A program made the position numbers and the translations under genes. A stretch of 43,198 nucleotides of DNA from a virus, in the IMG/VR virus record IMGVR_UViG_3300022562_001465, positions 1 to 43,198 of that record; one strand, written 5' to 3'. Numbering within the stretch: the first letter of the stretch is position 1; the number at the start of each line of letters is the position of its first letter. The notes beneath the pieces were generated by a model. It worked only from the letters and a program-made list of their open reading frames with translations. It searched no databases and was not told the DNA's origin. Shown here piece after piece: positions 1 to 43,198 of the stretch.

Positions 1-525
1 GTTGGCAATATCCCCAATGGCGGCGCTATAGGCGATTTCCTTGATCAAGACCTGCCCTAAAGCGGTCATCAAGGTCATCACCAAATTAGGCACATAGGGT
101 TCATTGGGTAAAAAGTTGCCGTTGGCATCCCAGGGGATTCCAAGTTGACTGACGGCAATGCCGCGTTTACGGCAGAACTTTTCGCGCAGGTCTTTCCAGG
201 GCAGGGAATTGGTTTTGATGTCCATTGTCACCTGATTAGGCGCGATAAATTCACAACCATCCAAATCAATCGTCACAACGGCGGTATCACAGTTCTCGTC
301 GGCTACCCCCGTTGTATCAATGTTAAATTCCTGATCGGTCAGTACCGGGACGGCCATATTATCTGCCCATTCGCCTATATAGACAGGTAAATTAATCACC
401 CAGGCGTCCGGCGGGCAGGCTTGCTCCAATCGGGTAATCGGGAAACTGCAATCTTTTGCAAATAACCCGGCGTCTGTCAGATAGACGCTATCTAAGTCAA
501 TCAGTGTATTGGCTGCGAGGGTCAT
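1..525 (-). CDS. Probable major capsid protein, N-terminal 175 residues (runs off the window)
   Basis: The minus-strand frame is open from ATG at 525 to the window edge with no stop. It begins MTLAANTLIDLDSVY and continues through LGIPWDANGNFLPNEPYV. Its start overlaps the stop of the protease/scaffold gene as ATGA, so the two are probably translationally coupled. I recognise no family motif with certainty. The call rests on position: in tailed phages the gene after terminase, portal, minor head protein and protease/scaffold is usually the major capsid protein. It could instead be a head decoration protein. The C-terminal part is outside the window. Confidence 0.5.
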   Translation of the reverse strand, partial: MTLAANTLIDLDSVYLTDAGLFAKDCSFPITRLEQACPPDAWVINLPVYIGEWADNMAVPVLTDQEFNIDTTGVADENCDTAVVTIDLDGCEFIAPNQVTMDIKTNSLPWKDLREKFCRKRGIAVSQLGIPWDANGNFLPNEPYVPNLVMTLMTALGQVLIKEIAYSAAIGDIAN

Positions 526-1793
526 TTCACTGCTCCATGTTTTTGACGGCGTTCAACCGCACGATTAATAGAATCCATCACATTGCTGCCCACTGTTGAC
601 CCCGCCTTTTGGCGCTCGGTTACCGATTGGGGATTTTGCCGTGCTAACTTAGCTGATGGGGAGGGGACGGTTGGCACGCCCGCAGTGGTGATCGGCTCGG
701 TTTCCAAACGTTTAACCCGGCGCGTTAACACCTGATCATTACTGGTCAGGATAAGTACCAATTGCTCCATTTTGGCTAACTTGGCTTGGAGCGCCTGCAA
801 TTGGTTTTCATAGGCTTGGATGCGCTTTGCCATTTCAGCCAGGGCCGGGGCATCCTCTTTTAATTCCTCGGCGGTGTTTTCGGCTGTTTCAACCGCCTCA
901 TCTAAAGTTGAGGCCGGCTCCGATTCGGCAGGCGTTTCCTCAACAATTTCTGTTTCATCCGACTCGGTGGCATTAAGAATCGCCTGATCCAAATCGGTCA
1001 ACTCGGTATTCTCATCTAATTTCTTACGTGCTGCCATATCGTTACTCCGCTCATTACTCCGCGCTTTTAGATAGAATTTTATCAGATTATCAGCCTTTTG
1101 TGGGATTTGGGATAAAGGAATGTCAAATTGTTGCCGCCATTGATCCAAAATTTCAAAGGCTTGTTCGGCATAACCGCTGCTTGTTTTGGTACTAAACAGG
1201 CCATTATGGGTTAAGGCTCCCTCGCTTACAAAATCATTGTACCAAAAGTTGACCGGGCGCATAATCGGCAGTTCAGTGGTTGCCATTGGGGGACGCGATT
1301 CCTCATCAATATAGCCATAGTCATCCAATGCAGGATGCTCAACCCCGTCCGGGGTTATCCACACTAAATCGGTGTCAATCACAACTGACATCCCGATCTC
1401 CTCCGGGTTGGTTTCGGCCATTTGGTAAATGTATTCTAAGGGGTCTTGGAAAAAGGCCGGGGAATGACGCGCCGCCGGCAGCATCCGAATATCAGATAAA
1501 AGCCGATCCCCATCAATCCTAAAATTAAAGCTGTTGCCTACCTTTTTGCCCATCGCATTCTCTGACCAGCCGGGGTGACCAAAACGCGATTTAATACCGC
1601 CGGGTTCGGCATTACCCAGCACGGCCATCATTTGCAGGGTTTTATGATCGGTCATAATGCCGTGTCCAATCGCCTCAACATTAGCCAGCATGGTCACGAC
1701 CCGATAAAGATGATCCGTTTGCCGATCCACATTCTTGGGGGTAATCATGCCGTATAGGGGATTGCCCTGAAACTTTAGTTTAATGATGCTCAT
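522..1793 (-). CDS. Prohead maturation protease with C-terminal scaffold-like coiled coil
   Basis: This 423-residue protein has an N-terminal globular part of about 230 residues. There SRFGHPGW, DGDRLLSDIRMLP and NPEEIGMSVVID follow the pattern of phage capsid proteases, with a His-containing loop and a later Gly-Met-Ser-Val strand. The C-terminal half is very different: acidic and Glu/Ala-rich (about 270-330), then a heptad-like coiled coil with LQALQAKLAKMEQLV, then a basic tail. A protease fused to a scaffold that is cleaved on head maturation is a known phage arrangement. The gene sits between the minor head gene and the putative capsid gene and overlaps both by a few bases. The catalytic residues are inferred from pattern only. 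Confidence 0.6.
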   Translation of the reverse strand: MSIIKLKFQGNPLYGMITPKNVDRQTDHLYRVVTMLANVEAIGHGIMTDHKTLQMMAVLGNAEPGGIKSRFGHPGWSENAMGKKVGNSFNFRIDGDRLLSDIRMLPAARHSPAFFQDPLEYIYQMAETNPEEIGMSVVIDTDLVWITPDGVEHPALDDYGYIDEESRPPMATTELPIMRPVNFWYNDFVSEGALTHNGLFSTKTSSGYAEQAFEILDQWRQQFDIPLSQIPQKADNLIKFYLKARSNERSNDMAARKKLDENTELTDLDQAILNATESDETEIVEETPAESEPASTLDEAVETAENTAEELKEDAPALAEMAKRIQAYENQLQALQAKLAKMEQLVLILTSNDQVLTRRVKRLETEPITTAGVPTVPSPSAKLARQNPQSVTERQKAGSTVGSNVMDSINRAVERRQKHGAVK

Positions 1794-2445
1794 GTGCCGC
1801 CTTTATATCCCGATAATTCCCTAATACGCCGCCCCGCACCTCAATCGGCGACCATTCAATGGCGCGATCAATGCACGTCTCACAATGCTCAGTTGACCCA
1901 AGTGTCCAGTAGCAGTCAAAATTACCATCACCCTCTAGTTGCACAATAATCCAACGGCAGCCATCCCCGTTTTTACAAATGCTGCTGCCGTCCGCCGGAT
2001 AAGCCGGTAAGGATGGGATACCCCACGCTCTCACATAACTGCGCTCATAGGCCGCCCGTGTTGCTCGAAAGTAATTGGCCGCCCGTGCGCGTATTTGTGC
2101 CTCACTTAAATTATCGATCACCGCTACGAATCCGTCAATAAAACTATATTCATCCCGGAGTTGGCGGCCAATCCATCCCCAATCATTAAAATCCATCTGA
2201 CTGCGCCCGCCCTTGCCAAGTATCCCCTGCTGTGTCCACGCTAATTTAACCTCTTGTTTGAATAAATCCCCAAACTCAACTGCGCTAATCTGACCGCCAA
2301 TAAGTTGGCTAACAAGATCATCACCAAAAATAGTTTCTCCATCAATAATTTTTTGCACATATTCTAAAATATCATCAGGACTTAATAGCTGTTGGGTATC
2401 TATATTTCGATATTGATTCAGTGATCTTATCCATTCATAAGGCAT
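1780..2445 (-). CDS. Minor head / head morphogenesis protein (SPP1 gp7 or Mu gpF-like)
   Basis: The protein has about 221 residues from the chosen start MPYEWIRSLNQ. A start eight codons upstream (2469) is possible but lies inside the portal gene. The middle is helical with an Arg/Ala-rich stretch (AQIRARAANYFRATRAAYERSY). The C-terminal third has paired cysteines: CKNGDGCRW, then HCETCIDRAIEWSP. Phage head-morphogenesis proteins often end in a Cys-containing module of this kind. It lies directly after the portal gene, where minor head proteins usually are, and overlaps the protease gene by 14 bases. Placement supports the call more than sequence does. Confidence 0.55.
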   Translation of the reverse strand: MPYEWIRSLNQYRNIDTQQLLSPDDILEYVQKIIDGETIFGDDLVSQLIGGQISAVEFGDLFKQEVKLAWTQQGILGKGGRSQMDFNDWGWIGRQLRDEYSFIDGFVAVIDNLSEAQIRARAANYFRATRAAYERSYVRAWGIPSLPAYPADGSSICKNGDGCRWIIVQLEGDGNFDCYWTLGSTEHCETCIDRAIEWSPIEVRGGVLGNYRDIKAAHEHH

Positions 2446-2446
2446 T

Positions 2447-4069
2447 CTATTCCGCTGCCTCCTCTGCAATCAATAATTCATAAAGATTTTGATCAATGGT
2501 CTGAGCATGGTCAAGCGCCTGATCCACATCCTCATCCGTAATCTCAACCCCATCCTCATTATATAAAATCGCCATGACTAAACGTGCCAGCTGATCATCC
2601 TTTAGATTATCCTCATCCCCCTCACTTGGATGATCGGATTGATCATCCTGAGGGGCAGTAGATTCGGTTAAGGTATCCTGCTCAATCACGGGGATACTTA
2701 AAATCGTGCTGTCAATAATGGCGCGAATTTCCTCGCGGCTTAAGGTATCCGGGGGGAGCGACTGAACTGCATTAGCAAAGGTTTCTAAAACCTCAATATT
2801 GCGCTTTTGCATTAAATCATTAGGCCGATTCACGCTAATGGTGACACGCGGGTAAATTGCGCCTAACGTGGCGGCAATCTGATGCAAGATCGCGCCAATG
2901 CCGGTATCCGCCGCGTTCTCGGCTACTGTATCGGCCTGCGCTCCAAATCCAATCCCCCCCCGTGTCACAATGGATGATAACGGCTCGCTAAAGCATAGCG
3001 CGATCACGTCCTCAATATATTGGCGGCGTTCCTCAAATGATACCCCGTCGTCCTGTCTAAAGTTGACCGCCACATAATTCCCATCAGGGTTATCAGTGGT
3101 TAAAATGGTGGTTCCCTTATCGATGAGATAACCGCGTGATCGATTTTCCTCACGGTTAGTTTCAATTAAATCTTTAAGTTGCGCCGCCGATTCTTGAATC
3201 CCCGTAAACAATATGACCCCATCAGTCATGGCGTTTAGTTTCTTTTCAATCCGGGCATCAATCACCAAAATATCCTCGGCCAATACCCCAAGCGCCATCC
3301 ACATGGCCGACGTACCAATGCCGTAATAACTTGTCTCGCCGGGGGTCATGGGCAATATTTGGGTTTTATGGAGTAATATCCATGATGCCTGTCCATCAAC
3401 TAAGGTATGATACCAATATGGAAATTCCTGCACGCCGGTGGGTTCTAAATAGTAAATATTAGGCATGTAGGGCACGGGGGTTCCGTATTTAACCCAATCC
3501 ACATCCAGATAATATTTATGGGATGTGTTCTCAATCGGGATCAGATTCAACCCCATCGATTCCCACATATCCGTATCATAATGAATGGGGACAGTCGCAA
3601 TCGGCACGCCCCGATTATAAACGCGCAGACCGCGTACCATCAGCTTAACGGCCTGAGTAATGCCCAATGGCGAATCGTTAAACATGGCAATCGCGTCCCG
3701 CGCTTTGCCAACGGGGGATTTACGGCCTGATAATTCAAAGGTAGCCGTTGCTGACTGATCCTGCTGTCGCCTGATCACGCCGGATACTTGCGAGTTTACA
3801 ATCGGAGCAATGCCCACGTTAGCCACCCGGCCATCCACCATCGATTCACAGGCCAAATCATCAAGACCGCTGCCCTTTTCCGGCCACCGCACCACCATCG
3901 TTTCCCGATCCCGATCCAAAGCTACCCCGGCGCTAAAAAAGTTGGCGGTAGGGGCGGCTAAATAATCCACTGATGAGGTCGTCACACGATTCGTTCTTTG
4001 GTACGTGCGAGGGATGATGATCCCTGTTTCCTGATCGGTTATAAAGCCGTTCTCATTGATAATTGGCAC
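2447..4069 (-). CDS. Portal protein
   Basis: At 540 residues the protein has typical portal length. It contains a long central helical region (ILVIDARIEKKLNAMTDG onward) followed by DDGVSFEERRQYIEDVIALC and a Gly-rich GGIGFGAQADT stretch, as in portals that form the dodecameric DNA channel at the head vertex. The last 100 residues are strongly acidic (DDQSDHPSEGDEDNLKDD). It lies immediately downstream of the large terminase gene with a 40-base gap and overlaps the start of the head morphogenesis gene. In tailed phages the portal is the terminase docking site, so gene order strongly supports the call. Confidence 0.75.
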   Translation of the reverse strand: MPIINENGFITDQETGIIIPRTYQRTNRVTTSSVDYLAAPTANFFSAGVALDRDRETMVVRWPEKGSGLDDLACESMVDGRVANVGIAPIVNSQVSGVIRRQQDQSATATFELSGRKSPVGKARDAIAMFNDSPLGITQAVKLMVRGLRVYNRGVPIATVPIHYDTDMWESMGLNLIPIENTSHKYYLDVDWVKYGTPVPYMPNIYYLEPTGVQEFPYWYHTLVDGQASWILLHKTQILPMTPGETSYYGIGTSAMWMALGVLAEDILVIDARIEKKLNAMTDGVILFTGIQESAAQLKDLIETNREENRSRGYLIDKGTTILTTDNPDGNYVAVNFRQDDGVSFEERRQYIEDVIALCFSEPLSSIVTRGGIGFGAQADTVAENAADTGIGAILHQIAATLGAIYPRVTISVNRPNDLMQKRNIEVLETFANAVQSLPPDTLSREEIRAIIDSTILSIPVIEQDTLTESTAPQDDQSDHPSEGDEDNLKDDQLARLVMAILYNEDGVEITDEDVDQALDHAQTIDQNLYELLIAEEAAE

Positions 4070-4109
4070 GGATTATCCTTTGAATATCTATTGTTTAGTG
4101 TAGCATAAA

Positions 4110-6563
4110 CTAAGCCATACTAGATCGCTTGGGCTTATATAGTCCGTAACGCAGGGCGTCGAAACAGTTTTTAACTAAAACCCCATTTGCATAATATTCA
4201 TGCTGATCCTGAATGTGAACCGTGTAAACCCTTTCGCTTTCCCCATCTTGCAATTGCAGCACATGTTTTGGAGCAGTATTGGGTTTTATCATATCGGCTA
4301 GAGGTAAATGATTGATGGCATATTGGACATTCTTTTTGAATATCATCCAATCCATTATCACGTCGCCATTTAGATTTGCATTTATTACTGCAAAATCGTG
4401 CTTTTTCAGGTGTTTTGGAAGTAAAACTCGCATGGCATTGTTCGCAAATACATTCAATTGCTTTTCGATTTCCAATGCTAGTTTTGGCATGATCACTATG
4501 CCATTGATGGCCTGCTTTGGAGCGATGCCAGGCGATAGCAAGCGGGCGAATTTTATCCATATTTTGCTGTCGTGCCTCCAGGTGTTTCGGGTCTTTCCCA
4601 TGTAAGCGAGAATGTCCTGATCGTGACATGATTTGAAGATTGGTAATATCATTATTGAGAGAATTTCCATCAATATGATGGATACAATATCCTTTAGGGA
4701 TTTCTCCATGTACTGATTTCCAGATTTCTTGATGTAAAGCGCCAACTCCTCTTTTGCGATGATTTCCGCCCGGCCAATAATAGACCCGATGAGATCGTTT
4801 TGCAGATTCTGGATAACGTCTGAATTTAATCCCATTAAAAATGATAGTTTCTGATTTAGACATTGTGATATTTCCCTATCTATTGTAGTAGATATTATAT
4901 CACCATATCGCAAAGTATCAAGATACCGCCATTTATTACTGATCCACAACGGATGATTTGGAGTAGCATTAAGACTGGAATGATCAGAGAAAAGAGCTTT
5001 AACGGTTGGCCTATTTCTTAATCGGCTCCATATATCTTTAACAGGCTTATACCCTGTTCTGGTCAGCACAAAATCCCCTATGCGTAATCGTTCAATGGGA
5101 ATATTTCCAAAATAGGTGGTAATCAATGTGCCTGCAACAAAACAATCATCCCCCCCATCCCCACCCTCATCAATATCTACCTTTAAGGGAGCCTCTAAAT
5201 TATTGGGATCACGTTGGATATAAGGCAAACTTTCAATTAACTGACGGCAGTTTTTGGTAATCCATAAGCGCTGCGGTATATCCCGATCCGGGTTGCCAAG
5301 CAACTGCATAATATATTGTGCTGACAAAATACGGCTACCGGGGCTAGTGTCGGCTCGATACAGGGTAATATTGGCATTTTGTTGATATTGCCGTGCAATC
5401 GATAATTTATTCTGTCCCGTCTCGTTAAAGGCATCATTCCCAACCACAAAGGGGTGCACCCGCTTTTCCTCAATTTTATATAGCTCCAGGATAGCCCGAT
5501 AATCCGCTGCGATCTCGATTGGGTAATGCCGGCGGTGCGCTAATTCATGAAATGTATATTTATTGCCGTCCTGATCCTGAGCATGGAGCAGAATCACGTT
5601 AGGGTGATGGAATCCGTAATCCATCGACGCCCAGATTGTCCAGCCCGGATCAATGGTTGTAAAAGGATCAATGACATGCCGCGTATAGTTCCAATTCTCA
5701 AAATAAGCGCCGGCAACTATATCCCAATCGCCATGTAGATAGGCGCGTTTTTCTGCGCCTACCAAATCCTCTAACTGTTTAATATAGCCATGATAAACAA
5801 AAACATTATCCTGCACCGTCGCAAAAATAAATTTACGACCTAACGCTAAAGCCTCGCCCAAGCGCTCCGGATCGATAAAGCGCTTTTTATACCACGCATG
5901 ACCTACTCCCATCGGGTTGGTTGAATTGTAAATCCGGGGCCGCCACCCCTTACTTGACCGCGCCGCCAGGCGAATATGCTTATAGGCGTGGAGGGATAGC
6001 GTCGTGGTTTCCTCAACGATAATCACGTCGTATTCAATCCCTAAATAGCTCATGGCCTCATTCTCGGTCTTAAAGTGGCCGATAATGATACGGGAGCCGT
6101 TGGGGAACTTGATCTGATCACGGGTATAAATATGCGGTACACGGGATAAGGTTTTTAGTACCATATCCTGCATTTGCTCCGCCGCTCTTTTGCCGATCTT
6201 GCGTAAATACAAAACTTTAAGGCCGGGAAAGCGCTGGCAATCATCAATGGCCGCCTGTACAAATAAGGCTATCGATTTTCCGCCGCCTCTAGCCCCGCCA
6301 AACCCAATCTCATCCGGCTGATTATCAAAATCCGCCTGTCGCGCCCAATATAAGAATTCCAATTGTTTAGGTTGGACAATGATCCCGGCATCCGTAAAGC
6401 GTTGGATATGGCTATCCTGTACCCCTACCGCTCGCCAAGTGGCCTGATATTCTGACCATCCCCCCGGATAAACCTGCGCTACCGGTAGATCGTCAGTAGG
6501 GGTATCACTGAGTAAATCAATAAAGGTTTGAACCCCATCATTCCATGAGCTTTGCAATGTCAT
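4110..6563 (-). CDS. terL: Terminase large subunit, interrupted by an intein
   Basis: This is the ATPase-nuclease that cuts and pumps phage DNA into the prohead. Walker A is GGARGGGKS (residues 89-97) and Walker B is YDVIIVEE (about 178-185). The nuclease acidic residues are D315 in ASMDYGF, D377 in VVGNDAF, and the GGDGGDD/FDALRY motif near the C terminus. A 326-residue intein (residues 474-799) splits that last motif between GGDGGDD and CFDALRYGL, so the enzyme should be inactive as a nuclease until splicing. Without the intein the protein has about 491 residues, normal for TerL. The gene overlaps the upstream small-terminase gene by 26 bases. Confidence 0.93.
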   Translation of the reverse strand: MTLQSSWNDGVQTFIDLLSDTPTDDLPVAQVYPGGWSEYQATWRAVGVQDSHIQRFTDAGIIVQPKQLEFLYWARQADFDNQPDEIGFGGARGGGKSIALFVQAAIDDCQRFPGLKVLYLRKIGKRAAEQMQDMVLKTLSRVPHIYTRDQIKFPNGSRIIIGHFKTENEAMSYLGIEYDVIIVEETTTLSLHAYKHIRLAARSSKGWRPRIYNSTNPMGVGHAWYKKRFIDPERLGEALALGRKFIFATVQDNVFVYHGYIKQLEDLVGAEKRAYLHGDWDIVAGAYFENWNYTRHVIDPFTTIDPGWTIWASMDYGFHHPNVILLHAQDQDGNKYTFHELAHRRHYPIEIAADYRAILELYKIEEKRVHPFVVGNDAFNETGQNKLSIARQYQQNANITLYRADTSPGSRILSAQYIMQLLGNPDRDIPQRLWITKNCRQLIESLPYIQRDPNNLEAPLKVDIDEGGDGGDDCFVAGTLITTYFGNIPIERLRIGDFVLTRTGYKPVKDIWSRLRNRPTVKALFSDHSSLNATPNHPLWISNKWRYLDTLRYGDIISTTIDREISQCLNQKLSFLMGLNSDVIQNLQNDLIGSIIGRAEIIAKEELALYIKKSGNQYMEKSLKDIVSIILMEILSIMILPIFKSCHDQDILAYMGKTRNTWRHDSKIWIKFARLLSPGIAPKQAINGIVIMPKLALEIEKQLNVFANNAMRVLLPKHLKKHDFAVINANLNGDVIMDWMIFKKNVQYAINHLPLADMIKPNTAPKHVLQLQDGESERVYTVHIQDQHEYYANGVLVKNCFDALRYGLYKPKRSSMA
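4167..5144 (-). other. Intein within the terminase large subunit
   Basis: The insert starts at Cys474 (CFVAGTLITTYFGNIP, block A) and has TPNH at 534-537 (block B). It ends in a block F/G region, VYTVHIQDQHEYYANGVLVKN, followed by Cys of the C-extein. First Cys, final Asn and +1 Cys are all present, so splicing looks competent. The Hint blocks sit at the two ends. The middle, about residues 565-780, has no recognisable endonuclease in the terminase frame, because that DNA encodes an HNH protein in another frame. Insertion into the most conserved nuclease motif is typical of inteins, which favour sites that are hard to delete cleanly. Confidence 0.92.
4198..4863 (-). CDS. HNH homing endonuclease nested out of frame inside the intein
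   Basis: This 221-residue protein is encoded on the same strand as the terminase but in a different frame. The HNH core is YCIHHIDGNSLNNDITNLQI (about 59-78) plus SRSGHSRLH, giving His62/63, Asn and His84/88 positions. The N-terminal YYWPGGNHRKRG and WKSVHGEIPKGY stretches resemble those of phage HNH endonucleases. Two C-terminal zinc ribbons follow: CICEQC...CSNKC and CPICHQ...CSKTC. An AGGGA ribosome site lies about nine bases before the ATG, so it is probably translated on its own. Its last codons overlap intein block F. It probably drives spread of the intein locus. Confidence 0.88.
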   Translation of the reverse strand: MSKSETIIFNGIKFRRYPESAKRSHRVYYWPGGNHRKRGVGALHQEIWKSVHGEIPKGYCIHHIDGNSLNNDITNLQIMSRSGHSRLHGKDPKHLEARQQNMDKIRPLAIAWHRSKAGHQWHSDHAKTSIGNRKAIECICEQCHASFTSKTPEKARFCSNKCKSKWRRDNGLDDIQKECPICHQSFTSSRYDKTQYCSKTCAAIARWGKRKGLHGSHSGSA

Positions 6564-7161
6564 TTTGGATCGCCGCTAATGCGTCCTTATCGTGTACATT
6601 CCGTTTGACGCTATCGGCCAGCGTTTGAATAAAAATCATAAATTTATCGGCCCGTACCATTTGATGTAAATCAATCAGCCGTTTCCGCTCACTCTCCACC
6701 AAGCGCCGCCGCTGCTCAATTAAAATACTGATCTCGCGCCAATTAGCATAATCCATGTGGCCGCGTGTAATCAGTTTGCCGATCTCAGCTAAGGCTACCC
6801 CCATTGTGACCGTATCCCCGATCTCCCGTGCCTGATTTAAGGCTTTATAGGTATCCCTGAGCGCTTTCCATATCTCGCCGCTTTCCCCTGTGTCCACGCG
6901 CCGGATTAAATCCCCTAAACGCGCATCAAGGAGCGATATTTCCGAGGACAGCGCTAATAAATCCTGATCGCCTAATGCGTTTGCAAAATCCTCTAATAAA
7001 CGCTTGGGTAAATATTTGGAATAGCGCCCGGTTTTAAAATGGGGACTTGCCATCCCCTTTGGGGTAGAACCGCCATGATGAAAACACTTAGTTGAGCCTT
7101 TCATCGCATTTTGTTGACATTGTTGGCCGGTTCGCTTGGATTTAGCTGTACATTGTGACAT
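6538..7161 (-). CDS. terS: Probable terminase small subunit with N-terminal Cys/His module
   Basis: I chose the ATG at 7161 because an AAGGGGG ribosome site precedes it by nine bases and it lies just after the stop of the methyltransferase gene. A start 14 codons upstream would lie inside that gene. The protein starts MSQCTAKSKRTGQQCQQNA and has CFHHGGSTPKG, a Cys/His motif seen in many phage proteins next to terminases. The rest is helical (EIGKLITRGHMDYANWREI, RRRLVESERKRLIDLHQMV). The small subunit recognises pac/cos DNA and activates TerL. The overlap with terL is the main evidence for the role, since sequence conservation in this family is poor. Confidence 0.6.
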   Translation of the reverse strand: MSQCTAKSKRTGQQCQQNAMKGSTKCFHHGGSTPKGMASPHFKTGRYSKYLPKRLLEDFANALGDQDLLALSSEISLLDARLGDLIRRVDTGESGEIWKALRDTYKALNQAREIGDTVTMGVALAEIGKLITRGHMDYANWREISILIEQRRRLVESERKRLIDLHQMVRADKFMIFIQTLADSVKRNVHDKDALAAIQNDIAKLME

Positions 7162-7165
7162 GAGG

Positions 7166-8485
7166 TTATTCCCCCTTATGGGGTTGAATCTTGCGCGGTT
7201 CAAGCCCCAAGCCCACTAATCGTTCCAACGTCACCGCTACATAAGGAGGGTGGATTTCCATACCATAACCGATCCGCCCCTCCTGTTCGCAGGCGACAAG
7301 AGTTGTGCCGCTGCCGACAAACAAATCGGTGACAATTGCTCCTGATTTACAGCTAACCTTAATGGCTCGTTTTACTAAGTTAATCGGCTTTTGTGTCGGA
7401 TGTGGTTCGTTTTCATGAGCATTACCACGTATTGTTGAGTAATACCACACATCACTAGGATGCTTCCCGTTTCTCTCTAATATATATTGACGCGAATTAT
7501 ATTGATCGAGATCAATAGAGGTTTGAGCATATTCTTCTAATTCAGAACTAGCATCAAAATAGTATTGATCACCGTTTGTATAAAACAAAATATCTTGATG
7601 ACTCGGAGTATAGAATTTGAATTGAGCGCCTCTGCTCACATGATGCCATATGATCCAATTCAAAATTCTAAAATGTTTATCCAATATCAATTTGAGTTCG
7701 GCCACAAATCGCCAGTTTAGACATATATATAGACATGAATTTTGAGCAAGTACATTTTTAAATATATCCGCCATTTGTTCTAAAAAGGTAATAAATTCTT
7801 TTGTATCAAACTTATCCCATTTATTATTTGTGACATTGTAGGGGGGATCAGTAAAAATTAGCATCGCCTTCTCTTTACCCATCAGCCGCCCCACATCCTC
7901 AGCATCGGTACTATCGCCACACATCACCCGATGGTACTGCCCCGGTAGTGCTTGACTTTCGATTTCGTAAATATCGCCGGGCTGTACCTGCCATAACCGC
8001 TGTAATTCATCGGCCTGATCAATGGGGGGATTATCCGATTCCTTAGCGCCTCTTTTATCAGGCTCCAACAACGCCTTTAACTCATCCTCATGCCAAAACT
8101 CACTCATCATTTGGGGGTTATCCGCCGCTAACGCCTTTAGAACATCCGTATCATACTCATGAAAATCCGAGGCGCGATTATCCCCAATAATGAGCGCCTG
8201 AGCGCGAGGATCGCTGCTATCGGGTAAATCCTTGCGCTTAACGGCCACTAATTGATTGCCATCGGTTTCAATCACAATCACGTCCCGATCCACATCCTGC
8301 GCTCCCACCTTTTCAAAGACATGGTTGCCGCCTAAAATCTCATCATTATCAGCAATCACGATAGATCGGCCAATACCGCCTTGATCCAACGATTGCTCCA
8401 ATAAATAATCCCCCCTTTCCGATCCCTTATTGGGATTATTTTGCAGGGGTTTTAATTCGCTCAGTTTTTTTGTGTAGGTTTTCAT
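7166..8485 (-). CDS. ParB-like domain fused to a DNA methyltransferase (N4-C or N6-A)
   Basis: The chosen start MKTYTKKLSELKPL gives 439 residues. The longer frame starting at 8548 crosses a terminator and promoter. Residues 1-160 are ParB/sulfiredoxin-like (LLEQSLDQGGIGRSIVI, ILGGNHVFEKVGAQDVD). The C-terminal half is a DNA methyltransferase with TDPPYN as the catalytic DPPY motif, HPTQKP, and LFVGSGTTLVACEQEG as the SAM-binding motif, with DPPY before the SAM motif. It probably methylates phage DNA against host restriction, and the ParB-like domain is likely a nucleotide- or DNA-binding accessory. Its promoter ends almost at the ATG, so the message may be leaderless. Confidence 0.85.
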   Translation of the reverse strand: MKTYTKKLSELKPLQNNPNKGSERGDYLLEQSLDQGGIGRSIVIADNDEILGGNHVFEKVGAQDVDRDVIVIETDGNQLVAVKRKDLPDSSDPRAQALIIGDNRASDFHEYDTDVLKALAADNPQMMSEFWHEDELKALLEPDKRGAKESDNPPIDQADELQRLWQVQPGDIYEIESQALPGQYHRVMCGDSTDAEDVGRLMGKEKAMLIFTDPPYNVTNNKWDKFDTKEFITFLEQMADIFKNVLAQNSCLYICLNWRFVAELKLILDKHFRILNWIIWHHVSRGAQFKFYTPSHQDILFYTNGDQYYFDASSELEEYAQTSIDLDQYNSRQYILERNGKHPSDVWYYSTIRGNAHENEPHPTQKPINLVKRAIKVSCKSGAIVTDLFVGSGTTLVACEQEGRIGYGMEIHPPYVAVTLERLVGLGLEPRKIQPHKGE

Positions 8486-8491
8486 AAAGTT

Positions 8492-8521
8492 AGTATAACA
8501 AAAAAGAGGCTGCTTACTCAA
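8492..8521 (-). promoter_or_regulatory. Sigma70-like promoter of the ParB-methyltransferase gene
   Basis: On the minus strand TTGAGT (8516-8521) and TATACT (8492-8497) are separated by 18 bases. The expected start of transcription falls at or next to the ATG at 8485, which has no obvious ribosome site. The -35 box lies in the loop of the terminator just upstream. Confidence 0.55.
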
Positions 8522-8528
8522 CAGCCTC
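8501..8528 (-). terminator. Intrinsic terminator upstream of the ParB-methyltransferase gene
   Basis: On the minus strand the arms GAGGCTG (8522-8528) and CAGCCTC (8506-8512) form a 7-bp stem. The run of five to six T residues that follows (8501-8505 and one more) completes a classical terminator. It should end transcripts of the small genes at 8.57-10.1 kb. Confidence 0.75.
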
Positions 8529-8569
8529 CCACCTATATGATACAACAAACGTCGTTAGTCTTGCAGGGA

Positions 8570-8839
8570 TTATAGCATAAATCGGGTATGCTCATCCAAC
8601 ACATACCGCCGCTGATCCCCATTTGTGGCAACCACGATAAATACCCACCACCCGATATTTCTAAAGGGGTTGCTAATCCACATAAACTCGGTAACAGGGT
8701 ATACCCCATCATAATCCTGATAGGAAAATCCCGACAATGGGGTAACAGGATGGCGAAAGAACAAATCAGGAACCAATGATTTTAAGGGCGCTTCGCCCAC
8801 ACCAACAAAGGTGCGGCCATCCCAATGCCATCTATCCAT
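8570..8839 (-). CDS. Hypothetical protein, 89 residues
   Basis: I do not recognise this protein. It begins MDRWHWDGRTFVGVGEAP, is rich in aromatic residues and has a hydrophobic stretch, NIGWWVFIVVA, near residues 60-70 that is probably a buried strand rather than a membrane segment. It overlaps the end of the preceding 229-residue gene by eight bases and is followed by the terminator at 8501-8528, so it is the last gene of that operon. Confidence 0.6.
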   Translation of the reverse strand: MDRWHWDGRTFVGVGEAPLKSLVPDLFFRHPVTPLSGFSYQDYDGVYPVTEFMWISNPFRNIGWWVFIVVATNGDQRRYVLDEHTRFML

Positions 8840-9521
8840 TACTCAACTCCTGAGTGTGATTAAAATCATTAAAGCTATCCATGCGACCATCCTTGATCGC
8901 CTGCTCCCAGGCCGTGTCCCGTCCGTAAGGCGTGCAAATCCAATAAACGGCCTCATCAAGCTCATCACAGTGCAGACCGTCCAGGCAGGATTCCAATTTA
9001 TAAGTCAGGCCACGTACTTGCCATAGCTCAACCGAATAAGTATCATCCCATCGTAAGCGCAAAAACAAAACATTCTTTTTGCCAGGCTTAACGGTCACAT
9101 CAAGACGCAGCCCGCCGCTTTGATAGCGCTCATCATATAAAACCCTTAAGTCGCGTGCGCCTATTGCACACCAAGTATTCAAACGCAGATATTGGCGGGT
9201 AATTTTGGCAATGCCAAACAACTCCTCTTGGCTGTAAATGCGGTGGTTATGGCGCTCAACAAAGGGGATCGCCGAACGAGTTGGCACATAAACATGTTTA
9301 GCCGTAAAGATAGCGATCCGTTTAACCAATAAATGATGTACCTTTTGGCAGATGACCGGGGTGGATGCCTTGAATGTACAGTAGGGGTTCCCGTCCACAA
9401 CCAACATGAGCATTTTGCCGGATGTACCGTGATCCTGAATGTACGGCAGTACCAATGTAGAACGGTCTAAGGCGTGGTCAACAAGCTCGGTAAAAACTTT
9501 GATTGATGTGGTGTTTTGCAT
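8832..9521 (-). CDS. Hypothetical protein, 229 residues, under the palindromic operator
   Basis: I do not recognise this protein. It is of mixed alpha/beta character, with an N-terminal helix (TSIKVFTELVDHALD), several strands (GKMLMLVVDGNPYC, KNVLFLRLRWDD) and an acidic C-terminal segment. The ATG lies directly after the 20-bp palindrome at 9522-9541, whose centre provides AAGGAG as the ribosome site nine bases from the ATG. Expression may therefore be controlled by a DNA-binding repressor or by folding of the message. It sits in a small operon with the 89-residue gene after it. Confidence 0.65.
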   Translation of the reverse strand: MQNTTSIKVFTELVDHALDRSTLVLPYIQDHGTSGKMLMLVVDGNPYCTFKASTPVICQKVHHLLVKRIAIFTAKHVYVPTRSAIPFVERHNHRIYSQEELFGIAKITRQYLRLNTWCAIGARDLRVLYDERYQSGGLRLDVTVKPGKKNVLFLRLRWDDTYSVELWQVRGLTYKLESCLDGLHCDELDEAVYWICTPYGRDTAWEQAIKDGRMDSFNDFNHTQELSNG

Positions 9522-9541
9522 TTGTAAAGGCTCCTTTACAA
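9522..9541. promoter_or_regulatory. Palindromic operator, copy 1
   Basis: The sequence TTGTAAAGGCTCCTTTACAA is a perfect inverted repeat with 9-base arms. It touches the start codon of the 229-residue gene at 8832-9521 and contains its ribosome site. Five further copies occur in this window. Confidence 0.75.
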
Positions 9542-9790
9542 CTATCGATAACCTAACGATTTACGGTAATCGGCAGCAATCCGATATTCAATGGCCGCAT
9601 GACTCGCCCAATAATTGTTATCAGGGAATTGCATAGCCGCTCTAAAATTCCAATTGGCGTTTTGGATCGCCTTGCGATATTCGCGCTCCCGTTCCGCTTG
9701 GGTCATGTCCGCGATCCGAGCTTGCCACCGAGCGCGATAATAAGCCGCTTCCGCTTCCATTTGCTGTTTCAGTGCGTCGTTCATCACCAT
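9542..9790 (-). CDS. Hypothetical helical protein, about 82 residues
   Basis: I do not recognise this protein. The start is uncertain: ATG at 9790 overlaps the previous stop as TAATG, another ATG lies at 9784, and one at 9817 is inside the previous gene. The body is helical and charged (KQQMEAEAAYYRARWQARIADM, read as two adjoining stretches) and ends AADYRKSLGYR. It precedes the operator-controlled 229-residue gene. Confidence 0.6.
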   Translation of the reverse strand: MVMNDALKQQMEAEAAYYRARWQARIADMTQAEREREYRKAIQNANWNFRAAMQFPDNNYWASHAAIEYRIAADYRKSLGYR

Positions 9791-10092
9791 TAACCTGCCA
9801 TCATAAAAGATAGCCATTCGATTTCAATCAATGCCTGCTCATGATAGCGGCGTTGCTTATCAGATTGAGTATTATCACGCTGTTTGATGTGATAAGCGCG
9901 ATCAATTTCATCCTTGTGCAGTAGCGTGCGTTGCTTCCATAGCGCCGCTTTTTCCCAATCGGCGATCCGTTGTGTTTCCATTGCCTGAAAATATGACCAA
10001 TGAATATTAAGGATAGTCGGATGTATAACTTTAGCGGATGACATTTTATTAATCTCCTTTAAAATGTTGATTTTAATCTGTTGTTCGGTCAT
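9790..10092 (-). CDS. Hypothetical protein, 100 residues
   Basis: I do not recognise this protein. It begins MTEQQIKINILKEINKMS and is predominantly helical and charged, with RRYHEQALIEIEWLSFMMAG at the end. AAAGGA lies about eight bases before the ATG. It is the first gene after the strong promoter at 10122-10150, so it heads a four-gene operon that runs to the terminator at 8501-8528. Confidence 0.65.
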   Translation of the reverse strand: MTEQQIKINILKEINKMSSAKVIHPTILNIHWSYFQAMETQRIADWEKAALWKQRTLLHKDEIDRAYHIKQRDNTQSDKQRRYHEQALIEIEWLSFMMAG

Positions 10093-10121
10093 TTCCGTGT
10101 TCCTTTATTTGTTATACCATC

Positions 10122-10150
10122 AGTATAAGGCAAAGTACATACCTTGTCAA
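10122..10150 (-). promoter_or_regulatory. Consensus sigma70 promoter of the 10.1-8.57 kb operon
   Basis: On the minus strand TTGACA (10145-10150) and TATACT (10122-10127) are 17 bases apart. This is close to the bacterial consensus, with both boxes and the spacing as expected. It stands about 30 bases before the 100-residue gene. Confidence 0.8.
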
Positions 10151-10200
10151 GGGGTATTTTAGATATTGGTAGGAACCTCCAAAAATGAGGGAGTAGGATC

Positions 10201-10231
10201 AAAAACAGGGAACCTATCCAGGGTTCCCTGT
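10201..10231 (-). terminator. Strong intrinsic terminator of a short transcript
   Basis: The arms ACAGGGAACC and GGTTCCCTGT form a 10-bp stem (10205-10214 with 10222-10231) around a hexaloop plus one base. On the minus strand the stem is followed by TTTTT. It lies about 100 bases downstream of the promoter at 10329-10358. Confidence 0.8.
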
Positions 10232-10322
10232 CTACGCCGTTTGGCTACGATCTAGTATCATAAAGCAGAATTTTGCATAAAATCACCTTTCGGCTATTTA
10301 TATTTCCATACTTGTATCGTCA
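10205..10322 (-). ncRNA. Predicted short transcript (about 115 nt) with a six-residue reading frame
   Basis: A promoter at 10329-10358 and a strong terminator at 10201-10231 delimit a short minus-strand transcript. Inside it, AAAGG followed by ATG (10276-10278) opens the tiny frame M-Q-N-S-A-L-stop (10258-10278). The RNA could be a small regulatory RNA, or a leader that is mostly terminated but read through to the next operon under some condition. The surrounding 10093-10354 stretch holds no longer gene. Confidence 0.5.
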
Positions 10323-10328
10323 AAGATC

Positions 10329-10358
10329 ATCTTATCACGATAATAGGTATCTTGTCAA
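10329..10358 (-). promoter_or_regulatory. Sigma70-like promoter overlapping the end of the methyltransferase gene
   Basis: TTGACA (10353-10358) and TAAGAT (10329-10334) lie 18 bases apart on the minus strand. The same TTGACAAGATA start is seen at three other promoters in the window. It drives the short transcript ending at 10201-10231. Confidence 0.65.
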
Positions 10359-10966
10359 TCCCTAAAAAAGCCGGCCATCCCTACATTGCCATTATCGATT
10401 AACAAAATATCCGGTTCATCCTTGCCTAGCTGTTGAGCAAATTCATTCACAGCCTCAAAGACCGGCGGACAGGGACGGTAGGTTCCTGCGGGGCTGTAGT
10501 CATGGAATAAAAAGATACCCCCCGGCAACAGGCGATCCCAAAAGGGGAGATCGCGTTTGATTTGAGCATGATCGCCATCCACAAAAATCATATTAAATTT
10601 AGTGGTAGTGGCCGCATAATAATCCCAGGATAGCTGCTGCTTAACAATCACGCCGGGATAATAGCGTAGATTCTTTTGCGCGACCTCCACCTCATGGCCT
10701 TTAGGATTCAGGGTAATGATCCGCGCTTTCGGTACAGCCTCGGCCATGATCGCCGCGCTAAACCCTAAAAACGTGCCGATTTCTAAGATCATGGCCGGCT
10801 GATACTTTTTAACCAGGCGATAGAGAAAGGCCGCCTGTCCCATATCAATCGATCTTTTTTGCTGTCCCACGCGCCGATCCACCCGCACTAAAATCTTATC
10901 CACCTCCTGATATTGCTTACGAATAACCGCAATCACATTGTCCTTATCTAAACCCTTTAATTTCAT
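10355..10966 (-). CDS. Class I SAM-dependent methyltransferase (Methyltransf_24-like)
   Basis: The SAM-binding fold is visible: ILEIGTFLGFSAAIMAEA is motif I, ARIITLNP the acidic/strand motif II region, and NMIFVDGDHAQIKRDLPFW the VDGDH motif typical of Methyltransf_24 enzymes. The family usually methylates small molecules or sugars. GIFLFHDYSPAGTY follows as the later strand. The 203-residue protein is closely similar in layout to the first half of the 399-residue protein at 14608-15807, so the two are probably duplicates. It lies divergently from the epimerase gene at 11009, with AAGGA before its ATG. A role in modifying surface glycans or nucleotide sugars fits the neighbours. Confidence 0.8.
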   Translation of the reverse strand: MKLKGLDKDNVIAVIRKQYQEVDKILVRVDRRVGQQKRSIDMGQAAFLYRLVKKYQPAMILEIGTFLGFSAAIMAEAVPKARIITLNPKGHEVEVAQKNLRYYPGVIVKQQLSWDYYAATTTKFNMIFVDGDHAQIKRDLPFWDRLLPGGIFLFHDYSPAGTYRPCPPVFEAVNEFAQQLGKDEPDILLIDNGNVGMAGFFRD

Positions 10967-11008
10967 TTTCTGCTATCCTTATCATATCAACTATAGGATC
11001 ATTGTATC

Positions 11009-11950
11009 ATGGAATTTTGGCATAATCAGCGCATTCTGATTACAGGCGGCACAGGGTTTTTAGGTTCTGCTGTTACCCGCCAATTAAAGCAATATGATAA
11101 TAGTACCGACGTTTATAGCGTTGGTAAGCATCATGGGAACCTGACCAATCCTGAAATGATCCGCCGCCACTTAAAAATCTTTAATCCCACTATCGTGATC
11201 CATTTGGCGGCTGTGGTGGGCGGTATTGGCGCAAACAGGGATCGGCCTGCCGAGTTTTTTTATCAGAATGCCTTAATGGGGATTCAACTTATCCATGAAT
11301 GCTATGTTGCCAAAATCCCCAAAATGGTGGTGGTTGGAACCATCTGCGCCTATCCCAAGTTTACGCCTGTCCCCTTTACCGAGACTGAGCTATGGAATGG
11401 CTACCCAGAGGAAACTAACGCCGCTTATGGATTAGCTAAAAAAATGCTGCTTGTCCAAGCACAAGCCTACCGCCAGCAATATGGCTTTAATACTATCTAT
11501 CTGCTGCCAACTAATCTTTATGGCCCCGGTGATGAATTTGATCCCGCCTCAAGCCATGTGATCCCGGCGCTCATCCGTAAATGCGTGCAGGCTAAACAGG
11601 CCGCCGATCCCTTTATGACCGTGTGGGGGGATGGGACACCTACCCGCGAGTTCCTGTATGTGGATGATGCTGCCGAGGGAATTTTGCTTGCTACCGAACA
11701 TTACAACAAACCCGATCCCGTTAATTTAGGCACCGGACAGGAAACAAGCATTGCTGCCATTATGACCATGATTGCCGATAAGATAGGTTATAAGGGGGAG
11801 GTTATTTATGATACTACCAAGCCTAACGGCCAACCGCGCCGCTGCCTGAATACGGATCGTGCTAAAAATGAATTTGGCTTTGTTGCTAAGACCCCCCTAC
11901 AAGTTGGCCTCCAAAAAACCATTGATTGGTATCTCAAACATAGTTTGTAA
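11009..11950 (+). CDS. NAD(P)-dependent epimerase/reductase, GDP-L-fucose synthase-like
   Basis: This 313-residue short-chain dehydrogenase has GGTGFLGS (residues 13-20) for NAD(P) binding and the catalytic pair Tyr140/Lys144 in YGLAK. AAVVGGIGANRDRPAEF and TNLYGPGDEFDPASSHVIPA are hallmarks of GDP-fucose synthase, which makes GDP-L-fucose from GDP-4-keto-6-deoxymannose. It is the only convincing plus-strand protein gene here, set among minus-strand glycosyltransferases for which it could supply the sugar donor. No GDP-mannose dehydratase is in the window, so the precursor would come from the host or from elsewhere in the phage. AGGA precedes the ATG by ten bases. Confidence 0.88.
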   Translation: MEFWHNQRILITGGTGFLGSAVTRQLKQYDNSTDVYSVGKHHGNLTNPEMIRRHLKIFNPTIVIHLAAVVGGIGANRDRPAEFFYQNALMGIQLIHECYVAKIPKMVVVGTICAYPKFTPVPFTETELWNGYPEETNAAYGLAKKMLLVQAQAYRQQYGFNTIYLLPTNLYGPGDEFDPASSHVIPALIRKCVQAKQAADPFMTVWGDGTPTREFLYVDDAAEGILLATEHYNKPDPVNLGTGQETSIAAIMTMIADKIGYKGEVIYDTTKPNGQPRRCLNTDRAKNEFGFVAKTPLQVGLQKTIDWYLKHSL

Positions 11951-11966
11951 AGGAACCTTTACAAAC
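11943..11966. promoter_or_regulatory. Palindromic operator, copy 2
   Basis: The arms GTTTGTAAAGG and CCTTTACAAAC surround a 2-base centre, making this the longest copy (11-base arms). It overlaps the last codons of the epimerase gene and covers the -35 region of the promoter for the tRNA-like RNA. Confidence 0.75.
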
Positions 11967-11985
11967 ACAAAATCAATGCTATCAT
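11958..11985 (+). promoter_or_regulatory. Promoter of the tRNA-like RNA
   Basis: TTTACA (11958-11963) and TATCAT (11980-11985) are 16 bases apart. The predicted start is close to the first base of the folded RNA at 11993. The -35 box is the right arm of the palindromic operator. Confidence 0.5.
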
Positions 11986-11992
11986 TTAATTC

Positions 11993-12067
11993 GTTGGGGT
12001 TGCAGATTGCCCACGAGTGTTAGGGATCATATCCCGAAGATAGGTTTGAATCCTATCTGCCCCAACA
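11993..12067 (+). tRNA. tRNA-like RNA with CAU anticodon loop
   Basis: The ends GTTGGGG and CCCCAAC form a perfect 7-bp acceptor stem around 74 bases, the usual tRNA length. An arm with loop TTTGAAT closed by AGATAGG/CCTATCT resembles the T arm, though its stem is 7 rather than 5 bp and the loop has T in place of the usual C. TAGGG-ATCATAT-CCCGA gives a 7-base anticodon loop with CAU, preceded by U33 and followed by A37, much like initiator tRNA. The D arm is poor and lacks the usual GG. No CCA is encoded. It is either a degenerate phage tRNA (Met or lysidine-Ile type) or a tRNA-derived RNA. Confidence 0.45.
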
Positions 12068-12079
12068 ACCCCCCCTTAT

Positions 12080-12664
12080 TTAATACCAACTCTGCTGCAA
12101 GATTTCCCGATATTGAAACGGGACGCTTACGATCATATCGTGATCAACCATTACAAAGCGTTTGCCTGTACCTATCTTGTTGATAAAGGTACTGATAGGC
12201 GGCCAGTCTTTAGGATCGTGAGGATGTGGGGGAGGTGCTTCAAATAGACGCGCATCATCCACAATAACCATATGATGATCAGATAGATTATGGTTATTTA
12301 TGGCTTCTAATTCCCCTAACAATGGACATTCTCCCTGGGCATCAACCGGCGAATCGTTTATCCAGTGCGCGTCAAGCCACAAGATCGCAGGATCATTGAC
12401 CTCATTCAAAACATGCTTTAATTGATCCCGCGAATCGCCAAAAATAAAATGGATGCGCTTACGGTTAATCACCTCATTGGGGATACTTGCTAACGTTTTC
12501 TCAAAGCGTGGCCGATACGCCTCAATCGTGTAAACTTTAGCAAAATGTTGTTCTGCCCATAGCGCCGTTTGCGCTTTGTATGTGCCACTCTCAATCAGGA
12601 CTTGAATATTGGCTGCTTTCTGTAAATTTAGTGCTAGTTGTTTCGGAAAATTATGCCCCATCAA
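12080..12664 (-). CDS. Class I methyltransferase-like protein
   Basis: This 194-residue protein has VLIESGTYKAQTALWAEQHF, a motif I variant of SAM-dependent methyltransferases, then VYTIEAYRPRFEKTL (acidic residue for the SAM ribose) and ILWLDAHWIND, which corresponds to the strand that often carries the catalytic or metal-binding acid. VIVDDARLFEAPPPHPHDP is also acidic and could bind metal. It is translationally coupled to the glycosyltransferase before it (ATGA-type overlap). Methylation of a sugar or other small group is likely, and the substrate is unknown. Confidence 0.65.
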   Translation of the reverse strand: MMGHNFPKQLALNLQKAANIQVLIESGTYKAQTALWAEQHFAKVYTIEAYRPRFEKTLASIPNEVINRKRIHFIFGDSRDQLKHVLNEVNDPAILWLDAHWINDSPVDAQGECPLLGELEAINNHNLSDHHMVIVDDARLFEAPPPHPHDPKDWPPISTFINKIGTGKRFVMVDHDMIVSVPFQYREILQQSWY

Positions 12665-13353
12665 AGTAATCCTTTCTCTTTCAATTCTTTAATCATCCAT
12701 TGTGGGAATTTCTTAAAATCAAATTGATCAGGTTTATTCCCCATCCCCCCAATCGCGTTAATGTAGGTTAATGGCGGACGCATAAACCCTAAAATATGCC
12801 CATAAAAGCGCCCCTCACGCCGATCTGCCATTAAACGCTGTGTACCACGCTTTTCAAACTCCCACGCATTTTCCGCCGGGTTTAGATAGCGGCGCATAAA
12901 ATGTTTATCCCAAATCGCGGCTTGCAGGGATGTTTGGAATAGGGAGTTATCATCGGATTGGATCATGGGATGGCCGCCCACATCCCCAAAAAAACGATGC
13001 GCTACCTTTGCCCTATCATCAGTCAGATCGATCTTGACGGTTTTATGATAATAATTAAAAAGCGTCTTGATCGCGCTAACCTTGACCGGTTCTGCAATAA
13101 AATAATCCTCCAGCAGGAGGATAAAGCGATTATCCGGGATCAATTCCAAAAATCGGATCGCGCCGGATGACCAGGTAAAATCCTTTTGATTCCCCAAACT
13201 TAAAAAACTAAAGTTGGTAGGCAAATCCGCCGGCGCTTGCTCATAGCCCACTACCATAACCGGTTGATCTTTATCCCAAAACTTATTAAACAAATACGCG
13301 AATGGCCGCAAACAATGAATATATCGATCAGATGTTAAAACATAAACCATCAT
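12661..13353 (-). CDS. Glycosyltransferase-like protein (GT-A type)
   Basis: The 230-residue protein opens with the strand MMVYVLTSDRYIHCLRPFAY and has FILLLEDYFIAEP near residues 77-89, where the Glu-Asp pair sits in the place of a GT-A DxD metal site. The C-terminal part WEFEKRGTQRLMAD and the aromatic GFMRPPLTYINAIGGMG resemble acceptor-site regions of small glycosyltransferases. It overlaps the neighbouring genes at both ends by four bases, so it belongs to one operon with the methyltransferases and glycosyltransferases. The exact family is uncertain. Confidence 0.6.
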   Translation of the reverse strand: MMVYVLTSDRYIHCLRPFAYLFNKFWDKDQPVMVVGYEQAPADLPTNFSFLSLGNQKDFTWSSGAIRFLELIPDNRFILLLEDYFIAEPVKVSAIKTLFNYYHKTVKIDLTDDRAKVAHRFFGDVGGHPMIQSDDNSLFQTSLQAAIWDKHFMRRYLNPAENAWEFEKRGTQRLMADRREGRFYGHILGFMRPPLTYINAIGGMGNKPDQFDFKKFPQWMIKELKEKGLL

Positions 13354-14240
13354 AGTTTTAGCTCCTCATAAATCATTTTACGTAATTCCCGCGCCCGTAC
13401 CGCCCAGGTGTGTTTCTGTGTAACCAACTCATAGCCCTGTTGAGCGATAAAGCGCCAGCGATCCTGATCCAATAAATAGGTGAGTTTAGCCTCCATTGTC
13501 CCCATATCGCATAACACATAATGCGCGTCAAGCATTAAGCCGTCCTCAATCACTGTGGGGAATGGCAGCGATAGCAGGCAAGATTGACAGGCTAAAGCGT
13601 CAAAAACGCGGTGTGGCCTATTCTGCGCGGTTCTAGGGGCATTGACGACCACTTTTGAGGCTGATAATTGCGCGGCATAATCCGATAAGGGAACCACCCC
13701 CGATTTATAACCCCACTGATAATAACTGCATATGTCATGCAAGTGCTGCCGGATGCGCTGCCGATCCGGGCTGCCGCCGCAATGAAAGTTAACCGTTAAG
13801 GTTTTAGCCGCCGGCTTAAAAAGGTGATCATTAACGGCATATAACAGGCGGCGCGTGTTGGCATTGGGAACCCTGAATCGATTTAGATCATCATGATCCA
13901 CTAACACCAGATCGGCGCGTTTGGCCTGCTCAAAACGGGGTTTGTAATGGTAGTCATCCGAAAGAGTTGAATCAATGCTGTAAAAAATAGCCGGGATAGC
14001 CCGTCCCTTATAAACACACCAATTACTATCCTCATGGAAAATCAAATCAAACCCCTGCCGCTTTAACTGATAGGTATCAATCACCGAATGTTTAGCCGGC
14101 GATAAATGCTCCCAGGTAAATTCCGGGGTGGCGTAAGAAAAAATTCCCATGTTCCGCCCCTCGCGCTCCTTAGTGGATGGGCTATTTTTAACCAAGAAGG
14201 CAACATGTAAAGGTTTCACAAGATCACCTGTGATGCCCAA
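13350..14240 (-). CDS. Glycosyltransferase, GT-B / group 1-like
   Basis: This 296-residue protein has a GT-B layout. The N-terminal half has LHVAFLVKNSPS and DLIFHEDSNWCVYK, and the C-terminal nucleotide-sugar half has KVVVNAPRTAQNRPHRVFDALACQSC followed by VIEDGLML, a pattern of group 1 and CgeB-like enzymes in which a conserved Arg/Phe-Glu-Ala region binds the donor. The Glu of the usual FEA motif is Asp here (FDALAC). It ends with a helix ARELRKMIYEELKL. It overlaps the membrane protein gene before it by 25 bases. The likely role is to add a sugar to a virion or host surface glycan. Confidence 0.72.
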   Translation of the reverse strand: MGITGDLVKPLHVAFLVKNSPSTKEREGRNMGIFSYATPEFTWEHLSPAKHSVIDTYQLKRQGFDLIFHEDSNWCVYKGRAIPAIFYSIDSTLSDDYHYKPRFEQAKRADLVLVDHDDLNRFRVPNANTRRLLYAVNDHLFKPAAKTLTVNFHCGGSPDRQRIRQHLHDICSYYQWGYKSGVVPLSDYAAQLSASKVVVNAPRTAQNRPHRVFDALACQSCLLSLPFPTVIEDGLMLDAHYVLCDMGTMEAKLTYLLDQDRWRFIAQQGYELVTQKHTWAVRARELRKMIYEELKL

Positions 14241-14611
14241 TAATGTTTATGTTTTTTACGCGCTATTTTAGTGCTATACATCAGCCTAGCCGATTGCAAA
14301 CAGGAATGACCGAACCAAGTCAAATCATATCGATCCTGTTTGACAATATCATAGTGCGTTAACCTTTCTAATTCACCCCACTTGGCAAACGGGGGTTTTC
14401 TTTCGTGTTTATCAATATATTGAACAATCAGACATTCCCGAAAGGATAAACAATAATCATCAACATGTTCAATGGTATAGGAGGTGTGATGGGGAATTCT
14501 CTTGTGATAAAATATAGATTCATCCACAAATGACGCCAACAACATGAATAAAAATATCCCGATAATTCCTAGCACCAACCCGGCTATGATAACAATTCCT
14601 AATTCGATCAT
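14216..14611 (-). CDS. Small membrane-anchored protein of unknown function
   Basis: Residues 4-28 (starting LGIVIIAGLVLGIIGIFLFM) form one clear transmembrane helix at the N terminus. The remaining 100 residues are soluble and basic, with SFRECLIVQYIDKHERKPPF and a Lys/Arg/His-rich end. It lies in frame order between a bifunctional methyltransferase and a glycosyltransferase and overlaps both, so it may anchor or regulate the sugar-modifying enzymes, but nothing in its sequence shows that directly. Confidence 0.6.
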   Translation of the reverse strand: MIELGIVIIAGLVLGIIGIFLFMLLASFVDESIFYHKRIPHHTSYTIEHVDDYCLSFRECLIVQYIDKHERKPPFAKWGELERLTHYDIVKQDRYDLTWFGHSCLQSARLMYSTKIARKKHKHYWASQVIL

Positions 14612-15807
14612 GGTTTACTCCAATAAATGGTTATTTTATCTAATGGTAAATAAGTGGGGATTTGATCCCCCCAAAATTCCTGTATCGCTGCCCGCACCCC
14701 CTCCCAATAATGGAATCCAAACGCCACAATCATGCCGCCCGATACTACAAAGGGGTACAGGTGTTCTAAGCATAGCTTGGTAGGCTCATAAAATGAGCAA
14801 TCCAAGTGCAACAGGGCAATCGGCTGCCCATTATAGGACGGGATTGTATCTACAAATTGGCCGCTGTGGATAATCGGATCATCTAAACCCAAATCATTAA
14901 ATAACTGCTGTACCTGATAAAAATCACCCACACCCCATCCCGGTCTTTCAAATTTCATGGCCGCCCGTCCCCCATCAATGGGTAAAGGGGGATTATAGCC
15001 CTTAAAGCTATCAAATAGCTGTACCATCCGCTGCGATCCTAATGCCATGACCGCCGCCGATCCGCCATGTTTAACCCCGCATTCTACCGCGATCCCTTTG
15101 GGTAAATGGGAGGCAACCCCATATAATCCCTCTAAATAGGCTTGGCTGCAACTTGAATAAAAACTAGCATGAACCACCTGATTAGGATCGGGAATTGATG
15201 GGGGCATATGCCTGAATCCCACCATCCCGACATTGCCTTTATCAATCAGGATATATTCGGGCTCACGGCCTAGCAAATACTTGAGATCATTGACCACCTG
15301 ATAGACGGTAGGACATTCCCGATACGTCCCCGCCGGGCTGTAATCATGGAATACGATTACCCCATTCGGTGCAAGATAACTAAACCAGGCGAGATCACGC
15401 TGTATCCAATCATGATCGCCGTCCACAAAGATTAAATCAAAAGTTTGATCATTGTTGTGGATATAATCCCACGAGAACGCCTCGATTACCTGTACATGCT
15501 TATAGGCACTTAAGTTTTTACGAGCTTGCTTAACCTCCTGATGGTCAGGATTCAACGTAATCATGGTGGCTTGGGGAGCAGCCTCAGCCATGATGGAGGC
15601 GCTAAAGCCTACCGATGTCCCAATCTCTAAAATAGCCGCCGGCTTTTCTGTTTTGACAATCCCATATAAAAACGCGGCCTGTCCTAAATCGAGCGCCCGT
15701 TTGCTTTGATATTTTTTAACATGGCCTAAAATGCCGGTGATTTCAGGATATTGCGCCGCGATCTTTTGAATAGTTTGTGATTGATTTACGCCTTTAAACT
15801 GCATCAT
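14608..15807 (-). CDS. Two-domain methyltransferase (Methyltransf_24 plus TylF-like)
   Basis: The first 200 residues repeat the 10355-10966 enzyme, with ILEIGTSVGFSASIMAEAAP, DLIFVDGDHDWIQRDLAWF and VIVFHDYSPAGTY. The second half is TylF-like: AVECGVKHGGSAAVMALGS as SAM site, FDSFKGYNPPLP, then LHLDCSFYEPTKLCLEHLYP and GGMIVAFGFHYWEGVRAAI. TylF enzymes normally have a DD(Y/W)G metal site after GGxIIx, but here it reads AFGFHYW, so the second site may be inactive or use another metal ligand. The family O-methylates sugars. The gene is coupled to the glycosyltransferase before it. Confidence 0.78.
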   Translation of the reverse strand: MMQFKGVNQSQTIQKIAAQYPEITGILGHVKKYQSKRALDLGQAAFLYGIVKTEKPAAILEIGTSVGFSASIMAEAAPQATMITLNPDHQEVKQARKNLSAYKHVQVIEAFSWDYIHNNDQTFDLIFVDGDHDWIQRDLAWFSYLAPNGVIVFHDYSPAGTYRECPTVYQVVNDLKYLLGREPEYILIDKGNVGMVGFRHMPPSIPDPNQVVHASFYSSCSQAYLEGLYGVASHLPKGIAVECGVKHGGSAAVMALGSQRMVQLFDSFKGYNPPLPIDGGRAAMKFERPGWGVGDFYQVQQLFNDLGLDDPIIHSGQFVDTIPSYNGQPIALLHLDCSFYEPTKLCLEHLYPFVVSGGMIVAFGFHYWEGVRAAIQEFWGDQIPTYLPLDKITIYWSKP

Positions 15808-17261
15808 TAGTCGCCTTTGTTCACATAGTCCCAGGCACGCGGATCATCTAAGCGATGGGGAATAAGTTTACCACGCGACCCCCACCGCCGGGCCTTTGTC
15901 GCCCAATGGAGAATCCCTGCCGTTTCTTTAGGGTCAAAATAATGTGGAACTGAATTGAATTCATGTCCAAGCACAAACGTTTTTAAGGGATAGCGCCACA
16001 GCGCCCGCAGAAGCGCCGCCTGATCGCGCCGCGCCCACTTGTCATTCCATTCGCTGATCCAACAGTCAAAAAACTTTTTGGTTTGAGCATTGCGCCGAAA
16101 AGCAAACACGCCGCCATTAAAGGACATCAACTGATCATCCCCTAACAATTGGAACGTTTGTTTGATTTCTGCGCCATTATCAGGCCGCCGCATCTTTTGA
16201 ATAGTTGCCATGTAATCTTTAGTGATGACAAATTCCCACCCATCCTGCAAAATCTTAAATAAAAAGGTCATGTCCGCCGAGACAATCTCGGTGTCCGCAT
16301 CCAAATACAAAATATACTGCCATTCCTTTGGTGCTAGGTTATTGACCTGCAACTTAGCAAAACGTCCCCCTACATCAATATCCGGCTGATTGATAAAAAT
16401 GTCCTCGCCCGCATTCATCGGTTCCACCCCCGCAAACGCGACGGGAATAGCGGGGATATATTTTTTACAGGATTTAATCAGCCGATCCGCGCAAATCCGT
16501 GCCGGACGACCATAGGCCACACAGTAGATACCGGATCGCCCCTCCCACGACGGTAAGGGATCGCGTACCTTAATCAAGGTTGATGGCGTGACCAATTGCT
16601 GATGATCAGCTAACCACGATTCATCCGTATAATCCGCCGTGATTGCTCGCAAATGATCGCGTTGAATGGGGGTTTTGTCATCTAAAGCCGTCCGCACCGC
16701 CGCATACAGGCTCGGATAGCTGCCATTATCAAAACGGTAAATCCCCGCCATATCGGGTAAATCGTCCAACATCCCTACCCCTTTAGGGATAATGATTGGC
16801 ACACCACAGCTTAACGCCTCTAGGGGTGGCATGGGAATCCCCTCAATCCGTGACGCGCAAATAAATAAATCCAATGCTTGGAAAAAGGTATGCAAAGATC
16901 GCCAGGGATAATGGCGCGTGCTTAAGTGCGGCCAACCGCGCCCGCTTGCCCGCCATTCTAAAGGTAACTTGCTCAACACCAACTGCGCGATTAAATCCTC
17001 ACCCTTGCGCTTATCGTTATACACATAGCCGGATACCCCCACAATATGCTTTTGCAGGGGACGGTTAGGGATTGTAAAGCGCTCCCGTTCCACCGGTGGC
17101 CGCATCAGGCGCGACCCTTCGGGTAAATCGGCTAAATAGCGCCGCGCACTCGTAGTACAAATATCGACTGCCGCTGCCACCCCATCCCACTTTTTCATTT
17201 TGCCGGCATTGGTGGTATCCCGATGAGTAAACCAGGCTGCCGTTTTCCCGATGTAAATCAT
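15807..17261 (-). CDS. Bifunctional glycosyltransferase: GT4-like domain fused to a GT-A (GT8-like) domain
   Basis: Residues 1 to about 235 match the C-terminal half of GT4 enzymes: HIVGVSGYVYNDKRKGEDL, and DLFICASRIEGIPMPPLEAL with the E-x7-E pair Glu140/Glu148, then SCGVPIIIPKG. The usual N-terminal Rossmann half is short or missing. From about 245 a GT-A domain begins (GIYCVAYGRPARICADRLIK) with YLDADTE as the metal-binding DAD and FNGGVFAFRRNAQTKKFFDC. That second domain is closely similar to the stand-alone enzyme at 17264-17884. The fusion could add two sugars in sequence. Reading frames around 17.26 kb give no sign of a frameshift joining the two genes. Confidence 0.8.
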   Translation of the reverse strand: MIYIGKTAAWFTHRDTTNAGKMKKWDGVAAAVDICTTSARRYLADLPEGSRLMRPPVERERFTIPNRPLQKHIVGVSGYVYNDKRKGEDLIAQLVLSKLPLEWRASGRGWPHLSTRHYPWRSLHTFFQALDLFICASRIEGIPMPPLEALSCGVPIIIPKGVGMLDDLPDMAGIYRFDNGSYPSLYAAVRTALDDKTPIQRDHLRAITADYTDESWLADHQQLVTPSTLIKVRDPLPSWEGRSGIYCVAYGRPARICADRLIKSCKKYIPAIPVAFAGVEPMNAGEDIFINQPDIDVGGRFAKLQVNNLAPKEWQYILYLDADTEIVSADMTFLFKILQDGWEFVITKDYMATIQKMRRPDNGAEIKQTFQLLGDDQLMSFNGGVFAFRRNAQTKKFFDCWISEWNDKWARRDQAALLRALWRYPLKTFVLGHEFNSVPHYFDPKETAGILHWATKARRWGSRGKLIPHRLDDPRAWDYVNKGD

Positions 17262-17263
17262 AA

Positions 17264-17884
17264 CTAACGATATGAACGCCCACTGCGCCGTGCCTTTCCG
17301 CTATTATGCGCCATTAATGCGCCGCCATTCCACAACGATCCCAATACCCATAATTTAACCGGTGAGATATGCAGCGCCCGCAATAATGCGCCCTGATCCT
17401 TACTTGTAAATCGCGCCCATTCGGATCGCCACACTGTAAAAAACTGATGTACCGCCTCGGTTTTGCGGAACCCGATTAAGCCCCCCTGCAAGGCCATCGC
17501 CTTATAATCAAGGGTTTGCAAGGTAAACTGCCGATCCGGCGGCGTAATATTCCATAGCCATTTTTGATCCTGTGCCTGATTAAGCGCGATCACTAGCTCC
17601 CATCCATCATCCAATATATCAAACAGGGGGGTAAAATCCGTATTGGGACGTGTATCGGCATCAAGATAAATCGTTTCATCAAAGGGACTTAATAAATCCA
17701 TATTGAGCTTAACCAAACGTGCGCCCGGATCGGTATCCGCATGATAAATATGAGGGTATTCCGCCACTACCTGATCACTGATAATCGTAAAAGGGTAATC
17801 ATTCAAGCGCCGCAACGCCTGAATGCTAAAATGCACCTCGCGCCGCGCTCGATCCCCGTAAGCTACATATACAAAACCCCGCAT
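17264..17884 (-). CDS. GT-A glycosyltransferase (GT8-like)
   Basis: The 206-residue protein has FVYVAYGDRARREVHFSIQA at its start, TIYLDADTRPNTDF (DAD at 75-77) as the metal and nucleotide-sugar site, and LQGGLIGFRKTEAVHQFF followed by SKDQGALLRALH. These match the second domain of the neighbouring bifunctional enzyme and a remnant in the next gene upstream. The ATG overlaps the end of palindromic operator copy 3, and the preceding AAAGG inside the palindrome is the only ribosome site. It is the first gene of the glycosyltransferase operon after that operator. Confidence 0.78.
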   Translation of the reverse strand: MRGFVYVAYGDRARREVHFSIQALRRLNDYPFTIISDQVVAEYPHIYHADTDPGARLVKLNMDLLSPFDETIYLDADTRPNTDFTPLFDILDDGWELVIALNQAQDQKWLWNITPPDRQFTLQTLDYKAMALQGGLIGFRKTEAVHQFFTVWRSEWARFTSKDQGALLRALHISPVKLWVLGSLWNGGALMAHNSGKARRSGRSYR

Positions 17885-17903
17885 TGTAAAGGAGCCTTTA
17901 CAA
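17884..17903. promoter_or_regulatory. Palindromic operator, copy 3
   Basis: TTGTAAAGGAGCCTTTACAA reads as a perfect inverted repeat with 9-base arms. Its end is the first base of the ATG of the GT-A gene at 17264-17884, so the start codon is part of the repeated unit here. Confidence 0.75.
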
Positions 17904-18452
17904 ATTCAGCCAATTTGATGGCAGGGGTAAAATGAGCAAAGGGGTCGCATACAGCGCCCGCAAAAAGGCCAAGCGATGATCCCCAAACTGCTGCTCCTCG
18001 CGCCAGCGCAATAAAAACTCAATCGTGGCCTCGGTTTTGCGAATAAAGATCGCGCCCGGCTCATAGGTTGGAATACGTAACTCCCCAATCATGTCCTGCG
18101 TCCGTTTCCGATCCGCCTCCTCCCCAATCCGTGCCGCCAACAGCGTATCATAAAGGGGGACGGCCATTTCCCACACCTTTAACAAGGCTAACCCCTTTTC
18201 GATCCGGGCCGGCTTTAAGGGAATTTTGCCATCCCAAATCACCTGCTGATCAAAAACAAAGTGGGGGGTTTGTACAACGGGTAAATTATAGAGGGGGGAT
18301 AGTACGGCCTCTAAACTCGCCGGCTTGGCATACCCAAGTTTGATAAAATTGTTGGCCGTATTTGCGCGTAGCTCAACAATCTCACCCTGCTGATAAAAAC
18401 GGACGGTATTGCCGATTCGTAGTTTACGACCTTTTCTTAGCTCAACTTTCAT
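17898..18452 (-). CDS. Small phage protein fused to a truncated glycosyltransferase remnant
   Basis: I chose the ATG four codons into the frame (MKVELRKGRK). The first 45 residues look like a small phage domain (RFYQQGEIVELRANTANNFI, KLGYAKPAS). The C-terminal 65 residues match the end of the GT-A enzymes next door: GAIFIRKTEATIEFLLRW aligns with GLIGFRKTEAVHQFFTVW, and RLAFLRALYATPLLIL with GALLRALHISPVKLWVL. The DAD nucleotide-sugar region is absent, so it should not transfer sugars. It is either a decaying duplicate or a recruited acceptor-binding piece. Its 3' end reaches the operator at 17884-17903. Confidence 0.6.
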   Translation of the reverse strand: MKVELRKGRKLRIGNTVRFYQQGEIVELRANTANNFIKLGYAKPASLEAVLSPLYNLPVVQTPHFVFDQQVIWDGKIPLKPARIEKGLALLKVWEMAVPLYDTLLAARIGEEADRKRTQDMIGELRIPTYEPGAIFIRKTEATIEFLLRWREEQQFGDHRLAFLRALYATPLLILPLPSNWLNL

Positions 18453-18482
18453 GGATAACCCCAAATAATTTATTTTATTGTA

Positions 18483-18761
18483 TCATTTATTGGCTGCATC
18501 ATGCAGTTTAACAGCCGCATCCCTAAACCTGATAAATGTCTTTATCAATTCAAGATGGAGCGGAGCGCTTTCCCGAATTTGCAGCCATTCACTTGGGCGC
18601 AATAAAGGTAATAAGGCGTCGGCCTGATTGAATTTATTTAATAACGATTGCAGCGATTCGTTATCAAGTGTCTCTATTGCCATTCCCGATATAAGTAAAA
18701 TTTGCCGCTGTGTAAAAACCTCGTCGGCTGTTAAATCGATCCCAAGCATATCTTTAGTCAT
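18483..18761 (-). CDS. Hypothetical helical protein, 92 residues
   Basis: I do not recognise this protein. It is almost entirely helical and amphipathic (LISGMAIETLDNESLQSLL, then LHLELIKTFIRFRDAAVKL). It overlaps the gene before it by eight bases and ends 30 bases before the remnant glycosyltransferase gene. The three genes at 18.48-19.34 kb form one small operon of acidic helical proteins. Confidence 0.6.
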   Translation of the reverse strand: MTKDMLGIDLTADEVFTQRQILLISGMAIETLDNESLQSLLNKFNQADALLPLLRPSEWLQIRESAPLHLELIKTFIRFRDAAVKLHDAANK

Positions 18762-19026
18762 GGCGTAACCTTTCTAAATCGCGTTCCAATTCCTCAACTT
18801 GTTCTAGCGCGTCATTCAAGGCATGTCGCAATGGTAAAGCAACATTATCCCGAATATCCTTAAAAATCTCCCCTTTTAGAAAATTCAATATATCCCCCAC
18901 ATCCTGAATAGCATCATCATCAATCCCTTTCAATTGCATTTCACGAATGACTATATCGATTTGATTTTCCAAAACACTATCTAAATACCCGCACGTTTCC
19001 GCCACAATCTTATAACTGTTTATCAT
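18754..19026 (-). CDS. Hypothetical coiled-coil protein, 90 residues
   Basis: I do not recognise this protein. The C-terminal third, ALNDALEQVEELERDLERL, is a good coiled coil with leucines and charged residues at heptad spacing, which suggests self-association. It overlaps the genes on both sides by four and eight bases. Confidence 0.6.
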   Translation of the reverse strand: MINSYKIVAETCGYLDSVLENQIDIVIREMQLKGIDDDAIQDVGDILNFLKGEIFKDIRDNVALPLRHALNDALEQVEELERDLERLRHD

Positions 19027-19337
19027 GGCCTGTTATCCAATACTATAATTTCTGCATCCCGTAGTAAATAATGCCACCATCCATCCCCTGCTGGCTCAGT
19101 ATCGCGCTCCCAATCAGCGTTTAACCCAAAAACAGCAAAATCTGGCCTATTCAATTCTTTAATTAACCGTTCTCCGTCCTTTATAGTTCTTAACGCATAC
19201 CCGCCTGGGTATCCATCAGGGAATTCTTTCTTATCCCCAACAAAATCCTCAACGGCACATTTTCCGATCTTTAAGATCGTTCCCATGTCAAAGATTAATC
19301 TTAAATAACCTTCCCGATTCCCAACTGTATAAATCAT
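19023..19337 (-). CDS. Hypothetical protein, 104 residues
   Basis: I do not recognise this protein. It begins MIYTVGNREGYLRLIFDMG, with Gly-rich and acidic stretches and a C-terminal AGDGWWHYLLRDAEIIVLD strand-helix-strand pattern. AAAGGAG precedes the ATG at good spacing, so this gene probably heads the small operon that continues to 18483. Confidence 0.65.
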   Translation of the reverse strand: MIYTVGNREGYLRLIFDMGTILKIGKCAVEDFVGDKKEFPDGYPGGYALRTIKDGERLIKELNRPDFAVFGLNADWERDTEPAGDGWWHYLLRDAEIIVLDNRP

Positions 19338-19399
19338 TGTTCTATCTCCTTTATGTTACCTAAAACTAAGGCACGGTAAACTGAATTATCACCACCTAA

Positions 19400-19864
19400 C
19401 TATTTCATTAAGGCAATCTCATAGGTTGTTTGAGGGATCGCCTTCCCTACAATCTCAATGTCCTGATAACTGAACGCATCGTTAAGTGCGATCTTGTCAA
19501 AAATCCTAAAAACAACCATTTCACCTTCGGGGTTATAGGTATTGTCCTCATTTAAGCGCCTAGCCTTAACCCGCCAGATAGGCCAATAATCCCCGTTGTA
19601 ACTTTCTTTGTCGGCATGAGCATCAATGACAATCCACAACGCCTTACGCCTATCGGGGAGATAAGAATAAGGCGCGATCTCACCATTAAATCCATGCACA
19701 CCACACATAATATGAGGGTCTTCATGAGGGGTACTGCCTAATGGTTTGAATTCGCTTAAATTAAGGTATATGACACCTTTAATCTTTACTATCTCATGCT
19801 TGCCATATGCAAATGCTTTAGAACGAATAATATCTCCAACAACAGGTGATTCAATTTTTTCCAT
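19400..19864 (-). CDS. Hypothetical protein, 154 residues, mostly beta
   Basis: I do not recognise this protein. It starts MEKIESPVVGDIIRSKAFAY and is rich in beta-forming residues, with KALWIVIDAHAD and MVVFRIFDKIALND as likely strands. AAGGAG lies eight bases before the ATG. The first 35 residues resemble the start of small SH3-like or KOW-like folds (VVGDIIRSKAF, HEIVKIKGVIY), but that is only a pattern impression. Confidence 0.6.
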   Translation of the reverse strand: MEKIESPVVGDIIRSKAFAYGKHEIVKIKGVIYLNLSEFKPLGSTPHEDPHIMCGVHGFNGEIAPYSYLPDRRKALWIVIDAHADKESYNGDYWPIWRVKARRLNEDNTYNPEGEMVVFRIFDKIALNDAFSYQDIEIVGKAIPQTTYEIALMK

Positions 19865-19878
19865 GATTTTCTCCTTAA

Positions 19879-20106
19879 TTAACGCAACGGATACTTTTGA
19901 TAAAAATCTCGGCGCTTATCCCTTGTCCGCCGATCCTGCTCAAACACAAACATGGCGTGCCGTCCCGCTGCCGTGATCCGATAACCTTTATCAGTCTTGA
20001 TAACCCATTCCTTTTGCTGCAAGAATGCAAGCCCCCGTGTTTGTTGATAGGTGAGCGGGGCACCCTCACATAAGCGACGTAAAATCCAATACATTCTACA
20101 GTTCAT
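19879..20106 (-). CDS. Small winged-helix-like protein
   Basis: This 75-residue protein has YWILRRLCEGAPLTYQQTRG, then GLAFLQQKEWVIKTDKGYRI and TAAGRHAMFVFEQDRR. The order helix, helix, recognition-like helix, beta wing (WVIKTDKGYRIT) is what a small winged-helix DNA-binding protein looks like. The tail is strongly basic. It overlaps the preceding gene by four bases. It could be a phage transcription regulator, but no partner operator is identified. Confidence 0.5.
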   Translation of the reverse strand: MNCRMYWILRRLCEGAPLTYQQTRGLAFLQQKEWVIKTDKGYRITAAGRHAMFVFEQDRRTRDKRRDFYQKYPLR

Positions 20107-20477
20107 AAATTCGCCTCATTAGATAAAACAGATTCTTTTAATTTCTCAAATGCTAAAGTATCCGCCGCATCAATAAAATCATATGGCACATGGGTAACGG
20201 TTATTCCAAAATAACAAAATACCCCATCTTTAGAAACGGTATATTGATGAGTAGTTAGTCCGTCAAACCCTCCAGATGATTGATGACGATTCTTGATATA
20301 CCACGCATCATAACCGGGCTTAATCCGAATTGCCCCACCTTTTTGACAAACTGTATATTCGATAATCTTACGCTCCTCCAGGAGTCTATCTAATACATTG
20401 TCGAGATTACCTATTTCGTGTCTTACAGCATCAATCTTTTTATCTAGTTCATGCAGTGCATCAAGTTCATTCATCAT
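20103..20477 (-). CDS. Hypothetical protein with N-terminal coiled coil, 124 residues
   Basis: Residues 5-45 (ALHELDKKIDAVRHEIGNLD onward) form a heptad-like coiled coil, followed by a mixed domain with IRIKPGYDAWYIKNRHQSSG and a hydrophobic FCYFGITVTHVPYDFI. I do not recognise a family. It overlaps the preceding 96-residue gene by 11 bases. Confidence 0.6.
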   Translation of the reverse strand: MMNELDALHELDKKIDAVRHEIGNLDNVLDRLLEERKIIEYTVCQKGGAIRIKPGYDAWYIKNRHQSSGGFDGLTTHQYTVSKDGVFCYFGITVTHVPYDFIDAADTLAFEKLKESVLSNEANL

Positions 20478-20757
20478 TGTCCCCTTTTACCTTATCGATA
20501 GCCGCGTTAATCACCTCATCAAGCCCATCCACAAATCCCTCCCCAAAAATTACCACCAACTCCGCCCGCTGCTGCTCCAGGGGTTTAAGTTCCAAGTGCT
20601 TATCAGTTAAGGTAGCCATCAGGCGAATCAGTTGTAATTCATCCATCACCAAATCAATCACGGGTTTAGGGAATTCCTGATCCAAGTACACTCGGATTTT
20701 AAGCTGCTGATCCTCTACCCTTAAATCAAGTCCCATATTGTTTTGAATTTTAATCAT
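20467..20757 (-). CDS. Hypothetical protein, 96 residues
   Basis: I do not recognise this protein. It begins MIKIQNNMGLDLRVEDQQLK and has alternating strands and helices (RVYLDQEFPKPVIDLVMDE, then VIFGEGFVDGLDEVINAAI). GGAGGG precedes the ATG by about four bases. Upstream of it, in the direction of transcription, lie the single 37-bp repeat (20816-20852) and hairpin element E (20853-20934). Confidence 0.6.
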   Translation of the reverse strand: MIKIQNNMGLDLRVEDQQLKIRVYLDQEFPKPVIDLVMDELQLIRLMATLTDKHLELKPLEQQRAELVVIFGEGFVDGLDEVINAAIDKVKGDNDE

Positions 20758-20815
20758 TAAAACCCTCCAATCTTGCCTGCTGCCTGACTAAATCCTGAAT
20801 GATAAATCCGTAAAA

Positions 20816-20852
20816 GTTGCATAACCATCATTCCAATCACATGAATTAAAAC
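20816..20852 (-). repeat. Single 37-bp CRISPR-like repeat (R1)
   Basis: On the plus strand it begins GTTGCATAACCATC and ends ATGAATTAAAAC. It matches array repeat R4 (21309-21345) at 35 of 37 positions and directly abuts hairpin element E, exactly as repeat R6 abuts element F. On the minus strand the element comes first and the repeat follows. Confidence 0.75.
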
Positions 20853-20934
20853 TCTGAGTCTTTTGCAGCACGCTTGCCTCTAAAAGCGCTACGTTACGCT
20901 GCAAGGACATGTACTGCCCTGTAATCATACCCAT
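20853..20934 (-). ncRNA. Hairpin RNA element E
   Basis: This 82-base element begins four bases after the stop codon of the ribbon-helix-helix gene. On the minus strand it has GGGCA-gtaca-TGTCC, then a GCAGCGTAACGT...GCGTGCTGC long stem and AAAAGACTC, and leads straight into repeat R1. It matches element F in layout and length. The first hairpin changes its inner pair from A-U here to G-C in F. No promoter is evident, so it may be processed from the preceding gene's message. Confidence 0.5.
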
Positions 20935-20936
20935 CA

Positions 20937-21149
20937 CTATTTACGGTGGCCTCCCCAAGTGCCAGGGGTTAAATCATTGACCGTTATTCCGATCCCTCTT
21001 TTTGATAAAAACTCGGCCACCGCCAAACGAACCAAACTCGCTTGCGACATCCCATTTTCCTTAAGAAACTTCTCAATAGATTGATGGGTTTCTGTAGGGA
21101 TTATGGCATTGAGAACTTTGCCTTTTCTTGATGCTGTTTTATCGATCAT
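20937..21149 (-). CDS. Ribbon-helix-helix DNA-binding protein (CopG/Arc-like)
   Basis: The 70-residue protein begins with a basic arm (MIDKTASRKGKVLNAIIPTE), where VLNAIIPTE is the strand that enters the DNA major groove. THQSIEKFLKENGMSQASLV and RLAVAEFLSKRGI are the two helices, with the turn at GMSQ. It is of CopG, antitoxin or ParG-like type and probably acts as a dimer or chain of dimers. The gene is bracketed by element F plus five repeats upstream and element E plus one repeat downstream, so those repeats are plausible binding sites. No toxin gene lies next to it. Confidence 0.72.
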   Translation of the reverse strand: MIDKTASRKGKVLNAIIPTETHQSIEKFLKENGMSQASLVRLAVAEFLSKRGIGITVNDLTPGTWGGHRK

Positions 21150-21184
21150 TTTTATTCAAAAGCCTTCATTGCCAATTCTGCATA

Positions 21185-21472
21185 GTTACACAACCATCGT
21201 TCCGTTCATATGAATTGAGACATTCTACACAATCCCACGTTACACAATCGTCATTCCAATCACATGAATTGAAACTCTAATAGCTTGGCTATATCGGCTT
21301 GGATCGCTGTTGCATAACCATCATTCCAATCACATGAATTGAGACATCATAGCACGATCCCGTTACACAATCGTCATTCCATTCGTTACATGAATTGAAA
21401 CCGACAGCGCCCGTTAGCCATTGCCGGCATTTTGCGTTGCACAACCATCGTTCCGTTCATATGAATTGAAAC
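21185..21472 (-). repeat. Array of five 37-40 bp CRISPR-like repeats with alternating spacing
   Basis: Repeats R2-R6 lie at 21185-21221, 21239-21275, 21309-21345, 21362-21401 (40 bp) and 21436-21472. The gaps are 17, 33, 16 and 34 bases. On the plus strand each starts GTTRCAYAAYC and ends ATGAATTGARAC. The repeats fall into two versions, one with CCAATCACATGAATT and one with CCGTTCATATGAATT. The short gaps resemble each other (both contain a TA-CAC-ATCCC pattern), so the array looks like a duplication of a unit of about 125 bp. It lies in the 519-base gene-free stretch 21150-21668, between element F and the ribbon-helix-helix gene. The repeats differ more than in ordinary CRISPR arrays. Confidence 0.75.
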
Positions 21473-21554
21473 TCCGAGTCTTTTGCAGCACGCACAGCTT
21501 TGGTAGCCTCACGTTACGCTGCAAGGACGTGTACCGCCCTATAATCACACCCAT
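21473..21554 (-). ncRNA. Hairpin RNA element F
   Basis: This 82-base element lies directly before repeat R6 on the minus strand. It has GGGCG-gtaca-CGTCC, then a GCAGCGTAACGT...GCGTGCTGC stem enclosing a GGCT/AGCT hairpin, and AAAAGACTC. The block ATGGGTGTGATTATAGGGC at its 5' end is shared with E. It points away from element A, whose plus-strand promoter starts 15 bases away at 21569. Confidence 0.5.
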
Positions 21555-21568
21555 TGGTGGAATTACCA

Positions 21569-21680
21569 TTGTTAAGCATTCAATCTCGATCTATAATACC
21601 CCTTAGCTAGTGTATAGCTGTGCAGCATAACGTAAGTCGATAGACTAAGCGTGCTGCAAAAGATCAGATTAATGATCAAG
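21569..21680 (+). ncRNA. Hairpin RNA element A, overlapping the 3' end of tnpB
   Basis: A plus-strand promoter TTGTTA (21569-21574)-17 bases-TATAAT (21592-21597) is followed by a TGTATAGCTGTGCA hairpin. A long stem then pairs GCAGC with GCTGC around AGTC-gata-GACT, and a GATCA...TGATC hairpin ends it. The 3' end covers the last codons of tnpB in antisense. If instead it is read on the tnpB strand, it occupies the place where guide (omega) RNAs of TnpB elements are encoded. G-U pairs in the first hairpin favour the plus strand. Confidence 0.55.
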
Positions 21681-22991
21681 CAACCCCCGATTTAAGATAT
21701 TGATCGCCGCATTATGATCCCGATCCATTGATAACCCGCATTCAGGACAGGCGATCCAGCGATCCGAAAGTCGCAAATCCTCAAAAACATAACCGCATTT
21801 TGAACATGTTTTGCTAGTATAATGTGGGGGGATAAAAACAATCTTGCTGCCTGTTTCCTGTGCTTTGACCTGCACGCGTTCCATAAAATACCCCCACCCT
21901 GCATCAAGAATACTTTTGCTTAAGTGCTTATTTCTGACCATATTAGCAATTTGTAGGTTTTCAAAAACAATCACATCATAATCCTTACACCAATGATACG
22001 CCAGACGATCAAAAAAGTCCTCGCGCTGGCGGGTGATCTTTAGGTGTAATTTAGCGATCTGTTTTTTATTGCGCTCATAGTTCATCCCACCTTGTGTTTT
22101 ACGGTCTAACCCATGCTGCAAGATACGGAGGCGACGTTGTGATTCCTGATACCATTTTGGATTATCAATAATCTTACCATCACTCGTGGTCATTAAATGA
22201 TGGATACCGCAATCGACTCCGATAGCGCGATCAGTTGGTGGCAAGGGTTCCGATTTCTCGATCTCACAGGTCAGGCTTATGTACCATCCATCAGCCTTAC
22301 GAATCACAGATGAAGTTTTAATAGTTCCCTCGTAAGGACGATGCCATTTAATTTTGATTGTGCCGTCAATACCGAAAATATACAGGCGATGATTGACCAG
22401 GCGTATACCGCCACCCTCCCATTGTGTAACGCCAAAACTGCTATGAAACTGATGTTGACGGTAGCCAGGTAAACCAGCCTTCTTTTCAGCTTTCTTTTTC
22501 TTGAAAAATGCCTGATAGGATTCGTCTAAGTCCATTGCAGCGCGGCGCAACATTGCCACTGATACACAACGAGCAGCAGGGATCGATTTTCGATAGGCCG
22601 CAATCTGTTTATATTGATCAAACTTACTGACTTTTTCAGGTAGATCGCAGTTTGCAAAAATTTGAACAAGGGTAGCTACTTCAGGACTTTTTCCCGCTTC
22701 CTCATAGGCTTTATCATATAAAGGTTTGCGCTCATCTTTGGGATGTTTTTTAATTTCAGCAACGGTTTCTTTAGGTAGTCTAATTTTAAGGAAAGTCGCC
22801 GCTTCTGAGATAGTACCGCCATTTGCAAGTGTTTCTTTAACCTTGCGCGATTGGTAGACTAAAAGCCGTTCTTCAAGACACATGTTATACCAGGCGCGGG
22901 TAACGTCAAGGTGGCCTTGTAACTGTAATTCCTGCACTTTTGTTGGATAAATCCGATATTGAAAAGTCTTGATCGCTTTATTTTCTTCCAT
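21669..22991 (-). CDS. tnpB: TnpB / Cas12f-like RNA-guided nuclease (IS605 OrfB family)
   Basis: TnpB proteins are RNA-guided DNA endonucleases encoded by IS200/IS605-type elements and ancestral to Cas12. With the start at MEENKAIK this protein has 440 residues. In numbering from the upstream ATG (442 residues), the RuvC residues are Asp262 in GVDCGIHH, Glu346 in VFENLQI and Asp427 in DRDHNAAIN. The zinc ribbon is C398-x2-C401 and C417-x2-C420. All catalytic positions are intact. Residues about 55-130 hold a longer, Lys/Glu-rich insertion than usual. No TnpA transposase is in the window. The gene has its own promoter and is bracketed by hairpin elements A and B. Confidence 0.92.
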   Translation of the reverse strand: MEENKAIKTFQYRIYPTKVQELQLQGHLDVTRAWYNMCLEERLLVYQSRKVKETLANGGTISEAATFLKIRLPKETVAEIKKHPKDERKPLYDKAYEEAGKSPEVATLVQIFANCDLPEKVSKFDQYKQIAAYRKSIPAARCVSVAMLRRAAMDLDESYQAFFKKKKAEKKAGLPGYRQHQFHSSFGVTQWEGGGIRLVNHRLYIFGIDGTIKIKWHRPYEGTIKTSSVIRKADGWYISLTCEIEKSEPLPPTDRAIGVDCGIHHLMTTSDGKIIDNPKWYQESQRRLRILQHGLDRKTQGGMNYERNKKQIAKLHLKITRQREDFFDRLAYHWCKDYDVIVFENLQIANMVRNKHLSKSILDAGWGYFMERVQVKAQETGSKIVFIPPHYTSKTCSKCGYVFEDLRLSDRWIACPECGLSMDRDHNAAINILNRGLLDH

Positions 22992-22997
22992 GAACAT

Positions 22998-23026
22998 ATT
23001 ATATCAAATGTATGTAATCTTGACAA
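22998..23026 (-). promoter_or_regulatory. Promoter of tnpB
   Basis: On the minus strand TTGTCA (23021-23026) and TATAAT (22998-23003) are 17 bases apart. The expected start lies next to the ATG at 22991, giving a leaderless or very short-leader message. It lies in the gene-free stretch 22998-23373, which otherwise holds element B, a terminator and a possible 19-residue frame. Confidence 0.7.
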
Positions 23027-23149
23027 TACTTGCTATCGTTTGATGTTGCCACATAATTCACCCCGGCGGTATTCTAAAAACAATTGCTAGGGATTAAAAA
23101 ATCAAGTGGGGATAGTTTGCATGTTATCTCCATTCTGTTCTATTAACCC

Positions 23150-23260
23150 TTGTTAATTATCAATCTTGATCTATAATATCCCTTAGCTAGTGCATAGCTA
23201 TGTAGCATAACGTGGATCATTGGATCGAGCGTGCTGCAAAAGATCATATTATTGATCAAG
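23150..23260 (+). ncRNA. Hairpin RNA element B
   Basis: TTGTTA (23150-23155), 16 bases and TATAAT (23172-23177) form a plus-strand promoter. TGCATAGCTATGTA is hairpin 1, and the GCAGC/GCTGC-type stem encloses GATC-attg-GATC (here the first arm reads GTAGC, which can pair as G-U). The terminal hairpin is GATCA-tattat-TGATC. The block CCATTCTGTTCTATTAACC on its left (23130-23148) is shared with element C only. Confidence 0.55.
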
Positions 23261-23315
23261 TAACTAAAGATAGGCATAAAGCCATTAACCCCAATATCAC
23301 TACAATCAACAGCAT
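23256..23315 (-). CDS. Possible 19-residue hydrophobic peptide
   Basis: The frame reads MLLIVVILGLMALCLSLVT and would be a single membrane helix. Its stop codon is the TGA in GTTACTTGATCA at the edge of element B, the same position at which the 47-residue frame ends at element C. The ribosome site is weak (GGGCGG) and a terminator lies just upstream, so it may not be translated. Confidence 0.3.
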   Translation of the reverse strand: MLLIVVILGLMALCLSLVT

Positions 23316-23348
23316 ATCCGCCCAACAAGGCAACGGATCGCAGGGTAA

Positions 23349-23368
23349 AAGGGGGATTTGCTCCCCCT
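23349..23368 (-). terminator. Intrinsic terminator after the secreted-protein gene
   Basis: On the minus strand AGGGGG (complement of 23363-23368) and CCCCCT (complement of 23350-23355) form a 6-bp G-C-rich stem around seven bases, followed by TTT. It lies directly after the stop of the gene at 23374. Confidence 0.7.
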
Positions 23369-23373
23369 GATCT

Positions 23374-23898
23374 TTATTGTCCAACGCGCACAATCCATGA
23401 ATCATGTTTACCGATCCGCCGCACCGCGATCCATCCGATCAAATTGCCATCATCGGGGTCAGGATCAAAGTCGGGACTATAGCACCACTTCCATTTGCCT
23501 GAGAATACGCAATCCTCATCATTAAAACTGATATAATGTGCATCCCCCTGTCCCCACCATCCAACGGTATCATTGGGAATCTCATCAGCACACATATCAT
23601 GTGTGGTTGGACAAGTGCGAACATGGAATGGAATTGGCAGAAACGAAATATTTTTTGCCAATACCGCATTGTTGATCGCTTGCTCCGCAATTGGATCAAC
23701 CGGCGGATAAAACCATCCTAAATCCTCCGAGTCTTGGGGAGCGTGATCAAGGAGTGAGCTATCCTGTGTCCATTCCAGTCCGGGGGGTGGCGTATAATCA
23801 TCGGGAGGCGGCGGATCGCCAGGGTCTTGTGCATATACCATTGATGGCAACAATAACACCATCACCAAAAAAATGATCAATACCAATCGGTTTCCCAT
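23374..23898 (-). CDS. Secreted or envelope-located protein of unknown function
   Basis: Residues 1-24 are a clear signal peptide (RLVLIIFLVMVLLLPSMVYA, likely cleaved after the last Ala). The mature part begins with a proline/aspartate-rich linker (QDPGDPPPPDDYTPPPGLEW) and continues to a domain with several cysteines (RTCPTTHDMC, NDEDCVF, KWKWC) and tryptophans that ends in GWIAVRRIGKHDSWIVRVG, much like a small SH3-type fold. I recognise no family. A phage-encoded exported protein may act in superinfection exclusion or at the cell wall, but that is inference. Confidence 0.65.
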   Translation of the reverse strand: MGNRLVLIIFLVMVLLLPSMVYAQDPGDPPPPDDYTPPPGLEWTQDSSLLDHAPQDSEDLGWFYPPVDPIAEQAINNAVLAKNISFLPIPFHVRTCPTTHDMCADEIPNDTVGWWGQGDAHYISFNDEDCVFSGKWKWCYSPDFDPDPDDGNLIGWIAVRRIGKHDSWIVRVGQ

Positions 23899-24227
23899 GC
23901 TAGTTCCTTTCGTTTGTTGTGTTTATTATCGCATATCTCAAAACGCGATACAGCTTTTTGTAAATTAAAATGATATTCACGGCCAAACTGTTTTTTGTGG
24001 ACAGGCACGGCCACCTCAACCATTGTTTTACTAAAGCGCTCATCCCGATCCAATGCTCTTAAGATATGCCACCCTCGATCCTTTGGGGTCACGCGCCGGC
24101 AGTGCGCTCGATGAGCAATCAATTCTAAAATAGCCTGATCTCCATAGCCAATTGATTGAATGCCCTGCTCCTGCATAACCGCTAAGGCAATCGTGCCGAT
24201 CTTAGTCTCAGTCATGATGGTTTCCAT
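23877..24227 (-). CDS. Hypothetical protein, 116 residues
   Basis: I do not recognise this protein. Its N-terminal part, TIALAVMQEQGIQSIGYGDQ, and AHRAHCRRVTPKDRGWHILR suggest a small helical domain with a basic stretch. It overlaps the signal-peptide gene by 22 bases. Hairpin element C ends close to its start codon, and the AGAATGGA around the start is shared with the boundary of element B. A second ATG lies four codons in. Confidence 0.55.
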   Translation of the reverse strand: METIMTETKIGTIALAVMQEQGIQSIGYGDQAILELIAHRAHCRRVTPKDRGWHILRALDRDERFSKTMVEVAVPVHKKQFGREYHFNLQKAVSRFEICDNKHNKRKELAWETDWY

Positions 24228-24243
24228 TCTGTTCTATTAACCA

Positions 24244-24354
24244 TTGTTAATTATTCAATCTTGATCTATAATATCCCTTAGCTAGTGTATAGCTATGCAG
24301 CATAACGTGGATCATTGGATCGAGCGTGCTGCAAAAGATCATTTATTGATCAAG
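24244..24354 (+). ncRNA. Hairpin RNA element C
   Basis: TTGTTA (24244-24249), 17 bases and TATAAT (24267-24272) form a plus-strand promoter. TGTATAGCTATGCA is hairpin 1, the GCAGC/GCTGC stem encloses GATC-attg-GATC, and the terminal hairpin GATCA-ttta-TTGATC has a shorter loop than in A, B and D. Its 3' end meets the stop codon of the 47-residue frame. Confidence 0.55.
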
Positions 24355-24493
24355 TAACCTCCCGTGATCGACCAAAGATCGCTGCTAAATCAGCGATAGG
24401 ATCAAAGGATTGTGTAAAACGATCATATTGATCTTTGGAAAGTAAAGATGATTCACCAAAGATGATCAACTCATCAGGATTCTTTTTTTCCAT
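24350..24493 (-). CDS. Small acidic protein, 47 residues, overlapping the end of tmk
   Basis: The frame starts at an ATG seven bases after AAGGAG, inside the last codons of the thymidylate kinase gene. It reads MEKKNPDELIIFGESSLL and ends FGRSREVT. Composition is protein-like rather than random. Its TGA stop is the TGA of GTTACTTGATCA at the edge of element C. I recognise no family. Confidence 0.6.
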   Translation of the reverse strand: MEKKNPDELIIFGESSLLSKDQYDRFTQSFDPIADLAAIFGRSREVT

Positions 24494-25058
24494 TTATCCA
24501 CTCCTTAACTAAGGCAATAATCGATTCGTGAATACGATCAACCGGCAAGCTGCCATCAATTCTGATAAAGCGCTTTTCACGCTGTATCATCTCAAAATAA
24601 CCTTCTCGTACCCGATTAAAAAAACTCTCATCATTCACCAACGGATCACGTAATTGAGCCGTCCTGAAATCAATATCCAAGAAAAAGGTGATGGTTGGGA
24701 AAACGTCCCCCTTAACTAAGGGTTCCAACATCCGTAAACGCGAGATATTCATATTTTGACCATAGCCCTGATAGGCAATCGTGGAATCGAAAAATCGATC
24801 CATAATCACAACCCGATTTTGATCAAGCGCCGGCACAATGACCCGCTGCACCAATTCCGCTCGTGCCGCGTTATAGAGTAAGGCTTGGGTAGTGGGGGTT
24901 ACTTTATAGTTTTCCAACAGATTGCGGATCGCCTCCCCAACAGCCGTCGAGCCAGGTTCGCGCAACAATAACGCATCGTGATCAAAAAGTGCTTTATAAA
25001 GTAACTCCGCTTGGGTTGATTTGCCACTGCCATCAAACCCCTCAAAGGTAATTAACAT
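24474..25058 (-). CDS. tmk: Thymidylate kinase
   Basis: This enzyme phosphorylates dTMP to dTDP for phage DNA synthesis. From the start at 25058 (AAGGGGG lies nine bases before it) the protein has 194 residues. It shows the P-loop FEGFDGSGKST at 5-15, LLLREPGSTAVGEAIR with the conserved Arg-Glu-Pro-Gly, VIMDRFFDSTIAYQGYGQ (the DR(Y/F) dTMP site) and the LID-side FFNRVREGYFEM. A longer frame begins 15 codons earlier, inside the gene before it. Length and motifs are normal. It belongs to the operon running from 28.15 kb. Confidence 0.9.
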   Translation of the reverse strand: MLITFEGFDGSGKSTQAELLYKALFDHDALLLREPGSTAVGEAIRNLLENYKVTPTTQALLYNAARAELVQRVIVPALDQNRVVIMDRFFDSTIAYQGYGQNMNISRLRMLEPLVKGDVFPTITFFLDIDFRTAQLRDPLVNDESFFNRVREGYFEMIQREKRFIRIDGSLPVDRIHESIIALVKEWINGKKES

Positions 25059-25059
25059 G

Positions 25060-25494
25060 TTAAATTCCCCCTTGCCCATAATTCCCAAGATCGGATTCAT
25101 CAATATAAAAGCCGCCCCCCTCAGTCAGCCCGGCATCATCCTCGACAATCACTTGATTAGTAATCTCTGACCATTTGCCTTGTGATTTAGCAAACAATTG
25201 ATCCCAAATATAATTATCATCCGGCGACCAATGGAGTTCGATAATACCCTGCTGTATCATGATTTTCAATTGATCAAAAATATCACCCACTGTTAATCCA
25301 TTAATCCAAACATCATTGGCAAGGCCATCTTTAATCGCCATAAAAATATCAATCTCAGGGGGTGATGGTTCTTTTTGGACTAAAGAAAACTCTCCCTTTT
25401 CAATGGCCTGTTGAAATAAATCGTTAAAATTCTTTATTTGATCCCCCGTTACATAATAGGGGTTGTTTGGTTTCTTTTTAATCGATCCCATCAT
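25060..25494 (-). CDS. Hypothetical acidic protein, 144 residues
   Basis: I do not recognise this protein. It begins MMGSIKKKPNNPYYVTGDQI and is acidic, with PSPPEIDIFMAIKDGLANDV and a C-terminal DDAGLTEGGGFYIDESDLGN. AGGAG precedes the two adjacent ATG codons. The gene overlaps the MazG-like gene by four bases and abuts tmk, so it may be part of the nucleotide-metabolism cluster. Confidence 0.6.
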   Translation of the reverse strand: MMGSIKKKPNNPYYVTGDQIKNFNDLFQQAIEKGEFSLVQKEPSPPEIDIFMAIKDGLANDVWINGLTVGDIFDQLKIMIQQGIIELHWSPDDNYIWDQLFAKSQGKWSEITNQVIVEDDAGLTEGGGFYIDESDLGNYGQGGI

Positions 25495-25817
25495 TCAATT
25501 CTCCTAATCTTGCCATTTTCATCAATCTGATGGGTATCCGCCGATTTACGATCATTTTTCTCAATCACCTGCCGGATCGCCTGTTCCAATTCCCAATATT
25601 CCGCTCCCTTTGCCAACAACATTTGGATGATGGTCACAACCACGTCCGCCGCCTCATGGCAGGACTCCTCAACAGTCCCCGCTAAAACCGCATCCCGCAA
25701 TTCCCCTACCTCCTCATGGAAAATGCCTAAACATTGCGCTATATTCTGATTGCCGCCTTTATGCCCCCAAAACCGTTCTAAAAATACCTGTGTTTTTGTC
25801 CATAAAGTTAAAAGCAT
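25491..25817 (-). CDS. MazG-like nucleotide pyrophosphohydrolase
   Basis: The all-alpha NTP pyrophosphohydrolase signature is present. FHEEVGELRDAVLAG (Glu30-Glu31 and Glu34) is followed by a second acidic helix, SCHEAADVVVTIIQMLLA, giving the E-x-x-E...E-x-x-D pattern that binds magnesium. These enzymes remove diphosphate from NTPs, dNTPs or damaged nucleotides and in phages are often linked to dNTP pools or ppGpp. The 108-residue length is normal for the minimal family. It overlaps its neighbours on both sides and shares an operon with tmk. Confidence 0.78.
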   Translation of the reverse strand: MLLTLWTKTQVFLERFWGHKGGNQNIAQCLGIFHEEVGELRDAVLAGTVEESCHEAADVVVTIIQMLLAKGAEYWELEQAIRQVIEKNDRKSADTHQIDENGKIRRIE

Positions 25818-26053
25818 TACAAAACCCTCCCAAGCATCATTAAAAAAATGTTGCAGCCCGTTAGCATCAGGATAAACAAAGTACAGCAGGTCATAAAGCG
25901 TTTATCCTTTTGCGCCTGATTATCGCGCACGATTTTACGGTAAATCCGCAGGCGTTCTTCTGCCGTTTTACCGCGTGCCAACTTTTCAAACCGCGCCTTG
26001 TTTTGCTGCGATTTGATATAAGATTCCATGATTTTCTTTTTATTCCCGTTCAC
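25817..26053 (-). CDS. Small protein with a C-terminal membrane helix
   Basis: The first 50 residues are very basic and helical (KKKIMESYIKSQQNKARFEK, then RLRIYRKIVRDNQAQKDKR). Residues 53-74 (MTCCTLFILMLTGCNIFLMM) form a membrane helix. That is the layout of a tail-anchored protein with its bulk in the cytoplasm. I recognise no family; holin-like or superinfection roles are possible but not supported. Confidence 0.6.
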   Translation of the reverse strand: MNGNKKKIMESYIKSQQNKARFEKLARGKTAEERLRIYRKIVRDNQAQKDKRFMTCCTLFILMLTGCNIFLMMLGRVL

Positions 26054-26088
26054 GGTTAATCCTATAGCTAAAGGGTAAATCGATTTTG

Positions 26089-26508
26089 TTAGGGATAGGA
26101 ATTAGATATTGCACAACCACGCTCATCCCCCTCCAATAGTTTCAAAACTGCTTGCCCCAATGGGGTTAATTCTTTTTGATCATTGATTAAAAAAAACTGC
26201 TTGGCTTTTTTGCTAACCGATCCCGTAAAACGCTGATCTCGATACTGATCACATTCTCGTGCCGTTAGCTTGCGGCTAATCGTATCGGCAGCAAAAATGC
26301 TAAAGCAGCCCATCACAAACGCATTGGGATACCCCTTGCCCAATAAAAACGCCTGTGCCTCAATCTTGCTCCCCTCAAACTGCTCCTGAGCAAGCATTTG
26401 GCTATCATCAGGCTTTAATTTGCCTGCCGTGATCCCGAAGGTATCTCTCCCCCTCCTATACAAAAGATAATCACGGCGGCCATCATTGAATTTAATAATT
26501 CCCTGCAT
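26089..26508 (-). CDS. Hypothetical protein, 139 residues
   Basis: I do not recognise this protein. It begins MQGIIKFNDGRRDYLLYRRG and is mixed alpha/beta, with SRKLTARECDQYRDQRFTGS and a C-terminal LTPLGQAVLKLLEGDERG that looks like the final helix of a winged-helix protein. It meets the next gene end to start. Confidence 0.6.
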   Translation of the reverse strand: MQGIIKFNDGRRDYLLYRRGRDTFGITAGKLKPDDSQMLAQEQFEGSKIEAQAFLLGKGYPNAFVMGCFSIFAADTISRKLTARECDQYRDQRFTGSVSKKAKQFFLINDQKELTPLGQAVLKLLEGDERGCAISNSYP

Positions 26509-26951
26509 TATTCCTGATCCCTATGGATTAATCGAGGGAAGTTACGGAACCGCTTTTTAACTGATCCCCAGATTTTGGTTTCCAATTCATCTAATCCGCG
26601 CTCGGTTGCCTCACTCAAAACCGATAAGCCTGCCACTGTTTTATAGAGCCGTAAGTCCTCAGAATCGGGGATATACCAAAAGAATATCAATGCTAAAATA
26701 TACTGATCATATACCCGATCCTCTTTGATTCCTAAAGGTGATACATGAATCTCATGATCAACAAAATAAGGCTCCTGTTGAATCGCCTGTTTGATAGCAA
26801 TGGCATCCGACTCGGTGGCACAATAAACCCGAATGGGTAACTCATAATCAACCCCGTTATGGACTGATGTGGCCTCCACTACTCCAAGCTCCAGATCACC
26901 GTTTTTAACAAGCGATCTGATTTTATTAACAATGTCAGTTTTATTGATCAT
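26508..26951 (-). CDS. Hypothetical protein, 147 residues
   Basis: I do not recognise this protein. It has an N-terminal helix (KTDIVNKIRSLVKNGDLELG), a beta-rich centre with ELPIRVYCATESDAIAIKQA, a hydrophobic segment ILALIFFWYIPD, and a charged C terminus. It overlaps the gene before it by four bases, which puts it in the 28.15-24.4 kb operon. Confidence 0.6.
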   Translation of the reverse strand: MINKTDIVNKIRSLVKNGDLELGVVEATSVHNGVDYELPIRVYCATESDAIAIKQAIQQEPYFVDHEIHVSPLGIKEDRVYDQYILALIFFWYIPDSEDLRLYKTVAGLSVLSEATERGLDELETKIWGSVKKRFRNFPRLIHRDQE

Positions 26952-27241
26952 TTGGCAATTTCCTTTCTTGCATATTCTAGTAAAACCTTTTGGCGGGGAT
27001 CAGATTCAATTTGTAAGGCAAAGTGCAGTATATCCAACAATTCTCCCTTAATCCCCATTAAAAGGTGGGGACGCTTATTCGCCGTCTCCATGTATAGCTC
27101 CAACAACACCAATACCGTCCCGCGCCGAATATCGATATTGGAACAGGTCAGCGCCGCCTTAAGAGGACTTTGATTTTTAGCAAAAGTGGATTTAATAGCA
27201 CTCAAGGCTTGTTGATATAAGCCAATCATTTGTTGATCCAT
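26948..27241 (-). CDS. Hypothetical helical protein, 97 residues
   Basis: I do not recognise this protein. It appears all-helical (MIGLYQQALSAIKSTFAKNQ and LLMGIKGELLDILHFALQIE) and ends with a basic ARKEIAK. It overlaps its neighbours by four and sixteen bases. Confidence 0.6.
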   Translation of the reverse strand: MDQQMIGLYQQALSAIKSTFAKNQSPLKAALTCSNIDIRRGTVLVLLELYMETANKRPHLLMGIKGELLDILHFALQIESDPRQKVLLEYARKEIAK

Positions 27242-27636
27242 TTACCAAACTCCCCACTACGCTCATTGATAAATCTGAAAAATAAGACGCTAAAATATTC
27301 GCCATATGCAGGCAGATAATTTGGCTCAAACTTTGCCCAATAAAAGCCATCCATTGCAAAGGGAGTAATTTTGATCGGCATATCAAAATCACGGATCGCC
27401 TGATCAATAAAGGGTTTGGTGTAATAGCGCCGCAATTCAGGGTAGCGGTAATCCTCAAGTCCCTTACAGTAATTCCCTTTTAAGTGCGTGATACTCTCTA
27501 GCATGGCCGACGGTGTGATCCCATCTACCCATCGGATCACAGTGCGGTATTCAATCCGTACCCGAATCGGTTGATTAGGATAAAGGCGGTGTAGCGCCTG
27601 ACGCAAGACCCGCGCCGATTCTACTTGCGACCCCAT
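27226..27636 (-). CDS. Hypothetical protein, possibly LPD29-like
   Basis: The first 50 residues, SARVLRQALHRLYPNQPIRV followed by RIEYRTVIRWVDGITPSAML, resemble the pattern of LPD29, a small domain found in polyvalent phage and plasmid proteins (helix, strand, strand, then a helix). The remainder is aromatic-rich (PFAMDGFYWAKFEPNYLPAY). The match is by eye and tentative. It meets the preceding gene exactly at 27636. Confidence 0.45.
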   Translation of the reverse strand: MGSQVESARVLRQALHRLYPNQPIRVRIEYRTVIRWVDGITPSAMLESITHLKGNYCKGLEDYRYPELRRYYTKPFIDQAIRDFDMPIKITPFAMDGFYWAKFEPNYLPAYGEYFSVLFFRFINERSGEFGKWINK

Positions 27637-28154
27637 TAAATCACCAACGCCTGAATTAACCGATCCGGCATCCCGTGATTGATTTGCATAGCCAAGATTT
27701 GACTTTCAAACATATCGCGCCGGCTCATAGCCTGAATAATCGGATTGTTAAAACGGGTTTGGGGTTCCTTGTAGGAACAACGAATGGAATCAATAAGCCG
27801 CATTCCTGCCGGCTTGATTTTAGCGTGGACAGCATGACCATTGTCACTAAAGCTATAAATCAAATCCCCGATCTCGACCAACTCCCACAATCCCTTACGG
27901 CAGCCCGCATGATCAATCCCAAATCGGTGTAAACGCAAACTCGTTACAATGCCGCCCTCATGACCACGCGACAATGACCACAATAAAGCTAATGCCTCAA
28001 GGCTTAACCCATTGGCCTGATCGATTAATGTCAACTGATCCCTTTCGAGTTGATATAAAAACGACGAGAGAACATTCAGAGCCTCTTGTTGCTCAGGATT
28101 CATTTGATCGATGCGTGATCCTAAAACCTGATAGGCTTGCCACAATAAGTCCAT
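27636..28154 (-). CDS. Hypothetical protein, 172 residues, first gene of the operon
   Basis: I do not recognise this protein. Its sequence suggests a winged-helix-like core: LTLIDQANGLSLEALALLWS, then GIVTSLRLHRFGIDHAGCRK and GLWELVEIGDLIYSF. If so, it could be a regulator. AAAGGAG precedes the ATG, and the promoter at 28173-28202 lies just upstream, so it heads the operon that runs to tmk. Confidence 0.5.
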   Translation of the reverse strand: MDLLWQAYQVLGSRIDQMNPEQQEALNVLSSFLYQLERDQLTLIDQANGLSLEALALLWSLSRGHEGGIVTSLRLHRFGIDHAGCRKGLWELVEIGDLIYSFSDNGHAVHAKIKPAGMRLIDSIRCSYKEPQTRFNNPIIQAMSRRDMFESQILAMQINHGMPDRLIQALVI

Positions 28155-28172
28155 AAAAATCTCCTTTGCTTT

Positions 28173-28202
28173 ATCTTACACCCGTTATAATTATCTTGTC
28201 AA
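28173..28202 (-). promoter_or_regulatory. Promoter of the 28.15-24.4 kb operon
   Basis: TTGACA (28197-28202) and TAAGAT (28173-28178) are 18 bases apart on the minus strand. The TTGACAAGATAA block is shared with the promoters at 33752 and 39179. Confidence 0.65.
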
Positions 28203-28232
28203 TCCGCTTTTTTATGACCGCAATTTGCATGA

Positions 28233-28970
28233 TTAATCTCCAAAAATAGTTTTTTGTTCAAGTGCTTGAATGATAGGGGTATCTACCAAGCGGGCTTTAG
28301 CATAATCAATATACACTTGGCTTATATCAAACCCAATATATTGCTTGCCCGCCGCGTGCGCCGCTACTAAGGTTGTCCCGCTGCCGCAAAAAGGATCAAG
28401 CACTGTATCGGCTAAGGCCGCTGCCCCAATAATCCGCTGCGGGATTTCTAAAGGGAATGGTGCCGGGTGAGAGCTATTTTGCTCAGGAGATATTGCCCAT
28501 AAATCAAACAGCCCATGCCCCTTTTTTAAGCGAAAGGCCGACTTGGGGATCATATAAATCACCTCATAGTTCGGCGTAAAATGGGTAGTATTCCAATTCA
28601 CGCCGGCCCCGGTATGCCAAATAATCACCTGGCGCACTGGCAAGTCCCCGATAATGGCCTGTCGCATATCTAAGAGGCCGGCCTGTATGCGCCATTTATG
28701 ATTGTAAAAGATGGCCCCGGTAGGCTTAATTAGGCGATACATTTCCAATAAGCATTGGTGCTGCCATTGATTATAAGCATCAATCGGCATATTATCATCA
28801 TGATCCTCATAGCCCCCGACTAAAGAGTTCTTTTCCCAAGTACCGCCGCGCCACCGATTGCCGCCGCCGGTGCTGTTTTGCATATTGTAGGGAGGTGAAG
28901 TGATAATCAGATCAATAGATTCATCGACTAAAGATTGCATCCCTTTCAAAGCATCCATACATTGAATCAT
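28233..28970 (-). CDS. DNA methyltransferase (N4-cytosine or N6-adenine)
   Basis: The catalytic motif TSPPYN (residues 24-29) precedes the SAM motif FCGSGTTLVAAHAAGKQYIG near residues 195-215. TSPPY is common in N4-cytosine enzymes, and DPPY would be more typical of N6-adenine. The middle contains GAIFYNHKWRIQAGLLD and a target-recognition-like region. The 245-residue length is usual for solitary phage methyltransferases. No restriction enzyme gene lies beside it. It overlaps the previous gene as ATGA. Protecting phage DNA from host restriction is the likely role. Confidence 0.85.
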   Translation of the reverse strand: MIQCMDALKGMQSLVDESIDLIITSPPYNMQNSTGGGNRWRGGTWEKNSLVGGYEDHDDNMPIDAYNQWQHQCLLEMYRLIKPTGAIFYNHKWRIQAGLLDMRQAIIGDLPVRQVIIWHTGAGVNWNTTHFTPNYEVIYMIPKSAFRLKKGHGLFDLWAISPEQNSSHPAPFPLEIPQRIIGAAALADTVLDPFCGSGTTLVAAHAAGKQYIGFDISQVYIDYAKARLVDTPIIQALEQKTIFGD

Positions 28971-29452
28971 GGCTTAAGTACCTCCAAAGATGATCCATCA
29001 TAATCATCAATCCATTGCCCGTCCTTAAAAGATAGCCATGTGATTTCATCATCCGTATCAGCCGCCACCATGCACCGCCAGCAAAAAGTAAAAGCCATAT
29101 GCAGACCGCCACCGGGGTGGAATAATAAATCATTGGCGGTTAAACAATTCGGGCAGCAGTCAGGAATAATGACTGCCCAATAAGGATCGATATATAAGGG
29201 GTTTTGGCGATCATTTTTGACCACTAACCATACTTGATGCGATCCTTGTTGGGTAAACCACTTGCCCTCATAATCAACGGTGGTAATTCCATCAAAAACG
29301 GTGCGATAACCAATAAAAAAACCAAATCGGGACTTAATATCCCATGTATGCCAAACCGTGCGAAAGATACGATTAGGCTGCACTTGACTATAAGATTTAA
29401 TAGCCTGTTTTTTAAAAAATACTTTTTGACCAATAGCCGGTCTATTCATCAC
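28967..29452 (-). CDS. Hypothetical zinc-ribbon-like protein, 161 residues
   Basis: The protein has CCPNCLTANDLLFHPGGG and then TFCWRCMVAADTDDE, giving a CPxC...CxxC zinc ribbon in the C-terminal third. Before it is a beta-rich region (KSRFGFFIGYRTVFDGITTV, WLVVKNDRQNPLYI). I recognise no family. It overlaps the HerA-type ATPase gene by 11 bases and the methyltransferase gene by four, so the three may act together. Confidence 0.6.
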   Translation of the reverse strand: MMNRPAIGQKVFFKKQAIKSYSQVQPNRIFRTVWHTWDIKSRFGFFIGYRTVFDGITTVDYEGKWFTQQGSHQVWLVVKNDRQNPLYIDPYWAVIIPDCCPNCLTANDLLFHPGGGLHMAFTFCWRCMVAADTDDEITWLSFKDGQWIDDYDGSSLEVLKP

Positions 29453-30737
29453 CTAATACCTCCATCAAATTATCAAACATCTCGGAAAAATCCAATTCAG
29501 GAAAGCGCTGCAACAAGGTTTCACTGGCTACGCTGCTATAATTCCCCTGATCGCGCTTAATTAAGCGATCATTCAACATGCCAACATAGCTTAAATTTTT
29601 TAGCGTGGTTTCCTGATACCCCAAGCGCCGCGCCATATCCACCTGATTCCACGATTCAGGCTCATGGATCAATAAATGCCGCAGCACCTCCTTTTGAGGC
29701 CGGCTATATTTACGCACCGCGTTAAGCAGGGATGTAAAGGCCGCCTTTTGGCGATTTAAGAGACGCTGATTCTTTTTGATTTCGCGGATCGGTGTCCCGT
29801 TCATTTCAAGTTCCTCAATCCGCTTTTTTAAGACCGCAATTTCCCGATCCTTTTCCGCTACAATCGCCTCATAGTTCGGCACGTTTGTATCATCACTGAT
29901 AGTATTTAGCTGCTCAAGAATCGATAAATCAATCCGCTGCAAGGCCGGTATATCACTGCGGTGGCCGTTCCCCTCAAATGTGGGGGTAAAGCCGCTGTGA
30001 AAGGTGTTCCGCTCGAAAATCGTGCGTTCATAAACCTCGCTTTGCCAATAGATTAACGCCTCACCCTGCTTTAAGCCTTTGGCGCGTTCATCAACCTCGG
30101 CGCGTTTCAGCGGCAAAATTCCACAATAAGCCTGAATATCTGCCGGGTTGACCACGCGGTGACAAATGGCGATCCCGGCTTGGCTGACAAAGTTTTTACT
30201 GATGGAGGCCGGGCGTTGGGTGATCGAGATTGGGAATAATCCTAACTTGCGCCCGCGTTTGGCAATCCGCGTTAACAGCCGGCTCACATCGCTGCGATAC
30301 CCCTCCGGCACCAACTCATGCGCCTCTTCAACAATCAAGGCATAAGGCTTACGCGCCTCCTCGCAAATAGTAAACAAGGCTTTTAGATAGTGTTCCAAGT
30401 AATCCTGTACCGCCTCGTCGTCCTCCCCGCTAAAATCCAAAATCACAGGTAAATTCTCATGCAAACTAAAATTGACCATTGCCGGCGCTTTAACGCCGGC
30501 AATGTAGGTATCGGCCTGCTTACTTTTACCCACTACCAATAAACTGTATTTTTCGCGCAGTCCCCAATAGTCCCCATCGGGGTCAATAATAGTCATCGGC
30601 ATCCCGACATCTAACAACCCCTCGATCATCACGGCTGCCGTGTTGGACTTGCCGCTGCCTTTAATCCCAAAGATGGCCGCACCCTCCGCAATCAGATTAT
30701 TGATTGGAATATCGATCCCCTCGGCAATAGCTACCAT
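29442..30737 (-). CDS. HerA-type ATPase (DUF87 family)
   Basis: HerA-type enzymes are ring-shaped DNA-translocating ATPases. FGIKGSGKSNTAAVMIEGLL (24-43) is Walker A, TIIDPDGDYWGLR the following strand, and YALIVEEAHELVPEGYRSDV the Walker B region with its Glu pair. FPISITQRPASISKNF is the sensor segment. The C-terminal 150 residues have a coiled coil (EKDREIAVLKKRIEELEM) and a winged-helix-like end (ESWNQVDMARRLGYQETTLK). The usual nuclease partner NurA is not evident nearby. The 431-residue length fits the family. In a phage it might move DNA in replication or recombination. Confidence 0.85.
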   Translation of the reverse strand: MVAIAEGIDIPINNLIAEGAAIFGIKGSGKSNTAAVMIEGLLDVGMPMTIIDPDGDYWGLREKYSLLVVGKSKQADTYIAGVKAPAMVNFSLHENLPVILDFSGEDDEAVQDYLEHYLKALFTICEEARKPYALIVEEAHELVPEGYRSDVSRLLTRIAKRGRKLGLFPISITQRPASISKNFVSQAGIAICHRVVNPADIQAYCGILPLKRAEVDERAKGLKQGEALIYWQSEVYERTIFERNTFHSGFTPTFEGNGHRSDIPALQRIDLSILEQLNTISDDTNVPNYEAIVAEKDREIAVLKKRIEELEMNGTPIREIKKNQRLLNRQKAAFTSLLNAVRKYSRPQKEVLRHLLIHEPESWNQVDMARRLGYQETTLKNLSYVGMLNDRLIKRDQGNYSSVASETLLQRFPELDFSEMFDNLMEVLGDE

Positions 30738-31141
30738 ATCTCTCCTCCAAAATATTCAAAAAATTCTTTGGCTGTCTCATATTCTCGATAAATATCAATC
30801 CCCTTAATCACCTTTTCAAACGCCAACGGCGGGGGTGCATGATGCCCCACCGCGCTAAAGGTTGGCAGCAACATATCCGTAATCTGATAATGAATCTCGC
30901 CACTGATATACACATAATCCCCCGGCTTAAAGCGCCACTCAGGAAAAAACTGTTGAATATCGGGAACCGTAAAAGCTAAATAAGATACGCGGCACAGTTG
31001 GGGTTTCCCCTCCCGATAAGTCACCTTATCCCGATTCGGATCATAAACCCGTTTTTCGGTAATGACCGGGTAAAATTGTACCCGTCCGTCCAGGCGATAG
31101 CTCATACAGTATACTTTTTGATGATGCGTTTCTCGTGCCAT
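30731..31141 (-). CDS. Hypothetical beta-rich protein, 136 residues
   Basis: I do not recognise this protein. It appears beta-rich (YCMSYRLDGRVQFYPVITE, VYISGEIHYQITDMLLPTF) with a helical C terminus. The central WRFKPGDYVYISGEIHY pattern is reminiscent of OB folds, which often bind nucleic acid, but that is a weak impression. It overlaps the ATPase gene by seven bases. Confidence 0.55.
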   Translation of the reverse strand: MARETHHQKVYCMSYRLDGRVQFYPVITEKRVYDPNRDKVTYREGKPQLCRVSYLAFTVPDIQQFFPEWRFKPGDYVYISGEIHYQITDMLLPTFSAVGHHAPPPLAFEKVIKGIDIYREYETAKEFFEYFGGEIW

Positions 31142-31587
31142 TCATATATCCCTGATTGAATAATCTTCTCGCGCTCCACCTCACCCCAGGCCGTTAACTG
31201 ATAAAAGGGTGTGTTAGGACTTTCATCATAAGGCACAAACAAACACCGCTCAGATAGGCAGTGCAGTAGTTTAGTTACAGGCCGCCGCGCAATATGCTCG
31301 GACGCATAGGTACGATAATGATCAAACATATGCCGCATCCGAGGCCGACCAAGTAACAACAGGGTGTGGATCATCTGTTGGCGATCCGGCTTTAATAGCG
31401 CTTGATAGGCTCTCCCACTGCGATCCTGTTTGGCCTCCAAGCGGACTGTCATACAGGTAATTTGCGCCCGCAGCACCTCGGCTGACCAATCCTCAACACA
31501 AGGACGGTGGCGATTGCCTAATAAAACCACTTGCAGTAGTTCTTTCTCATTATCGCTAAAGTAAAACCCATCACCCCGATAAAACAC
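31102..31587 (-). CDS. Hypothetical protein, 161 residues, GTG start under the operator
   Basis: The start codon is GTG at 31587, immediately after operator copy 4, whose AAGGAG gives the ribosome site. The protein has an N-terminal DNEKELLQVVLLGN, a helical centre (LLLLGRPRMRHMFDHYRTYA) and TPFYQLTAWGEVEREKIIQS near the end, which looks like a winged-helix strand and helix. It overlaps the next gene by 40 bases. I recognise no family. Confidence 0.55.
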   Translation of the reverse strand: MFYRGDGFYFSDNEKELLQVVLLGNRHRPCVEDWSAEVLRAQITCMTVRLEAKQDRSGRAYQALLKPDRQQMIHTLLLLGRPRMRHMFDHYRTYASEHIARRPVTKLLHCLSERCLFVPYDESPNTPFYQLTAWGEVEREKIIQSGIYEWHEKRIIKKYTV

Positions 31588-31588
31588 G

Positions 31589-31608
31589 TTGTAAAGGCTC
31601 CTTTACAA
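31589..31608. promoter_or_regulatory. Palindromic operator, copy 4
   Basis: TTGTAAAGGCTCCTTTACAA is identical to copy 1 and lies between two genes. It touches the GTG start of the 161-residue gene and contains its ribosome site. Confidence 0.75.
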
Positions 31609-32073
31609 ATTCGCCACATCGGTAATCCCGATATGATCAAGTAATCCAACGATTGCCGCGTATAACCGCCGCTCATCCCCTGTTATATAACGCTTGGCAT
31701 CATATTTCCGTTTCACATCGGCCAATACCTGTTGAGCATAATAAACGGCATCAGGGATACGGGGATTCTTGGCAAGTACCCATCCGTCGGGAAAGTACCT
31801 AATAAACGTATCCATATCCTCAATGTTATGCCGGCCTACAAAATCCCCATCCTCACTGAATGCCCACCGTTTAATCTTGTCGCCATCCCATATCAAAATA
31901 TCAAATCCGCTGACAAAGTTGGCATTAAACGCCCACATATCATCAAAACGCAAGGCTATCTCGATTAGCCAAACCTTTTCGTCAATCGTGAGGGTACGAT
32001 AGATAGGCCAATCCTGCCCATTGCGCCATTCCTTAACTAAAGGCAAATCGGGATCATAAGGGTGATAAATCAT
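31603..32073 (-). CDS. Hypothetical protein, 156 residues
   Basis: I do not recognise this protein. It begins MIYHPYDPDLPLVKEWRNGQ and contains ALRFDDMWAFNANFVSGFDI and a short helix-rich end with YAAIVGLLDHIGITDVANL. Its last codons reach into operator copy 4. It overlaps the preceding gene by four bases. Confidence 0.6.
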   Translation of the reverse strand: MIYHPYDPDLPLVKEWRNGQDWPIYRTLTIDEKVWLIEIALRFDDMWAFNANFVSGFDILIWDGDKIKRWAFSEDGDFVGRHNIEDMDTFIRYFPDGWVLAKNPRIPDAVYYAQQVLADVKRKYDAKRYITGDERRLYAAIVGLLDHIGITDVANL

Positions 32074-32876
32074 TTAAGTGCCTCCACCAATGCGTCGGGA
32101 ACATCGCAGAACTCAAACGGAATAGTACATTGCCACCCGTCGATCCGACTTTCTACATTAAAACCGATTGATTCAATCACATACAAAATCTTAACTCGAT
32201 CCCCATCCTGAAAAAATGCGTTATCGGGATATTCGGCCTCATATCCTGCCTTGATGAGAAAGGTACGATCCGACAGATATTTGGCAATGATTTCATTTTC
32301 TTTAGCCTGTACCGCTGCCAATGCCTTATCAATCACCACACCACATAAACTCAATACCTGATCCCGTACCCGCTTTAGTTCTTGTCGTAGTTCTATTAAA
32401 TCGGATTGTGCGGGGGAATCATTTTCCTGATCAGACCATAAAGTTTTAAGGGTAGTGGACACATATTGATGAATGATTTCAAGTTTATATTCCAATTGAT
32501 GGGCTAATTTTGGTGGGTTTTCGGTACTCACTGCAATGGTGCGTAAAATACCGCGTACAGACTCCAAGTCGCGTTTTAGGTTGTCGCGTTCCTGTTGCAA
32601 TGCCAGGACTTTTAATTTAAGTTCAAGATCGGTTATATCATTAATACCACTGCTCATTGTATCTCCAAAATTGGGCTGTTGCTCATCAGGCAAATCATAG
32701 GATAACCCATACAGCAAATCGCGCAGCAGTTCCGTTTGTTCCTCAACAGTATGTAGTCCCTTTTCGGCAATATCCTCAACTAACATTTCCTCAATCTCAG
32801 ACAGGGTATAACCTCCATCTCCCGGCCAAATACCCCATTTATCAAGTAAAGCACTCACATCAATAATCACACCCAT
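32070..32876 (-). CDS. Hypothetical coiled-coil protein, 268 residues
   Basis: From the start at 32876 (AAAGGAG lies before the ATG) it begins MGVIIDVSALLDKWGIW. The middle has LELKLKVLALQQERDNLKRD and DLIELRQELKRVRDQVLSL, two coiled-coil segments. The C-terminal 90 residues are a mixed domain with LIKAGYEAEYPDNAFFQDGD and FNVESRIDGWQCTIPFEFCD. I recognise no family. It sits in the operon driven by the promoter at 33752. Confidence 0.6.
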   Translation of the reverse strand: MGVIIDVSALLDKWGIWPGDGGYTLSEIEEMLVEDIAEKGLHTVEEQTELLRDLLYGLSYDLPDEQQPNFGDTMSSGINDITDLELKLKVLALQQERDNLKRDLESVRGILRTIAVSTENPPKLAHQLEYKLEIIHQYVSTTLKTLWSDQENDSPAQSDLIELRQELKRVRDQVLSLCGVVIDKALAAVQAKENEIIAKYLSDRTFLIKAGYEAEYPDNAFFQDGDRVKILYVIESIGFNVESRIDGWQCTIPFEFCDVPDALVEALK

Positions 32877-32887
32877 TTGAATCTCCT

Positions 32888-33724
32888 TTATTTGGCTAAA
32901 CTCATAAACCACTGTTCCCCAATCATGGGGGTAATATGTCCTTGCTCAATTAGCCACCGCACCCGTGCTGTATCCGTGCGCCATTCCCAAAAGTTGATAG
33001 GCAGCAGGGGGATATAGGCAATCTTTTTTTGCATCGTGATCAGTAAATCAAATAAATTGTTACCCTTAAAAGTTTCATCTCCCCATTTGACCGCGTAACG
33101 AGAAACAGGCTCGGCATTCAAAGTGGGCATAACCCTCGCCACCAACATTTTTAAGGCTGCCGCTTTTTCCGTGTACCACTTAATGTAGCTATGCGCCCGT
33201 GCGTATTCAGGACTTTCGGCGGGGTATTCCGCCTGTAAGCGCCAAAAGGGGATAAATAATTTCCCTTCGGGGCTATAGGGGCGAACAGGGATAATCCGAT
33301 CCTTAAGCATTTGTTGGATAGCGCGTGCCTCTAGCCATACTTCCAGATAAGCCGCTTTTGCCACTTTGATTTTGTCGGCATTTTGAACCGCTTTCGCCTG
33401 CCGCCTGGCCTCGGCTAACTGATCACGTAAAGCCTGATCAGCATTTTGCAAGGATTCATAGAGTGCCGGGTTAATCGCCTTAAAATGCTCAATACAGGTT
33501 GACCCCACCTGATTAATCCCATAAATGGGGTGCTTAATCACAAAACAGTATCGGATCGGGTGGCCGCAGGCACAAGATTCGCTGCTGTTGACCCCGGCAT
33601 CCAGGCACTCCCCTGTATATTCCCATTCTGATGGGTTTTTAAGTGCCGCGATCAAGGCACTTGCATGATGCAGAGTATTGGCTTTTTTATCGATTTGGCT
33701 TTTTAACGCGCTGACTTTGGTCAT
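32888..33724 (-). CDS. Zinc-binding protein of unknown function, 278 residues
   Basis: The N-terminal 100 residues contain ECLDAGVNSSESCACGHPIR, YCFVIKHPIYG and VGSTCIEHFKAINPALYESL, giving a Cys-x-Cys...Cys...Cys/His set typical of a zinc-binding fold that recurs in phage and bacterial proteins of unknown role. The rest is mainly helical and basic. It is the first gene after a near-consensus promoter at 33752-33780 and is followed by the coiled-coil gene 12 bases later. Confidence 0.62.
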   Translation of the reverse strand: MTKVSALKSQIDKKANTLHHASALIAALKNPSEWEYTGECLDAGVNSSESCACGHPIRYCFVIKHPIYGINQVGSTCIEHFKAINPALYESLQNADQALRDQLAEARRQAKAVQNADKIKVAKAAYLEVWLEARAIQQMLKDRIIPVRPYSPEGKLFIPFWRLQAEYPAESPEYARAHSYIKWYTEKAAALKMLVARVMPTLNAEPVSRYAVKWGDETFKGNNLFDLLITMQKKIAYIPLLPINFWEWRTDTARVRWLIEQGHITPMIGEQWFMSLAK

Positions 33725-33751
33725 GATTGGGTTCCTTATTCCTTAAAGATC

Positions 33752-33780
33752 AGTATATAGCATAATACTTATCTTGTCAA
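33752..33780 (-). promoter_or_regulatory. Consensus promoter of the 33.7 kb operon
   Basis: TTGACA (33775-33780) and TATACT (33752-33757) are 17 bases apart on the minus strand. The block TTGACAAGATAAGTATT is shared with the promoter at 39179-39207. Confidence 0.8.
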
Positions 33781-33783
33781 GAA

Positions 33784-35130
33784 TTAGTTTTTACCCTCTA
33801 ATAATTCTAGTAAAACATCGCCATGACAGCGCTCGTCCCCTTTTTTCTTACACCAACAAACCAATCGTTTACCTCTTAACTCCTCCAAATCAGCTATCAG
33901 GTTAGGCTGCTGTACAATCCATTCCTGATATAAGGCAATAGCCTTATCCTTAGTCCCAACGGCGGGATCGCTTTTGCTAAAGGGGTTTCCCCATTTACTA
34001 TTTGCCAATTTGGGATGATTGGGATTCTTTTGCGCCCGCCCAATGTAAACCACATCAGGATCATCCAAATTCACGTTAAACACATAATCGACAACGGTCT
34101 TGATTAACTTACCATCCTGTCCGTATAAAATCGGTTTTAACCCCATCTGCACGGCCAGGGTGTAGAATGGCGACTTGGCATCAAAACACAATACAATACT
34201 TGCTCCCTCCAACAGCGTCCCCAAAATAAAGCGCTCCCGACTGCGCTCAGGAATAGCAACATGATTCGCTAAACAGGCAAAATGATCATAATCCTTACCG
34301 CCCCGTAAGCGGGGCAGGCCATTCCAATAATCGGCCATCTTGCCGCCCTCATACCCCCAGGTTTGACAAGGGACTTTATAGCGCCCGCATTCATTTTGCG
34401 TAAAATCGTTACATTCGGTAGGCTTATCATCGATCAGAATTTCGGCGTTGAGGCTAACGGCACGCTGTACCGCCTTTTTGATCACCTCCCCCTGCGCTAA
34501 GGTAAAGGGATCGACACTATCGATAAAAATACGATTATGCAATCCCCATCCCCCCATCGCCTTAATCAGCATCAAGGTTAGCTGCACATCGGCTAAGGCA
34601 TCATGAGCATTACTTAAATCAATATCCGGTAATTCATGTTGGATAGCGTCCGTTAACTTAAAGTTTTTAGCATAACCAAACTTACCCACCTCCTCACGGT
34701 AGGCAGCATAGGCTTTCATAGCGCAACTGAATTCTAAATCCAATAGGGGGAGATTGTTATGCTGATAGGCATAATCTAAAATCAGTTTTTCAAACCAATC
34801 ATTGTAAGCAATCACGGTGCGTCCCCTACCCCACCGAGCAAGCGTATCATATAAAACCTTAAAGGATGGCGCATCAGCGACCATTGCATCCGAGACATGG
34901 TGGACGGCCTCGGCCTCCGGATCGATAGCGGTACGGACGGGTTTTAGATACGTTTGCAAAATCGGTGTGCCATAAGCATTAATCACGGCCACTGATACCG
35001 GCTCCGGTTTAGGACGTTTAGGATTCTTTTTATCAGGCGGCAATCCGGTGGTTTCAAAATCCAAGATAATAAAATCCCGTTTTTTAAGATGATCCCTAGC
35101 CCAATCAACCGCCTCGCGTCGTGTTTTCAT
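33784..35130 (-). CDS. DnaQ-like (DEDDh) exonuclease fused to a DUF4326 domain
   Basis: Residues 1-190 are a 3'-5' exonuclease: FIILDFETTGL has Asp24 and Glu26, AYNDWFEKL has Asp111, and NAHDALADVQLTLML has His176 and Asp181. A middle region of 190-350, with cysteines around TECNDFTQNECGRYKVPCQT and a strand-rich segment, is not recognised. The last 85 residues, VYIGRAQKNPNHPKLANSKW followed by GNPF, and ending CWCKKKGDERCHGDVLLELL, are DUF4326, whose function is unknown and which is often near nucleotide or DNA enzymes. The fusion could clip nucleic acid and then act on the products. It overlaps the next gene by four bases. Confidence 0.82.
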   Translation of the reverse strand: MKTRREAVDWARDHLKKRDFIILDFETTGLPPDKKNPKRPKPEPVSVAVINAYGTPILQTYLKPVRTAIDPEAEAVHHVSDAMVADAPSFKVLYDTLARWGRGRTVIAYNDWFEKLILDYAYQHNNLPLLDLEFSCAMKAYAAYREEVGKFGYAKNFKLTDAIQHELPDIDLSNAHDALADVQLTLMLIKAMGGWGLHNRIFIDSVDPFTLAQGEVIKKAVQRAVSLNAEILIDDKPTECNDFTQNECGRYKVPCQTWGYEGGKMADYWNGLPRLRGGKDYDHFACLANHVAIPERSRERFILGTLLEGASIVLCFDAKSPFYTLAVQMGLKPILYGQDGKLIKTVVDYVFNVNLDDPDVVYIGRAQKNPNHPKLANSKWGNPFSKSDPAVGTKDKAIALYQEWIVQQPNLIADLEELRGKRLVCWCKKKGDERCHGDVLLELLEGKN

Positions 35131-35405
35131 TTTTTGCGCCCCTCAATCTCAAAACTCATCTCTACCCAATCCCGATCAAAAAGATCACTACTTTGCTGCG
35201 GGGTTCCAAAGTGAAACTCATAATGCCACCCCTCTTGCTTAAACTTTTGTATATCCATTGCGATATAGTTTGTTAGCATATAAGCGCGAGGAGCCTTGAT
35301 GGTTCCGCTTAAATCCTCATAATTGGCGGTGTGATAATGCCAAACATCAAAAATATCAGCCACATATTTACTTAAAACATTGCGTATATATTCCGTCAAA
35401 TTCAT
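35127..35405 (-). CDS. Hypothetical protein, 92 residues
   Basis: I do not recognise this protein. It begins MNLTEYIRNVLSKYVADIFD and has a hydrophobic aromatic centre (RAYMLTNYIAMDIQKF) followed by beta-like HYEFHFGTPQQSSDLF. It overlaps both neighbours by four bases, between a nuclease and the exonuclease fusion. Confidence 0.6.
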   Translation of the reverse strand: MNLTEYIRNVLSKYVADIFDVWHYHTANYEDLSGTIKAPRAYMLTNYIAMDIQKFKQEGWHYEFHFGTPQQSSDLFDRDWVEMSFEIEGRKK

Positions 35406-36160
35406 TCCTGATCTCCTAAATAACGTTTATAAAAATCCAACAGATTCGGTTTATGTGGATCGATATTGGCTGCCTCCTGATCCGCAATCATACGCGCCAT
35501 CAGGCGCATGGAATGGCGCACCGTTTTTTGGTATGCCAACACCTCAAACAGTTGCATCATATGATCAGGTAAATCATGGGTAATCATTTGACCGGCCAAG
35601 CGCAGCACTACCCACCCTCGTGCCGCCGCTAAATTGTATTTGCGGCAATCTTTCTCGTACCCGCCGCCGCGTGTATGCCCACCCGCGATCCGCTCCCCCT
35701 CATCATTGGTAGTTCCCCAAATGCCGCCCTCGATCTCGACGGCTACCCAATAGGGGTCAGGCCACGCAAAATCAAAACGATAACGATCCACCCCGATCTG
35801 CTTACCCGTAAAGGAACAAGCCGGATCGGGATAGGGATTTTGGCGCTCTCCATTCATGGCAACCCACGCCTGCCAAAAGGTCGCCTCAAGATGCAAGTTG
35901 GCCTGCTGTTGAGCTAATTGTTTGAGTGTTTTAGGGGGCATATCGGGTGTCTCCTGATATTCAATAGGAATATATTGATTCATGGCTAGTTGCAATCTAG
36001 GTAACATATCTCGTGCTTTTGCAACATCAAGCGCATAACTTAACCACTTGGTATTACGATTTATATCTTTAGGGAGAATATTTAAATCAGCCATAATAGT
36101 AAATTGCTGATCAATGGTTAACTCTTTCCAAAATAAATATTGTAATTTATCAAATTCCAT
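35402..36160 (-). CDS. PD-(D/E)XK-like endonuclease
   Basis: The start at 36160 follows GGAG by seven bases; an ATG five codons earlier is less likely. The C-terminal half has VDRYRFDFAWPDPYWVAVEI followed by EGGIW, then RKYNLAAARGWVVLRLAGQM. A conserved Asp in the first strand, a Glu-x-Glu in the second and a Lys/Asn helix followed by a hydrophobic strand are the pattern of Vsr-like and DUF559 PD-(D/E)XK nucleases. The N-terminal 120 residues are helical. It could resolve recombination intermediates or act in repair with the neighbouring helicase and exonuclease. Confidence 0.65.
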   Translation of the reverse strand: MEFDKLQYLFWKELTIDQQFTIMADLNILPKDINRNTKWLSYALDVAKARDMLPRLQLAMNQYIPIEYQETPDMPPKTLKQLAQQQANLHLEATFWQAWVAMNGERQNPYPDPACSFTGKQIGVDRYRFDFAWPDPYWVAVEIEGGIWGTTNDEGERIAGGHTRGGGYEKDCRKYNLAAARGWVVLRLAGQMITHDLPDHMMQLFEVLAYQKTVRHSMRLMARMIADQEAANIDPHKPNLLDFYKRYLGDQE

Positions 36161-36392
36161 GATCAAACTCCACAATCTGATAAATCCCCTGATCCCCTAA
36201 TTCAATCAGGCCGGCGCTTTCCAATTCATCATATAGATCATGATGCCCCACAATCACAAAGGTATGATTAAACTGATGGCGCAAGCGCCAATACAATTGC
36301 ATAGCGGCAGGGGATACATTTAACTCCTGCCGACACGTTCGGCATAAACGCCCCCCATTCATAAATTTGGCACAACGTTGACAACGTTTCAT
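36150..36392 (-). CDS. Zinc-ribbon protein, 80 residues
   Basis: The N terminus reads MKRCQRCAKFMNGGRLCRTC, two CxxC pairs (Cys4/7 and Cys17/20) forming a zinc ribbon. The rest, MQLYWRLRHQFNHTFVIVGH and HDLYDELESAGLIELGD, is helix-rich. It may be a DNA-binding accessory. Its start lies just after hairpin element D, and the ribosome site AAGGG sits between the two. It overlaps the nuclease gene. Confidence 0.7.
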   Translation of the reverse strand: MKRCQRCAKFMNGGRLCRTCRQELNVSPAAMQLYWRLRHQFNHTFVIVGHHDLYDELESAGLIELGDQGIYQIVEFDHGI

Positions 36393-36403
36393 TCCTAATT
36401 CCC

Positions 36404-36515
36404 TTGTTAATTATTCAATCTTGATCTATAATATCCCTTAGCTAGTGCATAGCTATGCAGCATAACGTAAGTCGATAGACTAAGCGTGCTGCAAAAGATC
36501 ATGTTGTTGATCAAG
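36404..36515 (+). ncRNA. Hairpin RNA element D
   Basis: TTGTTA (36404-36409), 17 bases and TATAAT (36427-36432) form a plus-strand promoter. TGCATAGCTATGCA is hairpin 1. GCAGC/GCTGC encloses AGTC-gata-GACT as in element A, and a GATCA-tgttgt-TGATC hairpin follows. The last codons of the UvrD-type helicase lie inside it in antisense. It stands 12 kb away from the other five members. Confidence 0.55.
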
Positions 36516-38327
36516 TAACAAATCCTCGTCAATCCGGGAGGCAGGTTTACCGATAGGGGTATCGTTTAATAAATCAATAGAAAAGAATTGCAATTTATCC
36601 CCATCCTTATTAGGCCGCCCCATAATGGTTAGGGACTTTTTGGCGCGTGTAATCGCTACATAAGCTAGATTAAGCTCCTGTTGGTATTGCGCCGGGGATT
36701 GCCCCTTAAACTTTAAAGGGATTTGCTCAGGATTCACAATATAAATCCGCTCCTCCTCTAACCCCTTTGCTTTATGGACAGTGCTTAACCACACGATTTC
36801 ACGTTGGATTAACTCCTCTTTAAGCGAATCGCCGGCTAAGGTCACCTCACTACCATCCTCAAGCAGTAGTACCACACGCCGATTATCCCCCCGTACCCCT
36901 AGAATACGCTGATTTTTGTAACGGAATTTGCCTAACAGGGTGGGGAATTTATCCAAGAATTCCAATGGGGTTAAGTGATCCTCAAACAGTGCATCAATCT
37001 CCCTGATAAGCGATCCTAAATCAGTACATCCAAAATCGCTGTAGCAGGTTTGCAACGCCTCGATCTTATCGGTAATCGCTTGGATCGCCATCTCACTTGC
37101 TCCCTGCGATTCAAGAAAATCAGTTTGCCGCTTTAAGTAATCTTGCAACAGCACCGGTAATGCCTCATAGGTAAAGCCGCTTTGCTTGGCAATCGCCTCA
37201 AGTACGGTGATCAACTCCTTGCCAATATCGCGCCCCTTCACTTTAGCAGCCACCCGCTTTTGGATAAAGCGAATCGCTAACCCAATCAGGGGTGCATTCA
37301 AGCGGCCTAAAATCAGCACATTGGCCTGATGCGCCATGATCTCATCAATGCCTAACGGCTCCGCCACATAGCGCACCGCGCCCGGTTCTGCGCCATCATG
37401 CGCCTCAATCTGTGGCACTAGGCGCTTGGCTAAATCAATCACGGTAGTAGGACAGCGATAATTTTTAGAGAGAGGGAGTTGAGCCGGCTTGACGCGATCA
37501 ATAATATTATCCCATGATTGAGCGTCGGCCCCGGCAAATGAGTACACAGCTTGGGATGGGTCGCCAACAAAGGTTAAGCGTCCATCCCGACGTTTACATT
37601 TGAGGATAAGCTCCAATGCCATCTTGCTTAAATCCTGTGCCTCGTCCACAAAGATCAAATCAAAGGTCAAGGGACGCATATCAGGCCGCGAGGCCGGGTA
37701 ATAAACCAAATCGGTAAAATCCACCGTGCTGTTGCGCTCAAACTCCTCCCATCCCTTTTTGAATAGATAGTTAATCCCGTCCAATGTGGTATCAAAAAAC
37801 AGGGGATAAAAATCACGCGCATGGCATAAATCACGGATAGCGTTTTTATCCTGGGGGTTAATTAAATCGTACCGGATAAAACGGTGTAATCCCTCAATAT
37901 CATATAAAAGGGTTTTCTGTAAGTCCGTATCCCTGCTATCGGCAATCGCCTCAAGCACCGGTTCAGGGATCGTGCCGAGGAGATTAGCCTCCTCCCACCA
38001 CTTGTTGGCTAAATCACGGTATTTGGTTTGGGTAACAATCGGCTTGCGCCGCATCGCATAATTAATCGCTGCCCACCCTAACCCGTGTACTGTCTTAATT
38101 TCTTTATCGCTTAATTTATCGCCTAAGCGCCGCAGCAGCTCGGCCTTGATAGTCCGATTAAATGCAATCAAGGCAATGGATTGGGTGGACTTTGCCATTA
38201 AGCGCTGTACGGCCATTTCAATCGTGCTTGTCTTCCCCGATCCGGCGACCGCGTTAACAATCAGATGGCCGTCGCCATTCTCCAAAAAATCAAAAATCTT
38301 TAACTGATATTCCGATGGGGTAATCAT
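36480..38327 (-). CDS. UvrD/Rep-family DNA helicase (superfamily 1)
   Basis: Motif I is NAVAGSGKTST (25-35), IALIAFNRTIKAEL is motif Ia, and DLIFVDEAQDLS (223-234) is motif II with FVGDPSQAVYSFAGAD (253-268) as motif III. LSKNYRCP is motif IV, WLSTVHKAKGLEEER motif V, and LAYVAITRAKKSL motif VI. At 615 residues it is slightly short for full UvrD but fits phage helicases. The C terminus LLLDQQHDLLQHA is encoded within element D, so the end of the protein may have been altered by that element. Role: unwinding in replication or repair. Confidence 0.9.
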   Translation of the reverse strand: MITPSEYQLKIFDFLENGDGHLIVNAVAGSGKTSTIEMAVQRLMAKSTQSIALIAFNRTIKAELLRRLGDKLSDKEIKTVHGLGWAAINYAMRRKPIVTQTKYRDLANKWWEEANLLGTIPEPVLEAIADSRDTDLQKTLLYDIEGLHRFIRYDLINPQDKNAIRDLCHARDFYPLFFDTTLDGINYLFKKGWEEFERNSTVDFTDLVYYPASRPDMRPLTFDLIFVDEAQDLSKMALELILKCKRRDGRLTFVGDPSQAVYSFAGADAQSWDNIIDRVKPAQLPLSKNYRCPTTVIDLAKRLVPQIEAHDGAEPGAVRYVAEPLGIDEIMAHQANVLILGRLNAPLIGLAIRFIQKRVAAKVKGRDIGKELITVLEAIAKQSGFTYEALPVLLQDYLKRQTDFLESQGASEMAIQAITDKIEALQTCYSDFGCTDLGSLIREIDALFEDHLTPLEFLDKFPTLLGKFRYKNQRILGVRGDNRRVVLLLEDGSEVTLAGDSLKEELIQREIVWLSTVHKAKGLEEERIYIVNPEQIPLKFKGQSPAQYQQELNLAYVAITRAKKSLTIMGRPNKDGDKLQFFSIDLLNDTPIGKPASRIDEDLLLDQQHDLLQHA

Positions 38328-38590
38328 TGAAGTCTCCGCTCAACGCTTTGCAGCATCACAATCAAATCATGCAAAGATTCTTTATCCAATAAGATAACGG
38401 CCTCATCCCCGCTATCTGGGTCTTGATCGTTGCAAGTCCAACTAAAAACGCTCAATACAACCTCGCTGTGTTCCATTCCATCCGTATCAGAGAAAATAGG
38501 GGTTTGTAAGATCGTAATCCGATTCGCGCCTATTTGCAGGGTTTTTGGATACTCTATAATCATGTCCATTTTACAAATCCTACATTTCAT
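38324..38590 (-). CDS. Hypothetical protein with N-terminal CxxC, 88 residues
   Basis: It starts [20 protein letters not shown] and has only one CxxC pair, so any metal site is incomplete. The rest is beta-like with acidic stretches ([20 protein letters not shown]) and a final helix [15 protein letters not shown]. It overlaps the helicase gene as ATGA, which suggests coupled translation. I recognise no family. Confidence 0.6.
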
Positions 38591-39158
38591 GATCGATCTC
38601 CTCCACTAAAGTCAGGCGTTCACAACGCGCTTTGCCAGTCGTGTGAAACGGCACAACAACACCTGCAAGATCACGCCAGGCAATCCGACATTTCCAGATT
38701 GATCCATGATGATGAGGATAATTTGACGTTACCCAAAGGTAAGTACCAAAGTTAACACCACATCCGCAATCCGTTCCCCGATCAGGATTGCACACCTCTG
38801 TTAAAACCGATCCTGGCTGAATAATCCAATGATCAGGCTTATCATATTCCGTACTCCCGATTGCCTTGTAGACAATAATCCCCAAGTCATCAGACTCAAA
38901 TTGTTGGAGCCATTCTGAAGGGGATAAAATACCTTCAGCCCCGCTCAGGTTAGCGTAGCTCAGGTTAGCGTAGCTCAGGTTAGCGCCACTCAGATTAGCG
39001 TAACTCAGGTCAGCGTAACTCAGATTAGCCCGTCTCAGATCAGCGCCACTCAGGTCAGCGTAACTCAGGTCAGCCCGTCTCAGATCAGCGCCGAAAAACA
39101 TGCGCTCACCTAAGCTATAAAAACCAATCAACAATTCAGAAATACTATAAACATCCAT
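38580..39158 (-). CDS. Pentapeptide-repeat protein, 192 residues
   Basis: Residues about 20-80 contain [20 protein letters not shown] followed by [20 protein letters not shown] and further A(N/D)LSx units, the pattern of pentapeptide-repeat proteins that fold as right-handed quadrilateral beta helices. Known members mimic DNA or bind gyrase, but many have no known role. The second half, about residues 85-192, has cysteines around [20 protein letters not shown] and is not recognised. The repeats are encoded by tandem 15-base units. AAAGGAGATAATCA precedes the ATG. It follows the promoter at 39179-39207. Confidence 0.8.
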
Positions 39159-39178
39159 TGATTATCTCCTTTCCCCCT

Positions 39179-39207
39179 ATCTTATATCTAAATACTTATC
39201 TTGTCAA
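39179..39207 (-). promoter_or_regulatory. Promoter of the pentapeptide and helicase genes
   Basis: TTGACA (39202-39207) and TAAGAT (39179-39184) are 17 bases apart on the minus strand, with the shared TTGACAAGATAAGTATT block. The -35 box lies inside the end of the replication gene. Confidence 0.7.
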
Positions 39208-40146
39208 ATCTTTTTTGTAGGCTACTAACAAGCGCTCGGCCACTGCCTGATTCCCCCCTACTACCTGCAACACGTCATCAAGCAATGGCGCGTAACAACG
39301 GCAATAGCTACCCTGATAGGTTCCCGTGCCGTGACAGTGGGGACAATCGGGATCATAATCGTGGGGTAAGGTGCTTATATCCACTGATCCGCCATCAAAC
39401 CACTCCCCAAAATGCTTAAGCACTTTGGCCGCATCAAGGGGTAAATCATAATCCTTATTCGCCCGGTGCCATTCACACCATTCGGCGATCTGATCTTGGG
39501 TAATATCGGGATACTTGCGCTTAAAGGCGGCAGATACCATGCCGATCCGTTTAGCCTCTACTTTATCGATCCGGTTCAGATCAGCGCTAAATAAACAAAT
39601 GGCGACAATATCAAAAATGGGGTCGCGCCGCCTGGGTGCGGCAGGGTTCTTTGATGGTTTAATAATTGATGGATCGGGGCTTGACTTTAAGCCCCCCGCC
39701 CCCGTTGAATTCAAGCCCCCCGCCCCCTTGACTTTAAGCCCCCCCGTTGAATTCAAGCCCCCCATATTTTTACCGTCCGGGTTATTCCCGCCGCGCCGTT
39801 CTTCTGGGAGGGGAATGTAGGGTACAGGGGTAAAGCCGTATTGTTGGCATAGCTGATCATAACTGTCACAATTTAATCCTGGAGCAACAATGATAATCCG
39901 ATCCGATGTTTGTCGGGCATCCGTATAATCAGGGATGCGGATAATTTTGTGGGCAGTAATTAAGCTGTTTTTTAATGGTCGAATATTGGCCGCCGATCCT
40001 CGGATTCGTTGTGCTAAAGTTTTTGCCATTGCCCACGATTCCCCTGATTCATTGGCAAAATCAGCATAGGCCAACATCAATAAGAGGCGCGTGCCTTTAA
40101 TGTCAAGTTCGTTTTTCCATACATAGGTGATAAATTCAATAGACAT
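39196..40146 (-). CDS. Replication initiation-like protein (winged helix, phage O/DnaD-like)
   Basis: The N-terminal 80 residues (TYVWKNELDIKGTRLLLMLA, then GESWAMAKTLAQRIRGSA) look like the winged-helix start of phage replication proteins of the lambda O or DnaD kind. A low-complexity linker around 128-165 consists of GGLNSTG and GGLKVKG repeats. The C-terminal part has EWCEWHRANKDYDLPLD, then a zinc-like cluster, CPHCHGTGTYQGSYCRC, near residues 270-286. Operator copy 5 touches the ATG and supplies its AAGGAG ribosome site. The gene order before helicase and exonuclease genes fits replication. It could also be a general DNA-binding regulator. Confidence 0.6.
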   Translation of the reverse strand: MSIEFITYVWKNELDIKGTRLLLMLAYADFANESGESWAMAKTLAQRIRGSAANIRPLKNSLITAHKIIRIPDYTDARQTSDRIIIVAPGLNCDSYDQLCQQYGFTPVPYIPLPEERRGGNNPDGKNMGGLNSTGGLKVKGAGGLNSTGAGGLKSSPDPSIIKPSKNPAAPRRRDPIFDIVAICLFSADLNRIDKVEAKRIGMVSAAFKRKYPDITQDQIAEWCEWHRANKDYDLPLDAAKVLKHFGEWFDGGSVDISTLPHDYDPDCPHCHGTGTYQGSYCRCYAPLLDDVLQVVGGNQAVAERLLVAYKKDLTR

Positions 40147-40166
40147 TTGTATAGGCTCCTTTACAA
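40147..40166. promoter_or_regulatory. Palindromic operator, copy 5 (one mismatch)
   Basis: TTGTATAGGCTCCTTTACAA has one change (A to T) in its left arm. It touches the ATG of the replication-like gene and provides its ribosome site. Confidence 0.7.
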
Positions 40167-40646
40167 ATTATTGTAACTAGATCGCGGCATAATCAATGTC
40201 AGATCATGTATATGATCCAAATTTCCATAACGCAATAATGATGCTAATGCACGTTTAATCTGTTGGCCTTCAAATAAATGCTTCTGACTATTTGGCATAT
40301 ATACTTCCATCCAATCACTATCTTCTGGATTTGTAATTTGAAAGATTAATGTATAATGCCCTCGATATTGATAATGTTTACTATCACCATTCTCAAATGT
40401 GACAATTCCATTCGATGATGCGAGCATTTGAGAGATAATCGTAATGGTATTTTTCTGTGCATAGTGCATTTCTGCTCCATAACGTTTTTCTTCAATCGTA
40501 ATTAACCAACATTCACGATAGTTATGGATTACATAATCTAAATCAGTAGCCACAAAACTTTTACTATCATAAGGTGGCTGTAAACCACGTAACCAATGAC
40601 TAAACTCACTGGCATATTCTTCCTGATCAAAATATCGTCGCGTCAT
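40161..40646 (-). CDS. Possible PD-(D/E)XK nuclease-like protein
   Basis: The start at 40646 overlaps the methyltransferase stop as ATGA and follows GGAGG. Residues around SFVATDLDYVIHNYRECWLI and then TIEEKRYGAEM give an Asp-x-Asp strand, a later strand and Glu-Glu-Lys, a pattern found in PD-(D/E)XK endonucleases. The remainder is a mixed domain with HYTLIFQITNPEDSDWMEVY. The immediate partner is a ParB-type methyltransferase, so a restriction-modification pair is possible. The nuclease call is by motif only; a non-catalytic relative cannot be excluded. Confidence 0.5.
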   Translation of the reverse strand: MTRRYFDQEEYASEFSHWLRGLQPPYDSKSFVATDLDYVIHNYRECWLITIEEKRYGAEMHYAQKNTITIISQMLASSNGIVTFENGDSKHYQYRGHYTLIFQITNPEDSDWMEVYMPNSQKHLFEGQQIKRALASLLRYGNLDHIHDLTLIMPRSSYNNL

Positions 40647-41998
40647 TTGATCCTCCAAATAATCAATTCCCGATTGATCTCTAAAAGCGCTTTATTGGTT
40701 TTTGCCCATTCGACCTGTTGCGCGTTATATTGCTCGGTAGAATATGGGCAGCTAATCCGACGCTCTAATATCATCTTTTTGGTATTGAGCCGCATCAAAA
40801 TATCAAAAACATGATCCACAACCTGCCGATCATCGCTACGCCATTGTGTTGGCTGAATAAGTAATGCAACATGTGAGCTTGTTGGCATCTTACCGGCACA
40901 CTCTCGCATAAAAAGTGTCAGTGATTCATAAAATTGATCTAATGGCATATTGGCAAGGTCTTCAGGATCATCACTATATTCACCTTCTGCCTGTCGCCAA
41001 TAAGGGGGATCAAGATATAAAAGTGCTACTTCTGACCAGCGCTTATCAAGTGGTGGTGTGCCGTCCAAAATATCAAACTCTCGAATTTCTTTCTCGCGCC
41101 CGATAATCAGTTTACGATCACTCACCCAATAACGACGCAAACGACGCTGACAAACATCGATAGTTGAACCCCCGCCCGCAAAAGGATCAACAACAATATC
41201 AAACGGATTTGTATATAGATAAAGTAAATTCTCAACAATACGTTGCTCGGAGTTACCAAAATGAGTCACGCTATTGGTCTTTTTAGCAAAAGTCCAGACG
41301 TTGTATAGAGGTCGTTTCCAGCCGTGCTGATCTGGCTGGTCGTCTTGATCAAGTTCAAAATTGGAGAGTTTTACAAGTTTAGTTCCCAGGAACTTTTCTT
41401 GTAAAACTATTTCAATGCGATTCGCAACAGTTTGTTGTGTGAATTCAAACGCTTTTGCTATCTTTGCTTGTGTCTCGCACGCCAACCACATTTCCAAGAT
41501 AGTTTCATTTTGTTGGCGTTCCTGCTCTTCACGAATGCCTTTTGTCCACTCTGAAATAGTTTTCTTACGAACAGAAACGATTTTAGCAATTTCATCAAGT
41601 GTGTAATTGTATTCAGCAAAAAACCGCAAAGCATTAGCACGTTTTTCTTCATATGATGTTTGTTCACCGTGATCATTGTTTAACATATTAGCAATGGCAA
41701 ATTGCTCTTTTGGCTCAGTGTTCGGATACCAAAATACATTAATTTCACGATCTTCACCATTCATTTTCTTTAGATAGGCTAAATGCCGATGACGACCGTC
41801 TAGCAGCTTGTAATCTGCAGCAATGCTAATAAAACGATGTTTAGATTCAATGCTTTCTAAATCGTTCATATACTGTTCAATTTTTGCTTGTATCGGTTTT
41901 TTCCGGGGGTAGATTTTCTCATCAAAAATCACCTCTGAGAGCCAAATTGTTTTTACTTGCGGTTGAATATCAAGAAATTCCATGTTAGACCCATTCAT
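40643..41998 (-). CDS. ParB-like domain, helix-turn-helix and DNA methyltransferase fusion
   Basis: The 451-residue protein starts with a ParB/sulfiredoxin-like domain (ISIAADYKLLDGRHRHLAYL contains the conserved DGRHR). Two helix-turn-helix segments follow: YNYTLDEIAKIVSVRKKTIS and CETQAKIAKAFEFTQQTVAN. The methyltransferase has VVDPFAGGGSTIDVCQRRLR as the SAM motif and LLYLDPPYWRQAEGEYSDDP as the catalytic motif, so the SAM motif comes first, opposite to the ParB-methyltransferase at 7166-8485. Such fusions are found on phages and plasmids. It overlaps the nuclease-like gene as ATGA. AAAGGA precedes its ATG, after a structured leader. Confidence 0.82.
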   Translation of the reverse strand: MNGSNMEFLDIQPQVKTIWLSEVIFDEKIYPRKKPIQAKIEQYMNDLESIESKHRFISIAADYKLLDGRHRHLAYLKKMNGEDREINVFWYPNTEPKEQFAIANMLNNDHGEQTSYEEKRANALRFFAEYNYTLDEIAKIVSVRKKTISEWTKGIREEQERQQNETILEMWLACETQAKIAKAFEFTQQTVANRIEIVLQEKFLGTKLVKLSNFELDQDDQPDQHGWKRPLYNVWTFAKKTNSVTHFGNSEQRIVENLLYLYTNPFDIVVDPFAGGGSTIDVCQRRLRRYWVSDRKLIIGREKEIREFDILDGTPPLDKRWSEVALLYLDPPYWRQAEGEYSDDPEDLANMPLDQFYESLTLFMRECAGKMPTSSHVALLIQPTQWRSDDRQVVDHVFDILMRLNTKKMILERRISCPYSTEQYNAQQVEWAKTNKALLEINRELIIWRIK

Positions 41999-41999
41999 T

Positions 42000-42161
42000 T
42001 GTTTTTCCTTTGATAACTAAAAACGCCTTACTTTAGCACCTGTGTCCTGTGGCTTGCCTCACTGTAAGGCTAAAGACACAAGCGCTAAAATAAAGCGTTT
42101 GCCTACAGTGATTAGGTCGCCACAACCTAGCATTTTTTATCATGCTAGGCATATTATACTC
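42000..42161 (-). other. Structured leader region of the ParB-HTH-methyltransferase gene
   Basis: This stretch between the promoter at 42153-42181 and the ATG at 41998 is full of inverted repeats. CACTGTA (42060-42066) pairs with TACAGTG (42104-42110) and GGC with GCC next to it. CAAGCGCT pairs with AGCGTTTG inside. CCTAGCAT (42126-42133) pairs with ATGCTAGG (42142-42149). GCCTTAC (42025-42031) can instead pair with GTAAGGC (42064-42070), which excludes the first stem. On the minus strand that alternative stem is followed by GTTTTTAG, like a terminator. I see no clear protein in it. Confidence 0.55.
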
Positions 42162-42181
42162 TTGTACAGGTTCCTTTACAA
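42153..42181 (-). promoter_or_regulatory. Promoter overlapped by the palindromic operator
   Basis: On the minus strand TTGTAA (42176-42181) and TATAAT (42153-42158) are 17 bases apart. The -35 box and most of the spacer are the palindrome at 42162-42181, so a bound protein should block RNA polymerase. Confidence 0.65.
42162..42181. promoter_or_regulatory. Palindromic operator, copy 6 (one mismatch)
   Basis: TTGTACAGGTTCCTTTACAA has one change in its left arm. It is the only copy clearly placed over a promoter of a downstream protein gene rather than at a start codon, and it also overlaps the last codons of the HicB-like gene. Confidence 0.7.
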
Positions 42182-42364
42182 GTCCGACAACGGGGTTGGA
42201 TCACCATCCTCTAGCGCCACTTCAATATAAAGCTGAATCGCTTCACTGATCATTGCGATGGCTTCAGGAATAGTTTCACCCTGACTGGCAATCCCAAAAC
42301 TAGGACATTCAATCCAATATCCTGTTTCCCCTGGATCGGCCTTATGAATGATAATGGTGATCAT
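42176..42364 (-). CDS. HicB-like protein (antitoxin family), 62 residues
   Basis: The sequence TIIIHKADPGETGYWIECPS and then FGIASQGETIPEAIAMISEA follows the HicB partial RNase-H-like fold: a first strand, a Gly-Tyr-Trp-(x)-(E) second strand, and a helix after GETIPEA. No C-terminal DNA-binding extension is present and no HicA toxin gene is next to it, so it may be a solitary HicB or a neutralising phage antitoxin. AAAGGA precedes its ATG. It follows the DNA methyltransferase gene by 11 bases. Confidence 0.75.
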   Translation of the reverse strand: MITIIIHKADPGETGYWIECPSFGIASQGETIPEAIAMISEAIQLYIEVALEDGDPTPLSDL

Positions 42365-42375
42365 TTGTAAATCCT

Positions 42376-43149
42376 TTACTCTAAAAAACTATCCTGTTTG
42401 ATTTTCGATTTTTCCAAGCGCTGCATCAAAGATACCGTGTAAGGCAAATCAAGCCATCGCTGTGCCATCGCACAGTAATCCTGTGATAAATCCCCGCCGA
42501 TATAGTGTCGTCCCGCATTACGCGCCGCTACTAAGGTTGTCCCGCTGCCGCAAAAAGGATCAAGGATCACATCACCCGGTTTGGTAAACAGTTGCACAAT
42601 TCTGTCCATCAACAGCAGGGGTTTTTGGGTAGGGTGGAGGCGATCCCGTCCGCGTGGCGCGTGGAATTCCCATATATCCCGAAAGTTAACCCCGCCATTG
42701 ACGGCCTTTGCATAGTCCCGGTTGTATGTCCACTTTGATCCATGTGGACAGTACCAATAAAATTTTTCGCTTGATTGGGACACGATCCGTCCGCTAAAGT
42801 TAGGCGGTGCATCCGGCTTAAACCACGTTAGCTCGGCCATCAGCCGCCATCCTAACTCAAGGCCATGATAGCCGATTTTAATCAAGCCGATTTTGCCGTT
42901 AAAAATGATCACGTTGCTGCCGGGGGTAAGGACGCGCTTGGCTTCATCCATCCAAGTTAACGGCACATCCTTATCCCACTCCTCATCAACACTTTTATAA
43001 GCACCACCATGTTTATCCGGGCGTTTAATAATCGTTTTCTCATATTCGGCCAAGCCATAAGGCGGATCAGTAATAATGCCATTGATCGAGGCGTCCGGTA
43101 AGGATTTAAGTAAAGCAACCGCATCCATACAATAAATTTGATCGATCAT
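42376..43149 (-). CDS. DNA methyltransferase (N6-adenine or N4-cytosine)
   Basis: The catalytic motif is ITDPPYGLAEYEKT (DPPY at 28-31) and the SAM motif FCGSGTTLVAARNAGRHYIG lies near residues 205-225. DPPY precedes the SAM motif. DRLHPTQKPLLLMDR is the conserved region between. At 257 residues it is of usual length for a solitary enzyme. The C-terminal region is short. No restriction partner is adjacent. It starts by ATGA overlap with the gene at the window edge and probably serves to modify phage DNA. Confidence 0.87.
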   Translation of the reverse strand: MIDQIYCMDAVALLKSLPDASINGIITDPPYGLAEYEKTIIKRPDKHGGAYKSVDEEWDKDVPLTWMDEAKRVLTPGSNVIIFNGKIGLIKIGYHGLELGWRLMAELTWFKPDAPPNFSGRIVSQSSEKFYWYCPHGSKWTYNRDYAKAVNGGVNFRDIWEFHAPRGRDRLHPTQKPLLLMDRIVQLFTKPGDVILDPFCGSGTTLVAARNAGRHYIGGDLSQDYCAMAQRWLDLPYTVSLMQRLEKSKIKQDSFLE

Positions 43150-43198
43150 TTATCCCCCCACAAACGGTTATTTTGCCATGTTTGCACCGGCGGCTTTT
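43146..43198 (-). CDS. C-terminal end of an upstream gene (partial)
   Basis: The minus-strand frame entering the window reads KPPVQTWQNNRLWGDK and ends TGA, overlapping the ATG of the methyltransferase as ATGA. Seventeen codons are too few to name a product, but the overlap and GGGGGGAT ribosome site support a real upstream gene in the same operon. Confidence 0.45.
   Translation of the reverse strand, partial: KPPVQTWQNNRLWGDK

What the first reader, a model, noticed from the sequence alone, without database searches (positions are those of the whole stretch)
4167..5144. HNH endonuclease gene nested out of frame inside a terminase intein
The intein has intact splicing ends (Cys474, TPNH, Asn799, Cys+1) in the terminase frame, while 222 codons in another frame of the same strand encode a full HNH protein with two zinc ribbons and its own ribosome site. 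The terminase frame stays open through all of that DNA without encoding an endonuclease. Intein endonucleases are normally in frame and fused. Here a free-standing endonuclease seems to have invaded a mini-intein, and both frames are kept. The HNH 3' end overlaps intein block F, so those bases are under double constraint.
Basis: seen in the sequence. Interest (0 to 1): 0.82.

Follow-up and report, generated by a model that had tools for sequence, protein, structure and literature searches.

The report
Hidden homing-endonuclease gene inside terminase intein
A phage DNA-packaging gene carries a self-removing protein insert (an intein) whose DNA, read one step out of register, also encodes a complete separate DNA-cutting enzyme, and about 138 distinct phage and prophage DNA stretches share this two-in-one layout.

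Summary
Window 5144-4167(-) is an intein in terL with intact splicing residues (Cys474, TPNH, Asn799, Cys+1). Window 4863-4198(-) is a 221-codon HNH endonuclease gene with two zinc ribbons in another frame of the same strand. In this sequence alone, the open intein frame has P of about 0.004-0.01 under synonymous recoding. It is decisive by recurrence: about 138 distinct viral and prophage loci have the same arrangement at the same terL nuclease motif, always with the intein in HNH frame +1 (one exception, in +2), even at 30% G+C. The HNH frame evolves as an ordinary gene (pN/pS 0.23-0.33). The intein frame across it is only kept stop-free (pN/pS about 1-1.5) and is predicted disordered between two confident Hint halves. 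The HNH fills the usual endonuclease slot of inteins but has its own start and ribosome site. Relatives supply an empty terL, a mini-intein without HNH, split inteins with HNH between the halves, and HNH genes beside intact terL. Best reading: a composite homing element, a cis-splicing intein plus an overlapping, separately translated homing endonuclease. Homing and splicing are inferred, not measured. Closest published precedent: the out-of-frame HNH 'ShiLan domain', without intein. One cited preprint could not be read.

The parts
4110..6563 (-). terL, large terminase subunit ORF with intein, 817 aa
   Evidence: Terminase_3 9e-9, Terminase_6N 9e-8
5145..6563 (-). N-extein of TerL (473 aa), ends ..GGDD
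4167..5144 (-). intein, Cys474-Asn799, 326 aa
   Evidence: Hint fold, closest solved structure gp41-1 intein
4881..5144 (-). N-terminal Hint half of the intein (blocks A-B, TPNH)
   Evidence: residues 1-88, pLDDT about 81-96 per block
4275..4880 (-). intein-frame linker read through the HNH gene; open but low confidence, not conserved beyond the shadow of the HNH
   Evidence: mostly pLDDT 37-54, pN/pS about 1-1.5 in relatives
4167..4274 (-). C-terminal Hint half of the intein (blocks F-G, Asn799)
   Evidence: residues 291-326, pLDDT 91-95
4873..4877 (-). Shine-Dalgarno-like AGGGA before the HNH start codon
   Evidence: family-wide enrichment 50% vs 9-14% of control ATGs
4198..4863 (-). HNH endonuclease gene, 221 aa, intein frame = HNH frame +1
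   Evidence: HNH_3 1.5e-14; AlphaFold mean pLDDT 94.8
4600..4737 (-). HNH catalytic motif (HNH residues 43-88)
4378..4446 (-). zinc ribbon 1, C140xxC143..C158xxxC162
   Evidence: invariant columns
4261..4329 (-). zinc ribbon 2, C179xxC182..C197xxxC201
   Evidence: invariant columns
4198..4244 (-). overlap of HNH tail with intein block F: intein frame conserved, HNH frame not
4110..4166 (-). C-extein CFDALRYGLYKPKRSSMA: end of the TerL nuclease motif DD(C)xDALRY
   Evidence: empty allele GGDDAADALRYG in L156

Best explanation
A composite mobile element. The terL frame makes a cis-splicing Hint-fold intein that removes itself from the nuclease active-site motif of TerL. The same DNA, one base out of frame and with its own ribosome site, makes a separate HNH homing endonuclease with two zinc ribbons. 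The endonuclease would cut intein-less terL near this conserved motif, so that intein and endonuclease gene are copied in together by recombination, while splicing spares TerL. The intein frame across the HNH gene is under selection only to contain no stop, and its product there is a disordered loop. Shown: both open frames, recurrence, selection patterns, predicted folds, empty and HNH-free alleles. Inferred: splicing, separate translation, cleavage, homing.
For: About 138 distinct nested loci share one architecture and phase. Stops in the intein frame: 0 per 200 codons in nested loci vs 5.6 in the free/unassigned class. HNH pN/pS 0.23-0.33, similar to free-standing relatives; intein-frame pN/pS about 1-1.5, similar to the unread frame of free-standing relatives; same codon-position profile in both. 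Met codons before an A-starting codon, which force a stop in the intein frame, fall from 1.36 to 0.26 per gene. HNH start lies at a median of 266 nt after the intein Cys codon, with SD >=4 nt in 50% vs 9-14% of control ATGs, Fisher 5e-10. AlphaFold: Hint halves about 81-96 with a linker of 37-54; HNH 94.8. Element similarity can far exceed host similarity, e.g. L061/L093 HNH 0.57, splicing domain 0.50, TerL 0.04. Empty allele L156. HNH-free mini-intein in Mic1. Close HNH relatives beside intact terL.
Against: No expression, splicing or cleavage data. The window's own SD is weak. Almost no decayed HNH copies were seen (one internal stop, L082), which is unusual for a pure homing cycle and may mean that the HNH has another role; HK97-type HNH proteins act with terminase at cos (noted in PMC10448857). 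No relative closer than 49% (HNH) or 52% (TerL) was found, so no recent transfer of this exact element is shown.
Confidence: 0.8

Rival explanations
1. The nested HNH is chiefly a packaging accessory (like the HNH proteins that act with terminase at cos) that settled inside the intein, and homing is secondary or lost.
For: Free-standing relatives sit beside terL; HNH frames are intact in nearly all nested loci; PMC10448857 notes that HK97 HNH acts with terminase in vitro.
Against: Element similarity far exceeds host TerL similarity in several pairs and insertion points differ by codons; related terminases lack it; it always sits in the intein's endonuclease slot.
Confidence: 0.13
2. The open intein frame across the HNH is chance and the intein is a wreck; only the HNH matters.
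For: P is only 0.004-0.01 in the window by itself; intein-frame protein in the overlap shows no purifying selection.
Against: About 138 loci with zero stops; splice residues and Hint halves conserved; NTA and Met codons depleted in nested HNH genes.
Confidence: 0.02
3. The insertion is a group I or II intron carrying an HNH ORF and the open frame is incidental.
For: The only solved relative of the HNH, I-HmuI, is intron-encoded.
Against: No intron family in Rfam even at permissive threshold; full intein blocks in the host frame; the frame is open in all nested relatives.
Confidence: 0.02

Closest known systems
[quoted passage not shown]
   Same: HNH gene with flanking zinc fingers inserted in a phage gene, host frame kept open, HNH in another frame of the same strand, patchy distribution
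   Different: No intein or intron is detectable, the host protein is predicted to keep the insert, no ribosome site; here a Hint-fold intein surrounds the HNH and would remove the insert
Bifunctional inteins with fused endonuclease (e.g. PI-SceI; terL inteins of mycobacteriophages, PMC5050341)
   Same: Endonuclease placed between the N- and C-terminal splicing blocks; terL host; homing logic
   Different: Endonuclease is out of frame and separately initiated, not fused; insertion in the nuclease motif rather than the ATPase domain that PMC5050341 reports for mycobacteriophage terL inteins
Fractured genes with split inteins and a free-standing endonuclease gene between the halves (Dassa et al. 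2009, from general knowledge)
   Same: Separate endonuclease gene between IntN and IntC; several relatives here are exactly this in terL (e.g. L008, L056, L075, L106)
   Different: In the window the intein is contiguous and the endonuclease overlaps it; the family is HNH
HNH homing endonuclease I-HmuI (PDB 1u3e)
   Same: Only solved structure matched by sequence profile, E 8.5e-4
   Different: Intron-encoded; the fold comparison is not significant (E 0.16); two zinc ribbons follow the HNH domain here
gp41-1 and NrdJ-1 split inteins
   Same: Among the closest solved intein relatives by profile (3.3e-18, 1e-13) and, for gp41-1, best by fold (1.8e-6)
   Different: Those are split in trans; this intein is contiguous across an overlapping gene

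Membership tests
Class 1 Hint-fold intein | Nucleophile at position 1, block B TxxH, C-terminal Asn, nucleophile at +1, in frame with host | tested here: met
   Cys474, TPNH, Asn799, Cys800; Hint halves with pLDDT about 81-96
Class 1 Hint-fold intein | Self-splicing | not testable with these tools
   needs expression
Bifunctional (endonuclease-containing) intein | Endonuclease domain fused in frame between blocks B and F | tested here: not met
   endonuclease lies in another frame; none of the strong family members with an intact intein frame is fused in frame
HNH homing endonuclease | HNH motif with conserved catalytic residues | tested here: met
   HNH_3 1.5e-14; conserved columns
HNH homing endonuclease | Site-specific cleavage of the vacant allele | not testable with these tools
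   a vacant allele exists (L156) but cleavage was not measured
ShiLan-type out-of-frame HNH insertion | HNH out of frame in an open host frame | tested here: met
ShiLan-type out-of-frame HNH insertion | No splicing element | tested here: not met
   intein blocks and Hint fold present
Fractured gene with split intein | Host gene in two ORFs, each with half an intein | tested here: not met
   one continuous 817-aa ORF; met in relatives such as L056 and L075
Group I/II intron | Intron RNA structure | tested here: not met
   only a sub-threshold RyhB match in Rfam

The most novel reading that the evidence does not exclude
Encoding the endonuclease as an overlapping, separately translated gene rather than a fused domain is a standing and repeatedly evolved form of mobile intein in tailed-phage terminases. 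Together with free-standing HNH genes beside terL and split inteins with HNH between the halves, it records how inteins acquire endonucleases, with split inteins serving as viable intermediates.
Probability: 0.55. Interest if true: 0.82.

Novelty: new variant of a known kind. Interest (0 to 1): 0.72.

Why it matters
How splicing elements and endonucleases come together is an old question. This family offers most of the states at one gene site: empty, mini-intein, free-standing HNH beside terL, HNH between split intein halves, and HNH nested out of frame. It also gives a large natural set of same-strand overlapping genes in which one frame is under ordinary protein selection and the other only has to stay open, with the cost visible in the HNH protein (methionine avoidance). 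In practice the nested genes are missed: records for Highwayman, TJE1 and LS06-2018-MD07 annotate only terL there, and in the fractured relative CL2 the downstream terL tail after the HNH is not annotated.

Tried and rejected
(1) First intein query by a single sequence found no relatives in viral contigs: the intein is too divergent; alignments were needed. (2) I first labelled six nested loci 'HNH broken'; inspection showed that the HMM domain ran past the natural stop in all but L082, so HNH decay is not claimed. (3) 'Nested N-only' loci proved to be complete inteins, most of a second subtype. (4) Group I/II intron: no Rfam match. (5) Single origin of nesting: an AU test rejects one clade (p 3.6e-5 with all rows; p 0.027 with ambiguous and long rows dropped and a simpler model), so moderate support only. 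(6) Phase explained by unavoidable stops: no, frame +2 could always be made stop-free by synonymous change; but frame +1 starts with far fewer stops (about 5.6 vs 19 per 200 codons in the free/unassigned class), the likely reason for the phase bias. (8) Preprint 10.1101/2025.01.02.630785 and Gorbalenya 1998 could not be read.

Full report
Observation. The terL ORF 6563..4110(-) holds an intein from Cys474 (5144) to Asn799 (4167) with TPNH and Cys800, and the HNH ORF 4863..4198(-) lies in another frame of the same strand. Pfam sees Hint_2/Intein_splicing only in the terL frame and HNH_3 only in the other. PHROGs families of terminases and unknown proteins match the intein frame even across the overlap, the first hint that the arrangement recurs.

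Is it chance? For the window alone, synonymous recoding of the HNH leaves the intein frame open in 0.4-1% of trials, so one sequence is not proof. tblastn of the HNH against phage genomes put several top hits inside genes annotated as terminase. A profile of 11 HNH relatives was then used to scan viral contigs and bacterial/archaeal genomes. Of the loci found, 66 (the window included) had intein N and C blocks both in frame +1 of the HNH with no stop between; six more were set aside as HNH-broken but proved intact except L082; five further loci, most with a second intein subtype, are also nested in +1. A second scan chosen by intein similarity gave 78 of 78 with the HNH inside, in +1. After joining near-copies (90% over 800 nt) 138 loci remain. 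Only L069 is nested in the other phase. In the free/unassigned class of the same family the +1 frame has 5.6 stops per 200 codons, and for the 17 such loci tested the count is about what codon shuffling predicts. Caveat: both scans were capped (best 80) and ranked by similarity to this family, so the proportion is not a census.

Selection. In nested pairs the HNH frame has pN/pS 0.23-0.33, in the range of free-standing or fractured relatives (0.17-0.35); the intein frame over the same bases has about 0.96-1.5, like the unread frame of those relatives (1.0-1.28). Substitutions by codon position are indistinguishable between nested and free-standing genes. So the intein frame is not a selected protein there; it must merely lack stops. 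That demand is visible: NTA codons 1.42% vs 3.18%, and Met followed by an A-starting codon 0.26 vs 1.36 per gene. Across the window the conserved frame changes hands: intein from 5144 to about 4905, HNH from about 4874 to 4245, intein again from 4244. The HNH tail that overlaps block F is unconserved and its last residues are predicted disordered.

Structure. With 34 intein sequences the model gives a Hint fold from residues 1-88 and 291-326 (pLDDT about 81-96 per block) and a low-confidence linker (37-54, one block at 63); best solved matches by fold are the gp41-1 intein and class 3 DnaB inteins, by profile gp41-1 leads and NrdJ-1 is close. The HNH model has mean pLDDT 94.8; by profile it matches I-HmuI, by fold nothing significantly.

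Position and expression. The HNH starts at a median of 266 nt after the intein Cys codon and stops mostly 31-70 nt before the intein end, the usual endonuclease slot between blocks B and F. The unoptimised nearest ATG has an SD match of 4 nt or more in 50% of loci, against 9% of internal HNH-frame ATGs and 14% of ATGs in other frames (Fisher 5e-10). The window's own SD (AGGGA) is modest. Independent translation from the terL message is therefore inferred.

Alleles and evolution. The nested inteins examined sit in the TerL nuclease motif D-H-x-x-D-A-L-R-Y, at four offsets within a few codons (a 21, b 40, c 10, d 1); Pfam finds terminase domains in many of the exteins and no rival host family. 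An intein-free terL at 52% identity reads GGDDAADALRYG. Microcystis phage Mic1 has a 146-aa mini-intein without HNH at offset b. About twenty loci are fractured: TerL-IntN stops soon after block B, then the HNH gene, then an IntC-TerL tail ORF, as in Lactobacillus phage CL2 (L008), L056, L075, L106; Brochothrix phage BL3 (L016) has this layout with only a zinc-ribbon remnant of the HNH. Others have the HNH beside an intact terL. Elements can be alike in unrelated terminases (L061/L093: HNH 0.57, splicing 0.50, TerL 0.04 of self score) and unlike in related ones (L066/L071: TerL 0.52, HNH 0.31), which fits horizontal movement of intein and HNH. A single nested clade is rejected, and nesting occurs in two intein subtypes and, once, another phase, so more than one origin is likely. 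I suggest, as inference, that an HNH landing in a split-tolerant intein is viable at once as a fractured gene, and becomes contiguous where few stops need removal, which favours frame +1.

Known work. The ShiLan domain (PMC11855218) is an out-of-frame HNH insertion without intein and with no detectable ribosome site. Mycobacteriophage terL inteins (PMC5050341) lie in the ATPase domain, and two tested ones with an identifiable endonuclease domain cut inteinless terL. No paper in the searched library was found to describe an out-of-frame HNH inside an intein, but a cited preprint on non-canonical actinophage intein architecture was not available. I therefore call it a new variant of a known kind.

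Noticed in passing
L069:2631-3623: Single nested case in the other phase: intein contiguous in frame +2 of the HNH (no stops there, 10 in +1).
   Followed up: partly
L008, L056, L075, L106, L110, L114, L115: Fractured terL: TerL-IntN ORF, HNH gene, then IntC-TerL tail ORF; in the annotated record of CL2 (L008) the tail is missing, so terL appears to lack its last nuclease motif.
   Followed up: partly
window 21669..22997 (-): 442-aa IS605 OrfB/TnpB-like protein with Cas12f1-like TNB domain in this phage.
   Followed up: no
window 11009..17261: Sugar-modification genes: an epimerase (the only ORF of 110 aa or more on the + strand), glycosyltransferases, TylF-like methyltransferase.
   Followed up: no
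L224:1492-2040 and 2773-3345: Two HNH copies of this family in one locus.
   Followed up: no
L018 (Mic1) terL: A second intein earlier in the same terminase besides the HNH-free mini-intein.
   Followed up: no
L030, L112: HNH genes without a recognised intein whose +1 frame is nevertheless stop-free; perhaps escaped from nested copies.
   Followed up: no
L102 (Thermoplasmatales MAG chromosome): Nested intein-HNH in a terL on an archaeal MAG contig, suggesting an archaeal provirus or a binning error.
   Followed up: no

What the first reader, a model, noticed from the sequence alone, without database searches (positions are those of the whole stretch)
20853..36515. Six-member family of hairpin RNA elements with covarying stems
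Elements A (21569-21680), B (23150-23260), C (24244-24354) and D (36404-36515) on the plus strand and E (20853-20934) and F (21473-21554) on the minus strand share a core: GCAGC(A/G)TAACGT, a variable loop, GCGTGCTGCAAAAGA. In A and D the inner hairpin is AGTC-gata-GACT; in B and C it is GATC-attg-GATC, so both arms changed together. In E and F the first hairpin is GGGCA/TGTCC versus GGGCG/CGTCC, another paired change. In A-D hairpin 1 varies only by G-U type changes that keep pairing on the plus strand but would be A-C on the other strand. A-D also keep TTGTTA-16/17-TATAAT. Inference: a family of small RNAs or RNA leaders transcribed in one polarity.
Basis: seen in the sequence. Interest (0 to 1): 0.85.

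Follow-up and report, generated by a model that had tools for sequence, protein, structure and literature searches.

The report
Phage TnpB guide-RNA genes and array
The six hairpin elements are most likely guide RNAs for a small CRISPR-related DNA-cutting enzyme (TnpB) encoded by the same phage; four look like independent ready-made guide-RNA genes and one starts a short CRISPR-like array, an arrangement resembling a proposed half-way step between transposon nucleases and CRISPR.

Summary
The six elements are real, homologous and RNA-like in the stated polarity. They are not generic small RNAs: they fit the guide-RNA (omegaRNA/reRNA) scaffold of TnpB, and an intact tnpB lies among them (21669-22997, minus). 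The diagnostic pseudoknot between the stem-1 loop and the 3' end follows the published ISDra2 rule, in one register only (31 of 33 pairs; at most 21 of 33 in 17 other registers). Conservation of A-D stops exactly at the predicted guide start (..AAC|). A-D are about 115-bp cassettes (promoter plus scaffold), each with a different guide; in A, C and D it lies antisense in the 3' end of a convergent gene. E and F carry a longer 3' part, and F is followed by four further copies of only that part, separated by 34, 16, 33 and 17 nt: a CRISPR-like array without cas1/cas2. Standalone guide RNAs of a related type occur in other viral contigs. One sits in a roughly 385-nt insert missing from a syntenic relative, and shares both ends with a tnpB element. 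Best reading: cassettes that guide the phage's TnpB to uninserted alleles (a drive), plus a natural intermediate towards CRISPR arrays. No convincing target was found, and function is untested.

The parts
21669..22997 (-). tnpB: RNA-guided nuclease, 442 aa; RuvC residues D262, E346, D427 and two CxxC pairs (CSKCG, CPECG) present
   Evidence: NCBIfam guided_TnpB 258.6 bits (cut-off 100), Pfam OrfB_IS605 and Cas12f1-like_TNB; aligned to ISDra2 TnpB 8h1j, E 1.9e-45; positions
22998..23026 (-). promoter-like TTGTCA-17-TATAAT directly before tnpB (leaderless mRNA inferred)
21569..21684 (+). element A: promoter (TTGTTA-17-TATAAT) plus guide-RNA scaffold ending ..AAGCAAC
21685..21700 (+). predicted guide of A (16 nt), antisense within the 3' end of tnpB
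   Evidence: guide length from PMC8612924
23150..23264 (+). element B: promoter plus scaffold ending ..AAGTAAC
23265..23280 (+). predicted guide of B; overlaps only a doubtful 61-aa ORF
24244..24358 (+). element C: promoter plus scaffold ending ..AAGTAAC
24359..24374 (+). predicted guide of C, antisense in the 3' end of a 47-aa ORF that overlaps the dTMP kinase gene
24350..24493 (-). 47-aa ORF whose stop codon lies inside element C
36404..36519 (+). element D: promoter plus scaffold ending ..AAGTAAC
36520..36535 (+). predicted guide of D, antisense in the 3' end of the helicase gene
36480..38327 (-). UvrD-like helicase gene whose last codons read into element D
21436..21540 (-). element F: guide-RNA scaffold joined without a break to CRISPR-like repeat R1 (21436-21472)
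21402..21435 (-). guide/spacer 1, 34 nt
21362..21401 (-). repeat R2 (40 nt), followed by 16-nt spacer 21346-21361
21309..21345 (-). repeat R3 (37 nt), followed by 33-nt spacer 21276-21308
21239..21275 (-). repeat R4 (37 nt), followed by 17-nt spacer 21222-21238
21185..21221 (-). repeat R5 (37 nt), last of the array; possible guide from 21184 down
20816..20920 (-). element E: scaffold plus repeat (20816-20852), predicted guide 20815-20800

Best explanation
Elements A-F encode guide RNAs for the TnpB nuclease of the same phage. Each RNA has stem 1, a core hairpin (stem 3) and a 3' hairpin region (stem 4). The 5-nt loop of stem 1 forms a pseudoknot with the last bases of the scaffold (..AG[U/C]AAC or ..UG[U/C]AAC), and the guide follows directly (supported by sequence and covariation). 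A-D are self-contained cassettes: a sigma-70-type promoter, then a scaffold of about 80 nt, then whatever sequence follows as guide (sequence shown, transcription inferred). A cassette therefore always targets its own insertion site. The occupied site is not cut, because the scaffold rather than a target-adjacent motif precedes the target; an empty allele in a co-infecting or replicating genome would be cut and repaired from the occupied copy. This is a drive or homing cycle like that reported for TnpB insertion sequences (inferred). Placing cassettes at gene junctions, antisense with the guide in a gene's 3' end, keeps genes working and gives a conserved target (inferred). F is probably the guide RNA of the tnpB transcript itself. 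Behind it the 3' segment (stem 4 region plus pseudoknot strand) has been copied four times with different guides, giving a CRISPR-like array that could yield several guides (inferred). Probabilities: identity as TnpB-type guide RNAs about 0.9; drive or homing as the main role of A-D about 0.45; array used for several guides about 0.5.
For: Identity. The stem-1 loop to 3'-end pseudoknot of ISDra2 (three Watson-Crick pairs flanked by non-canonical pairs, one of them G.A) is met: in 13 of 13 tabulated RNAs the first pair is G.A. In 11 RNAs tested by sliding, 31 of 33 central pairs are canonical, against 5-21 of 33 in 17 shifted registers (the 11 include groups of near-copies). The pairing partners change together between groups: GGACG/CGUCA, GUACA/UG[UC]AA, GUG[UC]A/AG[UC]AA. 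L006 bridges the groups: it has the core motif of A-F, and its stem 1 and 3' end recur at the ends of tnpB genes in Thermus phages TSP4 and T72 and in L017/L019. Conservation of A-D ends exactly at AAC. An intact tnpB lies between A and B.

Cassettes. A-D have TTGTTA-16/17-TATAAT. The standalone RNA in L015 has TTGACT-17-TATAAT before the scaffold (read) and also points into a convergent ORF.

Mobility. L006 carries a standalone guide RNA that shares its left end (59 columns, 80%) and right end (42 nt, 81%) with a tnpB element on the same contig. The syntenic relative L037 lacks about 385 nt at that gene junction.

Drive by TnpB in multicopy plasmids is reported (PMC11870625, abstract seen).
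Against: No convincing target was found. Ten guides were tested against the window: besides their own loci, one partial match appeared (guide E, 14 of 16, at 27267-27282 minus; 0.04 expected for one guide, ten were tried). Spacer 1 has no blastn match in phages and spacer 3 only E 4 hits; 20 nt of spacer 3 has none in viral contigs; 18 nt of spacer 1 hits three unrelated contexts with no match beyond. Guides of A-D and E were not searched alone outside the window.

The A-F model finds L006 (32.6 bits) but scores the unexplained hairpins L010 and L013 higher (34.9, 35.6) and does not find the Thermus-type RNAs, so kinship with those rests on stem 1, the pseudoknot and L006. The MFE fold of E is not the family fold and neither E nor F folds much better than shuffles. 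E, F and R3 have an A.C in the pseudoknot. Repeat hairpins are weak and do not covary.

No empty site was found for A-D themselves; helicase and TnpB searches gave no relatives. No TnpA or serine recombinase was found, so how A-D moved is open. B and C share 19 nt of extra 5' flank, so the left boundary is not fixed. No transcription data.
Confidence: 0.72

Rival explanations
1. Non-autonomous IS200/IS605-type elements (MITE or PATE): the structures are single-stranded DNA ends recognised by a Y1 transposase in trans, and any RNA is incidental.
For: A-D are short, dispersed and at gene junctions; L006 shows shared left and right ends between a standalone element and a tnpB element and a junction without the insert in a relative.
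Against: The pseudoknot concerns pairing of a loop with the guide-proximal end; G-U pairs fit one strand only; A-D carry a promoter-like block; no TnpA found in the record. Not exclusive: an element can be both.
Confidence: 0.12
2. A phage type V-U-like CRISPR system: TnpB plus tracrRNA-like F/E and an array used against rival phages or host loci, with A-D as stray copies.
For: Array with 37-40-nt repeats and unique spacers behind F; profile hits to Cas12u4, Cas12u2/C2c8 and Cas12f models; published arrays beside phage tnpB.
Against: No cas1/cas2 found in the record; spacers of 16-17 and 33-34 nt are irregular; no protospacer found for the two spacers searched; the c2c8 and Cas12f2 curated cut-offs are not met.
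Confidence: 0.25
3. RNA-guided regulation without cutting (TldR-like): the guides silence phage or host genes.
For: Guides of A, C and D lie in phage genes; guide E has one 14-of-16 match elsewhere in the window; phage-encoded TldR regulators exist (PMC13418256, start of abstract seen).
Against: RuvC D/E/D and the zinc finger are intact; apart from that one match the ten guides matched only their own loci in the window.
Confidence: 0.08
4. Structured antisense RNAs or terminator/attenuator hairpins between phage genes, unrelated to TnpB.
For: They sit at operon junctions, and A, C and D are convergent with the neighbouring gene.
Against: Stem 1, pseudoknot and 3' boundary follow the TnpB guide-RNA rule and L006 links them to tnpB-linked RNAs; no U-tract after the hairpins.
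Confidence: 0.05

Closest known systems
TnpB omegaRNA/reRNA of IS200/IS605 (ISDra2)
   Same: Stem 1 with its loop pseudoknotted to the 3' end, core stem 3, stem 4, guide directly 3' of the scaffold, TnpB with intact RuvC residues
   Different: Six guide-RNA loci for one tnpB; four have promoter-like blocks and lie opposite to tnpB; no TnpA found; F continues into a repeat array
tnpB-CRISPR-like arrays of Thermus Lalka phages (PMC11437467, passages seen)
   Same: Phage-borne TnpB next to a short CRISPR-like array, no cas1/cas2
   Different: There 29-bp repeats with 32-33-bp spacers; the passages seen do not derive the repeat from a guide-RNA scaffold or describe standalone guide-RNA genes
Type V-U effectors (C2c8/Cas12u2, Cas12u4) and Cas12f
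   Same: Small TnpB-like effector beside an array; repeat ending ..GCAAC (Cas12f repeat ending recalled, not tested)
   Different: Scaffold and first repeat are one continuous sequence; curated cut-offs for c2c8 and Cas12f2 not met
TranC transposon-CRISPR intermediates (LaTranC; recalled, name seen only in PDB hits)
   Same: TnpB relative thought to bridge a fused guide RNA and a CRISPR array (recalled)
   Different: Phage locus with dispersed promoter-scaffold cassettes; here the repeat keeps the stem-4 region plus the pseudoknot strand
Standalone omegaRNAs of IscB (recalled from Altae-Tran et al. 2021; paper not held)
   Same: Guide-RNA genes away from the nuclease gene
   Different: TnpB, not IscB; in a phage; insertion-site guides in gene 3' ends

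Membership tests
TnpB omegaRNA/reRNA | Stem-1 loop pairs with the 3' end (-6 to -2), three canonical pairs flanked by non-canonical ones | tested here: met
   13 of 13 with G.A first pair; register test 31 of 33 against at most 21 of 33; E, F, R3 have one A.C
TnpB omegaRNA/reRNA | Variable guide directly 3' of a conserved scaffold | tested here: met
   A-D alike up to ..AAC, then unrelated; array likewise
TnpB omegaRNA/reRNA | Scaffold overlaps or follows the tnpB 3' end on the same strand | tested here: inconclusive
   F starts 128 nt after the tnpB stop on the same strand, with A between; E is on that strand but about 750 nt away; A-D are on the other strand
TnpB omegaRNA/reRNA | Bound by TnpB and guides DNA cleavage | not testable with these tools
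   needs RNP sequencing and a cleavage assay
TnpB nuclease | Score over the curated family cut-off | tested here: met
   guided_TnpB 258.6 of 100 bits; the narrower IS200_TnpB (256.3 of 425) and IS607_TnpB (133.7 of 350) cut-offs are not met
TnpB nuclease | RuvC D/E/D triad and zinc finger | tested here: met
   D262, E346, D427 read from the alignment to ISDra2 (D191 cited; the other two ISDra2 positions recalled); CSKCG and CPECG
IS200/IS605 insertion sequence | Y1 transposase TnpA | tested here: not met
   0 matches in this record, control rings in 5 of 14; the record may be a fragment
IS200/IS605 insertion sequence | Left and right ends shared by copies, empty sites | tested here: inconclusive
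   Met for L006; for A-D no relative was found
CRISPR-Cas type V-U / V-F | Effector above the curated family cut-off | tested here: not met
   c2c8 166.2 of 350 bits, Cas12f2 79.8 of 450; PADLOC Cas12f 198 bits, no curated cut-off given
CRISPR-Cas type V-U / V-F | Regular repeats with unique spacers | tested here: inconclusive
   5 repeats in a row, unique spacers, but spacing 34/16/33/17
CRISPR-Cas (adaptive) | Cas1 and Cas2 | tested here: not met
   0 matches in this record; it may be a fragment
CRISPR-Cas (adaptive) | Spacers match mobile elements | tested here: inconclusive
   only spacers 1 and 3 searched alone outside the window; no credible match
TldR (nuclease-dead TnpB) | Loss of RuvC residues | tested here: not met
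   triad intact
Any Rfam family | Match over gathering score | tested here: not met
   0 in the window; one sub-threshold hit outside the elements in 20700-24500 (17.7 of 46.7 bits); 0 in L006, L007, L015, L016, L017

The most novel reading that the evidence does not exclude
This phage holds a living intermediate between a transposon guide RNA and a CRISPR array. F's scaffold serves both its own fused repeat and, in trans through the pseudoknot, the crRNA-like repeats R2-R5. At the same time A-D form a set of miniature guide-only homing genes that parasitise or serve the one TnpB. The split would lie between stem 3 and stem 4, leaving a whole hairpin region in the repeat, unlike the split inside stem 4 of Cas12f-type systems.
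Probability: 0.3. Interest if true: 0.87.

Novelty: new variant of a known kind. Interest (0 to 1): 0.72.

Why it matters
How a single TnpB guide RNA became the two-part tracrRNA/crRNA system of Cas12 is an open question; the cryo-EM paper on ISDra2 proposes a split and expansion of the omegaRNA (PMC10097598, passage seen). Here an intact scaffold is followed by tandem copies of just its 3' segment, in one small phage locus next to intact tnpB, so the step can be tested directly in E. coli. Guide-only cassettes with their own promoters would also be a very small kind of homing gene, and other viral contigs carry standalone guide RNAs (L014/L015 and L016 without a TnpB domain hit in their records, which may be fragments).

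Tried and rejected
Chance or repeat artefact: rejected. Terminators or leaders: rejected (no U-tract, wrong orientation). Rfam families: none. TldR-like dead TnpB: rejected (triad intact).

The genome contigs pattern scan gave 4 loci (L010-L013). By my own rough estimate (no call) about 5 chance hits were expected. L011 and L012 show no flanking similarity by eye. L010 and L013 are homologous to each other and resemble the core hairpin beyond the pattern (34.9 and 35.6 bits, model positions 18-55 only; more than L006's 32.6) but lack the rest of the scaffold. I left them out of the family and do not know what they are. The viral hit L006 was kept because its flanks match a tnpB 3' end on the same contig. 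The same model search did not find the RNAs of L007-L009 or L014-L019 at E 5 or better.

Dropped rows: L014 (identical to L015 over 2400 bases) and L019 (same element as L017) were not counted twice. Thermus phage phiLo (L009) was left out of the pseudoknot table because its stem 1 is altered. The register test used 11 RNAs (A-F, R2, R4, L006, L015, T72); R3, R5, L016, L017, L018 and TSP4 are only in its table. L018 begins near a contig end and was not classed as standalone or linked.

Spacer 1 as an 18-mer hit 5 viral contigs (3 distinct contexts): treated as chance. The 14-of-16 match of guide E at 27267-27282 was not followed. The tnpB promoter resembles the A-D 5' block only weakly (33 of 1000 shuffles as high): not used. 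Blastn of F with the array, of D with its guide, and of the L015 element found nothing in the phage collection. Searches for relatives of the phage through TnpB, helicase and an L015 gene gave no new virus. The structure-prediction tool was not used, as sequence identified the protein.
Full report
WHAT IS THERE. The window is a 43,198-base virus record with a terminase, helicase, DNA methyltransferases and mostly minus-strand genes. Matches of its TnpB and terminase in 50,697 phage records are below 60% identity. The six elements are real. A-D lie on the plus strand and E-F on the minus strand. A covariance model built from them, run over the window without filters, returns these six with E between 2e-22 and 1e-15; the next hits are at E 0.19 and worse, and three of the weak ones are repeats of the neighbouring array.

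STRUCTURE. A-D fold the same way as single strands (z -3.4 to -4.4): stem 1 with a 5-nt loop, a core hairpin with a 3-nt bulge, and a 3' hairpin. F folds likewise with its longer 3' part, but only at z -1.43; without the repeat z is -2.34. The MFE of E is a different fold (z -1.44), and only its centroid keeps stem 1. On the A-F alignment 95.5% of 132 cells pair; the covariation score is 0.370 against 0.222 shuffled (0 of 500 as high) and at most 0.067 when slid. Six of 22 pairs change on both sides, which 41 of 500 shuffles also reach, and the number of further pair types is not raised (492 of 500 reach it). Several one-sided changes are G-U types on the stated strand. The opposite strand folds less well in the two elements compared, A and C (-21.6 and -21.7 against -27.3 and -27.6 kcal/mol).

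IDENTITY. Between A and B lies an intact tnpB (21669-22997, minus; 442 aa), above the curated cut-off of NCBI's RNA-guided TnpB family (258.6 against 100 bits) but below the cut-offs of the narrower IS200, IS607, c2c8 and Cas12f2 models. Its best solved relative is ISDra2 TnpB (E 1.9e-45). The RuvC residues D262, E346 and D427 and two CxxC pairs are in place. Published work on ISDra2 (PMC10097598, passages seen) states that the loop of stem 1 pairs with scaffold positions -6 to -2, with a G.A pair at -106/-2, and that the guide follows after -1. Our RNAs obey this. In the table the first pair is G.A in 13 of 13 RNAs. In 11 RNAs the central three pairs are canonical in 31 of 33 cases at the predicted register and in 5 to 21 of 33 at 17 shifted registers. 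The partners change together across three groups: GGACG with CGUCA (L006, L015-L018, Thermus phages TSP4 and T72), GUACA with UG[U/C]AA (E, F, repeats), and GUG[U/C]A with AG[U/C]AA (A-D). E, F and R3 have one A.C mismatch. Members within a group are close relatives, so the groups, not the rows, are the independent evidence.

RELATIVES. Its element shares stem 1 and 3' end with the 3' ends of tnpB in Thermus phages. A pattern from that group gave 7 loci in 6 records. L017 and L019 are linked to tnpB. L006, L014/L015 (identical around the element) and L016 are standalone. L018 begins near a contig end and was not classed. Of the 7 records examined, including the window's, 4 hold the TnpB zinc-finger domain; the records of L014, L015 and L016 do not, though they may be fragments. 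L015 has TTGACT-17-TATAAT just before the scaffold (read) and points into the 3' end of a convergent ORF, as A, C and D do. L016 differs: its guide lies just upstream of a same-strand ORF, radical-SAM-like by eye. The A-F model itself finds L006 at 32.6 bits but none of the Thermus-type RNAs, and gives two unexplained hairpins in bacterial contigs (L010, L013) slightly more. The link from A-F to the Thermus type therefore rests on stem 1, the pseudoknot and L006.

CASSETTES. In A-D conservation starts about at the -35 box and stops exactly at ..AAC; what follows differs, and is the predicted guide. The guide lies inside tnpB for A, inside a 47-aa ORF overlapping dTMP kinase for C, and inside the helicase gene for D, each time near the gene's 3' end and antisense; for B only a doubtful ORF is there. 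The stop codons of the tnpB, 47-aa and helicase ORFs lie within A, C and D. B and C share 19 nt more of 5' flank, so the left boundary varies. Promoter-like sites are not enriched in the region as a whole (13 against 11.0, sd 3.5), so the promoters are plausible, not shown.

ARRAY. F (21540 to 21436, minus) runs without a break into a 37-nt repeat. Four further repeats follow, separated by 34, 16, 33 and 17 nt. E has the same build with a single repeat. The repeats hold the 3' hairpin region plus the pseudoknot strand and lack stems 1 and 3. R2, R4 and R5 pair fully with F's loop apart from the G.A. Their hairpins are weak (-2.9 to -5.0 kcal/mol, and not one shared shape), without covariation. 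No Cas1 or Cas2, Y1 transposase or serine resolvase was found in the record.

MOBILITY. On L006 the standalone RNA shares a left end (59 columns, 80%, E 9e-8) and a right end (42 nt, 81%, E 3e-7; E-values for this pair of stretches only) with the tnpB element about 6.6 kb away, including hairpins whose arms, by eye, changed together. The syntenic but diverged relative L037 (45% protein identity) lacks about 385 nt at this gene junction. This standalone guide RNA therefore behaves as an insertion. For A-D themselves no relative was found.

MECHANISM. I read A-D as guide-only cassettes that record their own insertion site and let the phage TnpB cut alleles without the cassette, so that repair copies it in. 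A TnpB gene drive in plasmids is reported (PMC11870625, abstract seen). Supported by sequence: scaffold type, promoter-like blocks, guide position, intact nuclease, insertion behaviour of one relative. Inferred: transcription, binding, cutting, copying. The array after F could supply extra guides. No convincing target was found. Ten guides were tested against the window; besides their own loci, guide E has one 14-of-16 match at 27267-27282 (0.04 expected for that guide). Two spacers were tested against phages and, in short forms, against viral contigs.

KNOWN AND NEW. TnpB guide RNAs are known. CRISPR-like arrays beside phage tnpB are reported in Thermus Lalka phages and in landfill viruses (PMC11437467 and PMC12607003, passages seen). 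Transposon-CRISPR intermediates (TranC) I recall; the name appears here only in PDB hits. Eight searches of the paper library showed no title or abstract start describing promoter-driven standalone TnpB guide-RNA cassettes in a phage, or a repeat array derived from an adjoining TnpB guide RNA. The lists were capped in three of them (20 of 24, 20 of 66 and 20 of 29 papers), and most subscription papers are not held, so this is weak evidence of novelty. I file it as a new variant of a known kind.

Noticed in passing
window 4110-6563: Large terminase gene (minus) with an intein (Hint_2 and Intein_splicing Pfam hits).
   Followed up: no
window 38929-39108: Run of 15-nt units (CTCAGGTTAGCGTAR type; nine overlapping 60-nt copies) within ORF 38580-39158 (minus), perhaps a pentapeptide-repeat protein (recalled, no family search).
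   Followed up: no
window 10119-10160 and 33749-33790: Two 42-nt copies (76%) containing TTGTCAAG upstream of minus-strand ORFs, possibly a phage promoter/operator; the tnpB promoter also starts TTGTCAAG.
   Followed up: no
window 7166-8548, 28233-28970, 40643-41998, 42376-43149: Four DNA methyltransferase-like genes, two of them with ParB-like profile hits.
   Followed up: no
L010 351-386 and L013 6335-6370: Homologous hairpins beside the same 624-aa ORF in Acidobacteria and Aminicenantes MAGs resemble the core hairpin (34.9 and 35.6 bits), with inner-stem and loop letters like B/C beyond the search pattern, but without the rest of the scaffold; no Rfam hit for L010 1-900.
   Followed up: partly
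L016 3817-3895: Standalone TnpB-type guide RNA whose guide lies just upstream of a same-strand ORF (radical-SAM-like by eye) rather than in a convergent 3' end.
   Followed up: partly
window 27267-27282: Guide of E matches here 14 of 16 on the minus strand, inside ORF 27226-27636; not tested further.
   Followed up: partly
window 20937-21149: 70-aa ORF (minus) between the array and E, possibly a ribbon-helix-helix regulator by eye; no Pfam, NCBIfam or PADLOC hit.
   Followed up: partly
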